Assembly: GCA_037043015.1 (NCBI GenBank)
Contig: CM073331.1
Span: 3,803,501-3,867,500 of the forward strand
Source: Bryum argenteum
Taxonomy: Eukaryota; Streptophyta; Bryopsida; Bryales; Bryaceae
Reading direction: 5' to 3'
DNA length: 64,000 nucleotides
In this document: piece by piece, positions 1 to 64,000 of the stretch
How positions within the stretch are numbered: position 1 is the first letter of the stretch
How the letters are laid out: each line of letters begins with the position of its first letter
Notes under the pieces: generated by a model
The model's database searches: none
Told to the model about the DNA's origin: nothing
Seen by the model: only the letters and a program-made list of their open reading frames with translations
Translations under genes and position numbers: made by a program

Positions 1-427
1 CGAGAGAGAGAAGTAGTATTGCAAATCTCCTTGAAAACACTGCTCAACTCTCGTTGCGTACAAACGGTGATCGCTGTTTCTGTACTTAGTGCGTCTGCTG
101 TTGGAGCTAGCCTGCATGTGCAAAGGTAAGAGCACTGAAACTCAAGTATAATAGGAAGACCTTCTTGATTCAAGTCAAAATTCATCGAAAAACATGCACG
201 ACTTAGTCTACAAAATCAGGAGAACTTTACTTCTGCACAACCTTCCACAAATGAACACGTGGAGTTTTCATTAAGCTTTTCTGACTTATTCCAGAACATC
301 CTGGTAGAGAGCTTGGTGATTATTCGACATGAGCTAGTCTTCACTATACCAGATATCATATATGACCCTTTCTCTTTACCGAGGGTAGTTTAATCCAGAG
401 TAGGTTGCGAATGACAAGACATAGTAC

Positions 428-745
428 TTAAGTGTTGAGATTTGGCAAGGGAATAACACAATCACTTGCATTGAACATGATTCCATGCAAAATGATACAT
501 GACCTCCATGTAAAGAATCGACGAGGAATGAAGTTGAGATGGGACCTGACGTAGGGTTTGTCGTAGTCGAACTTCTTGGAGGGGCAAGTGCCCTGGTCAG
601 GACAGAGGACATTGTACTTCACTTTTTGGCAGGTAGTTCGGTTCGAATCGCCGACCAACGGCATGCACGACGACCTGGAGCAGCTCCCTGGTGCGTTACA
701 GCTTTGTAGAAGAGCTACATACCGGTAGACACATGCACAAGACAA
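428..745 (-). CDS. unrecognised cysteine-rich open frame, possibly an exon
   Basis: An open frame of about 105 codons encodes a protein with about ten cysteines, most in its first 60 residues, including a CSRSSC-like cluster followed by a VLCPDQGTCP stretch. The spacing looks like a secreted or extracellular domain, but I do not recognise the family. No signal peptide lies at its own start. A signal-peptide-like frame sits upstream on the same strand at 1,691-1,897, so the two could be exons of one secreted protein; I could not trace clean splice junctions between them. It could also be chance coding. Confidence 0.18.
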   Translation of the reverse strand: MSCACVYRYVALLQSCNAPGSCSRSSCMPLVGDSNRTTCQKVKYNVLCPDQGTCPSKKFDYDKPYVRSHLNFIPRRFFTWRSCIILHGIMFNASDCVIPLPNLNT

Positions 746-1690
746 TGAATCACCACTTTCCTACATGAAATGATCGTCAGTGAATCAAACCATAGAAGTC
801 GAGGGACCGCATGGAAATTCGGAGACCTCTCTCGTATCACCCGGGGGTTCTACAAACCCGGTGTTCCTAAACCCCTGGTTTGAGGATATGGTTGGACGAG
901 AGGACGGAAGCTACTGATTTTAGCCTTCATCTTCTTCATGATTTCCTGCAACTAGAGAGGAAAAGTATGCAGTTTCCACCAAGCTCTTCAGGATCATTTT
1001 CATTTCCAGATTCTAGTGGAATGAGTCATCTTCATTGCACACTTATTCATTAGTGTTATCAAGAACATTATTTATCTTTTCCCACTCTTCCCGCCCTATC
1101 CCGATCTGCTGCTCCTACCGATTCGTAGAACTTGAAATACCGTCTATTTTGAATCGTTGGCCTGGGGTTACAATAGGTGACCCATGAAGCCTCTAACGTC
1201 ATCCTCATTAGGACCTGCTTCCTTCCTTGGTAAGTAGGTACAAAGTTGGATATCGTCCATAGCCTACCTTATTACCTAGTGTACTCCCAATCACTCCTAC
1301 AACTACCTCATGGAACAACGGGGCAATCAGAGTGAGTTTTCTTGCGTGATCAAAGTGGGTCCCTTAGGTATAATGATAACATCTGAGGGTGATGCAATGT
1401 AGGGCGTGTGCCAGAATGACATTCAGGTGAACAAACGAACTGTATTAGGCTGCTTTACTCCGAACACGTCTTAGTGCTTAGTTGTTTTCGACCTTCTTTA
1501 TCTTGGAGCGATACTCTGTTTTTGACTCTTGAGTTCGCAACAAGAAGCTAGAGTCTTTAATATCTCAAAGCTTTCACACGAATATGGTCAAAGGCAGAAA
1601 TTGAATTTAAAGCGTCCCAGGGAATGAAGCAAGTAGCGAGAAAATAATTGTCGGTATGGAAAAATCGATTGGAAACGGTAGGCTTTTCTA

Positions 1691-1897
1691 TCATCGAAAC
1701 AAAGAACAACGGAGTCTGTTGAGAACGTTCGTACCGCACTGATTCGCGGAACTGTTTTGCAGTTGAAGTTGCAAACTAGTCACTTGCCGCTCCTTTTCAT
1801 CCAGAATGTCTTCTGGACTTTGCTGCCCCACTGTCGGTTTCACTCGCTGCAAAGCCAACAACAAGCATACGAGTACTATCGCGTACTTCATCGCCAT
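1691..1897 (-). CDS. small secreted protein or first exon of a secreted protein (unknown)
   Basis: Starting at the ATG at 1,897, the frame encodes 68 residues. A short basic start (MAMKY) is followed by a hydrophobic core (AIVLVCLLLAL) and a plausible cleavage region before GQQSPED, which is a textbook signal peptide. The rest is polar, glutamine- and serine-rich with two cysteines and no recognised domain. An upstream in-frame ATG at 1,948 would bury the signal, so I prefer the internal start. It may be a free small secreted protein or the first exon of a gene extending toward 430. No function can be assigned. Confidence 0.3.
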   Translation of the reverse strand: MAMKYAIVLVCLLLALQRVKPTVGQQSPEDILDEKERQVTSLQLQLQNSSANQCGTNVLNRLRCSLFR

Positions 1898-1949
1898 GTT
1901 TCTAGCTCCGAACATCAATAAATTCGCACCTGCCATCTCAATCTGCACA

Positions 1950-2940
1950 CTTGCATATCCTCGTTATTTCGCGAAAACAGGGGAGCTAGCGGGGCGAAAA
2001 TGAAAGACGCAACAATCATCATACTAACTAGCACTGGTGAGTACAGCATGTATCGAACTATCGATCGATCGAAGCCTCGCAGAGAAGTGGGATTTTGACA
2101 CTGTCTTCTCTAGGTTCGAGAGAGGGACATTTATAGATAGAATGATACCGTGACTAGACACTCCGAAGCTCTCGGGCAAAAATATGGTAAATGTCGGTAC
2201 AGTTGGAACTCTGAGTCAGCTAGAGCATCCCCTTCAGATAGACTTTTCCGTTTGAACCTATGTATTGCTTCAATGCCAGATATCTGAAACCAACAGGAGA
2301 ATCAAAGTCAACATTGTCGAGGAAGGACAAGATTCGTAATATGTGACTGGTATGAGAGAATGCAATTGTCGGAGACTGGTTGACCCTCTTTCGGAGTCTA
2401 AATAATGAGTTCGACTACCATACACATATTTGACTCGGCACAGGAAAGGTGAGTCGATTAGGACTTAAATATTCCCTCTGTCTACCTGAAGAGGTAGATT
2501 TGAGAGAACCTACTGGACCACCGATTTGGCAGGATATCCCCCACGCTCGGACTTACCAGGCGTGGGGTCTTGGATGAATCTTGTCCGGGCCCGCAAGGAT
2601 GAGGGGTAAAAGCCCCCTATTTTTTTGTTGTTGATTGGAAAAATGAGACTCCCTGAACTAATGTGGGGTCTCTGATTCCAAATATAAACTCAGAAAAAAT
2701 AAAATAGGGCCGCAGGCTCTTTTTTAAAAAAGTAGGGAAAGAAGGCTCGAGGCATGGTAAGGTCCCAGCTTTGGGGATGTCCTGTCCACGCCCTGGACCA
2801 CTATAATGGGACAAAAGGGAGTAATACACAACACTGCATCATTTTGTAATTGAGGTACAATTATTTCCAAAGAGGATCCTACAGGCGCAATATATACAGA
2901 ATTACCTATGTTTGTTGTTTTGACTTTGATATAGTACACC
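1950..2940. other. no gene seen
   Basis: I see no convincing gene. The stretch at 2,520-2,800 is locally richer in G and C and has short clusters of C and G runs, but no open frame with recognisable content and no terminal repeats that I could pair. Confidence 0.5.
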
Positions 2941-3207
2941 AAAGTATATCTAGTTGACTAGTTCATGTAAGATTCAAAACTTGCGCACATAGTAACTTTT
3001 TTCATATCTTTCCAACACGACCATTCATGCTTCAAAATTCCTTATACATCAAGATATATTCACTCTCAAAGTTTCAATACACAATGAGGAGATAGTAAAA
3101 TTTGCCCAAAATTACAGTTTATTACCATATACTAGTATGCATGCCCTTAGAGCGATGCCACACCCACTTAACCCCTAAAGTTCCTTGGTGTATTTTAAAG
3201 ATTGAGC

Positions 3208-3484
3208 TTAACCCTTAAACGCCCACGATGTCGAAAAACGACATTTTGGATGTACATCAGAAACTTTGAAGAGCCATATCTTCTTCATCCGAGATCCGTT
3301 TTGGATGAAATCACTTGGATTAGGTTCCAAATCAAGTCCAGTTTGTGTTGTAAAATTTTCAAGCCCATACAATAAAGTATGAATTAATGGAATGCACTTT
3401 AGTGAAGACAACTCTTGTTTTTGGGTTTCCAAGCATGGGGCATGTATTACCATTGCAAGCCAATTATGTGAAAATTTTAAATAT

Positions 3485-3534
<50 letters not shown>

Positions 3535-4222
3535 CATGGTCATAATCTTAAGGTGATTCTTAACAACTTTGTAGTGAGAATTTTTTTGATCCAAATGCTT
3601 TTGCTATTGGATTTGCAATGATGTTTCGTCAACAGAAAAAGTGAGAAAATGGATGATATTTAGGGAGCTATACCTCCCTCATCCACCGTTGGATTTCAAC
3701 TCAATTTTTTGGGATGGCCTCCAATTAGAGTCTAGTCTAAGTGGTAGAAACCTTAACAAGATCGAAGATGTTTTGAAGATAAGGCATGAAATTAAATGCA
3801 AAGGGTCTAGTTTTGGACTATCTTTCCTTTGTAAAATGTTCGGTAGTTTTTACCATTGCATGGTTTTTATTTGAGCCAAGAATTTTTTTTTTTTATGAAT
3901 TTTTGTTGGGTAAAGGACTTATTAAGATGAAGGTGAACATCTTTCTAGTTGGTAGTTGTTTCATTGCAATAGGTATATTGGTAGCATTTCCACCTCAAAG
4001 TAAAAATGATGAAATTTTGCAGTTTGTTTTTGATATTAATATGTTATGATCTCCGGATCTATAAGGCCTCATGACTCAAATTTTGGTCCACATGATCTTC
4101 GATAAGTTTATTACAAGTTTGTACGGTTGAGATCTTAATAGCTTCTCTTGATTTTCATCTATGACGATTTTTATGGAAATGTGCTTTTCTGCTAAAAATA
4201 GGCTCCGGCGTTTAGGGGTTAA
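3208..4222. mobile_element. TTAA-flanked terminal-inverted-repeat DNA element, non-autonomous
   Basis: The left end reads TTAA then CCCTTAAACGCC (3,208-3,223). The right end reads GGCGTTTAGGGG then TTAA (4,207-4,222). The inner termini are inverted repeats matching at 11 of 12 bases, and TTAA stands outside both. TTAA duplication with CCC...GGG termini is the signature of piggyBac-type elements. A TA duplication (Tc1/mariner type) with ACCC termini cannot be excluded from one copy. The roughly 1.0-kb interior has no transposase-like frame and includes a 48-T run. Related sequence, partly in inverted order, occurs at about 6,950-7,900. Confidence 0.5.
3487..3534. repeat. poly-T run, 48 bases
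   Basis: An uninterrupted run of T lies inside the TTAA-flanked element. Its length is unlikely to be stable or exactly assembled. Confidence 0.9.
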
Positions 4223-6950
4223 AACCTCAAAACTATGAATTCCTACCTCTATGCACTTGCGGGAGTGTGAGCCAATTTTTTTTCATATTTTGAATTTCCA
4301 ACCGTAGGATCTTGTACACAAGACTGTATAGACTTGTTGTTCCAAAAAATGACGGTTGGATGTTTACCATTTGAGAGCTCGTAACATCCAAAGTTTGTCT
4401 CCCAAGTTCTTTTGGGCATTGTGACGATTGTTTTAGAGCTTTTCGGAGGTTGCCCTTGTAAAATTGGTATATTTTTTGATGTGATTCCCTTTGAAATTTC
4501 AGTAATGATTTGAGAATGAATATATTTCCCCCCTAGAAAAAAAACCTCAAAAAAATACTTTTTAAAGTTGGCTCATCTCGGCTCACAACCAAAGAATTTA
4601 CCTAGATGACTCATATATAGGAATTTCACTTTGCATATTTTACTACATACACTTTGCAGTATAAGGAGCATATAATAAAAATCTTAGGAAAAAATATTAC
4701 ATTTAACCACTTTATCTAGGGTGCCAAAAATTGCAAACACCCATTTTGGGCTTCGAGGAAGGTCACGGGTTAAATACTTTGACCATACCCCTCTTGTTTT
4801 TTAGCTAGATGTAAACTAGGCCTTTTTGTAAATTTTGGTGTTGTGAGGGCCATATTTGCTTGGAAATCCAATATCTTGGGATTTGTTCACATGATTCTTT
4901 TTTGATTTAAAACAATAATAATTAAAGAATAAAAAAAAGAAAAAACAAAGTTTTCTGGTACGTGTATAGAACGTATCAAGGTATGTTCTTACAATCTGGA
5001 TCTATAAGATAATTCTTTACAAGTCTTTTTAATTGTCAAAAACAAGCCATTAAATTTGAATTCAAACATACCTCCATGTGAAAATTCAAGTTTGTCTTTA
5101 GATTTTATGTATGAGGATAAACATTAAATGTACTTGTACCTACTTGCTTAGGTAAATAAATTGAAGAGTCTCAGATCATATTTACTTTCAAAATGGTTCT
5201 CGTGGGCCCCAAAGCCCCGAGTTACCTTTTGAAAACCAGACAAAAATAATTTTTTTCAAATTTGAAAATATTGACTTCACAAATGGTGGGGGAAGTTTAG
5301 TTTCAATGATTTTTTTTGGTTTGCAACAAAAACAAATAAAAACAATTCTGAGGGTAAAGTGTTGAAGTCATAGCTTTAGAGGTTAAAGGTTTGTAAATCA
5401 CTCAAGGCAAACATTCTTACCTTTGCATGATTACTTTAGACGTTTCTGTACATGGTAATAAAGCATGTAGACTAGAAATATCATGATTACTTTTTCCTTG
5501 TTCCTTTCACTTTGAACTATTGCTATAATTGTCTCGGAGAGTCGGAGTGCCATAAACAACAAAGTCTAAGCAATTAACTAAGAGGAGTACTCTTGCTTTT
5601 GATTTGGAATTCTAGTATATATAGGAGTTGAATCTTACTTAGGTGGAATGTAGAGTGTGTTGTTTACAACATTTCTCTATAAAATTTTCGTAACCAATTC
5701 AAGATAAGCTTACTATGAACTCAAAAGGACCAATCTCCCACAAACTTTGCTCATTCTCTAAATATGATTCCCTCGGCACTCTCCAATGAGCTTGCTTCAA
5801 CAAAGCGTGCACAATCATGAAGCATGTTACCTCACTTGACATGGTGAGACATGAACCTAATTTGTTGTACCTCACAAATTGCCCTTTGGGAAGATACCAT
5901 GGCGGGTATCTCCAAGACACCACTGTCTAGGTAGGAACTAGCATAGAGTGTTCACCCTGAGAGGAGTTAGTAGTCCCGCCATTGGTGTGATGACCTCCAG
6001 GCATACATCCAAGGATATGTCGAACAAACACTGTTTTCACGCCAGCCTCTAAACAGGTTGGAGTACCTCTTCTTCTCACCTAAGGAATTTTAAATAGTGT
6101 ACGTTCGGTTCGTACTAGTTGAAATCTCCCGCCACGATCATCCCGATTTCCGTTCACGTATTTGTTTAGAGTGTGCACAGTGGTCATAATACTCACTCGA
6201 GGGGTCGGGTGATTCCGAGAATGCTGTTGGTGTAGGAAGATATTATTCGATAATTTGGAATGACTATTGCGGTCGAAGTACCCATAACCACCAACATAAG
6301 AAATTTCGTCCATTTGTAGCTGGTCTATTTATAGTGGGTAATTTTTTCGAGGTGGCAAGATAGTTTTTAGGAAGGTTTGTAATTTTTTTATATTGTTTTG
6401 TAAAACCCATGAATTAATACAAATCTTCAAACAGTAAAGTACTGCAGGACCAGTAATCAACCTATAGGGTATGCAAAAACCACCTTAGTTGGTACAAATT
6501 TCCATTCATGATTCGACCCAAAATCACAAGCTTTTTTATTGTTTTGATTGGTCAGTTTGAATTGAGTGTTCTGACAATGCCGGGTTTTAGGTACTTCTAC
6601 CTTATTTGAAGATATTATTGGATGAACTTTGTCTGTCCGAATATCTCCAAGTGCAGACTTTTTCGTGCAGACATTCTGCAAAATACTGTATTGCCACTTG
6701 TACGTAGGGCTTTTAAGGGGTGGCTGCCAGCAGTCAGTACCCATATATAATGTTTTTGAACTTTTAATATCTATTTTGGTTATAGTATAGTGTATTTATA
6801 TTGAGTTTGTGAAACTCTCCTCGAAGTACATGTCCGGATCTTCATTAGCATGGATCAGTTGATGCCGAGGGTCTCCCTGGAAGATAACTTGGAGGACAAA
6901 GAATATCGGCAAAAAATTGGGGTTGGAGTGAATAAAGTGTCCATTCTACC
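4223..6950. other. AT-rich stretch with three minor open frames of unknown nature
   Basis: This region is mostly AT-rich and non-coding. Three minus-strand frames are the only coding-like content: 5,699-5,923, 6,080-6,313 and 6,457-6,744. The last (95 codons, several cysteines and lysines, natural stop) and the first two (possibly neighbouring exons of one decayed gene) match no family I know. None has a signal peptide or membrane segment. I would not call any of them a gene on present evidence. Confidence 0.3.
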
Positions 6951-6954
6951 TACC

Positions 6955-7900
6955 CTTAACTCCTAAAGTGGACATGGTCGTTTGGGGTTTGGGCAGCCAA
7001 TGGTTTACTAATTTTAGCTCGAATGAAGTTGTAACCTTGTGCCGGCTGTGGATTTTTTTCATACCTTTCCATAAAGTCATTTTGCACTTAAAAATTCCTC
7101 ATACTTTGGGAGATATTTACACTCAAAGTTTGAAAGTACTATTTGTAATTTGCCCAAAACTGTCCAACCTGCAGTATATGCTTCTTTATTCTTCAAATCT
7201 ATTACCCAAAATCAATCAAATTGTTGTAACTTCAAAAATTGACCTAAAAGTAAGATTCTACTTTTTTTTTCCAAGTTTTGTTTTTGGTACATGTAAAAAG
7301 GGTCTTAAGACATGATCTCATTGTTCAAATTTTTGATCCAATTATTCTTATTATTGGGTCTAAAATTTTACCACACACACTAGTCTTCATTTGGGACCCA
7401 ACCCAAGACTTAGTGATTTCACCCACTTTGGATGAAGAAGTTATGGCTCTTCACACTTTGTGCACTTCATCCACAATATCGTTTTTTGACATTCGGCACG
7501 TTTTGAGGTTAACTTAGAGGCAAAATGTGGCAAAGAGTTGCCTTCACTATTGAGTTATTATTATAGATATGAATAAATGGCATGCAATTCGTGAAGGCAA
7601 CTCTTGCTTTTGATTTTCAAAAATGGGGCATGTTTTACCATTGTAAGGCAATCATGGAAAATTGAATTTAAGAATTTTTATGAATTAGAGAATCATGATC
7701 TCAAGATGAAGGTTAACAACTTTATATTTGTATGATTTCTGATTCAAATAACTTTGGTATTGGATTTGCAGTGTTGTTTCTACAATGAAAAAAGAGAATA
7801 AATTAATAGTTTTTGAAGAATTATATCTCCTTCATCCACCATTGAATTTTGACTTTGTTTTGAGGGATGAGTTCCAATTTGAGTCTAGTTCATGTGGTAA
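6955..7900. repeat. second copy of the 3-4 kb repeat family, abutting the kinase gene
   Basis: Several blocks match the region around 2,970-3,880. Block 7,050-7,180 resembles 2,985-3,115 in direct order. Block 7,385-7,500 resembles 3,210-3,330 in inverted order. Block 7,750-7,900 resembles 3,600-3,755 in direct order. Divergence is high, so the copy is old. Its right edge lies inside the last codons of the thaumatin-kinase reading frame, so the repeat supplies the C-terminal residues and stop of that protein. Confidence 0.55.
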
Positions 7901-10135
7901 CCACTGCCCCATAAATTTATCAACTCTGAATCCAGTTGAATCCAATTGGCTATAGGAACCTGATTCAATGCTCTCATGATCTTGAGAATGCTCCTTATTC
8001 CGTGACTTCCGCCTAGAGAGTCTGCTCAAACCGGTGCTCAAGCTGGAGACGCAGAAACCTGAATTCTCTGAAGCGATTTCTAGAAAATCAAACTCTAGAG
8101 GTGGATCCTTCACTTCCACCGTTCCGTCCAACATCTGCATCACTTCCGCCATCGACGGCCTCGTTTTCGGCTTGTCCTGAATGCACCACATCGCAATCCT
8201 CACCACTTTCTTCACCTGCTCCCATTCCTCTGCACTCACCCTCCCGTTCAATTTCGCATCCACAATCTCATCCCAAGCTTGTATCTGCATCCGATCCACT
8301 GCCCAAGCTGGAAAGTACCACTTCTCCAAGATTTCATTCACCACAATGTTCTTCCGCCCACTCACAATCTCCAGGAGCACCATCCCGTAGCTGTAAACAT
8401 CACACTTCTCTGTGATGCCTGTTTGCAGCAGCCACTCGGGTGCCAAATAGCCCGGTGTACCACGCATCCTCGTGTCCACTTCGGTCAGTTCTCTATCGAA
8501 CAACTTGCACATTCCGAAGTCTGCCACTTTGGCACGGAACTGGTCATCCAACAGGATGTTCTGGGGCTTCACGTCCAGATGGATAATCTTGTGTCTGCAA
8601 TCACGGTGCAAGTAGCACAGCCCTTGAGCTGTGTCCGCAGCAATTTGGTAGCGCACTGCCCATTCAAGCACTGAATCACGAAACAGCCAGCGATCCAAGG
8701 AGCCATTCTTCAGAAACTCGTATACGAGTATTCGATGCGCACCCTGGGAGCAGATTCCTTGTAATCGCACAAGGCGAAGGTGATTGATACCTCCAATGGT
8801 GGCAACCTCTGCTCCGAACTCCTTATTACCTTGCTTGGAGGCCCCCAACCTCTTCACAGCCACTTTACTTCCATCAGGGAGATCTCCTAAGTAGACAGTG
8901 CCAAATCCGCCCTCACCGATGATCCTGGAGAAGTGATTGGTTGCAAGGTCAAGGGCATCGTAAGTGAATATTTGCGGTAGACCAGGTAGCGACTTTAAAT
9001 ATGTACTTCCTTCGTCCTCGCCCGGTTGTTCATCCTCATCAGGATTTGCTGAAATGAGTGTACGCCTTACCAAGCAAATAATCACGAGGATAGATATTAG
9101 GAAGACGAAGACAACTCCGCTTGCGATACAAACATCCAGCTTCCATCTACTGAAAGCAGTGCCATGACTACCAGAGGAAACCCAATTCGAAATTGAACTG
9201 TAAGTTTGATTTGGTGTTGGGCAGAACACAACTTCGTAATTGCTGCCAGTCGTACAATTGCACGAGGTTGCATGGTCCGCGGAGTAGGAATACGAATTTG
9301 GGCATGCATCTTTGAATTTCGTCGTTACGTTCGTAGCGTAAGCTCGTCTTCCGTCAATGTTTATGCAGCCATATCCAGGTGCACCACTCAGGACGTTCGG
9401 CGCTTGACAGAAGCTAGTCAAATTGGAGATGGTGCAGTTTGTTATTCTACACGTACTATTGTTGGAAAGAATCATGAGAGGTAAATTGTAAGCAACCTGC
9501 AAGCAAGACCATCGTCTACGAGAAAATCAGTCCAGAGACACCAATCATGCATATGTTCTTGTCTGCCAATTTCACAATAAACCTGAACTGTGGAAGAATG
9601 AGGTACCATGTACCACATTGCTCAGGACATAGAAATCCAAGTTTCGGAGTCCGATGTAGAACCAAGCGTGATTGGCCTGATTCCATGCGCTAAGTCCTTG
9701 AGCGCGATCTGCATCGTCACCTGGGAACCCCCAAATCATACCTCCATTCCACGAGGTACCCACATCTCTCTCACGGGCAAATCCGTCCTGAAGCGCATAG
9801 CACGTAACGTCTGATTCACTCGGACCTTGATCACATGCGGTGACAGTAAACGAACATCCATTGTGGACGTTGATCTTCGTTGCTGCACATACAAACCTCA
9901 CTTGCAATGTCATCATCGCATGTACATCGCTTAATATTCATCTACATTGATAAGTATAATCAGAAATTGAGAAGGCCCAAGGCACCAGGTCGCCAATGGT
10001 GATTAAATCATATGCGTGTCAAGGTATGGATTGACACAGTAGCTTATTATTAGATGAGATAAAAGACTTACCGACAACAGAACTGTTGTTTGCCATCAAC
10101 GAGAGCAGTGCGGCGACCAAGTAAATTTTCGCCAT
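7832..10135 (-). CDS. thaumatin-ectodomain receptor-like kinase (copy 1, apparently intact)
   Basis: Three exons give 665 residues: 10,135-10,072, 9,882-9,614 and 9,496-7,832, with GT-AG introns and a continuous frame. Exon 1 is a signal peptide (MAKIYLVAALL...). Residues about 22-204 resemble a thaumatin/PR5 fold, with INVHNGCSFTV, GGMIWG, LDFY, the YNLP block, DACPNSYSY and YEVVFCP. A membrane helix spans about 236-255. The cytoplasmic kinase has GEGGFG (305-310), VAVK lysine 326, HLDVKPQN with Asp419, DFG 437-439 and APE 463-465. HRD reads HLD, so it is a non-RD kinase as in many immune receptors. The kinase looks closer to G-type lectin SD2-5 kinases than to Arabidopsis PR5K. The role, perception of an extracellular ligand at the plasma membrane, is inferred. 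The last 22 or so residues come from the adjoining repeat. Three broken copies follow downstream. Confidence 0.85.
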
Positions 10136-10480
10136 TTCTGGAAAGCAAATGCAACCCTGCAACATTTGATCTCATGTTGCCAGGGCCGATGTTTGGACAA
10201 CACGAGAGGAGCTTGAATTCTGACCGGTGTGATGTCACATGTCCCATTTTCCTGGGGTACCTTCACCTTTTCGAGAAAATTACTTGACATGATTTAACGT
10301 GATGGCATGATGGACCAACATCATGCTAAGCTCGTACCAGTTGGTGTAGTTTTCGTTGACTCTGACCAAAAGAACTGTGGAAAGGTTGCTAAACCGCATC
10401 TACAACTTTACATTGAAGAACATCAGCCTTTGTTTGACTGACGACTTCCAGAAGTTCTGCCGGATCTCTTCATTTTTGAG
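10136..10480. promoter_or_regulatory. 5' flank of kinase copy 1, conserved among array copies
   Basis: This flank resembles 15,790-16,000 and 30,860-31,120. A run including the motif GACTTCCAGAAGTTCTG (about 10,441-10,457) is kept nearly unchanged in all three, although the neighbouring kinase copies 2 and 3 are broken. It lies between head-to-head kinase and SDR genes, so it is a candidate shared regulatory region. No TATA box was convincingly placed. Confidence 0.45.
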
Positions 10481-12204
10481 TTGATTAGAATATGAAAAGT
10501 CGCCAATACAAATTTAGTCAAGTCCCGTGCACACGGGAGATCAATCTCTTCCAACTTTCTACCAATTGCTTCAATTCAAGCGGCTTAAGTTTAGTTCATA
10601 ATTGCACCTTGCTTGAGTAATCGTAACATTGACCATGATGAGGGCAATTCACAATGAAGAGGAGATTGCAAATTATTCACATTCATGACAAAGGAGGGTT
10701 GCCCTCCGTAGAGCTTGACAGTGAGGTGTGATTATTTTTGCAATTCATTAAAAAAGAGATTCTTCATGTAAATTAGTGTCATATGCCAATATGTCTCATC
10801 CACTTCTAAAGAAAAATTCACTAATCACTCTTAGTTATGCATTCTTTCTGAGTCAGCCACTCATGAGGTGGAATGATAGTCCTTGCATTCGAACTAAGAT
10901 TTTTGCCGCAATTACTTACTATACATAAAAGACTCATAGCTGAACCATCAATGTAAATATATATACTTCATACAAAAAAATTAAGAAGATGATTGATTTG
11001 TAGAGAAGAGAGAACCTCAATTCTCAAAAATGTAATATTCTAGAAAAAATGGCACTTTAGGGGGATTAGAATTCTATTGGGAGTGAGGGTGATATTACAT
11101 ATACAGTGATCTAATGAAGATGAAATGGGTGCTTTGTAATGGCATTTGATATGCTAATTTAGAAGCACAAATCATTTGCTCCAAAAGTGATACTTTGTGA
11201 CAGAATGGGTAGTTTTGGGACGCCAAAATGAAAATTAGAATAAGTACTTTCATTTCAACGGAATTGCCTATGGAGGAGGTCAACATAGAGATTTACGTCT
11301 ACCATCAACTACTTTTCATTTCCACTCTACGGTCAATTACTTTTCCACCCATATTCAATGAAGCTAAAGATCAGAGTTAATTTTCATAACATTCTAAGCC
11401 CCCTAATTCTTCAAAATTTGTAAAGGCCTTTATATTTGGCCTTGAGCTTCGAGATCTTTTGGAAATGATTATGTTTATTTCTTACGAATATACTAATTAA
11501 AAATTCAACCTAAAGCACCATTGAGATTAAAAAGAAAGACATAAATATATTTTGTGGCTTAGATAACGGCTTTACAATATTAAATCTCACTCAACTTTTA
11601 CAGAGGAAAACAAGTACAAAATGCATGCCAAGAACCCACACCAATTATAGAATTTGTAACCAACAACTACTCATTGAATCGGAGTGAAAAAAGGTGCCAT
11701 TTTCTTCTCCGGAGTACATGCCTTCGTACTTCACGAAGTAATATACTAATATATGGCCATTATTGAAACTTCTGAAACGGAAAGTTTGTCAATTCACACA
11801 CAAAATTATTTCATTGCACCACATTTGGCGCAGTCACTTGAAGAGTTCTTGGTGGGCGCGAAACACGGTACAGTACCCGCTACAGTAGTGGAATAGTTTG
11901 TCGCATCTAGGTGCATAGCATATTGGGATCTCTGTATTTCACTGCTACGAGCCTTTCTCGGAGCCCCTCTGAGCCAATGGGATTTTTTCATCAAAATCCC
12001 TGGAATTTCCCATTTGGACCCCCGAGGACCGTTTTTGATAATATTGAATTCAAATTTGAGGTCTGCGACCCCAAATTACTCTGACAAGCCCTCTCCTTGG
12101 AATTTAAAGCCTACGCATCGAAAAATTAGGGGGCAATTTACCCATCCCCTCCCCGGCTGCCGAAAAACGCTCGTAGCACTAAAAGATCCAGCATATTGAA
12201 TGTG
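10481..12204. other. AT-rich intergenic insert specific to pair 1
   Basis: No gene is seen. The corresponding spacer in pairs 2 and 3 is only a few hundred bases, so about 1.7 kb has been gained here or lost there. I found no clear terminal repeats that would name an element. Confidence 0.4.
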
Positions 12205-12590
12205 TCTGTCTTGCATGAATGGAGTGTCGTTTTGGATCCTCAAAACGAGAAACATGTGTCTAATCCATTATTGATGTTATCCCATTCATGACAGTGGTGA
12301 TGTCTGGGCTTCCACGTTGATCGATCAGCAGCCAACTGAAGCTCTCCAGTTCTTCCAAAGATTCCCTTTCTGATCCTCCAAGCATTAACAGAACAATCAA
12401 ACTGCTGGCGAGCAGTGTGCGTGTGTTTGAAGCTTACGTTTCTTTCAATAGAACACCCGTTCCACATCCCACAGTGCATGCGGGAAGCCCTCAATTTGTC
12501 GAATCCTCCGATCTGAGAGTAATCGAAAGATCGACTGTCGACCGTTGCCTTTCTTCTTTGAATTGACGGCTCGCTGTTGGAGTACCGAAA
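12205..12590 (+). promoter_or_regulatory. conserved 5' region of SDR gene 1
   Basis: This block is homologous to 16,120-16,514 and 31,250-31,641. All three contain a CTTGCATGAATGGAGT-like start, a conserved stretch ending in TCGCTGTTGGA, and then the SDR start codon. Conservation runs right up to the ATG, so it contains the 5' UTR and proximal promoter. Confidence 0.55.
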
Positions 12591-13528
12591 ATGGCGACAT
12601 CTGACTCCAATTCTAAGCGGTACTGTGCTATCAATGATTTCTGTGCCCAATTTCATAGACTTTGCTGTACGAGTCTGACTGTTGATGCAATGGCAGATTG
12701 GAAGGCAAAGTGGTCATAATCACGGGTGGGGCGAGTGGCCTGGGCGCGGCAGCAGTCAGACTCTTCGAGTCGCACGGGGCGTCGGTAGTGATTGGTGACA
12801 TCCAAGACGACTTGGGCGCAGCGTTGGCGAAAGAACTCGCGCCTCGGGTCAAGTTCTTTCACTGCGACGTGACTCAAGAGCACGACGTAGAGGGCCTGGT
12901 GAACTTCACGACGCGGGAGTTCGGGGGCCATCTCGATATTATGTTTAGCAACGCAGGGATCCTGGGTCCAATAAGGGACTCCATCCAGGACCTCGACGTC
13001 GACAGCATGGACAAAGTTTTCGCCGTAAACGTGCGGGGCGCTATTCTGTGTGTGAAGCACGCGGCGCGCGTTATGATTCCTGCCAAGCAAGGCGTCATTC
13101 TAGTGACAGCGAGCGCAGCGTCAGTACTGGGTGGGGTTGGTCCGCTCCTGTACACTGTTAGCAAAAATGCACTGTTGGGGTTGATCAAGGCCGCGGCATG
13201 TGAGCTCGCGCCTCACGGCATCCGCGTGAACTGCATCTCGCCCTTGGCTATACCCACGCCAATGAGCATGCAGTGCTTCGACGGCCTCAACATGCCGGAG
13301 GAAGCCATCAACAGCGTTTTTACTTCCCAATCGTCCTTGAAAGGACCTAAGATCCTCACTGCGGAGGACGTCGCCAAGGCCGCTTTGTTCCTGGCCAGCG
13401 CCGAAGCGCACTACATCAGTGGCCACAACCTGGTTATTGATGGTGCCTTCACTGTCACCAAAGTTCAAAACACATGGACTAATATAGTTGGCCCCGCTCC
13501 ATCCGATGGCCAACCTGGGCCAACCTGA
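12591..13528 (+). CDS. short-chain dehydrogenase/reductase, SDR110C-like (copy 1)
   Basis: Two exons, 12,591-12,619 and 12,697-13,528, join inside an arginine codon (AAG CG|A TTG) to give 286 residues starting MATSDSNSKRLEGK. The Rossmann cofactor motif TGGASGLG, NAG in SNAGILGP, the catalytic YTVSK (YxxxK) and an upstream TASAAS serine are all present. The family includes plant xanthoxin, secoisolariciresinol and momilactone dehydrogenases, which oxidise alcohols in specialised or hormone metabolism with NAD(P), usually in the cytosol. The substrate cannot be read from sequence. The C-terminus is shorter than in copy 3: a tandem GGCCAACCTG duplication brings in an early TGA. The gene is divergent from kinase copy 1. 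Confidence 0.85.
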
Positions 13529-13889
13529 TAAGCCATAATGGACCAATACCTGAAGATGTCTGGCCAACCTGATCAAGCCTGAATAGCCTGCACCTGAAAG
13601 GGTCTGGCCAACCTGTACAAGTGGTCACATCAGGGAGAGATGAATGTTGGGAAGTAGTAGTGTTTGCATGTGTCGAAAACTTTGAGGAAAGATGTGGTGA
13701 AGAGTTTGCAACGTGTAGAAAAAGAAGAACTCTGCACCCATTTCGAGGCCGAAATAGTGCAAGCAAGATAATTCATGACCATGTGTTCGCCCAGAGACAA
13801 TTTAAAAAAGAAATTCGCTCCTAATTCATAGTGGTGTTCGAGGCTGTAATCCATTGACTTCACTTTCCATGCCCTAAAATGTCGATTAC

Positions 13890-15660
13890 CTTCATCTGAT
13901 GCGAATCACATTCAGTGCTTGCAGGTCCTCTACTATCTGGCTGACAAATTCAACGCAGAATGTGGTTGGCAGTAGTATCCTGTTTCGGTACTCTTCAGAT
14001 CGTGCGATTGCTCCGTCTTGAGAGGCTGCTGCCCATACCGGCACTCGAGCTGAACTGCTTGAGGTCCAACAACCAGAGTTCTCTGAAGCCACCTCTACAA
14101 AGTCACTCCAGAGGCGAATCTTTTACTTCCATCAATCCCTCCAACATCTGCACCACCTCCGCCATCGACGGCCTCGTCCTTGGCTTGTCCTGAATGCACC
14201 ACACTGTTATCCCACACCACTTTCTTCACCTGCTCCCATTCCTCTGCACTCACCCTCCCTTTCAATCGTGCATCCAATATCTCATCCCACGCTTGTACCT
14301 GCATTCGACCACTGCCCAAGCTGGAAAGCTCTATTTCTCCACGGCCGCATTCATGTCAATGTTCTTCCCCCCACTCACAAGCTCTAGAAGCTCCATGTGT
14401 AGCTGTACACATCACACTCCCCAATGATAGCTGATTGCAGCAGCCACTCAGGGGTCAAAGGAACACCTGTAGTACTATCGACCTCGAGGTCGCCATCGCC
14501 ATCGCCGTGAGAATCACTGGGTGACAGCACATCCCCTACCGCTGTTCCTTCATTCTCACCGCTTCTCATCTATTGAAGGTGCTCTATTCCTCGTCCTTAC
14601 CTGCTCCATTCACTTCCTTGCCAAATATTCCGGTGTACCTCGCATCCTCGTGTCCACTTCGGTCAGTTCTCTATCGTAACTACAACTTGCAAATCCCGAA
14701 GTCTTCGACTTTGGCACGAAACTGGTCATCCAACAGGATGTTCTGTGGCTTCACATCCAGATGGATAATCTTGTGCCTGCAATCGTGGTGCAAGCAGCAC
14801 AGCCCTCAAGCTGTGTCCATAGCAATTTGGTAGCGCACTGCCCCCTCAAGCACCAGCCACCGATCCAAACAGCCATTCTTCAGAAACTTGTACACGAGCA
14901 CCCGATGCGCACCCTAGGAGCAGATTCCTTGCAGTCGCACCAGGCGAAGGAAATTGATACCTCCAATGGTGGCAACCTCTGCTCCAAACTCCTTCTTTCC
15001 TTGCTTGGAGGCCCTCAATATATATCTTCACAGCCTCTCTACTTCCATCTCTAGGTACATCTCCTTCGTAAAAAGTGCCAAACTCAGTAACTCACCCTCA
15101 CCGATCATCGGGGAAGTGATCGATCAGTTGCAAGGTCAAGGTCATCGTAAGTAGATCGTTGCGGTAGACCAGGTAGCGAGTTCAGATACGCACATTCTTC
15201 GTGCTCGCGAGAGTGTTCATCCTCATCAGGGTTTGCTGGCTTGAGTGTTTGCCACACCAAGCAAAAAAGCAAAAGGGAAAGCATGATGAAGAAGAAGACT
15301 ACTCCGCATGAGATGCGAATATCCAGCTTCGATCTACTAAACCAGTGCCGTGACTACTAGTCTGACGTTGAGGTACAGGGGAAGGCGGAGGCCACTTCGA
15401 AAGAGAACTATAAGTCTGATTTGGAGTTGGGCAGAAGACGACTTTGTAATTGCATGAGGTTGCATACTCCGCGGAGTAAGATACTCAAAAGATGTGGGTA
15501 CCTGGGGCATGCATCTTCAAATCTTATCGGTACGTTCGTAGCGTAAGCTCGTCTTCCGTCCAAGTTTATACAGCCCTATCCAGAAGCACTGAGGACGTTT
15601 GGCGCTTGGCAGAGGCTACTCAGATTGGAGATGGTGCAACCTGAAGATATACCATCTTCG
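13890..15660 (-). pseudogene. thaumatin-receptor kinase copy 2, decayed
   Basis: The sequence is homologous to copy 1 in the same order: kinase tail and C-lobe (about 13,920-14,440), catalytic region (about 14,630-14,830), N-lobe (14,830-15,170), juxtamembrane and membrane part (15,170-15,350), and the C-terminal thaumatin part (15,400-15,640). The frame is interrupted many times. About 150 bases near 14,455-14,610, with a short CATCGC repeat, are absent from copy 1. The signal-peptide exon and N-terminal thaumatin exon are missing, although the 5' flank is kept. It has no coding capacity for a receptor. Confidence 0.8.
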
Positions 15661-15789
15661 ACGAGAAAATCAGATCCTGAACTGAAGAGACACCACGCAT
15701 GGGTATGTAGCGATATCGATTAGGCCTGATTCCTGACAAAGTATGATGAAGGTGTGAAGTCCCATTTTCTTGTAGTATGTTCAACAGTT

Positions 15790-16514
15790 CTCTGAAAATC
15801 ATTACTTGACATTACAGCATACGTAAGATGATAGCATCATAGTAGCATGGTACAACCGCCATCGTGCTGGTGTAGCTCCGTCATGGAGAACAGTGAAACA
15901 TTTGCATAACTGCAAGTTTCAGTCTACACTGATGAACAACAGAGTTGGTACGACTGACAACTTCCAGAAGTTCTGACGGCAGACAGATCGATCTCTAACT
16001 GCAATTTTCCACCATTAGTTTCATTTCCAACTAACTTCACTGATATTTGAGTGTGGCAATGCCGCAGGGAGCATATTAGTAGAGGTTAAAAATAAAGGGC
16101 ATTTGTATTGCATTTTCCTGACTTGCATGAATGGAGTGTGCCGTTTGGACTACTCAAAGCAAGCAACATGTGTGCCTGCATGATGTTTCTCCATTCATGA
16201 CAGTGGTGAAGTCTGAGCTTTCACATTGACTGTTGCTGTGTATGGTCACAAGCCAAGCTTTCCAGTTCTGACAAAGTTAACACAGCTGTTTCACCAGTCG
16301 GTAATAGAACAGTATAAACAATCTGCTGGAGAATCGGTGTGCGTGTATGCTTGTTCAGAGCTCACGTTTTTCTCGAATGTACGGCCGTCCTACATCCTTC
16401 AGTGCATCCTGGACGCCCTCATTCTATCGATCCCTTTCATCTGGGAGTAACCGAGAGTTAGACTGTCGATCGTCAGCATTCTTCCTTGACTTGACTGCTC
16501 GCTGTTGGAGTGAC
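15790..16514. promoter_or_regulatory. shared 5' region of pair 2 (kinase copy 2 / SDR gene 2)
   Basis: Only about 0.85 kb separates the remains of kinase copy 2 from the old SDR 2 start. The left part matches the kinase 5' flank of copies 1 and 3, and the right part (from about 16,120) matches the SDR 5' regions. This is probably the compact ancestral bidirectional spacer. It is now cut off from the SDR 2 coding region by a 1.58-kb transposon. Confidence 0.5.
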
Positions 16515-16523
16515 GGAAATGAC
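16515..16523. repeat. left 9-bp target-site duplication (GGAAATGAC)
   Basis: Identical to 18,105-18,113 on the other side of the element. Nine bases is the usual duplication for Mutator-like elements. Confidence 0.9.
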
Positions 16524-16817
16524 GGGTGAGCTTAAACTCACCCAGCGAGCTGGTCACGGAGCTTTGTGGGCAGGGCGAGGTCGCTCGGGCAGGGGGACGC
16601 ATTTGCGTCCCCTTTCATCCAACACTGTTCACAACCGTGACCTGAACCCTAGAGAGCCGCTGGTATCCTCCTCTCCCAGCCGCCCCACTGTGCACCGATC
16701 AAGCCGCTCGTATCCTCCTCTCCCAGCCGCCGCACTGTGCAACGGGACCGAGTGCGTGCCGAGACGGAGGCTCGCAAACGAGCTTCTTCATCATCGTCGA
16801 TCCTGTTCCCGAGCATC
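16524..16817 (+). repeat. left terminal inverted repeat of the 1.58-kb MULE
   Basis: This repeat pairs with 17,815-18,104. It contains two internal near-palindromes, one at the extreme end (16,524-16,543) and one centred near 16,605 (GGGGACGCATTTGCGTCCCC). Confidence 0.85.
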
Positions 16818-17814
16818 GCTAGGTGTTAAAGGTTTTGAGTTTCATTGTGCAGGACGACCCAGAGGAATGCCATTGAGTCGGTGACGGCCTACTTCTCCAA
16901 GACGTGCGCGGCTTCAGCAACGCGAGCCACAAGCGTCTGCACAGGGTGCAAGATGACCACGGTGAGCATAAGCTCGACGTGTAATCAGCCAGGGGTTGCT
17001 CAATCACAAAAACGAACCCCGTTGTAATCTTAGGTATTCTTCTTCTTCCATTGAAGGTCATTACTGATTCCAATGTACATCATTTTCATCATTAACTGAC
17101 TCACCGGGTCCTTCGATCTTTCTCACGCAAACGACAGCAGTGTGTCCTTTCCATTGGAGGTTTTCAGTGATTCCGATGTGCACCATTCCATCAACTGGCT
17201 CGGTTTTTCTTGCAAACTACAGCAGTGCCCTTTTTCCATTGTTAATCGTCCTTCATTATTGCAAGCGCTTGATCAAGCGATTACGTTCATGAAGGCATGA
17301 AATGCAACACACGCGATGGTTTTTACTTTCACACCACCGATTTTTGAGACTTGATGTAACCAAAAAGCGAAAGAGACTGTTTCAAGCATGTGAGGCTGCT
17401 GATCGAATTAAAGTCTCGCTTCATAAAAGCATGTATTGCAACACACGCCAAATGGTTTACTTTCACACCCCCGGCTACAACATTCGATCAATCCAAAAGC
17501 AAACAAACGACTAATCCGAATCACGCAACAAGCATTTAAGCATCGTTCGAGTTCGGGAGCGGGGACGAGGATCGGCGGCTCACTTGGAGCTTGGAGCGGC
17601 TCGGATGATACGGTAGAAGTCGCGCTCGAGTTACCGAACGAACTCGAACGATGACGGCGATTCCAATGCGAATGGGCTTCAACGTGTTACGCGTCTTGGC
17701 GGTATGTCAATGAAACCCCGTCGAACACACCGAATTCTTTGCGATTCTGCGTTGATCCTCTTCATGGCTTAAGCCATCGCCAGCCGTCGGCGTTGACCAT
17801 GCTCGGCCGAGTTC

Positions 17815-18104
17815 GGGAGCGGGAACAGGATCGGCGATGATGAAGAAGCTCGTTTGCGAGCCTCCGTCTCGCACGCACTCGGTCCCGTTGCGCGTGCTGC
17901 GGCGGTGGGAGAGGAGGATACGAGCGGCTTGATCGGTCTGTGATGGGCGGGTGGGAGAGGAGGATACCAGCGGCTCTCTAGGGTTAGTCACGGTTGTGAG
18001 CAGTGTTGGATGAAAGGGGACGCAAATGCGTCCCCCTGCCCGAGCGACCTCGCCCTGCCCACAAAGCTCCGTGACCAGCTCGCTGGGTGAGTTTAAGCTC
18101 ACCC
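17815..18104 (-). repeat. right terminal inverted repeat of the 1.58-kb MULE
   Basis: Reverse complement of the left end, with identical outer 100 or so bases and a few differences further in. Confidence 0.85.
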
Positions 18105-18113
18105 GGAAATGAC
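18105..18113. repeat. right 9-bp target-site duplication, containing the SDR 2 ATG
   Basis: GGAAATGAC includes the ATG at 18,109-18,111. The duplication therefore leaves one start codon on each side of the transposon. Confidence 0.9.
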
Positions 18114-19125
18114 GACCTCTGACTCCAGTTCCCCTCTGGTGTCTAAGCGGTACTGTGCTATCAATGTTATTGGTGCCCAACTTTCATAGACTTTGCTGTA
18201 CGAGTCTGACTGTTCGTGCAATGGCAGATTGGAAGGCAAAGTGGCCATAATTACGGGTGGGGCGAGTGGCCTCGGTGCGGCAACTGTCAGGCTCTTCGAG
18301 TCGCACGGGGCGTCGGTAGTGATTGGTGACGTCCAAGACGACTTGGGCACTGCGCTGGCGAAGGAGCTCTCGCCTCAGGTCAAGTTCTTCCACTGCGACG
18401 TGTCCCAAGAGCACGACGTCGAGGGGCTCGTGAACTTCACGATGCGAGAGTTCGGGGGCCATCTCGACATCATGTACAGCAACGCAGCGATCCTTGGTCC
18501 AATAAAAGACTCGATCCAGGACCTCGACATCGACACCATGGGCCGCATGTACGCCGTGAATGTGCGGGGCGCTATCCTGTGCATGAAGCATGCGGCGCGC
18601 GTCATGATTCCTGCTAAGCAAGGCGTCATCCTAGCAACCGCGAGTGCGTCGTGCATACTGGGTGGGATTGGTCCACTCCAATACACTGTCAGCAAAAATG
18701 CACTGGTGGGATTGCTCAAGGCCGCGGCGCATGAGCTCGCGCCTCACGGCATCCGCGTGAACTGCATCTCGCCCATGGCCATGCCCACTCCCATGTCCCT
18801 GAAGGGATTCTACGGCTTCCACTTGCCGGAGGTCGTCATCAACAGCTTCTTTGCTGGCCTTATGCCCTTAAAAGGAACTAAGCTCCTCACTGCCGAGGAC
18901 GTCGCCATGGCCGCTTTGTTCCTAGCCAGCGCCGATGGGCGCCACATCAGTGGTCACAACCTGGTTGTTGATGGTTCCTATACTGTCACAAAAGTCCTCA
19001 ACAATGTTGATCTTGTTGGCTCCACCCTCTTCAACAGTGTCGGAACCGTTATTGGAAATATTAAGAGTAATTGCCTGCTTCTAGCAAAGGGCATGAGTGA
19101 AAGGATGTTATCATGGATCACTTAG
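18109..19125 (+). CDS. short-chain dehydrogenase/reductase, SDR110C-like (copy 2)
   Basis: Exons 18,109-18,149 and 18,228-19,125 join inside the same arginine codon as in copy 1 to give 312 residues starting MTTSDSSSPLVSKRLEGK. TGGASGLG, YTVSK and the TASAS serine are present. The NAG motif reads NAA (SNAAILGP), which could alter activity. The C-terminus differs from copies 1 and 3 after TVTKV, running about 40 residues with a different, more hydrophobic sequence. The coding frame is open, but the original promoter and 5' UTR are separated from the ATG by the MULE, so expression would depend on transposon sequence. It is otherwise likely the same kind of alcohol dehydrogenase as copy 1. Confidence 0.8.
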
Positions 19126-19437
19126 CAATATGTTTTTACATGAGGTGTCCATCTTCAAGATTCAATTTAGGAATATATATTATGTGGATGTATTAGCTTT
19201 TTAGAAGGTGATTATGCTAATAATTGTTGTAATAATATAACTTCTTTATGCCTCACTTTCAACGATATAGGAAACATAAGTAAACTTGGAGCTCTTTGCA
19301 TTTTTGAATCCAACGATATCGGGAACATACCTAAACATGGATTGTTTTGCATTTTTGAAAGTACCAAACTCGCATAAGTCAGACACATAAGTATAATCAT
19401 CTGCTCCATAAGGTGGATAACACAAATTAAGCATCAA
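19126..19437. other. 3' flank of SDR 2 up to the large MULE
   Basis: AT-rich 3' UTR-like sequence. A short repeated unit about 54 bases apart (CAACGATAT followed by GGAACATA) occurs at about 19,260 and 19,312. No gene is seen. Confidence 0.5.
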
Positions 19438-19448
19438 GAGCTTTAAAA
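19438..19448. repeat. left target-site duplication of the large MULE (GAGCTTTAAAA)
   Basis: Identical to 28,208-28,218. Eleven bases is at the upper end of the range for MULEs. Confidence 0.75.
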
Positions 19449-20013
19449 CAACGACGCTAGGAAGTGAGCCTAGAAATGCGAGCTTGCGAGCAATGAGCAT
19501 GACTTTGTGAGCTTGAGGGAAAAAATATGTTTTTATAATTATATTTATAGTGAATAAAAACGTACATCATGATTAGATAAATTTATTATGTTGACACTAG
19601 ATAAATTTATTATTTTAAGTAGAAATATACCCTAAAACCGTGGGTCATGGTTGTACCTATAACCGTGGAAGTAGACAAATTTTGTAGAAATAAAATAAGA
19701 TAACTGATTGTAATGATTGTAATAATTTGCTAAATACTTCATTTTACAGATCCACTCACCTCATATGTAGTACCTAAAACCGTGGAAATACAAGGATAAT
19801 GTAGGAGACAAGTGACATACTTGCTATGTCAATATTAAAGAGAATATCACATACTCATACTTATAGAAAAAAATCAAGGAGTAGATCTCCTCAACATGTA
19901 ATAATAAAATCTAAGCATCTAGTTGCTAAGTATATAAGAGGTAAGGATATGACTCTAAGGCTATAGCTGCAATACAAGAAATAAGGCTACAATTTCAAGC
20001 CAATGAAATAAAT

Positions 20014-23000
20014 CTAAATATTCTCTATGATGATTTGGGCGCGTAGAAGGAGTTGCTTCACTTCGTTGAAACTCAAGCTTGGGTAGTGGATGAATGTGTC
20101 ATCCTCACAATTCATCTTGCAGAAATAGCGAAAAATGTAATAAATATGTTTACAATTAACATATTGCCCACGTTTTCCAATCGATGACACAGCCATGTTT
20201 TGGAAATCTGGACACGTACACTCTGGGAAGTGGCTGATAGAGATTTGATAAACCTTTCTGTTTGGATCTGATCCAGATTCCAACGAGATTATTGTACCAA
20301 GACCTGGAAATGGAAGAAGTGTCACACTTGTGATGGTACCTTTGATGTTGCGTGCGCTTTCCCACTTGTTCCGGTGTTCAGCAGTTGGAGCGCGTCCGTT
20401 GCGGCGAATGGACTTACTATTCCGAGTTGTTGGAAAAATGTCCGGATTTACCGGGCTTGGATGATTAAAGACATGCGCGTCAACACAGTTGGCCAATGAG
20501 AACATACGTCGAGGTGACATCTCTTTATGATCTTGAAGTGTAAACCCTGCCTCTTGTAGAAGAAGAGTTTCATGGCGCGTCAAGTGAGTGCCACTCAAAA
20601 CAGGCCATACTTCCGGAACATGAGGCCAATCTAGAACCCAAGGTCGTTTGCTACCCTTTACACAACGCTCAATATCGTCTGGACAGAACCAGAAATCGGT
20701 AACAATCTCCTTGTTTCCACCGTACTGAGTTTTTCTACCTCTGTATGTTGGTGCAGGGGTTCCCTTTGAGCCCTTTGCAATACGAGCACTACACTTAATA
20801 TTTGTCATTGCTTGTTGGGCATGACATTTCTGACTTGATTTGTGAGAGATCCTAGCTATATGCCAGCTGTGATGGATCACAATCGGACTCTAATCTTTGT
20901 TGTCACATGAGGATTATCTTCGTGTGTTGTAAGAAGTGTAGACCCTTCTCTAAATTCTCTCTGAGAGATCTTTGAGACCTAGTTTGTATCCGGGGTTGTG
21001 AAAAGTTTACCTTGTCGGGGTCTATGTGAGTCTCCATCATCACCGGGCGGAAGATCTAGTTTCCTTTTTGTGCTACCAAAGATTTCTTCCCCCTCCGGAT
21101 GAGGAACCCGAGTATTGGCAACCTCAAGACCGGAAGTTGGCCAAATCGCTTGAGAATTTTTTTGGGTCACGAACGTGTTCTTCGCACGTAACTTTAGTTC
21201 TGCTCGATGGACCCGTGCACGACAGATTGCCCTTCTTTTGGTACGCCCGTAGTTGGTCATTTGCATTACTGCTCGGATCATATCGTCGCAAGTGGCCACA
21301 TAGAGGTCATTGCCACGATTCCCTGACTGTTGCAACCACTTGTTGTGAACAGTTTCTGACAAGTTACAGGAGGGCATGTCTGCCAATTCTTCAAGGCTAC
21401 GTCCCTGCATCAACACATACACAAAAATTTAACATAAATATTGCATATCATTGTATATATATGCAATTATGCAACCATATGAATATCTAAACAGAAGATG
21501 AAGATTGTACCATTTGCATAAAGCCTCCCCATTGACGGTAACGAAAGTGCCAGAATGCTAGCCAAAGATTTAAATCTCGGATAGATTCTTGAGATCGACT
21601 CTCACGATGAAAGCCACCACGCCCGAATAGCTAGGTACTTTGACTCTGCATCGTCAAGTGTCTTCGAATCCTTATATTGCTTACAAAGGCGGTTGTGTTG
21701 CTCGTGCATGTTGGGCTTGATGTACTTCTGAGTATGCCGAATAAGCGAGGTGGTCCAATGCAAAAGGCATGTTCGCTCTCTGCCCTCCATAGGTATCTTT
21801 GGATCGCCACTCCCGTAAATAATGCGGACTGCGTTCCAATTAGCTTGTCTTGACCGTCGGCCATGAATCCTTGAAATTGGTTTTCCACACCGTGACGTTG
21901 CATAACTTCATTGAGCTCCCTCCACATGATACATTGAACCTTAGTGTCTTCCGATTGCATGTCACAAACAAAGAATCGTCATAACTTTGCAATATTTTGT
22001 GTCATACACATGACACGCCATTGTAGTCCGATCCCCGAACACGTTTGACATGGTCAAATATGAGCCAAGCGTTCAAGATCACCTCCTGGTTGCATGCGTT
22101 CAACAAGGTTGACACCACCGCCGGACCATCTTCCAACATTTTGAATAAGTAAACCTTGTCCTTCCCTTGGCCCGGAAATACACTACTTTGTATGTACTCA
22201 AGCATCTTGCACTCTTCATTGCAAGAATGTTATCAAATGCACTGCCCTTGCCCCCGCCTCTATTCAATGAAATCGTGTTTCTCAAATTTGGGGAACTGAG
22301 GTACTCAAACTTATCCAACACATTCTCCAAGTCTTTCCCTCGAAGCATCTCTTTTGCTCCAGATCCACTGTGAATGAGGTACTTATCTAAGAACTCTTTA
22401 CTTGCAGCCATAGCTATCGCTGAATTCTTCGCAGTTGGTGTTTTTGCGACTTCTTTAGCAATTAGACTGGATATTGTGCTCACAGACTTACGACAAACAC
22501 CGGTAGACACCGGATGGAGATGCACCCCTAAATGGATGCATGCCCTTGTCATATCGTTTGTACTAAGGACGTAGTATATACGACCGTCACAGAAACTAAG
22601 ACATGTTGGAGGAACTTTGCAAACTTTGCAAACTAAAGTAGATGTAAGAGGACGCGTTGATTGACTTTAAAAGGAGTGTTGGTTTGGCTCGACCACTGTT
22701 TCATTCTTCTTTCCCGCTCTTGATAAGAAATCGCATGCATCATTCTCACAGACCAAATGACCGACACAAGAAGACTTTCTAAAAGTTAGTCCTTCTTTGT
22801 TGTGAATATTAGTTGTTATAGTTCGACACCATGCATGACCATCATATCGCTTATCCATACCATCCATTTGATTCCTTGAACCAGGTATGGATGAATGACT
22901 CGGAGGCAACTCAAAGATGACATCTCCATTGTATACTGGAGGGAGAAATTGGACTTTATGATACGTAATCTTGTCATAGTCAATAGACGCAAGTTCAGTT

Positions 23001-23524
23001 CTAGAACCTGGAAGAGAAGAGAGGCGTCTCAAGCATTGCATAATACTCGGGGGTTCTCGAGTATTAGGATGACATGGAGGCCGAGAAATGTTAGAATAAC
23101 CTAAAGACTGGCCCAGAGTATGAAGAGAATTAGACCGATCACCAATGTAACGTATAGTTGTAGGTAAAGGGACATCACGAGAATGAACTACATTGTTAGG
23201 AATTTGACCTTGTGATGAGTCACTTGACAATTCCACTGCGTCACCATGACACTCTTGTTTCACTCTTGATACACTTAGACCAAACGCCCTATATCTTCCG
23301 CTTGGAAGAAGCCAGTATTGTTCATCTTCGTCATGACAACTCAGTTGCAAAATAGTTCTATCTACAACACCAGATTCAGAGAACACCTCTTCTTCAATAA
23401 AAATTGAAGAGAGTTGTAATCCGAAGCGCACGTGTAGGATTTGGGCAGACACTCTAGCACGACCTTGTTCTCCAACTTGGAAAACAAGGGGGATTGGATG
23501 ACCAGATGCTCGAACAAAAGCCAT
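20014..23524 (-). pseudogene. MULE transposase with SWIM zinc finger, decayed
   Basis: Fragments in order on the minus strand give a Mutator-type DDE transposase. The N-terminal domain (23,524-22,667) ends in YDGHAWCRTITTN and CVGHLVCENDACDFL. A cysteine-rich block with TRACIHLGVHLHPV lies at about 22,555-22,490. The catalytic-core region has QGFMADGQ, GSGDPKIP and RERTCLLHWT at 21,960-21,720. The C-terminal part (20,880-20,014) carries the SWIM motif CTCPDF...CKHIYYIF. An intron is visible at about 21,510-21,405. Breaks include an in-frame TAA at 22,667-22,669 (the same frame resumes to 22,552 and beyond) and frame changes near 22,150, 21,990 and 21,850. It cannot make a full transposase as written. 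Some breaks could be sequencing error. Confidence 0.8.
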
Positions 23525-24135
23525 GATATTGTAAACCGAACAGATGTTGTAAACAAGAAGCGGAAAGAGAGCATAACATAATCTTAAGAAATAACTATCA
23601 ACAATGGAAGTTAAGTAGGAAAAATATCGGAATTATTGCATGCACTTTAAAAAATTGAGTGGTATTTTATTAGATTCTAACAAAAATAGAAAGCGGCGCA
23701 AACCAAACCTTAGGTGAAGTATATGTTATTAATAATGGTTTTTTATGATTAAATAAAGTAAGGAGAATTAGAAGTAGGTATGCGTATCTGTCGTAACATG
23801 TGAGATGTCAACAATCATATTATAAACAGAATATAACGCCAAAAATATATTTTTGGTAAGACGCCAATACGATTTTAGAGTAGCCGTCAAGTTACTGACA
23901 ATATCTAGATATAGAATTAATTTTTTGAAATTCAAATTACGTAGCCGCATGTTGCTCTGCGGAAATTCCGTACTCGTTTTCTGACCATTAACGCGGATGA
24001 CAATATCTGAGTAACGGTGTTCAATTGCAAATGGTAGAATGTATTGGAGCTTGGAGTTTCACTCATTCTCAAATGCTTCGTGCAGGCACCACTTAGCGCA
24101 GCCTTAGCCGTCGTTGTGAAAGCTATTGGGGACAC

Positions 24136-24828
24136 ATGAAAGAGGGTAGTCATATTGTTAATCAATCGACGGAAGCAACACGGAAGCGGAAGAAACGAAG
24201 AGGTGGCACTAGTTTTAGTGGCTCTAAGGAGAGGAGGCGTAGGGAGTTTAGGAAGAAGGCAGTTTTAAGTGAGATTTGTGGGAAGACTATAAGAACGGTA
24301 TGTGAGATTGACGACAAGAGACGTAGATCAAGTAGAAATTTTAAGAGTGGTACACTAGATATCGCGGTTGTTGAGGAAAGTGAAGAGGAGGAGAAGGGAG
24401 TGCGATTTAAAAGATTGTCAACAATGTGTTCGGAAATCGAACGTGCGCCACAGAGCTTTGTAGAAGAGAGTGATTCTGATGACGAGACGGCAGGCGGGTC
24501 CATAGCTACGGTAAATAGTCTTCTTATTCAGAAAATTGCATGTCATATTGACAATGTATTCTTAGATCTTGTGTACATGAAGTGAATCATTTAGTGAAGT
24601 GATTGTTTTCAAAGAAATGGTAGCTTTATGAAAATTAAAGTTTCTGTGTATTTTGTACTGCACCTTTACTTTTGTAAAGGGAGGTGGTGGAATTATATGC
24701 GCCCAAGAGTACGACATGGAAGAGTCGGATAATGACGAGGTAAATAAGGATGATCAGATCAAGACTAACGAAGCAACAACAACGAAGTTATTGCCTTCCA
24801 AGAAAAGGGCTCATCTGTCACACGCAAA
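24136..24828 (+). CDS. charged, probably nuclear protein encoded by the MULE (unknown)
   Basis: Exon 1 (24,136-24,510) begins MKEGSHIVNQST, then a strongly basic run (RKRKKRRGG, KERRRREFRKK), then acidic runs (EESEEEE, EESDSDDE). It appears to end in ACG before GTAAATAG. A second coding block (24,669-24,828) continues in phase with EYDMEESDNDE and a lysine-rich tail before GTAGAAG. Basic clusters suggest nuclear localisation. No domain is recognised. It starts about 600 bases from the divergent transposase start, so the two may share a promoter. It may be the first exons of the next gene rather than a separate one. Confidence 0.4.
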
Positions 24829-25244
24829 GGTAGAAGAGACTTTATTTATTAAGTGTTAAATAAATAATCGAAGTTTTCTAAAAATTTAAAGCGATGATAC
24901 TTGAAGTTGGCTTAGAGTATGGAAAAGTATGATACATTTTATTTATGGATTGAGATTTTATTTCATTGAAATGTAATATCACTATTGTTTAGTTTGTAAT
25001 TACTGCTTGCATTGGAAAGTCAAAGCAAATTATTATCTTAGTATTATACAAAATGCTCATGTGTTATATTCTTGTATTCTAATGAATTAAAAAATAAAAT
25101 AAAAAGAATTGGCTCAATTAGAAGGTATTCCATTAACGCACTTACGTACTCATCCACTTTCCTAAGCACCTCCCAAACCCCATCCACCAACCATACTTTC
25201 TCAATAAACCTAATTTTCATATAAGATCTAGGATTGGCGGCTTG

Positions 25245-25290
25245 GCGGCTTTAGGGTTTAGGAATTTAGGGTTTAGGGATTGAAGGTGAG
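25245..25290 (+). promoter_or_regulatory. telo-box-like repeats (TTTAGGG) ahead of the methylase-like gene
   Basis: Two TTTAGGGTTTAGG-type stretches lie about 120-160 bases before the ATG at 25,405. Telo-box motifs are common in plant 5' leader and promoter regions. This is too short for a telomere tract. Confidence 0.35.
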
Positions 25291-25404
25291 GTGAAGCTTG
25301 TTCACTTCTTGGTTATCTTGTTTTGAGTTTTGAGTTTCTAGTTTTGAATTTTGAGTTTTGAGTTTTGAGATTTAAGTGTGTGCTTATTGAAGGAGAGGAA
25401 AGAG

Positions 25405-27553
25405 ATGGAAGGTTCAGATAGCGTGGTTATGGCAAGCGTAGTTATGACACCGGATGAGACTCAAGAGGAGCATGAAGTGGAGAGAGAAGCTGCAACACCC
25501 AAGGTTAGTAGTCATGAACAAATTTCTAGTACAAGATGTGAGCTTTTTAAGAATTGTGAATCTCGAATCTGGAGCCTTTCGTTGACGAAAGCCTCCTTCA
25601 ATGTCTGCTGGTCGGGGCGGGACACTGCCAGCCGGCGGGGCCGGGCGTGGGCCGTGGGGGGGTGCTAGCTAGGCGTGGGTTGAGAGGGGGCTAGCTGGGC
25701 ATGTGTGACGAGGGGGGCTGGCTTGGCATAGGCCGGGGGGGGGGGCTGGCATGGCTGGATCTGAGGGAGGCAATTGGATGGCCAAGTGCATGTCCACTGT
25801 GCATGTGCACTAAAAGCTTCCGTCACTGCGCATGTCCACTGTGCATGTGCACTAAAAGCTTTCATCACTGCGCATGTTTATTGTGCATGTGCACTAAAAG
25901 CTTTTGATAAAAATGAAATTTGCCTCTGATTATAGCTTTGTATATAAGGATCATGTGTGCACAAGTGCATTCAAGAAAACAAACTCAACTTCAATGAAGC
26001 CTCAATAATTTCATGAGAGTAACCTCAAAAATAATGAGACAATCCTAATTGAAGTTTTTGGCAATAAATATGTTAAGAAAAAAAATAAAAAGATAATTTG
26101 CTTGTTGCACCTTATCGTCTACTTCCAAATAATATCTAAAAAACACTCTTTAGAAACCTAGTTGTGTTGGGATAAAAAAAAGCCATGGAAAATTGATTTT
26201 TTAACCTCTGATCTCATACAAAAAGAATCCAGCCAACTTTGACCGTTTATAATCTTACAAATGAAGAAGAATTGTCAGTTGAAATTTGGAATGTAAGTTA
26301 ACAAATCACACGGTTGGATCTTCTAAAAAATTAGCTTAGCTAGCTGGGCATGTGTGCTGGCTTGGCGTAGGCCGGGGGGGGGGGCCTGGCATGGCTGGAT
26401 CTAAGGGAGGCAATTGGATGGCCAAGTGCATGTGCACTAAAAGCTTCCGTCACTGCGCATGTTTACTGTGCATGTGCACTAAAAGCTTCCATCACTGCGC
26501 CCGTAGGATCTCAGTCCAAGTCTCGATCGAAGTTAGGCTACAGTAAGAGCATGAGCCAGGGTGTCAATTGAACAGGTTGAGTTACATGTTGAGAGCCTTT
26601 CGTTAACGAAAGGCTATCTATGTGAGGTTTGTTTGAAGTTGGTTTTTGATGAGTTATTATTTTATGGGATTTGTGCCAATTTTATTTTACATGTCGCATT
26701 GGTTCCAAAGCCTCTATTCAAGAAGCAAGTTCTTGGTCGGACTTGGGATTCTCTCTCGAAAATGATGGCTACCTTCAGAACTTCACAAACTCAAAGTGTC
26801 AACTTATGAATGATACAATTCCGTGGAGAGGGGCCCGCGAGAAGCATCCTAAGTTCATGCAGATTCTTATTGAGTCTCTTACAAAAGAAGGAGACATTGT
26901 TCTTGACTGGCAAACCAATACAGGTACTGTTTTTTTTTCCCAACTAATAATTTTTTATATGTTGATTTTCTTGTTTTTGTTTTAACACTTTAATTTATAT
27001 CTTGATGTTCATTTTATACAGGTGCCTCAGTTTTAGCGTGTCGTGACACTGGTCGTCATATCATTGCTCTGGAGAAAGACATTAAAATCTTCAACGGCCT
27101 TCTCAAGAGATTTGAAAAACAAGAAATCCTCCCATCTGTTTCTATGCCAACACGCCCTTCTTTTCAGGAACCTCCTCCACAAAAGAAGCAGAAGCGTATT
27201 GCTCTTTGTGCGTAAGTTTGATAATCAATGTTAATGATGTTAACTTATTATTTATTTGATGCATTTCTATTCTTAAATATTAAACTTACATAATATCTTG
27301 TATTTTTTGCAGAGGTTCATCTTCAAGAAAGAAACGGATACTTACAAAGGACATGTTTATTAGTCCTCCAAAAGATTTTTACCTACCTACTTACGCTGAG
27401 AATCTTGCACAGGAATTTGTAAACGCACCTTCTCCAGTTCTTTCCTATCGTAAACGTTTCAATCCTACTGTTGAGACGTTTATTGATTTAGAGGTGGAAG
27501 AAGATAATAGGAGGTTTTCAGGAAGTGAAGGTAGTTCTAGTCCAAGTATTTGA
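25405..27553 (+). pseudogene. DNA/RNA N4/N6-methyltransferase-like cargo gene of the MULE, interrupted
   Basis: The 5' exon (25,405-25,503) encodes MEGSDSVVMASVV and acidic sequence before GTTAG. Coding resumes around 26,593 (SLTKGYLCEVC, FILHVALVPKPLFKK) and, in another frame, runs to 26,921 with VPWRGAREK-like IPWRGAREKHPKFM and GDIVLDWQTNTG. A GT-AG intron (about 26,922-27,021) follows, then ASVLACRDTGRHIIALEKD. A second intron (about 27,212-27,312) leads to a basic C-terminal exon ending at 27,553. DxxxxTG...GRHIIALEKD resembles the AdoMet-binding motif I of beta-class amino-methylases, where it follows the catalytic motif IV. I could not find a DPPY-type motif IV. About 1 kb of unrelated sequence interrupts the gene at 25,592-26,592. 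Confidence 0.5.
25572..26612. repeat. about 1.0-kb insertion bounded by 20-bp palindromic direct repeats
   Basis: GAGCCTTTCGTTgACGAAAG (25,572-25,591) and the same 20-mer with one change (26,593-26,612) bracket about 1 kb that interrupts the methylase-like gene. Inside, two copies of a block with a long G run, GGCATGGCTGGATCT and a GTGCATGTGCACTAAAAGCT tandem unit lie at about 25,680-25,910 and 26,337-26,500. The spacer between them is AT-rich. I do not recognise a transposon family. Confidence 0.45.
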
Positions 27554-28140
27554 AATGTTTTGGATTTGATTTTGTGATTAGAGAAGAAGGCTACATTCTC
27601 AATCACTCTCATGTTTAGTTTGGATTTTTGGTATTTAATATTAATTATTCATACTATTAGGTTGATTTGTTATTTTCTACTGAGTTTAGTAGGTCCGAAT
27701 CAAATGTTTTTCTCTTTGTATTGGTCTTATTTTTATGAAATATTTTCTTTAACATTGTCATTCACTTGTTAGTTCACGAATTGATTTGCACTTAAATATT
27801 TCTGTTTTTCTTGCATAGAGTGATGTCAGCCCTAATTTAATTTGCCTTGTCTAATACAGCAAAGAAATTTTATAATCTTTTTTGAAACTATAATACATAA
27901 CTTAATCATATGGTTGTATTATTTGTTATTGTAATACATGAGTACTAAGTAGTAACCAAAGCACGGTCTTAGGACACTTTTTTTTCTTTCATGCACAAAA
28001 TTTCTAACATGATTTCCACGGATTTAGGGTACCCATATAAAAATATTCAACTTGTATTTCAAAAAAATTAGTTACAACTTATAAACTTTATGATTTGCCA
28101 CCCACGGTTATAGGTCCAATCCACCTTTTATTTCCTAGTA
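27554..28140. other. AT-rich right interior of the large MULE
   Basis: 3' flank of the cargo gene and the inner part of the right inverted repeat. No gene is seen. Confidence 0.5.
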
Positions 28141-28207
28141 AATATTTGGGTTCATATGCTCGCAAGCTCACAAGCTCACACTCCTAGGCTCACCTACTAG
28201 CAACCCT

Positions 28208-28218
28208 GAGCTTTAAAA
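28208..28218. repeat. right target-site duplication of the large MULE (GAGCTTTAAAA)
   Basis: Identical to 19,438-19,448. Confidence 0.75.
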
Positions 28219-28299
28219 TATGTTTAACCAGGCCCATGCTAGATCGACAAATTTGCCAAACTATCACCAACACAATAATACATATGATAAAGAACTAGC

Positions 28300-28490
28300 A
28301 ATGTACCTGTCGTCCGAACAGGAGAGCTCTTTATATGGTACTTTTATAGAATTATCCCGTGTCTACCATTTCCTCAAATTATGTAAATTATTATTTTTAT
28401 ATAGTAAGGTACCCGTCGTCCCGACAAAAAAGCACTTTATATGGTATTTTGAAAGAGTATCTCGTATCTACCATTCCATAATAATTTAAT
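28300..28490. repeat. two-copy tandem repeat, about 105 bp
   Basis: GTACCTGTCGTCCGAACA...TTTATATGGTA...GTCTACCATT is followed by a diverged second copy with GTACCCGTCGTCCCGACA...TATCTACCATT. Confidence 0.6.
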
Positions 28491-28635
28491 ATATACCCAT
28501 GGGTTTTTTTTTTGTTTTTTTTAAAAATATATATATAATTTTGATTTAATTCATTTTAATTTACATAATCCAAAAAACATGAAAGAAGATAGGGAGATAG
28601 GTCGGTTGGTAAGTTCGTAAGATGGTAGGTTGGTA

Positions 28636-28750
28636 CGTTGGGTAGGAAGGTTTGGTGAGTAGAAAGGTTTGGTGGGTAGGAAGGTTTGGTAGATAGGAAG
28701 GTTTTGTGGGTAGGAAGGTTTGGTGGGTAGGAAGGTTTGGTAGGTAGAAA
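28636..28750. repeat. 17-bp minisatellite
   Basis: Six to seven head-to-tail copies of GTGGGTAGGAAGGTTTG with a few substitutions. Confidence 0.85.
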
Positions 28751-29790
28751 AGATTGCCGAACAATATTATGTTATAGAAGTAGATGTACACAAAGTACCT
28801 TTTAAAGAGTGGTGGGCCCTGGCTAGCCTCGCGCCATAATTGAGGCAATGAAACCACATCTAATGAAGTCTTACTGTATTACAATTTAAAAATGTATATG
28901 TTTGACACACCAGTATAGAGTGCAATTGTTCATGAGACAACCTTTTTGGGTACCCCAACCATACCATCACCCACATGAGCACAATTTTATGTACTAAGAA
29001 TACTTGGAGTACTTGAAGTACAATTTTGTAAAGCCATCCGTTTAAATAGGAAAATTTTCCCTTAAGATGGTTATTCTAAAATTTTAACGTCACGCTGGGG
29101 ACAAACTTATTTATGTACGTAGGATTCCACAATAATAAACTAATAACTTGGAAAAATTTACTGCATTTATGCTTTGAAAAAAAGAAAAAGAAAAAGAAAA
29201 CCCTAAAATACAATTCTTTAAGGAACTTCACGTTCCCAATCCGCGAGGCACTAAAAGTGTGATTTGGCTACAATGAAATAACAATCTTCATGTGATTATG
29301 AACATTCTCAATAATCGAGTATATAATTTGAGGTTGTGTAAGGCCAACTCTATTTATGTATCCATGGAGAGTTTAAGACTAAAGTTGCACTCCTATAAGT
29401 TTGCCCCTTCGGAGAAACTTTTTGACTTGTAAATGATGGTATATGAAGGACACAAGGACACAAATTATGAATGTGTTTCACTATGATTTTTTTCATCAAA
29501 ATCAAAACCTTGTCATTTTTAATGCCATTGTGGACAACCTATGGACACTATGTCATTTATATAAAATTTGTTATATAATTTAATATGAACGGTTGTCTTA
29601 CGAGTGCAAATTCTCCTTAGGAACATCTCTTCAACCATTAAGCGAAGATTTTCTAGAAATAGGGTAAACTAAGGCAACCTTTTGCAGAGAGCGTGGCGCA
29701 AGGTTCAACCAACTATTTGAGAGAGAAGGTGCACTCTGGTGTACACAAATGCCTTGAACTAGCCCCAATAAGAAAATGTGACACGTCAAA
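28751..29790. other. AT-rich spacer, no gene seen
   Basis: Low-complexity A-rich patches (for example near 29,180-29,205). No coding or repeat structure was identified. Confidence 0.5.
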
Positions 29791-29824
29791 AGATTGAGAG
29801 GATCTCGAGCAGGTGATCGAATCT

Positions 29825-30690
29825 TGAACCCAAGTCTCTGAAGTGACATCTACAAGCGGATCCTTCCCTAGCCTTCCATCGTTCCCACCACCATTTGCAT
29901 CACTTCTGCCATCGAAGGCCTCGTTCTCGGCTTGTACTGAATGCACCACATTGCAATCATCCCCACTTTCTTCACCTCCTCCCATTCCTCTGCACTCACC
30001 CTCCCGTTCAATCTCGCATCCAAAAGTTCATCCCAAATATGTATCTGCATTCGATCTACTGCCCAAGCTGGAAAGTACCACTTCTCCATGGCCGCAGTCA
30101 AGTCAATGTTCTTCCGTCCACTCACAAGCTCCACCTAGGAGCACCTTGCCGTAGCCGTACACATCACATTTCTCCGTCATAGCTGTTTGCAGCAGCCATT
30201 CGGGTGTCAAATATCCCCCTGTGCCTCGCATCCTCGTGTCCACTTCGGCCAGATCTCTATCGAACAAATTGGACGTTTCGGGGATGTCACTTTGGCACGA
30301 AATTGGTCATCCATGTGTAGGAATTATAGATCTTGTCTGTCTAAATTGAAGTGAACGTGTAAAATCAGGTTAAAGAATCTGGTGTACCATGTATCACAGT
30401 CCTCAGGACGGAGAATTCCAAGCCATGGAGGCCGATGTAGAACCAAGACTGATATGCCGTATTCCATGCGCTAAGTCCTTGAGCGCGATCTGCATCCGGT
30501 CAGCTGGGAACCCCATATACCTCCATTCTACGAGGTACCCACATCTCTCTCACGGAAAATTCGTCCGGGAGTGCATGGCACGTAACGTCTGACTCACTCG
30601 GACCTTGATTACATGCGGTGCAAGCAAACGAACATCCATTGTGGACGTTGATCATCGTTGTTGCAGATTTGATACTCACTTGTAATGTCA
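29825..30690 (-). pseudogene. thaumatin-receptor kinase copy 3, internally deleted
   Basis: Two separated parts of the copy 1 gene are joined. The kinase C-lobe (about 29,830-30,330) has WYFPAWAVDRMQI and RPSMAEVMQM. The N-terminal thaumatin exon (about 30,385-30,680) has INVHNGCSF and GPSESDVTC. Everything between, including the kinase N-lobe, catalytic loop, membrane helix and C-terminal thaumatin half, is missing. The 5' flank continues to resemble copies 1 and 2 up to about 31,120. No receptor can be made. Confidence 0.8.
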
Positions 30691-31149
30691 TCATCGCATG
30701 TACTGGCATCAGCTTAAAATCCACCTCGAACGGTATGCATATTCGTGGAGGAGTGGAAATGTCAAGAACCACATAACGAAGCAGCTGATCATCTCAAATA
30801 CTTAGGTCTGATTCCTGACCAAGTGCTATGAAGGTGGAAGGCCCCATGTTCTTGTAGTACGTTCAACAGTTCTCTGAAAATCATCACTTGACATTACAGC
30901 ATACGTAAGATGATAGCGTCATTGTAGCATGATAGACCACCATAGTGCAAAGCTTGTACTGGTGTAGCTCTGTCCTGGATGTATGTGAAACGCTTGCATT
31001 TAACCGCATGGACAAGTCTACATTGACGAACACCAGAGTTGGTACGACTGATGACTTCCAGAAGTTCTGACGGCAGACAGATCGATCTCTAACTTCCATT
31101 TTCCACCCAGTAGTTTCAATTCCAAATATCTAATTAACTTCATTGATAT

Positions 31150-31260
31150 GCTCCCTGCGGCATACCTGCACTACGGATGCTTTTTATTTGACCTCTACTA
31201 ATATGGATACCTGCACTACGGATGTCAAATAAAGAGCATCCGTAGTGCAGGTTCCTGACT
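31150..31260. repeat. inverted-repeat hairpin in the pair 3 spacer
   Basis: CCTGCACTACGGATGC and its reverse complement GCATCCGTAGTGCAGG bracket a short loop region that holds a third CCTGCACTACGGATG. The equivalent place in pair 2 (about 16,060-16,110) lacks the hairpin. Confidence 0.65.
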
Positions 31261-31641
31261 TGCACGGAGTATGCCGTTTGGACTCCTCAAAGCAAGCAGC
31301 ATGTGCCTAATTCATCATTGATCGCCTGCCAAGCTCGATCTCCAGTTCTGACAAAGTTTACCAACTGTTTCACCAGTCGGTAATAGAACTTAGTATAAAC
31401 AATCTGCTGGAGGAGTGGAGGATCGGTGTGCGTGTATGCTTGTTCAAAGCTCACGTTCGTTTCGGATATACGGCAGCCCACATCCCAGAGTGCATCCTGG
31501 ACGCCCTTGCTCTATCGATCCCTTCCATCTGAGAGTAACCTCCGGACAAGGACCTACCACCAACTGAGAGTAACCGAAAGTTTGACTGTCGACCTTCAAC
31601 TTTCTTCTTTGACTTGACTGCTCGCTGTTGGATTGCCCGAA
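31250..31641 (+). promoter_or_regulatory. conserved 5' region of SDR copy 3
   Basis: Homologous to 12,205-12,590 and 16,120-16,514. The similarity ends at the start codon. Confidence 0.5.
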
Positions 31642-32636
31642 ATGGCGACATTTGACTCCAGTTCCCCTCTGGTGTCTAAGCGGTACTGTGCTATCAATAT
31701 TCTCTGTGCCCAACTTTCATACTTTGCTGCACGAGTCTGATGACTGTTGGTGCAATGGCAGATTGGAAGGCAAAGTGGCCATAATCACGGGTGGGGCGAG
31801 TGGGCTCGGTGCGGCAACAGTCAGGCTCTTCGAGTCGAACGGGGCGTCGGTAGTGATGGGTGACATCCAAGACGACTTGGGCGCAGCGTTGGCGAAAGAA
31901 CTCGCGCCTCGGGTCAAGTTCTTTCACTGCGATGTGACCCTAGAGCACGACGTCGAGGGCCTCGTGAACTTCACGATGCGAGAGTTCGGGGGCCATCTCG
32001 ACATCATGTACAGCAACGCAGGGATTCTAGGTCCGATTAGGGACTCGATCCAGGACCTCGACATCGACACCATGGACCGCATATACGCCGTGAACGTGAA
32101 GGGCGCCGTCCTGTGCATGAAGCATGCGGCGCGCGTCATGATTCCTTCCAAGCAAGGCGTCATTCTTGCAACCGCGAGCGCAGCGTTAGTACTGGGTGGA
32201 ATTGGTCCGCTCCAATACACTGTCAGCAAAAATGCACTGTTGGGTTGCTCAAGGCCGCGGCATATAAGCTCGCGCCTCACGGCATCCACGTGAACTGCAT
32301 CTCGCCCATGGCCATGCCCACGCCCATGACCCTGCCGGCCTTCGACGGCCTCAACCTGCCGGAGGAAGTCATTACCAGCTTCTTCTCTGCCCAAACGTCC
32401 TTGAGAGGAACTAAGCTCCTCACTGTCGCGGACGTCGCCAAGGCCGCTTTGTTCCTGGCCAGCGCCGAAGCGCACTACATCAGTGGCCACAAGTCCACAA
32501 CCTGGTTATTGATGGTGCCTACACTGTCACCAAAGGCCACAATATTGATAATCTGGTTGGCCCCGCTCTCTCCGATATCCAACCTGATCAAGCCTTAATG
32601 GATCAGTACCTGAAGATGTCTGGCCATCCTGATTAA
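31642..32636 (+). pseudogene. short-chain dehydrogenase/reductase, SDR110C-like (copy 3, frameshifted)
   Basis: Exon 1 (31,642-31,682, MATFDSSSPLVSK) and exon 2 from 31,761 match copies 1 and 2, with TGGASGLG, SNAGILGP and YTVSK intact. Compared with copy 2, one base is missing near 32,244 (after KNALLG) and eight bases (AAGTCCAC, about 32,491-32,498) are added in SGHNLV. Both change the frame. The reading frame after the second break encodes a C-terminus ending at TAA 32,634-32,636 with DQYLKMSGHPD, which copy 1 lacks. It is either a recent pseudogene or two sequence errors; the high similarity elsewhere fits both. Confidence 0.75.
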
Positions 32637-32639
32637 GTT

Positions 32640-33185
32640 AAGCCTGAATAGCCTGCACCTGAAGGGGTCTGGCCAACCTGTACAAGCCTTAATGGACATG
32701 TACTAGAAGGGGTCACATCAGGGAGAGATGAATGTTGGGATGTGCTAGTTTTGCGTGTGTCATAAAGCTGGGATGTGATGAAGGATTTACAATATGTTAA
32801 TTTTTAAAAGAAGGAGGATTTTGCACCTATTTTTAGGCACTATAAATAGAGTGTTCGAATTTGTGGACTTATAAGTCTAGGCATCGACCGTGGACTATTA
32901 ACTCTTAGTGAACACTATGTTATTTCTTAATTGGTGGTTCAAGCCTTTTATTAACGTGACAGTAACTCATTTATTCATATGAAAGTGAGGTTACACATTC
33001 TCTGGTGATGTTACCTCTAGACATAACCTTCAGGAGTCTCTCTCGCAAGTCGCAACCACGCTTTCTAATGAACAAGTGACTACATCAAAGCACAGACCCT
33101 ACTTGTGCTGCATGAGGCAGACGATGCCCAATTAGATGAATTGGTTGAATGAAAGACCATGGATGGGTGAACCCAGCACAAATGT
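32640..33185. other. 3' flank of SDR copy 3, no gene seen
   Basis: The first 100 bases repeat a CTGGCCAACCTG-type motif also found after SDR copy 1 (13,508-13,620). The rest is unremarkable. Confidence 0.5.
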
Positions 33186-33187
33186 CG

Positions 33188-35089
33188 ATTACCTTCATCT
33201 GATGATAAACACTTTCAGTGCTTACAGATCCTCTACTGTCTGGCTGACAAACTCAACCCAGAATCTGGTTCTTGGCAGTGGTGTTCTGTTTCGGTACTCT
33301 TCAGGTCGTGAAGTTGCTCCTTCTGTGACTTCCGTCCCGAGACGCTTCTGCTCAAACCGGCACTCGAGCTTGAGGTCCATCAACCCAAATTCTCTGCAGC
33401 CACCTCCAGAAAGTCGAATTCCAGGGGCGGATACTTCACTTCCGCCAATCCCTCCAACATTTTCATCACTTCCGCCATCGACGGCCTCGCCCTTGGTTTG
33501 TCCGGAATGCACCACAGCGCAATCCCCACCACTTTCTTCATCTGCTCCCATTCCTTTGCACTCGCCCTTCCGTTCAATCGTGCATCCAAAATCCCATCTC
33601 CCGATTGTACCTGCATTCGATCCACTGCCCAAGCTGGAAGGTACCACTTCTTCAAGCATTCATTCACCACAATGTTCTTCCGCCCACTCACAATCTCCAG
33701 GAGTACCATGCCGTACGTAGCTGTACACATCACACTTCCCTGTGATGCCTGTTTGCAGTAGCCACTCGGGTGCCAAATATCCCGGTGTCCCACGCATCTT
33801 TCGTTTCCACTTCGGTCAGATCTCTGTCGAACAACTTGGACAATCCGAAGTCTGCCACTTTGGCACGAAACTGGTCATGTCGGCAGCACTTTAGAAGCGC
33901 ACTGCCCGCTCAAGCACCGACTCTCGAAACAGCCAGCGATCCAAGGAGCCGTTCTTCAGAAACTCGGACACGAGCATTCGATACGCACCCTGGGAGGAGA
34001 ACCCCACAGTCGCACGAGGCGGAGGTGATTGATACCTCCAATGGTGGCAACCTCTTCTGACGGCTAAGATGTAGTATCGGCGACATTCTGACCTTGCTTG
34101 GAGCCCCCCAGCCTCTTCACTGCCACCTTACTTGCGTCGGGTAGATCTTCATCATACACAGTGCCAAAGCCGCCCTTACCGGCGATCCTGGAGAAGTGAT
34201 TTGTTGCAAGGTCAAAGTCATCGTAGAAGAATCTTGGCGGCAGACCAGGTAGAGACACTAGAAACGCACAATCTTCGTCCTCGTCTAAATGTTGGCCCTT
34301 CTCCAGGTTTGCTGACATAAGTATTCTCCTCACGATGCAAATTCACGCGAGGAAAGACATGAGGAGGAGGACTACTCCACTTGAGACGCTATACCCACGT
34401 TCCATTCAATAGAAGCAGTTCCGCGACTACCAGTCTGAGGTGGACGGTGAGGTACAGGGAAAGAGGAAGGCAAGTTCGAACGAGAACTGTAAATTTAATT
34501 CGGAGTTGGGCAAACCACGACTTCGTAATTGATGCTAGTCGGACAGTTGCTTGCAGTTGCTCAGTCTTCCATGGTGGAGGAATAGGAATGGGGGCATGCA
34601 TCTTTGAATGTTCCACTTGTAGGGTAGCCTCGACTTCCGTCAGTGTTCATGCAGCCATATCCGGGACCACCACTGAGGACGTTTGGCGCTTGACAGAAGC
34701 TAGTCAAATTGGAGACGGTGCAGTTTGGTGTTCCGATCACATGCGGTGACAGTAAACGAACATCCAATGTGTACGTTGATCTTCGTTGCTGCAAATGTAA
34801 AGCTCACTGAAATGCCCTCATCGCATGTGTTAGCTCATTCAGAATTCCGTCTAATTTATATAAGCAAAATCTTTTTTGCAAGAGCTCGAGTGCCAAGATG
34901 TAGAGGGGAAAACTGAGTATCAGAACGCCAATGATTAGAAGTTTAACTGTGTACATGTCAATTTGTCAAGGTGATGGATGAGAGCTTTCTGGACACAATT
35001 GCTTAAAATGAGCTGAGCACTTACCGAAAACGGAACTGCCGATTGCCAGCAACAAGAGCGTTGCGGCTACGAGTTGAATAATCGCCATG
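33188..35089 (-). pseudogene. thaumatin-receptor kinase copy 4, decayed but nearly full length
   Basis: The order matches copy 1: a C-terminal tail ending in a VEFVSQTVEDL-like sequence, kinase C-lobe (33,400-33,780), a shortened catalytic region (33,780-33,960), N-lobe (33,960-34,330), membrane segment, then the thaumatin C-half (34,560-34,740) joined directly to a piece of the thaumatin N-end (about 34,745-34,800). The signal-peptide exon survives (35,089-35,026, MAIIQLVAATLLLL...SSVF before GTAAGT). Several frame changes and internal deletions, including most of the thaumatin middle, prevent a full product. Its tail shows what the copy 1 C-terminus probably looked like before a repeat replaced it. 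Confidence 0.8.
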
Positions 35090-35348
35090 AATTGTTCGGA
35101 ACGGAAATGCGATTCTACAACATTTCGACCCAAGTTGGGCCAAATGTCTAACAACTGGCAGCTCTAGGCAGAAAACAGGATCTGATTTATTAGAAATTAA
35201 TCTACCTTGCGGTACCAGATCCTAGGTATTAGATCTTCACAGGTACTTTAAACACTTTCTTAGATTAAATGAGTTGACGCGATGAAACACCATATTTGTT
35301 ATTCCGAGAGATTTTGAACCTCTCACTTCAGCTCTAGTCGAAATAAAA

Positions 35349-35605
35349 TGTACCCACAGATTGGATACTTCACTGAAACTGCACAAAACTACCAATTATT
35401 GATGTTTTCAAATGGTCATAACTTACTCAAATGTTATCTGAATTGGGCATATGAGATAATCTTTGACATCTACCCTTTGTGAAGATGCCAAAAAACACCT
35501 CCAATGCCCAAATTGGACAAAATTTGAATAAGTTATGGCCATTTGAAAATGCTAACAATTGGTTGTTTTGTTCAATTTGAATGAAGTACCCAATCTGTGG
35601 GTACA
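35349..35605. repeat. 257-bp fold-back (inverted-repeat) element
   Basis: TGTACCCACAGATTGG at the left and CCAATCTGTGGGTACA at the right are perfect inverted repeats. Inner matches (TCAAATGGTCATAACTTA against TAAGTTATGGCCATTTGA) continue toward the centre. It looks like a fold-back or MITE-like insertion. No clear target duplication was found. Confidence 0.65.
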
Positions 35606-36529
35606 ATTTAGCTCTGAAACTTGAGCTAAAACTAATTCTCTCAAAATCATGCATTTTTCTCATTAAAATGAATGTGGTTCTTAAAAAGTTAATGCACGTG
35701 ACTTTTAGAATATGTGCATTTGAGAATGTGACTCTTTACCTCCTAGTCTCTTACCAATACCATTAAGGCATTAACTCATTTCTTTCTTGCCTCTCAACAG
35801 GGATACTTGTCTTTGTGGTAGCTAAAATTTGAAAGAGGCTTTGAAATTCTTTTTCAAATCGTCATCTTTCATTTCCATCTCGAACTCCCTCTGGGACAAG
35901 CAAGTGGAGACTCTTCCCCTTTTGCTTTCGGGACTCGGAACCTGGAACCTGTTTCCTCTATATAAATTCATTGCTAGCTCACAGATTTTTCAAACTTTCT
36001 TTGAAAAAATTTGTCTCAAGAGGGAAGTTGGCATATCTATATGTACAGAGGGCTGCAGAAGAGAACAAGAGTGACTACAAGAGTGCTCCGGACGCTTGTT
36101 TTGCCCAAAAAGCTTACCATCAGATCTCTCTAATTCAGTTTGCACAATTTTAGCCCTTGATCACACCATCATCTTTGTACAAGTCCTACATCTTTCCACT
36201 GACTCAAAACGAATTGACATGAGGACTCTCCCGTTTCTGTGAGAATGAACCTTTCTACCGACCGAGGCTTCACCTCCAACCAATTCACTCCTGCCGTTTC
36301 GATGGTAGCGATGGTCTCGAAGGTCTCGATCGTCTCCTGCAGGTCTCGGTAGGAAGTGCCTGGTTCTGACATATAAATTGTCACGGTCTTTGCCATACCT
36401 CCTCACATTGTCTTCTTTCGTCAGCATCTTACTAGGCTCCCTCTCACCCTCTGTTCTGGGCATGCGAAGACTGTCTACTTGCTTTTTGAAAGTTGGAGCT
36501 CGTCCCTTCTTGCTGAGTCTTTTTGCCAC

Positions 36530-37965
36530 ATGGATTCTTTGACGAGCTCATCGTCCTCATCGTCATTGATGGATGGTAAGATTCACTTCGAGCTTTTGGG
36601 TATCCAGTCCAGTCTGTACGGGAGTTTGCATGTTTGAGAGACTTTGCTTTTCGGAATGCAGCGTTTGAACCTAGCCTCATCGCTCTGGTATTTGTCAGTC
36701 GAATTCAAACCATGTAATGGCAAGTTTTCCAGTATAAGCTAGGTTTCTCACCTTCGCTACTCGTACATGCAGGCACAAAACTACAGTCGCAAGTGCGCGA
36801 GGAGTGGTGTGGTGGGAAGCACCACGGTCAAGATGTTCGCATCCGCTTGGTGCAAGGCTCCATAAACGACGAGGGAGTTGGCCAGAGTGCTCTTTTGGCA
36901 CTCGTCCTTGTGCACTCCAATATGCTGATGCACATCAACAGCTCGTACTTTCGGGACATGACTGAGAGGTTCAAGGCGAATCCAAGCCCAACCCCCAACT
37001 TCCATGAAGTCACACTGCATGTTAACGGGAACGACGACGTTCAGACCTACATCCACTGCTTCACCACAATGTACGACTATCGTAACAATTAATTCCATTA
37101 CAACCCTCCTCTGACGGGCGTCGAGGGTCTCAGGTGCACTCTCAGGCTTCTTGGAGCAGCCAGCCACATCGATCACCACCATCTCAAGATGTCCATCGCC
37201 GAGTACTTGACATCGATACCCTGGTCCAGTGAAGAAAATCTGCTCGTGTTGAGGCAGACCCCAATGAGGAAAGAGGGTCTTCGATATTTAATCCAGGCAT
37301 GTTGCTATTCTCCGAAGGCCACAGCCGAGGACCTGATCCAGCAGTTGCTCAAGACAGAGCGAGAGCGAGTGCAAGGATGGAAGCTGTTTCAGAAAGAAGC
37401 GGTGGTCATGGTTCACGAAGACCTGAACGGCTTGCTTGAAGAGGCCCACAAGGAATGTGATGGGAAGGAATCGATGGAGGGAATGTACGAGTTTCCAGAC
37501 AAGCTGTGGAGAATATGCAGAATTCTGATTGAATTAATGGTGGCTCGAGTAGCAAGCCAGGGGGTTCAATGCTTGTTGCAGTACCCGTCCATCCCGAAGT
37601 TTCTTAGCAGCATAAAGGGGAGCAACGAGCAATCTGTTGTGAACGTTGTCGAAGCCTTTAGAGCCACAATAGACTGTGTGTATTCGGGGGTGGTGCGTAG
37701 ATCCTTGCTTTTGGGAAACTCAGATCGATACCTCCTTTTGAAGGAGTGGACCAATTTCTTGGAGGGTTATGAGGGGCATGAAGGTCGTCGAGGATTGGAT
37801 CGACAATACAAGAGTGCCAAGGAGGCCATATTTAGAAGTTTGCCAAAGAAGGAGAAGATGGAATTCTTGCACATGACAACCCAATATGGATATTATTTCA
37901 CTTTTGGCAAACCAGAGAAGCTTTTGAAAGTGTTGAAGAATCCAATGGTTGCATGGGAGGAGTGA
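36530..37965 (+). CDS. BTB/POZ domain protein with one in-frame stop
   Basis: Exon 1 (36,530-36,575) encodes MDSLTSSSSSSLMD. Exon 2 (36,773-37,965) follows after a GT-AG intron. The 412-codon frame has a BTB fold: DVRIRLVQG, the HSNML...SSYFRDMTERF segment, EVTLHVN, then YIHCFTTMYDY, HYNPPLTG and LLGAASHIDHHHL. A long helical C-terminal region begins with AEYLTSIPWS and KATAEDLIQQLL. BTB proteins of this plant type are thought to be substrate adaptors of CUL3 ubiquitin ligases. A TAA at 37,090-37,092 (codon 122) cuts the frame inside the BTB domain; the same frame resumes at once and stays open for 290 codons. That suggests a very recent nonsense change or a base-call error rather than an old pseudogene. 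Confidence 0.75.
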
Positions 37966-38383
37966 TGAAGTGAAGACACGCACCAAGAAAAGTGAGACAA
38001 ATATGAATCATATACAAACTCAGTGTAAATCTCAGTATTTGTAACAAAATTATGTTTCAAAAAGTGATATTTGAATACTTGGGAACACATAAATATGGAA
38101 AATTGTGCAATGTAGTTGTATACACTCCACACACCGTAAGTCTTTTAAGTGATAGCTCCAATTTTTGAAGTTAGTAGATTGGTTTTGCTCATGAGAATGT
38201 GCAAGCTGTGTACTCTTGCATCTAGACATACTTTGAATCTTGACAAAAAGTTTATTGTGAGATACTTTATTTTGAAAATACTTTTGAGGAATATTGCAAC
38301 CTTTCAAATCAAATACATTACTTAATAGGTTGTTGCTCATTGAGCATCCTTAGGTAACATATCAATCAAGGTTTGGAACATAA
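37966..38383. other. 3' flank of the BTB gene, no gene seen
   Basis: AT-rich 3' UTR-like sequence. No features identified. Confidence 0.5.
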
Positions 38384-38784
38384 CAATACAATCTGCTCGG
38401 GGCCCGAGCTCCTGTACGTCATCATCCATACAATGTGAAATCAGTACTATTCTTCGAACGAGAAGATTTTTAAGTGATGGATGTACTTGTTGCTAGCTGG
38501 AGAAAGAGTGTAAGCTAGAACTTGTTGCTCCTATATACAAGGCAAATATGGATATCAGAGTAACTGAGGTAGTTTAGATCCATGTAAGAGCTCAATTGCT
38601 AAGACTCGGCACTTGGAAAAGGATCTCACCTGGCACAATGGCTCTGCACATTCGACCCATCTGTCGAATGAGTCTTGACTTGCCACGGGGTATGGATAAT
38701 GCGGAGCGTCCAGGCATGGATCGCAATGTTCGACCTGCATCCAGGTTAGGGCACTTCCGGTGTCGACAAGGAAAGTCGTGTCTT
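38384..38784 (-). pseudogene. duplicated fragment of the nepenthesin-like aspartic protease
   Basis: This 401-bp segment is virtually identical to 53,527-53,927 and in the same orientation. On the minus strand it includes TFLVDTGSALTWMQ, the first catalytic DTG motif, and part of the following HCDPC region. Sequence on either side differs from the other copy, so it is an isolated fragment that cannot encode a protease. Confidence 0.85.
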
Positions 38785-38995
38785 GCGGGTTCAACCGATT
38801 TGCAAATGTCACTTTCCTCTTCAACCCATAAACTCAATTTCCTTCCAGTTCAAAACTCTCGTGACCCAATTCTTGTTCATTGGAGGAGACTCGAACTCTA
38901 CCTTTTGCTCAACATGTAAATAATGAGAGTAGACTTCCTAAACCTCACTTGGAATGCTATGTAGCACCAATTTAGAATAAAATTGAATAATTGGG

Positions 38996-39047
38996 TGACA
39001 ACAGCTGGAGTTGAACCAGCTTAGAAGAGTCCATATACTCTGTTGTC
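38996..39047 (-). other. tRNA-like sequence lacking one arm
   Basis: Read on the minus strand, a perfect 7-bp acceptor stem (GACAACA with TGTTGTC) closes a 4-bp hairpin (GAGT ATATGG ACTC) and a perfect 5-bp T-stem with loop TTCAACT. The segment GGTTCAACTCC matches the Pol III B box. At 52 nt there is no A box or complete D arm, so it is a truncated tRNA relic or tRNA-derived repeat, not a working tRNA. The mirror copy is at 51,978-52,029 (+). Confidence 0.35.
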
Positions 39048-41435
39048 TCACAAAATGAATGGCTTACTCCAGACAGGGAGTTGTTTCGAAAGAATACTTA
39101 ATCAATTTGTTGAAATTAATTCACACAGTTTCATTGAACCAACTTGCAAAAATCTTACAAAATTGAGGTCAAAATAACAACCTGGATTTGAAGCCACTTT
39201 CTCTGGCATCCATCCTCGGGCCTCATACTCCCCGGGCTGTCTCTGCATTTGTACAAATCACAGTTCACTCACACCATAAAGTTGTTTATCACTGGTAATA
39301 AATGAATGTTTTTGGCATGATCACTTAGTACCCCTGTACCTTCTTCCTTGAGTTATCATCCCAAAATGCTAAGCAGTAGCTAGCTAGGTGCTACAACAAG
39401 ATGAAATGTGACATTATAAACAAAACCCACAATCCACAATCACAACTTTACAAATCAATGAAATTCTGTCAAACAATTTAGGTGAACTTACTCTAAATAT
39501 ATCTCTAAATATATGAACCATATGATCACCTGGCTCATATTCATGAGACAGTAACTTCCATGCCAAGCTGAATCTGCACATGATTGGGAAGTTGAAAGGC
39601 CTACATTGACTTATGAATATGACTGAATAACAACTGAGATGAGCCCCCTCCCTGGCTGGATGTTGCATGTTATGATGTCAATAACATGACGTTGAAAATT
39701 CCCAATACCTGTGAACAAAGAAAAAAAAAAGTCACTGTGAAAATTGAAAATTGATACAATTGCATGTGAACCCATGCTTGTAACAAAGCCATAAATGCAA
39801 ATTGAACAACCCAGGCATTGAAAAATACATATTCATCCTAGCTACTTGAAGAGACATCAACCTCAGCTCACCTGGCTCTTTGAGCTTAATACCGCCTTTT
39901 CATTTAATGGAAACATTGAATCACAAATATCAAATCTATGACCTCGGTGATAGGACAAAAGTCTTAGTTACATTGTCAACAGGTTCCTTTCCTTCCTGAT
40001 GGGTTGACTAGTCCTGAGATCCTTCCCGATGATTGAATCAATTGAACACAACAATTGATTGAAAAAAACAAAACGTATCAAAAATGTCAACCCAGCAAAC
40101 CCTGCAAAAGAATTCAAAACCAAGTACATGAACATGACTCATTTATCCATCTGGTATTTAGAATTGAAAACAATTATACCAATGAACTACAGACTAGTGT
40201 CTTAAGATTTTATTTTTTTTTATTTTTATTTTTTTTTTCTCTACACTGGAATGGAATAACCTGCTGCATAATAAATTAAAGATCAAGATCCGCCTTCAGT
40301 TGGATGACTCAAGTTGAAAACCTTAGGGCCTGGGCAGGCTCATTGAAAAACCATAGCAATGGTACAAAAACCTGCCAACACGGAAAGCCATCACATGAAG
40401 AAATTGAACGGAACCTCCTCAAATTCCAAGTACGTGCCAAGCAATATTGATTGATCTGCATGGTACCATTTACTATTGAAATCAAAACCTATAGAACAAA
40501 TAAAAAGAACTCAAACAATCCTACTTAAATAGATGAACCCACCCAATCATCAATTGAAACAAAGATGTCCGAAATACCATCTGCAGCGTAAATGATGATT
40601 GTAAGCTACTCCATTACATTTCCTTGTTTGCTCACACCACTGGAGAACGGAAAAATGACCCCTCATTTGACAACATATGTACAAAATTTGAGAACGTATG
40701 TATGCAATTTGGGTTTCAACAAGTCTCGGTCTCAAGATGTCGCTACCCGCAACAGGTAATTGTAATCGGGTAATTCACACTTTCATTGAACCGACTTGCA
40801 ATAATCCTACAAAATTGAGTAAAAGATAACAACCTGGATTTTGAGCCACTTTCTCTGGCATCCATCCTTAGGCCTCATACTCCCCTACAGGTCTCTGCAT
40901 TTGCACCAATCACGTGGAAAATCGTTCACGGGGTACTAATTGATGTTTTTAGCATCACTTAGTACCCCTGTACCTTCTTCCTTGAGTTCAATATCATCCC
41001 AAAACACTAGCAGTAGCTAGCTAGGTGCTACAACAAAATGGAATGTGACATTATAAACAAAACCCACAATCCACAATTAGAACTTTACAAATCAATGAAA
41101 TTTTGTCAAACAAAGGTCAACTTACTCTAAATATATCCCTAAATATGTAATGAACCATATGATCACCTGACTCATATTCATGAGACAGTAACTGCCTTGC
41201 CAAGCTGAAACTGCACATGATTGGGAAGTTGAAAGGCCTACAGTGAGTTTGTGAACAAAGCAGAAAAAGTCACTTACTATGAACAATTGAAAATTGATAC
41301 AATTGCATGATTGTTCATGCACGTAACTAAGACTCCATAAATATATGCAAAACAACAACCCAGGCATTGAAAGATACATATTCATCCTACTTGAAGAGAC
41401 ATCAACCTGAGCAGCCCTCTTAATCTGAGCTTAGT

Positions 41436-41668
41436 TTAACCCTTAAAGGTCTGAACGACCATATTTTGGTTGCTAGAATACAACGTATTTTGTTTGTATT
41501 GGAATGAGTGCACACCTTTAATAGATTTGAGTTCAAAGAACAAGTTGACATATAAATCCATGCGGTTCTACTAAGCTTTTAAGATCACAATATAGAGTTT
41601 CTTATTGGTAGCAAATCTCAATTATACGCCACCGTACATACTATCCCCAAGGGACCTTTAAGGGTTAA
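41436..41668. mobile_element. 225-bp TTAA-flanked MITE (left-arm copy)
   Basis: TTAA then CCCTTAAAGGTC on the left (41,436-41,451) and GACCTTTAAGGG then TTAA on the right (41,653-41,668) are perfect 12-bp inverted repeats. The sister tandem copy at 39,886-39,889 has a single TTAA at about the same place and no element, which looks like an empty site. The ends resemble those of the 3,208-4,222 element. Confidence 0.7.
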
Positions 41669-43382
41669 ACCCTCTTCTAATTTAATGGAAACATTATTAC
41701 ACATGATTCAAATCTATGACCTCGGTGGTAGGAGAAAATTCTTACTTACATTGTTAACAGGTTCCTTCCTGATGGGTTGACAAATAAACACTGAAATTGA
41801 TTGACAACAAAAATGTATGAAAAATGTCAACCCAGCAAAGCCTGCAAGTTAACCCTGCAAAAGAATTCCAAACCTACATACGAACATGACTCATTATCCA
41901 TCTCGTATTTAGATTTCAAAACAATAGTTACCAATGAACTACAGACTAGTAAAGATTTCTATCTCAGTCTTCTTTTTTTCTCTCTACACTGGAATGGAGT
42001 AACCTGCATATAAAGATTCAGTTGGATGACTCAAGTTGAAAACCCTGGGCAGGGCAGGCTCATTGAAAAACCATAACAATGGTACAAAAACCTTCCTGCC
42101 AACACATGAGTTGAAATCGAATTCCAAGTACGTGCGAAGCAATATTGATCTGCATGGTACCATTTACTATCGAAAAGAAATAAAAGAACTCAAACAATCC
42201 TACTTAAATAGATGAACCTACCCAATCATCAACTGAAACAACATGTCTAAAATAACATCTGCGTAGATGATGATTGTAAGCTACTCCATTTCCTTATTTG
42301 CTTACACCACCTGGATAACAAAAAAAATGACCCCTCATCTGACAACATACAAAATTTGGGGTTCAAACTTTGGGCTTCAAAATTTGGGACTCTAGCATGT
42401 CACTGCATGCAACCAGGTAATTGTAATCAGAAGAACCAGTGAAGAATGAAACAAACAGAATCTGCCAATCGATTTTACAAGTTTTCAATTTGACTAAAAT
42501 AAATCTTCTTATCAAGGACAAAAACTAACCAATAATTGTATAATTGTAGATTTCCTGTCAGTTACCACCGTAATCTGTAACGCCTAGTATCTTACCACCT
42601 TATCTGTACTTACATCCGCCTAGTATCTTTGAAATTAGAAATCACTCCTAATAAGAAACCCTAAATAAAGTAGGCGAACTCGCAATCTTACAAAACTTGC
42701 AAATACAGAAGGACTAAGATTCCCTTTCTATCCACCTTCCATGGTAAGTCACCTGATCGCATGCTTGGAACCTTGATCGATCTCTAGGGTTCTACGTTAA
42801 ATGACAATTCCTACACAGAAAGGAAGGACAGATCTGCAAATAGCATACAGCATGCGTTCGCCCATTGCTAAAAATGGACCAAAAAAATTTGTGTGCAACA
42901 GGAAGCAGCAGAAGTTACCGAACTGCTGTGTGTGTTGATTCGACACAACGGCGATCATCAAAACCAAAGAGAAGCCAACAGAAATAGCCTCGATGAGCAA
43001 CTTTTGCTATCAACGATGCGAGCTCGCGCCTGAAAACGCAAAAACCGCAGGTCATACAGAGAGCGACTCATATCTTAAAACAATCATTGAGCGGTGCACT
43101 ATCAGGTGTAAGCATTACATGGTGAACAACTCGACAAATGCACACAATGGTTTCGAGTGGGACAGTACAAGCACATGAATCCATCGACAAAGTTGCGACC
43201 GTCCTCCGCAGCGCCATGAATTCAGTAGCGTCCTACTGTCTCGTGCATGGCGTCGTACAGGGTGCTAGCTTGATCGGGAAAGTGGAAGCAGAGGCTTCTT
43301 GCCTTATTGAAGACAGATGATGGGCAATGGATTAGGTCTAAGAGATGGACAGCGTGAAATCAAAGGACAAATTCGATGCACC

Positions 43383-43704
43383 AAATGAAACTTTATGGGG
43401 TCCATGCAATGCAAGAAAAATTTCTTAATTGCTCACATTGTAAATCATTCAAATATGTACGTACCACTTATTTTTACCCATACCCGTTCTCCCCACCTTC
43501 GCTTCGCCCCACCATTGGAAGCCAATTACTTTTGCCCACTCTCGCTAAAGATTTGGCAAAAGTTCATGTGAATTTAGACTTAAAGGGTTTATGACTTCCC
43601 ATGTAAAGCATCCCTTAGAATATATCTCTCGAGTGCCAAGAATAGAGATTTGATTTCGTTTAACTTTGTGATCTAGATAAATAAACCTTATCCATAATCC
43701 CATA
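43383..43704 (+). repeat. 322-bp segment, inverted copy of 55,045-55,366
   Basis: Nearly identical to the reverse complement of 55,045-55,366. It abuts the inverted-repeat arm on one side and the scaffold gap on the other. Confidence 0.85.
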
Positions 43705-43804
43705 NNNNNNNNNNNNNNNNNNNNNNNNNNNNNNNNNNNNNNNNNNNNNNNNNNNNNNNNNNNNNNNNNNNNNNNNNNNNNNNNNNNNNNNNNNNNNNNN
43801 NNNN
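43705..43804. other. scaffold gap of 100 N
   Basis: Exactly 100 unknown bases, a conventional placeholder for a gap of unknown length. Repeats end at both edges. Confidence 0.95.
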
Positions 43805-44408
43805 GACGACATTAGTCGACGCGATCGAGCGGGGTGTAAGTTAGACGACATGTTGCGTGCAGGCTCCACAACTCAATCCATGTCGTAAGCGCGCGCATGC
43901 ATGATCATGCATAATCTTCATGGCAAAAGTCAGCCACTAAGCCGGTTGGTTCGGCCCGTACGAGATCGATCTTCTGTCGGCCAATCCAAAAGTCCTTTCG
44001 CATGTTGCAGTCAAAGACTCCTTGAATTGAGTGCTGTCGCCGTAGCTTGATCATGCACACGAGCGACCAGAATTGCTAGCTCCTTGCACCACATGCATGA
44101 AACATCTTCCGTTTGACTTTCACAGTCACGTACCCGTAACTAGAGTGCGCTAATTATTGCTGTAGCTAGGGAAGCTGCTCGATCACACTTACTGAGCAAC
44201 AAATTGGCGAGCTCCTGCACCTCATGATTCAAGATTTCAAAATTGGAACCGACAATACGACAATTCATCTGGCCATGTCTATTAGCTAACACCACTCGTT
44301 CTCAGAAGTCCGACCGCTTAAGCACGTGCACGGACGTACTACTCGATTTGAGTGAGTCATTTGTCCGAGCTAGCTACGGTAGCCACTTTCTCATAAGTAA
44401 GTTATCAT

Positions 44409-44625
44409 CGCTTCGAGCTCCTGGATCGTCCAGCCATGTGATCTTGCGAAAGCGATGAGCAATTCAAGCTCCCTGGACCGGGCAGCCAATTGATCTTCTG
44501 AAAGCGATCAGCAATTCAAGCTCCCTGACCGGGCAGCCAATTGTTCTTATGAAAGCGATCAGCGATTCAAGCTTCGTGGACCGGCCAGCCACTTGATCTT
44601 TGGAAAGCGATCATCGATTTAAGCT
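44409..44625. repeat. 52-bp tandem repeat, about four copies
   Basis: The unit starts AATTCAAGCTCCCTGGACCG and ends near GAAAGCGATCAGC. Copies differ by several bases. The same array recurs at 59,265-59,480. Confidence 0.85.
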
Positions 44626-45944
44626 CCACCGACCTCATGAACTTTGTCCATACTATAACTACTTTAACATCTCCATATAATTTGTGGTGTAGCAATTGGA
44701 AAATTCTCGGGACGTCCGAGACTACGTAACAGATTCCACCTCTTCACTACGTACGTGAGTGCAAGCATTTCTTTGATCTTAGTACGTACTCCCGAAGTGC
44801 TCATGCATGACTTTCAAGACAGAAACAATTTCAGCAGGCTGAGCTAGCTGCCCTCTCGCAGATCGAACAGCTCGGAAGTGCTGCCGCTTGATCAGGTACA
44901 CGGACTCTGCGTCAATCGCCCTTAGCGCAAAATCTGATACTCCATCATCTACGAGACAGCAACTTCTCTGCACCTGCTCCTCATCAAAAACATGATCAGC
45001 ACTGTCTGCAACATCCAAGTCCAAGTCGATCATCTTCAACCTCACAATCCACTCGAGGCTAAAATACTTCGCATGTTGCAGTCACGGACTCCACGAAATG
45101 ATTGAGTGCCTGAGTCGCCTCAGCTAAGGCAGCTGCTCAATCAAAAATGAACAACCACAATTGCGAGCCCCCTGCACCTCATGAATCACCGGTCACATGG
45201 TGAGCACTGTAACGTCTAGCACTGTAAAATTTGACGGATCCTACAGCTTTTGGAGCTTACGACGGACTTACAGCCACTTCGTCCATTACTGTAATTGCTT
45301 CGATCCGTGTGAACGGTTGCTCAAAAGTAACGCGTGAAGAAGTGTGATCGACGATATAATTAGTTGACGCGATCGAGCGGGGTGTAAGTTAGGACGACAT
45401 GTTGCGTGCAGCTCCACGATTCAATCCATGTTTCGAAAGCGCAAGCGCGATGCATGCACAATCATGCAATATCTTCATGACATAAAAGTTAACGACTAAG
45501 CCGGTTGATTCCGCCCGTAAGAGATCGATCATCTTCTTCACGCCCAACCCGAAAGTCCTTACGTGATGTTATAGTCTTTTGACTCCTTGAACGATCTTTA
45601 TGCCGCCATAGCTCGATCATACATATAAGCGATTGAAACCGCGAGCTCCTTGCACTCATGCATGAAACATCTTCCATTTGACTTCACAGACAATCGGTAC
45701 TCTTTTAGAGAGTGCGCTAATTGCCGTAGCTAGCTAGGGCAAAATGCCGATCACACTTAATGGTTCAAGATTTCAAGGTTGGAATCGCAATTTGGCCATT
45801 AGCATGGCTACGACAATACGATAATTCATCCGCCACGGCCGCATGCCGGTTCTCTTTAAGTCCAAAACATTGCCCACACGGATCAAGAAATACCGCCATC
45901 ACATCATACCCACTGTGCCACCCATGGCCATCATCAGACATCCA

Positions 45945-46145
45945 CGCGCAGGGACATGTACGGTCATACATACATCGACACGCATGGTCATACTGTAATG
46001 CACACTTATGGATACTTATAACGCCGTGCATCACGGTAGATACTTGTAATGCACACGCATGCAGATGCTACAGATCGCACATACATGACCATTGTTACAT
46101 TGGACATGCACTAGCATACTTGCAATGGACATGCATATCTACGGA
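45945..46145. repeat. degenerate short tandem repeats rich in CATGCA
   Basis: Repeated variants of ACATGCATGGTCATAC and TTGTAATGCACA at about 30-base intervals. A better preserved version lies at 60,805-61,005. Confidence 0.6.
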
Positions 46146-47418
46146 TGCCGTGACATAATTATGATGAATTCCTCCATTCTAGTGAAAGTAATACTTGGTA
46201 GATTAAGAAATGGAATTGGTAAGTTATGTATATAATTTAATTTCATATAAAAGGGTAATTATCATTTGAAAGATTAGGATAATGTGTGCCTAATACGCTC
46301 GAGAAGATAAGTCGTATTGGTGGCGAGATCCACGCGCTATTAGTTTTAGGGTGGGTTGAACAACAAGGCTTTTAATTCACGCCAACTTAGAAAAACTTGA
46401 TGTTCAATTGTATATATATATACATATATGTATCTTAGTTTGTAATGCTTTTTATCCGTGACCGAGTTCAATTTTATTGGTTTTGTCATGAGTGTTTTCG
46501 TATACGGTCTATGAATGGTTGTATTTACATAAATTACATAGAATGGATGAATGGAGTTTGCAGATGTGCACTTTCATCTTTACGTACTCGCATCAACTCA
46601 TTGGTTACATTTGAATGAGTTACGGAAATATGAGTTCTTATTATTTGATATAATAGTGTTCATCAAAAAGAAATATTTTCTTCAAATGCAATGTACTCCA
46701 AGCACCAAATTACCTTAGCTTAGCGGTGTCACTTCTTAAAGAATGATATGCAAAAATATCTTAGTGCAAAAATTAAATTGGTCTTTGATTCGGCCTTATA
46801 TATACATTTGATAGTAAATATGAAAGTCTTATTAATATACGCTTATAACTCGTATATGTCATAAATATAAATGTAAGATATAGCAAATAATTATGTATAT
46901 AAGTATTCAAGTGTGCATGATGATGAACCCAAGATAATTGTAAGAAATGAGGTGTTATATAAAAACGTTTGCAATTCCAATTTATATTTATGATAAAGAT
47001 ATAATTAATATGACAGTATGCTTGCTTTGACAAGTGCATCTTTATTCAATAGTTCTATTTATCATTAGTAATAATTTATGGTGCTATAATCGCTATTAAT
47101 CAATACCACCCTTTTTACCTTACTTGTGTCATATTTATTCTAATTTGAAAAAGGTTAATTATTAATCACCTTTTCTTCTATTTTAGAGAAAAATGATAAT
47201 GACAATAAAAAACTAGTTTAAAAGAATGAAAGCAATATAAATAATCCCCTATTAAATATATACATAATCTCCTATTTAATATTGATTGTTGCATCCAATG
47301 TACCTTGGTGAACGCTTGAGAGAGAATGAAAATACTACAAAAGCGGGAAACACAAGCCCTTTGATTTTTATGAATGCATTAAAGAATCATATGTATCAAA
47401 AATATGTAGTAGTATCAA

Positions 47419-47644
47419 CAATAGATATTCTAAGGTACATGTCGATTTGATTGAAGGAACAAGTTGAATAGTGAATGACCTCATTCTTGCTTTCAAGAAT
47501 ATAGTAATTAGTCTTTGGCGCTTGGTGTTGTCGCAAGCCGCCCGCCAATGCTCATAAAAAGGGTTCTACTTAACCAACCTCTCCCTGCTTGTCCGCCATT
47601 CGCCTGCAGGCTGGGCAAGATCGATCGTCATGGCCGCGTGCTTG
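47419..47644. other. unique spacer between duplicated blocks
   Basis: No gene is seen. A small GC-rich stretch lies at about 47,530-47,640. Confidence 0.45.
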
Positions 47645-49356
47645 GGTGCATCGAATTTGTCCTTTGATTTCACGTTGTCCATCTCTTAGACCTAATCCAT
47701 TGCCCATCATCTGCCTTTCAATAAGGCAAGAAGCCTCTGCTTCCACTTTCGATCAAGCTCAAGCCTGTGCATTTACGCTACGCACGAGACAGAGGGGACG
47801 CCATCAATTCATGGCGCGTGAGGAGGACGGTCGCGCAACTTTGTCGATGGATTCATGTGCTCGTCCCACTCGAAACCATTGTGTGCATTTGTCGAGTTGT
47901 TCACCATGTAATGCTTACACACGATAGTGCACCTCAATGATTGTTTTAAGATATGAGTCGCCTCTGTATGACCTGCGGTTTTTTTTTTCAGGCGCGAGCT
48001 CGCATCGTTGATAGCAAAAGTTGCTCATCGAGGCTATTTCGTTGGCTTCTCTTTGGTTTTGATGATCGCCGTTGTGTCGAATCAACCAACACACATTCGG
48101 TAACAAGAACTTCATTGCCTGCACACAAATTTTTTTGGTCCATTTTTAGCAATGGGCTTAACGCATCTTTGTATGCTATTTGCAGATCGCCCTTCCTTTC
48201 TCAGTGTAGGAATTGTCATTTAACGTAGAACCCTAGAGATCGATCAAGGTTCCAAGCATGCGATCGGGTGACTTACCATGGAAGGTGGATAGAAAGGAAT
48301 CTTAGTCCTTCCGTATTTGCAAGTTTTGTAAGATTGCGAGTTCGCCTACTTTATTTAGGGTTTCTTATTAGGAGTGATTTCTAATTTCAAAGATACTAGG
48401 CGGATGTAAGTACGGATAAGGTGGTAAGATACTAGGCGTTCTGATTACGGTGGTAATCGACGGAAATCTACAATTATACAATTATTGGTTAGTTTTTGTC
48501 CTTGATAAGAAGATTTATTTTAGTCAAATTGAAAACTTGTAAAATCGATTGGCGATTCTGTTTTTGTTTCATTCTTCACCGGTTCTTCTCCGATTACAAT
48601 TACCTGGTTGCATGCAGTGACATGCTAGAGTCCCAAATTTTGAAGCCCAAAGTTTGAACCCCAAATTTTGTATGTTGTCGAGGATGAGGGTCATTTTTTT
48701 GTTATCAAAGGTGGTGTAAGCAAATAAGGAAATGGAGTAGCTTACAATCATCATCTACGCAGATGTTATTTTAGACATGTTGTTTGATTGATGATTGGGT
48801 AGGTTCATCTATTTAAGTAGGATTGTTTGAGTTCTTTTATTTCTTTTCGATAGTAAATGGTACCATGCAGATCAATATTGCTTCGCACGCACTTGGAATT
48901 CGATTTCAACTCATGTGTTGTTGGGGAAGGTTTTTGTACCATTGTTATGGTTTTTCAATGAGCCCGCCCCGCCTGGGGTTTTCAACTTGAGTCATCCAAC
49001 TCGAATCTTTATATGCAAAGTTACTCCATTCCAGTGTAGAGAGAGAAAAAAGAAGACCGAGATAGAAATCTTTACTAGTCTGTAGTTCATTGGTAACTAT
49101 TGTTTTGAAATCTAAATACGAGATGGATAATGAGTCATGTTCGTATGTAGGTTTGGAATTCTTTTGCAGGGTTAACTTGCAGGCTTTGCTGGGTTGACAT
49201 TTTTCATACATTTTTGTTGTCAATCAATTTCAGTGTTTATTTGTCAACCCATCAGGAAGGAAACTCGTTAACAATGTAAGTAAGAATTTTCTCCTACCAC
49301 CGAGGTCATAGATTTGAATCATGTGTAATAATGTTTCCATTAAATTAGAAGAGGGT

Positions 49357-49589
49357 TTAACCCTTAAAGGTCCCTTGGGGATAGTATGTACGGTGGCGTA
49401 TAATTGAGATTTGCTACCAATAAGAAACTCTATATTGTGATCTTAAAAGCTTAGTAGAACCGCATGGATTTATATGTCAACTTGTTCTTTGAACTCAAAT
49501 CTATTAAAGGTGTGCACTCATTCCAATACAAACAAAATACGTTGTATTCTAGCAACCAAAATATGGTCGTTCGGACCTTTAAGGGTTAA
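49357..49589. mobile_element. 225-bp TTAA-flanked MITE (right-arm copy)
   Basis: Mirror image of the element at 41,436-41,668, with the same TTAA flanks. It was therefore present before the arms were duplicated. Confidence 0.7.
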
Positions 49590-51977
49590 ACTAAGCTCGA
49601 TTTAAGAGGTACTTTCAGGTTGATGTCTCTTCAAGTAGGATGAATATGTATCTTTCAATGCCTGGTTGTTGTTTTGCATATATTTATGGAGTCTTAGTTA
49701 CGTGCATGAACAATCATGCAATTGTATCAATTTTCAATTGTTCATAGTAAGTGACTTTTTTCGCTTTGTTCACAAACTCATCAGAGGCCTTTCAACTTCC
49801 CAATCATATGCAGTTTCACTTTTAAGAAGGCGATTCTTGTCTCATGAATATGAGTCAGGTGATCATATGGTTCATTACATATTTAGGGATATATTTAGAG
49901 TAAGTTGACCTTTGTTTGACAAAATTTCATTGATTTGTAAAGTTCTAATTGTGGATTGTGGGTTTTGTTTATAATGTCACATTCCATTTTGTTGTAGCAC
50001 CTAGCTAGCTACCGCTAGTGTTTTGGGATGATATTGAACTCAAGGAAGAAGATACGGGGGTACTAAGTGATGCTAAAAACATCAATTAGTACCCCGTGAA
50101 ACGATTTTCCACGTGATTGGTGCAAATGCAGAGACCTGTAGGGGAGTATGAGGCCTAAGGATGGATGCCAGAGAAAGTGGCTCAAAATCCAGGTTGTTAT
50201 CTTTTACTCAATTTTGTAGGATTATTGCAAGTCGGTTCAATGAAAGTGTGAATTACCCGATTACAATTACCTGTTGCGGTAGCGACATCACCGAGAGATC
50301 GAGACTTGTTGAAACCCAAATTGCATACATACGTTCTCAAATTTTGTACATATGTTGTCAAATGAGGGGTCATTTTTCTGGTTCTCCAGGTGGTGTGAGC
50401 AAACAAGGAAATGTAATGGAGTAGCTTACAATCATCATTTACGCCTGCAGATGGTATTTCAGACATGCTGTTTCAATTGATGATTGGGTGGGTTCATCTA
50501 TTTAAGTAGGATTGTTTGAGTTCTTTTTATTTGTTCTATAGGTTTTGATTTCAATAGTAAATGGTACCATGCAGATCAATCAATATTGCTTGGCACGTAC
50601 TTGGAATTTGAGGAGGTTCCGTTCAATTTCTTCATGTGATGGCTTTCCGTGTTGGCAGGTTTTTGTACCATTGCTATGGTTTTTCAATGAGCCTGCCCAG
50701 GCCCTAAGGTTTTCAACTTGAGTCATCCAACTGAAGGCGGATCTTGATCTTTAATTTATTATGCAGCAGGTTATTCCATTCCAGTGTAGAGAAAAAAAAA
50801 AAAAAAAATAAAAATAAAATCTTAAGACACTAGTCTGTAGTTCATTGGTATAATTGTTTTCAATTCTAAATACCAGATGGATAAATGAGTCATGTTCATG
50901 TACTTGGTTTTGAATTCTTTTGCAGGGTTTGCTGGGTTGACATTTTTGATACGTTTTGTTTTTTTCAATCAATTGTTGTGTTCAATTGATTCAATCATCG
51001 GGAAGGATCTCAGGACTAGTCAACCCATCAGGAAGGAAAGGAACCTGTTGACAATGTAACTAAGACTTTTGTCCTATCACCGAGGTCATAGATTTGATAT
51101 TTGTGATTCAATGTTTCCATTAAATGAAAAGGCGGTATTAAGCTCAAAGAGCCAGGTGAGCTGAGGTTGATGTCTCTTCAAGTAGCTAGGATGAATATGT
51201 ATTTTTCAATGCCTGGGTTGTTCAATTTGCATTTATGGCTTTGTTACAAGCATGGGTTCACATGCAATTGTATCAATTTTCAATTTTCATGATGACTTTT
51301 TTTCTTTGTTGTTCAAGGTGTATTGGGAATTTTCAACGTCATGTTATTGACATCATAACATGCAACATCCAGCCAGGGAGGGGGCTCATCTCAGTTGTTA
51401 TTCAGTCATATTCATAAGTCAATGTAGGCCTTTCAACTTCCCAATCATGTGCAGATTCAGCTTGGCATGGAAGTTACTGTCTCATGAATATGAGCCAGGT
51501 GATCATATGGTTCATATATTTAGAGATATATTTAGAGTAAGTTCACCTAAATTGTTTGACAGAATTTCATTGATTTGTAAAGTTGTGATTGTGGATTGTG
51601 GGTTTTGTTTATAATGTCACATTTCATCTTGTTGTAGCACCTAGCTAGCTACTGCTTAGCATTTTGGGATGATAACTCAAGGAAGAAGGTACAGGGGTAC
51701 TAAGTGATCATGCCAAAAACATTCATTTATTACAGTGATAAACAACTTTATGGTGTGAGTGAAGCGTGATTTGTACAAATGCGAGACAAAATGGGAGTAT
51801 GAGGCCCGAGGATGGATGCCAGAGAAAGTGGCTTCAAATCCAGGTTGTTATTTTGACCTCAATTTTGTAAGATTTTTGCAAGTTGGTTCAATGAAACTGT
51901 GTGAATTAATTTCAACAAATTGATTAAGTATTCTTTCGAAACAACTCCCTGTCTGGAGTAAGCCATTCATTTTGTGA

Positions 51978-52029
51978 GACAACAGAGTATATGGACTCTT
52001 CTAAGCTGGTTCAACTCCAGCTGTTGTCA
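51978..52029 (+). other. tRNA-like sequence lacking one arm (mirror copy)
   Basis: Identical in structure to the minus-strand copy at 38,996-39,047: paired acceptor GACAACA/TGTTGTC, T-arm GCTGGTTCAACTCCAGC and one further hairpin. Confidence 0.35.
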
Positions 52030-52191
52030 CCCAATTATTCAATTTTATTCTAAATTGGTGCTACATAGCATTCCAAGTGAGGTTTAGGAAGTCTACTCTC
52101 ATTATTTACATGTTGAGCAAAAGGTAGAGTTCGAGTCTCCTCCAATGAACAAGAATTGGGTCACGAGAGTTTTGAACTGGAAGGAAATTGA

Positions 52192-52680
52192 ACTTGTGGC
52201 TCTAGATGTACATTCTTTGTATGAAATGACAAATCATTTGGATCAAAAAAGCACTCACATGTAATGCGGATGAAATGTCTTTGAGCTAACTCCAATGGAG
52301 AATGCATTGCTCACAATCAATCATGAATACATATAGCAATGACATGTATTTAGAAAAATAAGTTAGGTGAACCAACTTGGAGGTAGTATATAATCCTTAC
52401 GCCTTTTCCAAGATCCCCACCTCTACCACCCCCTCACATTCCCACCCCCAAAATGTACCCCACACCTACATCTAGCTACCCATTGAAGTAGAACGGCAAT
52501 TGTGTTGCCATTCACAATTGCTAAGTAGGATTGTAATAAACACAACATAACATGCGACATCAATCTTCTACTTGAAGAGATCTTATTCATAAGTGCCAAC
52601 AAGATACTCACATCAATTGACGCAAAACTTCAATTGTGTTGCCATTCTGTCACTAGAAATCGCATGGTTGGTGATCAAAC
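52192..52680. other. spacer before the aspartic protease pseudogene
   Basis: No gene is seen. It contains a short C-rich patch near 52,410-52,460. Confidence 0.45.
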
Positions 52681-52681
52681 A

Positions 52682-54846
52682 CTAAGACAGATTCCAAGGA
52701 CCGATTCCAATGGTGTCGTCCGTGTTATCATAAACAACATATCGATTTTTGGGGAAGATATTACCAATAACACTCGCAATTCCATACGTATCACCACGAG
52801 GTATGTAATGCACAGCAAGCACATGAAGGGGCCACTCATTACGAAAGCCTCCGCCGAGGTCACCACCGATCCACATTGTTGGCAAACTTAAAAGTGAGGT
52901 CGGGAAGAACCGGTCGCGCGAAACGTGGTGTCAAAAGCGAAGGATATGACTCGACGCCATAGAGGGAAACCTGTTACTTTGACGACGGTAAGAGCGTATT
53001 ATGACATTCAAGGCGCCTTCCGGAAAAAGCGTTAAGGGGCGCCGCTTATCGATAAAGAGACCACCACCGCCACGAGAAAGTCAGTCCAAACCAAGCCGGA
53101 TCAAGGCCCGGATTTCACGGCCGATCGCATTCCTATCGAGTCACATAATAGAAAGGATTCTCCCAATTGGTCGGTGCTTGCATGGGAGTGTAGTCTAAGT
53201 GTTGGTTCAAGCCGGATGGAATTGCCCCCATCGTGAACTTGCTCGCTCGCGCTGTCGGATGGATTCACTGCAGCGGTGGGAGAACACATTGTCGAACTCC
53301 GAGTCCGTTGGTAAGACAGTCAAGAGGGCTCCGAGCTAATCCCATCACTCCATCGAAACCAGTAATCAGCCGTGAATTTGGACGCCATTCCCACATGAAT
53401 CGCTTTCGACTCATCATACCCGTTGTTGTTGAAGTGGATCGTGTCAATTCCCACTTTCCTCGAACATTAGTGCCGCTTGAAGATATGCCACATTAAACTT
53501 GCGGTCATCGCCAAATCGCGCAATTGCAATACAATCCGCTGGGGGCCCGAGCTCGCAGACGTCATCATCCATACAATGTGAAATCAGTACTATTCTTCGA
53601 ACGAGAAGATTTTTAAGTGATGGATGTACTTGTTGCTAGCTGGAGAAAGAGTGTAAGCTAGAACTTGTTGCTCCTATATACAAGGCAAATATGGATATCA
53701 GAGTAACTGAGGTAGTTTAGATCCATGTAAGAGCTCAATTGCTAAGACTCGGCACTTGGAAAAGGATCTCACCTGGCACAATGGCTCTGCACATTCGACC
53801 CATCTGTCGAATGAGTCTTGACTTGCCACGGGGTATGGATAATGCGGAGCGTCCAGGCATGGATCGCAATGTTCGACCTGCATCCAGGTTAGGGCACTTC
53901 CGGTGTCGACAAGGAAAGTCGTGTCTTCATGGGGAGATCCCATTTCCAATTCCACCAAGTAATTAACTCCTGTTGAATACTCCGGTCTAGGAAGTTCCCA
54001 TGCCTTCACACTCCACCGATCGGTTGAGATGGTGGTTCATGTAGGCCCAGGCGTGCGCGACTACGATTCACCATCTCCGCCCATAGTTGTGTGTCGATTT
54101 GTTTTGGCCTCGGATTTTGCCGTGCTTGGTGATCTTGCACCAGATCATGGGCATACTCCATGATCGCATACTCGTCACCAACACAACTCACTTATTTTTG
54201 TTTAAGCAAAGAGCAATATTAATTTTCTCTAGATATCGTGAAAGACTTTGAGAGTAGCAATATTAATTTGCTCTAGATATCGTGAAAGACTTTGAGACTC
54301 CAACTACATGGTTAATTATCCATTGATCATTACTCTTACATGTTTCATTTTGCTCGAAAATCTCAAAGCTTTAAGAGGAAGTAATTATAAGAATCTAGTG
54401 TTAAAATATTGGTTGGGTCATTAAGACTACCTAATCGGAATCCGCATGAGAGCAATTTGGCATTGATATTACTACAACAAAAGACGTCAACCGTAATTCT
54501 GTAAGGCTTGCTTGTAATGAACATCTACTTATTTTGACATAGACATTGTTTTCAAGGGTTTTGGAGCAAATACCTCAAAGCCCATACTTTCGCCAATAAT
54601 ATACATGACGCGCATCTTTAGAGCATTATTATGTAATCATGTAGTTTGCACAAAAAAAGAAAAAAAAAAAAAAAAAAACTTGGGATAGTTAGATCAATAT
54701 CATACCTTGAGCAGCTGATGTTTTGGGCGTTTCGGAGTTGTTTGGTTATGAGTTGATGCACCAACTGAACGTTTGGTAGTTGCTTTGCAAAGGTGTGAGA
54801 AAAACATCAATGAAGCTACTACCCACACGGTCAATTGTAGTGCCAT
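52682..54846 (-). pseudogene. nepenthesin-like aspartic protease (peptidase A1), broken
   Basis: Exon 1 (54,846-54,706) encodes a signal peptide (MALQLTVWVVASLMFF) before GTATGA. From about 54,180 to 53,700 come the propeptide-like region, TGVNYLVELEMGSP, the first catalytic VDTGSALTWMQ and HCDPC. From 53,480 to 52,930, in alternating frames, come GFDGVMGLARSPL, NWENPFYYVT and GGGGLFID. The C-terminus (52,885-52,682) has VIGNIFPKNRYVVYDN. These are hallmarks of plant secreted A1 proteases, in order. Frame changes occur at about 54,010, 53,440, 53,290, 53,200, 53,110 and 53,040, and the second catalytic DSG reads DKR. No active enzyme can be made as written. A 401-bp piece is duplicated at 38,384. 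Confidence 0.8.
54212..54293. repeat. two-copy tandem repeat in the protease intron
   Basis: AGCAATATTAATTT followed by CTCTAGATATCGTGAAAGAC occurs twice head to tail. Confidence 0.8.
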
Positions 54847-55000
54847 CTTCAACCTTGCACATAGAAAAATGGTGACAACTCTCAAACGATCTTCGTATCA
54901 ATGAAATCCGTGAAAGTGAGAAGGCTAGTGTTGTCTAGATACTACATGAGGATTCATACTTGTTCAACAATGCTTCATAGTGTTTAGGAATTTTTACATG

Positions 55001-55030
55001 GGAAGTGAAGTGAAGTGAAGTGAAGTGAAA
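55001..55030. repeat. GAAGT microsatellite
   Basis: Five or so copies of the pentamer GAAGT just before the inverted segment that begins at 55,045. Confidence 0.85.
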
Positions 55031-55044
55031 CCATTCGCAATGGT

Positions 55045-55366
55045 TATGGGATTATGGATAAGGTTTATTTATCTAGATCACAAAGTTAAATGAAATCAAA
55101 TCTCTATTCTTGGCACTCGAGAGATATATTCTAAGGGATGCTTTACATGGGAAGTCATAAACCCTTTAAGTCTAAATTCACATGAACTTTTGCCAAATCT
55201 TTAGCGAGAGTGGGCAAAAGTAATTGGCTTCCAATGGTGGGGGCGAGCGAAGGTGGGGAGAACGGGTATGGGTAAAAATAAGTGGTACGTACATATTTGA
55301 ATGATTTACAATGTGAGCAATTAAGAAATTTTTCTTGCATTGCATGGACCCCATAAAGTTTCATTT
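55045..55366 (-). repeat. 322-bp segment, inverted copy of 43,383-43,704
   Basis: See the partner copy. Here it lies 5' of the aspartic protease pseudogene rather than beside the inverted-repeat arm. Confidence 0.85.
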
Positions 55367-58054
55367 CAACCGAAAGGTACATGATTTTGTGCTGATTAGA
55401 ACTATTTTGTGTTGTTTATTGATTTTGGGGTGGTAATAAAGTACACTGTACATAATGAGAATGTGGTCCTTAAATAAGGGTGGCTGTCATTTTATTAAGG
55501 TTCCAAATTATCAATTGGTTCGTAAATTGAGCTCTAGATACTTAGGAATATAACCCAAATTGTGGACAAGACTTTTTTCATCAAACAAACGATGAAATGC
55601 ATTTCAACGTTTGAGAGAAATTTGTGCAAATTTGTGTAATCAAGAGTCTAATTGTTCTACCAAGTGAGCATTATTAGGCTTTGATTCGGACCTCTTATTG
55701 AAGCTTTTGTGAGACATTTTAAGCCCTTAATTGATTTCTTTCTTTCTTTTTGAACATGTTTCTGATGAAAAACCGGGTTAGTAGTACCTTCAATCTACTT
55801 AGTTTTATCAATGTTGCTATTTGGGTTATGCTAGTTTGTCTTGTGGAGCTCAATACTAGGCTCACCACATGTGTGGGTGGCCAAAAGCCCAAAACCCGTA
55901 CTTCATTGGATTACTTTTAGAGATAGACTGATTATTATGATAATAGAGTCTAATAGAGAATTAAGAATCAAGAATAAAGAATAGAGATTTTTTATTTTTG
56001 TCTTTGATTCTTTCCGTTTTAATGTTATTCATGTTCCTATTGAAACTGGGTTCACTATTTTCTCCTTAGTTTCATGTTCTTAAGGTAATTGGCGATATCC
56101 TGTAATTGAGCCTGAGCTTTTTATTAGCAGCATGCATGTATAGGTGACCAAAAGTCCAAAACCCCTAAGTACTGCATTTTAATTAATCATTTAATATAAA
56201 AGAATATTTAGAGATTATGTTACATTGTGTCTTGAGGTTGCAATGGCATATTTGGTTGTAATAATAAAGTACACTGTAACAGAATGTGGTCATACTAATT
56301 ATGGGTTGTGTCAGGATGAACACTTTATAATTATGAATGTTTCTTCGTTAACCATTTAATATTAAATGTGAAGAAGCTGAGCGAATTATAATCCTGGTGG
56401 ACTGATTTTTGAAACTTTTATTATCTTACTTGTGATTCATTGATCTTTAAGAATTTTTTAGCATTGTGAAGGGAATCATGTAATAAAGTTATAATTACGA
56501 TTACAAAAAACATTTTACTGTGGCGATTTTTGAATTACCTGCACATAGTGTGCTATAATAGCCAGTCTAACCTTTTGAATTGAAGGAAAAGTGGAACCCA
56601 TAAGCACAATTCATGGTCATTTATGAATAGCATCATTCGGTACAAATTCTTACGAATGATGCATCATTTCCTTGAATCGCTTCAATAAACTAACTTTTGG
56701 GCCGTTTCGCAAAGGAAAAGGAAGGCCAATTGTTTAATTTTAGTTACATTTCATGCTCTTCATTTGTTCGTATTACAATATTTGAGTGGAATAGGATTTT
56801 AGTATTGATATCGAGTAATGGCCCATGTACCATGAAATGGCTTTCCATGTTTCTTTCGCTCCCAATTTTTGGAGTGCATGTCGTGTCATATCTTGTGATT
56901 CTTGTCCCCTACCTCTTAGTTAACATATAAAGTGAGAGTGATTTGCCATTTATCCCACATTCACCATGTACCATGACGTGAGCTATTCTTACCATTTGAT
57001 GCATACATGTTCACCAACCGACATTCCAAATTCTAAGGCATAAATATGTGAAAGGAAGTCAAGTTGATTTGATTATATATTGACAGAGGCGAGATTTAGT
57101 AAAGTGCTTGTGGGACCTCAACTTGAATCTTTACCCTCACAACACACATCATCAATCATGGTTACCATCAATAATACTTATTATCAACCTCTCATCAGTA
57201 GTTTGGAACTACTAAGCTTTGAATCGGTGCCTAAGAGTCAACAAAACATGTTCATTTTTTGAAGTCTGGCTTATTAGTTTGAAATTACTCATGCACAACT
57301 TCACAAGTAACAAACATGTCCTTTCCAATATGGTTGGGTGGACTATGGGTAGTTTTACCCCAATTCGCTCGTGAACGCAAGCCCTTCAAGCATAGTTTCT
57401 TAAAACCTTCATGGAAACACTTCTCCAACATAGCTTTACACTTATTATCAGGTAGCATTCTTTTTGTCTTTGTATGGTGCAATCACAAAGTTGTGACTGT
57501 GTGTAAGTTGTGCTTTGAAAGGACTTTGGTAAGTGGGTTAGACATTGGACATAGCCTTGCACTTTATCAAGTCCACGTTAAAACACTGCACTTCTAATCA
57601 TGCCCGATTTCAAACATCGCATCATTCATGATTCATAATGCCCATTGCCCAAAGTTCAAACAATGCACTATTCTTCATGTCCGCAAGTGCAAAACATTGT
57701 GCATTTCATATTTAGCTACCTAGTGGGAATCTAAAGGGTGTTCTTGAAAGGGTTAAGTACATCTTAGTCCATTAAAAATATTGAAAATTTGTATATTGCT
57801 AAGTATAGAATCGCTAAGTTCATGCAATTTAGTTCAAATTGCGTGTGCAGACTAGATTAGGTATTGACTTTGGACAAAGCAATCTCTTGAATGAGTATTA
57901 ACATTCTAATATCGCGAACTCATTGATTAGACTTCAATTGTGCCACTTGTGACTATGGGATGAAGGTGAAAAACTGGATATGGAATGTTATGATGGTGTT
58001 TCCTTTCATCTAACAAACAAACGCACAAAAAACCCGGCCCCCTCTTCATCGCGC
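55367..58054. other. AT-rich stretch, no gene seen
   Basis: Two diverged copies of one sequence can be made out (AATAAAGTACACTGTA near 55,434 and 56,265; AAAAG(C/T)CCAAAACCC near 55,883 and 56,149). Short frames at 56,697-56,930 and 57,316-57,597 match nothing I know. Confidence 0.45.
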
Positions 58055-59602
58055 ACGTGAGTGCACGCTCTTGTACAATCCAAGGACACTCCGGAAGTGC
58101 TCATGCATGACTTTGAAGAAAGAAAAAAAATATTCAGCAGGTTGAGCTAGCTGGCCTCTTGCAGATTGAATAGCTCGGAAGTCCTGTCGCTTGATCAGGT
58201 ACACGGCTCTACGTCAATCGCCCTTAGCGCAAAATCTGATACTCCATCATGAGTTCACGAGGCAGCAACTTCTCTGCACCTGCTCCTCATCAAAAACATG
58301 ATCAGCACTGTCTGCAACATCCAAGTCCAAGTCGATCATCTTCAATCTCACGATCCACTCGAGGGCGAAGATACTTCGCATGTACGTTGCAGTCACGGAT
58401 CCAGGATATGAGTGCGTCAGTCGCCTCAATTAAGGCAGCAGCTGGTCGATCATAAATTAGCAACCACAATTGCGAGCCCCTTGCACCTCATGAATCTCCG
58501 GCCACATGGTGCCTGGGCACTGTAACGTTTAGCATCGTAAAATTTGACGGATCCTCCAGCTTCTGGATCTTACCACGCTTACAGCCTCTTCGCCCGTTAC
58601 TGTAATTAAGCTTCCGTGTGAACGGTTGCTCTAATTGCAACGCGTACGAAGTGTGACTGACGACATTAGTCGACGCGATCGAGCGGGGTGTAAGTTAGAC
58701 GACATGTTGCGTGCAGGCTCCACAACTCAATCCATGTCGTAAGCGCGCGCATGCATGATCATGCATAATCTTCATGGCAAAAGTCAGCCACTAAGCCGGT
58801 TGGTTCGGCCCGTACGAGATCGATCTTCTGTCGGCCAATCCAAAAGTCCTTTCGCATGTTGCAGTCAAAGACTCCTTGAATTGAGTGCTGTCGCCGTAGC
58901 TTGATCATGCACACGAGCGACCAGAATTGCTAGCTCCTTGCACCACATGCATGAAACATCTTCCGTTTGACTTTCACAGTCACGTACTCCGTAACTAGAG
59001 TGCGCTAATTATTGCTGTAGCTAGGGAAGCTGCTCGATCACACTTACTGAGCAACAAATTGGCGAGCTCCCTGCACCTCATGATTCAAGATTTCAAAATT
59101 GGAACCGACAATACGACAATTCATCTGGCCATGTCTATTAGCTAACACCACTCGTTCTCAGAAGTCCGACCGCTTAAGCACGTGCACGGACGTACTACTC
59201 GATTTGAGTGAGTCATTTGTCCGAGCTAGCTACGGTAGCCACTTTCTCATAAGTAAGTTATCATCGCTTCGAGCTCCTGGATCGTCCAGCCATGTGATCT
59301 TGCGAAAGCGATGAGCAATTCAAGCTCCCTGGACCGGGCAGCCAATTGATCTTCTGAAAGCGATCAGCAATTCAAGCTCCCTGGACCGGGCAGCCAATTG
59401 TTCTTATGAAAGCGATCAGCGATTCAAGCTTCGTGGACCGGCCAGCCACTTGATCTTTGGAAAGCGATCATCGATTTAAGCTCCACCGACCTCATGAACT
59501 TTGTCCATACTATAACTACTTTAACATCTCCATATAATTTGTGGTGTAGCAATTGGAAAATTCTCGGGACGTCCGAGACTACGTAACAGATTCCACCTCT
59601 TC
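58055..59602 (+). repeat. unit 1 of a 1.55-kb tandem repeat
   Basis: The sequence from 58,055 is repeated from 59,603 (landmarks AGTGCTCATGCATGACTT, TCAATCGCCCTTAGCGCAAA and GCGATCGAGCGGGGTGTAAG recur in order). The second unit continues to about 60,700. Copy 1 of the direct repeat (43,805) preserves the end of unit 1 and all of unit 2. Confidence 0.75.
59265..59480. repeat. 52-bp tandem repeat, about four copies (second locus)
   Basis: Same array as 44,409-44,625, with one base more in the third copy. Confidence 0.85.
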
Positions 59603-60804
59603 ACTACGTACGTGAGTGCAAGCATTTCTTTGATCTTAGTACGTACTCCCGAAGTGCTCATGCATGACTTTCAAGACAGAAACAATTTCAGCAGGCTGAG
59701 CTAGCTGCCCTCTCGCAGATCGAACAGCTCGGAAGTGCTGCCGCTTGATCAGGTACACGGACTCTGCGTCAATCGCCCTTAGCGCAAAATCTGATACTCC
59801 ATCATCTACGAGACAGCAACTTCTCTGCACCTGCTCCTCATCAAAAACATGATCAGCACTGTCTGCAACATCCAAGTCCAAGTCGATCATCTTCAACCTC
59901 ACAATCCACTCGAGGCTAAAATACTTCGCATGTTGCAGTCACGGACTCCACGAAATGATTGAGTGCCTGAGTCGCCTCAGCTAAGGCAGCTGCTCAATCA
60001 AAAATGAACAACCACAATTGCGAGCCCCCTGCACCTCATGAATCACCGGTCACATGGTGAGCACTGTAACGTCTAGCACTGTAAAATTTGACGGATCCTA
60101 CAGCTTTTGGAGCTTACGACGGACTTACAGCCACTTCGTCCATTACTGTAATTGCTTCGATCCGTGTGAACGGTTGCTCAAAGTAACGCGTAAGAAGTGT
60201 GACCGACGATATAATTAGTTGACGCGATCGAGCGGGGTGTAAGTTAGACGACATGTTGCGTGCGAGCTCCACGATTCAATCCATGTTTCGTAAGCGCAAG
60301 CGCGTGCATGCACAATCATGCAATATCTTCATGACAAAAGTTAACGACTAAGCGGTTGATTCCGCCCGTAAGAGATCGATCATCTTCTTCCGTCACCCAA
60401 CCCGAAAGTCCTTACGCATGTTGCGAGTCTTTTGACTCCTTGAATGGAGTCTTTGTCGCCATAGCTCGATCATACATATAAGCGGCCGACGCAATCGCGA
60501 GCTCCTTGCACCTCATGCATGAAACATCTTCCATTTGACTTGCATGAAACAGTACTCTTTTAGTAGAGTGCGCTAATTGCCGTAGCTAGCTAGGCAAACT
60601 GCTTCGATCACACTTATCTGTTCAAGATTTCAAGGTTGAACCGGCAATTTGGCCATTAGCATGGCTACGACAATACGATAATTCATCCGCCATGGCCGCA
60701 TGCCGGTTCTCGGGAAGTCCAAACATTGCCCACACGGATCAAGAAAGTAGCCGCCATCACATCATACCCACCGCGCCACCACATGGCCATCATCAGACAT
60801 CCAC

Positions 60805-61005
60805 GCTAGGGACATGCATGGTCATACATACATTGGACATGCATGGTCATACTTGTAATGCACATGCATGGGTATACTTATAACGCACATGCATCATGGT
60901 GATACTCAGAATGCACATGCATGAGATGCTTGTCATCGCACATACATGACCATTGTTACATTGGACATGCACTAGCATACTTGCAATGGACATGCATATC
61001 TATGG
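60805..61005. repeat. degenerate short tandem repeats rich in CATGCA (second locus)
   Basis: Better preserved copy of 45,945-46,145, with repeated ACATGCATGGTCATAC-like units. Confidence 0.65.
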
Positions 61006-62275
61006 ATGCCGACATAATTATGATGAATTCCTCCATTCTAGATGAAAGTAATACTTGGTAGATTAAGAAATGGAATTGGTAAGTTATGTACATAATTTAA
61101 TTTCATATAAAAGGGTAATTATCGTTTGAGTACTAGGATAATGTGTGTCTAATACGCTCGAGAAGATAAGTCCGTATTGGTGAAGGAGATCCACGTGCTA
61201 TTAGTTTTAGGGTGGGTTGAACAACAAGGCTTTTAATTCATGCCAACTTAGAAAAAACTTGATGTTCAATCTTGTATATATATATACATATATGTATCTT
61301 AGTTTGTAATGCTTTTTATCGTTGTGAGTTCAATTTTATTGGTTTTGTCATGAGTGTTTTCGTATACGGTCTATGAATGGTTGTATTTACATAAATTACA
61401 TAGAATGGATGAATGGAGTTGCATGTGCACTTTCATCTTTACGTACTCGCATCAACTCATTGGTTACATTTGAATGAGTTTACGGAAATATGAGTTCTTA
61501 TTATTTGATATAATAGTGTTCATCAAAAGAAATATTTTCTTCAAATGCAAATACTCCAAGCACCAAATTACCTTAGCTTAGCGGTATCACTTCCTTAAAG
61601 AATGATATGCAAAATATCTTAGTGCAAAAATTAAATTGGTCTTTGATTCGGCCTTATATATACATTTGATAGTAAATATGAAAGTCTTATTAATATACGC
61701 TTATAACTCGTACATGTCATAAATATAAATGTAAGATATAGCAAATAATTATGTATATAAGTATTCAAGTGTGCATGATGATGAACCCAAGATATGTGTA
61801 AGAAATATGAGGTGTTATATAAAAACGTTTGCAATTCCAATTTATATTTATGATAAAGATATAATTAATATGACAGTATGCTTTGCACAAGTGCATCTTT
61901 ATTCAATAGTTCTATTTATCATTAGTAATAATTTATGGTGCTATAACTGCTATTAATCAATACCACCCTTTTACCTTAAACTGTGTCATATTTATTCTAA
62001 TTATGAAAAAGGTTAATTATTAATCACCTTTTCTTCTATTTTAGAGAAAAATGATAATGACAATAAAAAACTAGTTTAAAAGAATGAAAGCAATATAAAT
62101 AATCCCCTATTAAATATATACATAATCTCCTATTTAATATTGATTGTTGCATCCAATGTACCTTGGTGAACGCTTGAGAGAATGAAAATACTACGAAAGG
62201 CGGGAAACACAAGCCCTTTGATTTTTATGAATGCATTAAAGAATCATATGTATCAAAAATATGTAGTAGTATCAA

Positions 62276-64000
62276 TTGCGTGAGCGTGCGAGGTTGAAGA
62301 GGAAAGTATTTGGCGAGTTCCGAGCGCAGGAGTTCAGGCCTTGATGTCCGACGTCGGCCGATGACGATCCATATACCCCGTGCATTTGGCGGGATCATTT
62401 CAGACTCGGGTCATGGCTTAATAGCCACGTACGTACTCTACGAAATGAAGGATTTCCTGTAAGTGCTGAGTTGATAGAGCTTCACTGCACCCCCCCAGCC
62501 ACATTGCTCTCTCATTTAAAGCAATGTGGGCTTTTGGGTGTCACTATCGTTGCAATCCAGTCGGAGGAGAGTTTTGTCGGTTTGATTAAGAGTTGCGTCG
62601 GTGTCTCGGATGCATCCACCATCGACGTCGGAATTGTTAAGGAGATTTTGCTCATCACGTATGGAAAGGTGAATCGTGTGGTTTTGCAAGCGGGTGGATA
62701 AAGTCGACCAATGCAAGGAAGGGCCGCTATAAAGAAGGATCGTCTTGGATTTTGGTCATTCTCTTCAATGCTAGAGATCGAGGACCACGACTAAACCCTT
62801 ACGTGTTCCCCGCCAAAGATATCCCAAGTATACTTCATGGATGACGGAGTCCATGAGGGGGTGGAAAGTCGTGCTCCGCCATGACGCATGACCAGCAGAG
62901 TGACGGAAGACAAAGAAACCCCGAGTTTGATTCCGCGGGGAGTGTTTTCCTCCACCCAATGGCGGAGCAACTTCAGAGAATGAATTTCCCCTTCCGCAAA
63001 GATCAAATCTGTTGAAGAGGCTCCCTTGGGCGCGAGAATGTGCAAGTGGTTGACGAACATCATGGACTCATCAACGAAGATGATTTCCTTGACGATCACG
63101 GACTACGAAGACGAAATTGCCTTGCAAAGATGTGGAGTGAGAAATTATGCCTTTGTTCAAGGAAGTTGTATGCCTCCCTTTCATCATGTCATGTAGAGCT
63201 TCAAATGAAATGTATCGACTATAACTTCCAAGTGAACAGTTCCAAGACCGAGGCGTCTTCTCTCCGCCAGGGCTCCAATCCAAATGCCATAGACGGCGGG
63301 ACCTCTCACAAAGGCAAAAAGCGGAAGAGACAACACGATGGGTGAAGGCGGACATTGCGAGAGATCAACGCCTTAATGAATTTCCGAAAAGTCCGGATCG
63401 AGACATGCGTTCCTAACAAACCAATCGAGTGTAGTCAACCCTACCGAGATTGGCAAGCTCCACCCACCGGGCGTTCTACATCATCTTTGTGAATCTTGAT
63501 CCGTACATAGTGGATACGTTTGTAGCACTTTGCTTCTTGTAGTGATCATTCCTTACAATGTAGTCGTGAACACAAATTAGTAGACGGCGATTTTGAACTT
63601 CCAAGGATGATATGAAATAGGTTGTTACTCGAGTGAAACATGGACCGAGAAGCTCTCAATTTTAAAGTATGTAGGTGCGGTTGCTCCGCATGCGTTGGAA
63701 AATATGAACTTTGCTTGCCGTTCTTTATAATGGAGGATTTGCATGACACAAGTCGAAGTGTATGTCCTATTTCATACAATAATATTACGAAATAATGGAA
63801 TGTCACAAACAGAGAGCACATTGAACCTTCCCCCACCGCGGTGTCGACATTGAAACCCGATGCGCTAGGTGGAATTCTTTGAATGAAGAATGGACGACGA
63901 ACATCATCACTTGATCATCCATCGGTCATCATATCATCTAAAAACTTGCACATACTCGGATATAAATGATGGGTATGCATTTCACTGGGCAGTTACTCCC
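62276..64000. other. coding-like but unidentified region at the window end
   Basis: Base composition becomes richer in G and C after the direct repeat ends. Overlapping minus-strand frames at 62,791-63,099 and 63,071-63,355, and plus-strand frames at 62,471-62,701 and 63,040-63,345, have coding-like composition. The minus-strand pair reads as one stretch with a frame change near 63,090. I recognise no domain. It may be a decayed gene continuing beyond the window. Confidence 0.3.

Follow-up and report, generated by a model that had tools for sequence, protein, structure and literature searches.

The window, by which we mean the whole 64-kb stretch of DNA that was analyzed, sits inside a 259-Mb genome that was also searched and is probably that of a moss; mosses are the source of the highest-identity named homologues of its kinase and its short-chain dehydrogenase (SDR). 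A kinase gene on the minus strand followed by an SDR gene on the plus strand occurs three times, with spacers homologous between the units, and the order, orientation, homology and coordinates given in an initial annotation are confirmed. In BLASTN of the window against itself, the SDR copies (12513-13674, 18103-19030 and 31564-32761) share 84-87% mutual identity, and the kinase copies share 69-85% identity in matching pieces of >100 bp. Common orientation and homologous spacers in all three adjacencies exclude a chance arrangement. Spliced models reproduce the limits first proposed for K1 (7832-10135) and SDR1 (12591-13528), and no SDR partner was found for K4, which had been described as lacking one. 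The features are as follows.

7832..10135, minus strand: K1, intact receptor kinase (spliced gene model; exons 10135-10072, 9882-9614 and 9496-7832; 665 aa)
10136..12590, no strand: unit 1 spacer, 2455 bp from start codon to start codon
12591..13528, plus strand: SDR1, short-chain dehydrogenase gene, intact (two exons, 12591-12619 and 12697-13528; 286 aa)
13877..15708, minus strand: K2, kinase pseudogene with many stops and frameshifts; exons 1 and 2 have no BLAST match
15720..16524, no strand: unit 2 spacer, homologous to 30802-31647
16525..18103, no strand: MULE-like transposon, its termini long inverted repeats, bordered by a perfect 11-bp target duplication
18109..19125, plus strand: SDR2, frame intact (exons 18109-18149 and 18228-19125; 312 aa)
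29849..30726, minus strand: K3, kinase pseudogene, ∼1 kb of the middle absent
30802..31641, no strand: unit 3 spacer, homologous to the unit 2 spacer
31642..32600, plus strand: SDR3, pseudogene with two frameshifts
33180..35125, minus strand: K4, kinase pseudogene for which no SDR was found

Only K1, SDR1 and SDR2 are intact within the window, while K2, K3, K4 and SDR3 are broken. The recurring gene pairs of the initial annotation are present as three adjacencies, of which K1/SDR1 alone has both genes intact. Elsewhere in the genome, a fourth pair (Ka/SDRa), broken in both members, lies ∼100 kb upstream, as do a kinase fragment and a further copy, Kb, both outside the window; Kc, an intact kinase with no SDR partner, lies just downstream of the window end. 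All four copies of the SDR subfamily found by the genome search are head to head with a kinase, and the same search found none away from one; an SDR partner is present for four of the nine kinase copies found and absent for five. Both genes have been kept in one of the four known pairs (K1/SDR1), and the other three have at least one dead member.

The strongest spacer match is between 15720-16524 and 30802-31647 (E = 3e-133), followed by 12194-12596 with 16106-16524 (E = 6e-49) and 10305-10463 with 30927-31073 (E = 1e-17). In unit 1, ∼1.5 kb between 10463 and 12194 is absent from unit 3, and in unit 2 a 1.58-kb transposon lies at the SDR2 start. Hallmarks of MULEs are long terminal inverted repeats and a 9- to 11-bp target duplication. 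The ends of this element are identical in 274 of 308 aligned columns and its target duplication includes the SDR2 start codon; it is MULE-like by these repeats and this duplication, with no transposase shown. A scan for bacterial-type promoters between K1 and SDR1 is uninformative for a plant and was set aside.

Domains and state of the kinase and SDR copies

K1 combines a signal peptide (judged by eye), a thaumatin-family ectodomain, a transmembrane segment (hydropathy peak at residues 233-251) and a Ser/Thr kinase in a single protein, which is the TLP-K/PR5K architecture. Pfam matches to Thaumatin (1.5e-9) and Pkinase (1.5e-46) are both above the cut-off, the kinase motifs GEGGFG, VAVK, HLDVKPQN and DFG are present, and the splice pattern is identical in the intact copy Kc. 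The ectodomain comprises 185 residues with 11 cysteines and aligns with PDB thaumatin as two distinct segments, of which the first is weak; in small TLPs the thaumatin fold is shortened and has ∼10 cysteines. K1 is most likely a cell-surface immune-type receptor, in which a ligand from the wall or a pathogen would be bound by the small thaumatin-like ectodomain and the predicted non-RD kinase would signal.

In the middle block of the kinase, private changes counted by codon position (1/2/3) show a third-position excess, a signal of constraint, in K1 (12/5/24; P = 0.0008), while K2 (32/20/24) and K4 (31/39/34) look unconstrained. K2, K3 and K4 are damaged by stops, frameshifts or deletions. In K2 and K4, sequencing error was rejected as the source of the breaks, given many indels of varied size and a flat codon-position pattern; the single frame change in Kb could be such an error.

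SDR1 is a classical SDR, with a Pfam match to adh_short_C2 (5.9e-54), a TGGxxGxG Rossmann motif and an Asn-Ser-Tyr-Lys site. Asn121, Ser149, Tyr162 and Lys166, which we take to be the catalytic residues, are invariant in nine of nine aligned SDRs; the NAG motif is altered to NAA in SDR2. The type name SDR110C for the SDRs of the array comes from the initial annotation. The four best PDB sequences carry the name borneol dehydrogenase. Private changes again show a third-position excess in both SDR1 (18/13/31; P = 0.005) and SDR2 (25/15/31; P = 0.045), and the pairwise dN/dS between the two is 0.35. SDR3 has a 1-bp deletion, which could be a sequencing error, and an 8-bp insertion, for which this is less plausible. 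SDR1 and SDR2, at 59% and 57% identity, respectively, are the two best-scoring matches in the genome to the momilactone A synthase (P0132) of a moss, Calohypnum plumiforme, which falls in the same SDR clade but a different subclade of the protein tree. That tree was built from 39 of 183 listed SDRs; of those used, only P0128 and P0132 carry moss names, and unnamed entries are also labeled moss. SDR1 and SDR2 are most likely NAD-dependent alcohol dehydrogenases that serve specialized metabolism, possibly that of terpenoids, and are candidates for such a role in a moss.

Duplication history and the pairing of kinase and SDR

With the C2 copy as root, the DNA tree of the kinases is ((Ka,Kb),((K4,Kc),(K1,K2,K3))), and these splits have supports of 99 to 100 on 1,485 columns. 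The K1-K2-K3 clade is supported at 100/100 on all columns but only at 83/91 on the 476 columns covered by K3, and rooted protein trees of K1 to K4 leave the branching among the four copies without resolution. Spacer distances join units 2 and 3 in 1,000 of 1,000 bootstraps, and the SDR protein tree without SDRa also joins them (97/86); adding SDRa removes the resolution of the SDR branching. By block, the closest pair is units 1 and 3 for the SDR gene (807/1,000), units 1 and 2 for the kinase middle (983/1,000) and copies 1 and 4 for the kinase C terminus (903/1,000), a disagreement that points to a history obscured by conversion or uneven rates.

The claim that two unrelated genes were copied together with a common 5' spacer is upheld by the homologous spacers, the fourth pair, the K1-K2-K3 clade and the linkage of every SDR copy found to a kinase. 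Comparison of the kinase and SDR trees, which the initial annotation had proposed, gave no firm conflict but is weak, as SDR branching is unsettled with SDRa and pairwise kinase and SDR distances across the four pairs show no correlation (Spearman rho = −0.14; P = 0.79; 473 and 776 sites). We draw no firm conclusion from the latter, given unequal rates among the pseudogenes and a K3 block of 473 sites. Separate duplication of each gene family with incidental adjacency would be compatible with these uncorrelated matrices and with the five kinase copies that have no SDR. We nevertheless consider it highly improbable, most strongly because three units share orientation and homologous spacers, and also because K1, K2 and K3 form one clade and the genome search found no copy of the SDR subfamily apart from a kinase.

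It was further suggested that kinase and SDR act as a unit under common control. In such a maintained functional module, receptor and enzyme would be expressed from a two-way promoter and serve one defense or hormone pathway. Survival of the pairing through at least three duplications, the kinase linkage of all SDR copies found, constraint on both genes of the sole complete pair and the resemblance of SDR1 and SDR2 to a moss phytoalexin enzyme would favor this. However, the suggestion fared poorly against the decay of the array: three of four pairs have a dead member, SDR2 is intact beside the dead K2, and Kc is intact without an SDR. The spacers of units 1 and 2 hold 1.5 to 1.6 kb of extra DNA, and the highest-identity Ceratodon homologues are assigned by their tags to different chromosomes (KC19_3G166700 and M758_2G120700). 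These locus tags suggest that no SDR adjoins Ceratodon 3G166700, 2G120700 being the only Ceratodon-named protein among the best 120, many of which are unnamed. Nothing in the array data shows common control of kinase and SDR. A maintained module is thus unlikely, and we are just as doubtful of its most specific form, in which a moss-made thaumatin-headed immune receptor with an SD2-type kinase is coupled head to head with a momilactone-synthase-like dehydrogenase, so that receptor and defense-metabolite enzyme are coproduced. A plant biosynthetic gene cluster resembling the moss momilactone cluster, to which the similarity of SDR1 and SDR2 to momilactone A synthase could point, is very improbable: the synthase belongs to the other subclade, terpene-synthase N-domain matches occur on C3 only (three matches of five candidates), and a six-frame pattern scan of the window gave no P450 heme motif. 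The pattern scan also gave two chance-like DDxxD strings, and among 20 window frames scanned with Pfam, a biosynthetic-enzyme domain above the cut-off was found in the SDR frames only.

The array is consistent with tandem copying of a linked pair and unequal decay thereafter, and it looks like a shared history rather than a maintained two-gene machine. We propose that a thaumatin-ectodomain receptor kinase gene gained an SDR gene as its head-to-head neighbor, that the two-gene segment was then duplicated at least three times on one chromosome, probably via unequal exchange, to give the four pairs known, and that the copies decayed independently, which would leave K1/SDR1 complete and, besides this pair, SDR2 and the unpaired kinase Kc intact. 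We regard this account of the whole array, including the roles proposed for K1 and the SDRs, as probable. Evidently, duplication can link a receptor to an unrelated enzyme without the two remaining a unit, which calls for caution in inferring clusters from adjacency.

Comparison with known receptors and clusters

Among the papers listed by searches of the open-access PMC library, no title or abstract opening deals with thaumatin kinases of mosses or with pairs of a kinase and an SDR. The SDRs of the array adjoin kinases, whereas momilactone A synthase of Calohypnum, according to the review PMC10140866, is adjoined by cyclase and P450 genes.

Angiosperm PR5K/TLP-K proteins, three of which are reported in tandem in poplar (PMC3048497), resemble K1 in their signal peptide, thaumatin-family ectodomain, transmembrane segment and Ser/Thr kinase. 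They differ in two respects: (i) the K1 ectodomain covers only positions 77 to 209 of the Pfam thaumatin model, compared to 1 to 209 in rice P0115, and (ii) the K1 kinase domain clusters with two Ceratodon entries named as lectin kinases, P0008 (70% identity) and P0010 (68% identity), rather than with 14 other TLP-Ks. Sorghum sTLP-K is likened to K1 by description, both having a reduced thaumatin-like ectodomain and a kinase, but K1 is from a moss-like genome. The Ceratodon relative P0001 likewise has a thaumatin-like ectodomain on a kinase clustering with Ceratodon lectin kinases. The kinase tree started from 60 of 120 listed kinases, of which 57 had sufficient length; among those used, only P0001, P0008, P0010, P0026, P0049 and P0106 carry moss names, and unnamed entries are also labeled moss. 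An AU test rejected a clade of K1, P0001 and the 14 other TLP-Ks (lnL 80.8 lower; P = 3.5e-5) on a quick tree that omits three long-branch entries (P0003, P0014 and P0106) as well as Arabidopsis and poplar PR5K, the group having been picked after inspection of an earlier tree; 12 of the 14 are named, all from grasses, and 2 are unnamed.

As the kinases of K1 and P0001 group with lectin kinases and not with grass TLP-Ks, the sequences suggest that thaumatin-type receptor kinases arose at least twice, and a shared origin of the fusion with that of angiosperm TLP-Ks is not supported. If the tree holds under wider sampling, one origin would be in moss and one in the grass TLP-K lineage. G-type lectin SD2-5 receptor kinases have kinase domains like that of K1 but bear a B-lectin ectodomain, in place of which K1 has a thaumatin-like ectodomain; with at least two origins, the thaumatin fold would be a sensor head that has been recruited repeatedly.

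Joint duplication of kinase and dehydrogenase genes

The proposal that a thaumatin-type receptor kinase (K) and a short-chain dehydrogenase (SDR) were copied together is borne out. In three units (K1/SDR1, K2/SDR2, and K3/SDR3), kinase, spacer, and SDR have identical order and direction, and these features, with the homologous spacers, show that the linked genes were duplicated jointly. Spacer homology extends over 910 aligned columns (69.8%) between units 2 and 3; unit 1 aligns over 424 columns with unit 2, and its shorter alignment with unit 3 consists of one stretch of 161 columns and two more of 46 and 61. The unit 1 spacer is 2,455 bp from start codon to start codon, ∼1.5 kb of which is absent from unit 3. 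The window covers bases 3803501-3867500 of contig C11 (6.99 Mb; genome, 258.8 Mb in 25 contigs), and further copies lie beyond it.

Gene models, copies, and unit 2 insertion (positions without a contig are those of the window)
10135-10072, 9882-9614, 9496-7832, minus strand: K1, spliced model, three exons, 665 aa
12591-12619, 12697-13528, plus strand: SDR1, 286 aa, first intron 77 bp
16525-18103: MULE-like element in the unit 2 spacer at the SDR2 start codon, 1,579 bp, long inverted ends
18109-18149, 18228-19125, plus strand: SDR2, 312 aa, first intron 78 bp
C11:3698582-3700514: Ka, broken kinase head to head with SDRa
C11:3702583-3703640: SDRa, broken SDR carrying a stop plus an inserted 228-bp segment
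C11 3704.0-3705.6 kb: kinase fragment
C11, upstream of the window: Kb, kinase with one frame change, otherwise open across aligned parts
C11, just past the window end, opposite strand: Kc, intact kinase
C2: Kd, broken kinase

At least nine kinase copies of the K1 type were found (K1 to K4, Ka, Kb, the fragment, Kc, and Kd). SDR1 gave 11 matches among 36 candidates scored; four SDR genes, all on C11 (the window's three and SDRa), matched it at ≥68%, and the next match (C2:29923568) reached 47%. All four SDRs found have a kinase, four of nine kinases have an SDR, and one pair of four is intact on both sides, all counts being lower bounds, with 77 of 1,034 candidates scored in the kinase search. 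Candidate start codons of Ka and SDRa are 1,656 bp apart; the SDRa insert (L031:9055-9282, 228 bp) bears terminal inverted repeats.

In the kinase DNA tree (eight copies, fragment left out, rooted on Kd; 1,485 columns), the topology was ((Ka,Kb)100/99,((K4,Kc)100/99,(K1,K2,K3)100/100)), with no resolution inside the last group; K3's 476 columns gave 100/99, 81/84, and 83/91 for the corresponding splits. By these splits, the window's three paired kinases are probably a single clade. Protein trees of K1 to K4 with Ceratodon purpureus P0001 as the outgroup did not resolve the branching among the four. The SDR protein tree without SDRa was (1,(2,3)) (97/86), in agreement with the spacer, where units 2 and 3 were closest in 1,000/1,000 bootstraps; with SDRa included, the SDR branching order was not resolved. 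Two results speak against a simple history: kinase and SDR pairwise distances over the four pairs were uncorrelated (rho, −0.14), and the closest pair differed between blocks. Dead copies have likely changed at uneven rates, and sequence has likely been exchanged between copies. On the least costly reading, the pair would have arisen once, before Ka/Kb split from the other kinases, and the SDR would have been lost later beside Kb and beside the K4/Kc ancestor.

State of the copies and neighboring elements

K2, K3, and K4 are pseudogenes: K2 exons 1 and 2 have no BLAST match, ∼1 kb of the middle of K3 is gone, and K4 is interrupted by several stops and shifts of frame. Kc (658 aa) has the K1 splice pattern, and a TGA seen in the kinase search of the genome is absent from its spliced model. 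SDR3 is broken by two frameshifts. A perfect 11-bp target duplication of the MULE-like element spans the SDR2 start codon, with the ATG kept on the gene side; the frame is still open, and the former promoter is now 1.6 kb distant. SDR2 is only putatively active because NAA replaces the NAG motif of the other eight aligned sequences.

Counts of private changes per codon position (1/2/3), taken over the middle exon 3 block, were 12/5/24 in K1, 32/20/24 in K2, and 31/39/34 in K4. The third-position excess was significant for K1 (P = 0.0008) and SDR1 (31/62; P = 0.005), marginal for SDR2 (31/71; P = 0.045), and not significant in K2, K4, or SDR3; K1 and SDR1 therefore look to be in use. The initial annotation's working unit is possible for K1/SDR1 only, and the fate of the other copies lends it no support.

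Elsewhere in the window, a 4.6-kb inverted repeat (38826-43385/47642-52199; 96% identical) adjoins a 3.6-kb direct duplication (43805-47418/58659-62275; 96%), and an aspartic-protease/TAXi_N piece lies at 53701-54036. Directly upstream of K4 is an imperfect, MITE-like palindrome (35344-35610; arms of 128 nt, 80% complementary). Broken minus-strand frames at 20017-23632 carry a CxC...CxH pattern, which we take to resemble transposase SWIM fingers; none of four pieces scanned there had a Pfam match over the cutoff.

Enzyme type

SDR1 to SDR3 belong to a 13-row clade (98/95). Just two rows in it are named, and both are from mosses, Ceratodon P0128 and Calohypnum P0132; the latter, a momilactone A synthase, occupies a different subclade. 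Searched against the genome, P0132 matched SDR1 and SDR2 best (59 and 57%); third by score was a C2 gene (46%), followed by the broken SDR3 (62%, partial) and SDRa (54 and 47%). For the window's SDR searched against the protein database, the named proteins of top identity were from Ceratodon (59%) and Calohypnum (58%), and the best E value belonged to a double-length Salix protein of only 49% identity. The four top PDB sequences are named borneol dehydrogenase. The SDRs would most likely oxidize a terpenoid alcohol or one like it.

Receptor type and the thaumatin-kinase fusion

K1 comprises a signal peptide as judged by eye, an ectodomain of the thaumatin family (38.3 bits; Pfam cutoff, 27.4), a hydrophobic segment at ∼233 to 251, and a kinase (159 bits) with HLD where HRD is expected. 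Kinases of this non-RD type occur in many immune receptors. We infer that K1 is a surface receptor for pathogen or wall ligands. Its final ∼32 residues (7832-7930) resemble a repeat frame at 3682-3777 (44%); Kb, Kc, and P0001 have a common C-terminal tail different from that of K1, whose C terminus seems new.

The named protein of top identity to the kinase, and of best E value, was from Ceratodon purpureus (59% over 92%); the genome is taken to be that of a moss. In a 58-row kinase-domain tree, K1 was sister to P0001 (95/81) within a seven-row clade (100/100) with the Ceratodon kinases P0008 and P0010 and three unnamed rows; P0008 and P0010 have B-lectin ectodomains, whereas K1 and P0001 have thaumatin. 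The other 14 thaumatin-like-protein kinases (TLP-Ks; 12 named, all from grasses, and 2 unnamed) formed a distant clade (100/98). In a 55-row quick tree, the seven-row clade was starred and the K1-P0001 pair was not; a constraint on this tree placing all 16 thaumatin kinases in one clade, a group defined after the 58-row result was known, was rejected (P = 3.5e-5). The fusion of thaumatin and kinase is apparently independent in origin, a more interesting outcome than the pair as a working unit. A small thaumatin-like gene at C8:1015278-1016770 (L036:4278-5770), for which the 10 kb read showed no kinase match, is a plausible type of donor. Further thaumatin matches lie on C2, C4, C5, C7, and C11. 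In a 2011 survey (PMC3048497), no TLP-K is reported for Physcomitrella, and one small-TLP-kinase of sorghum is described as independent of the TLP-Ks.
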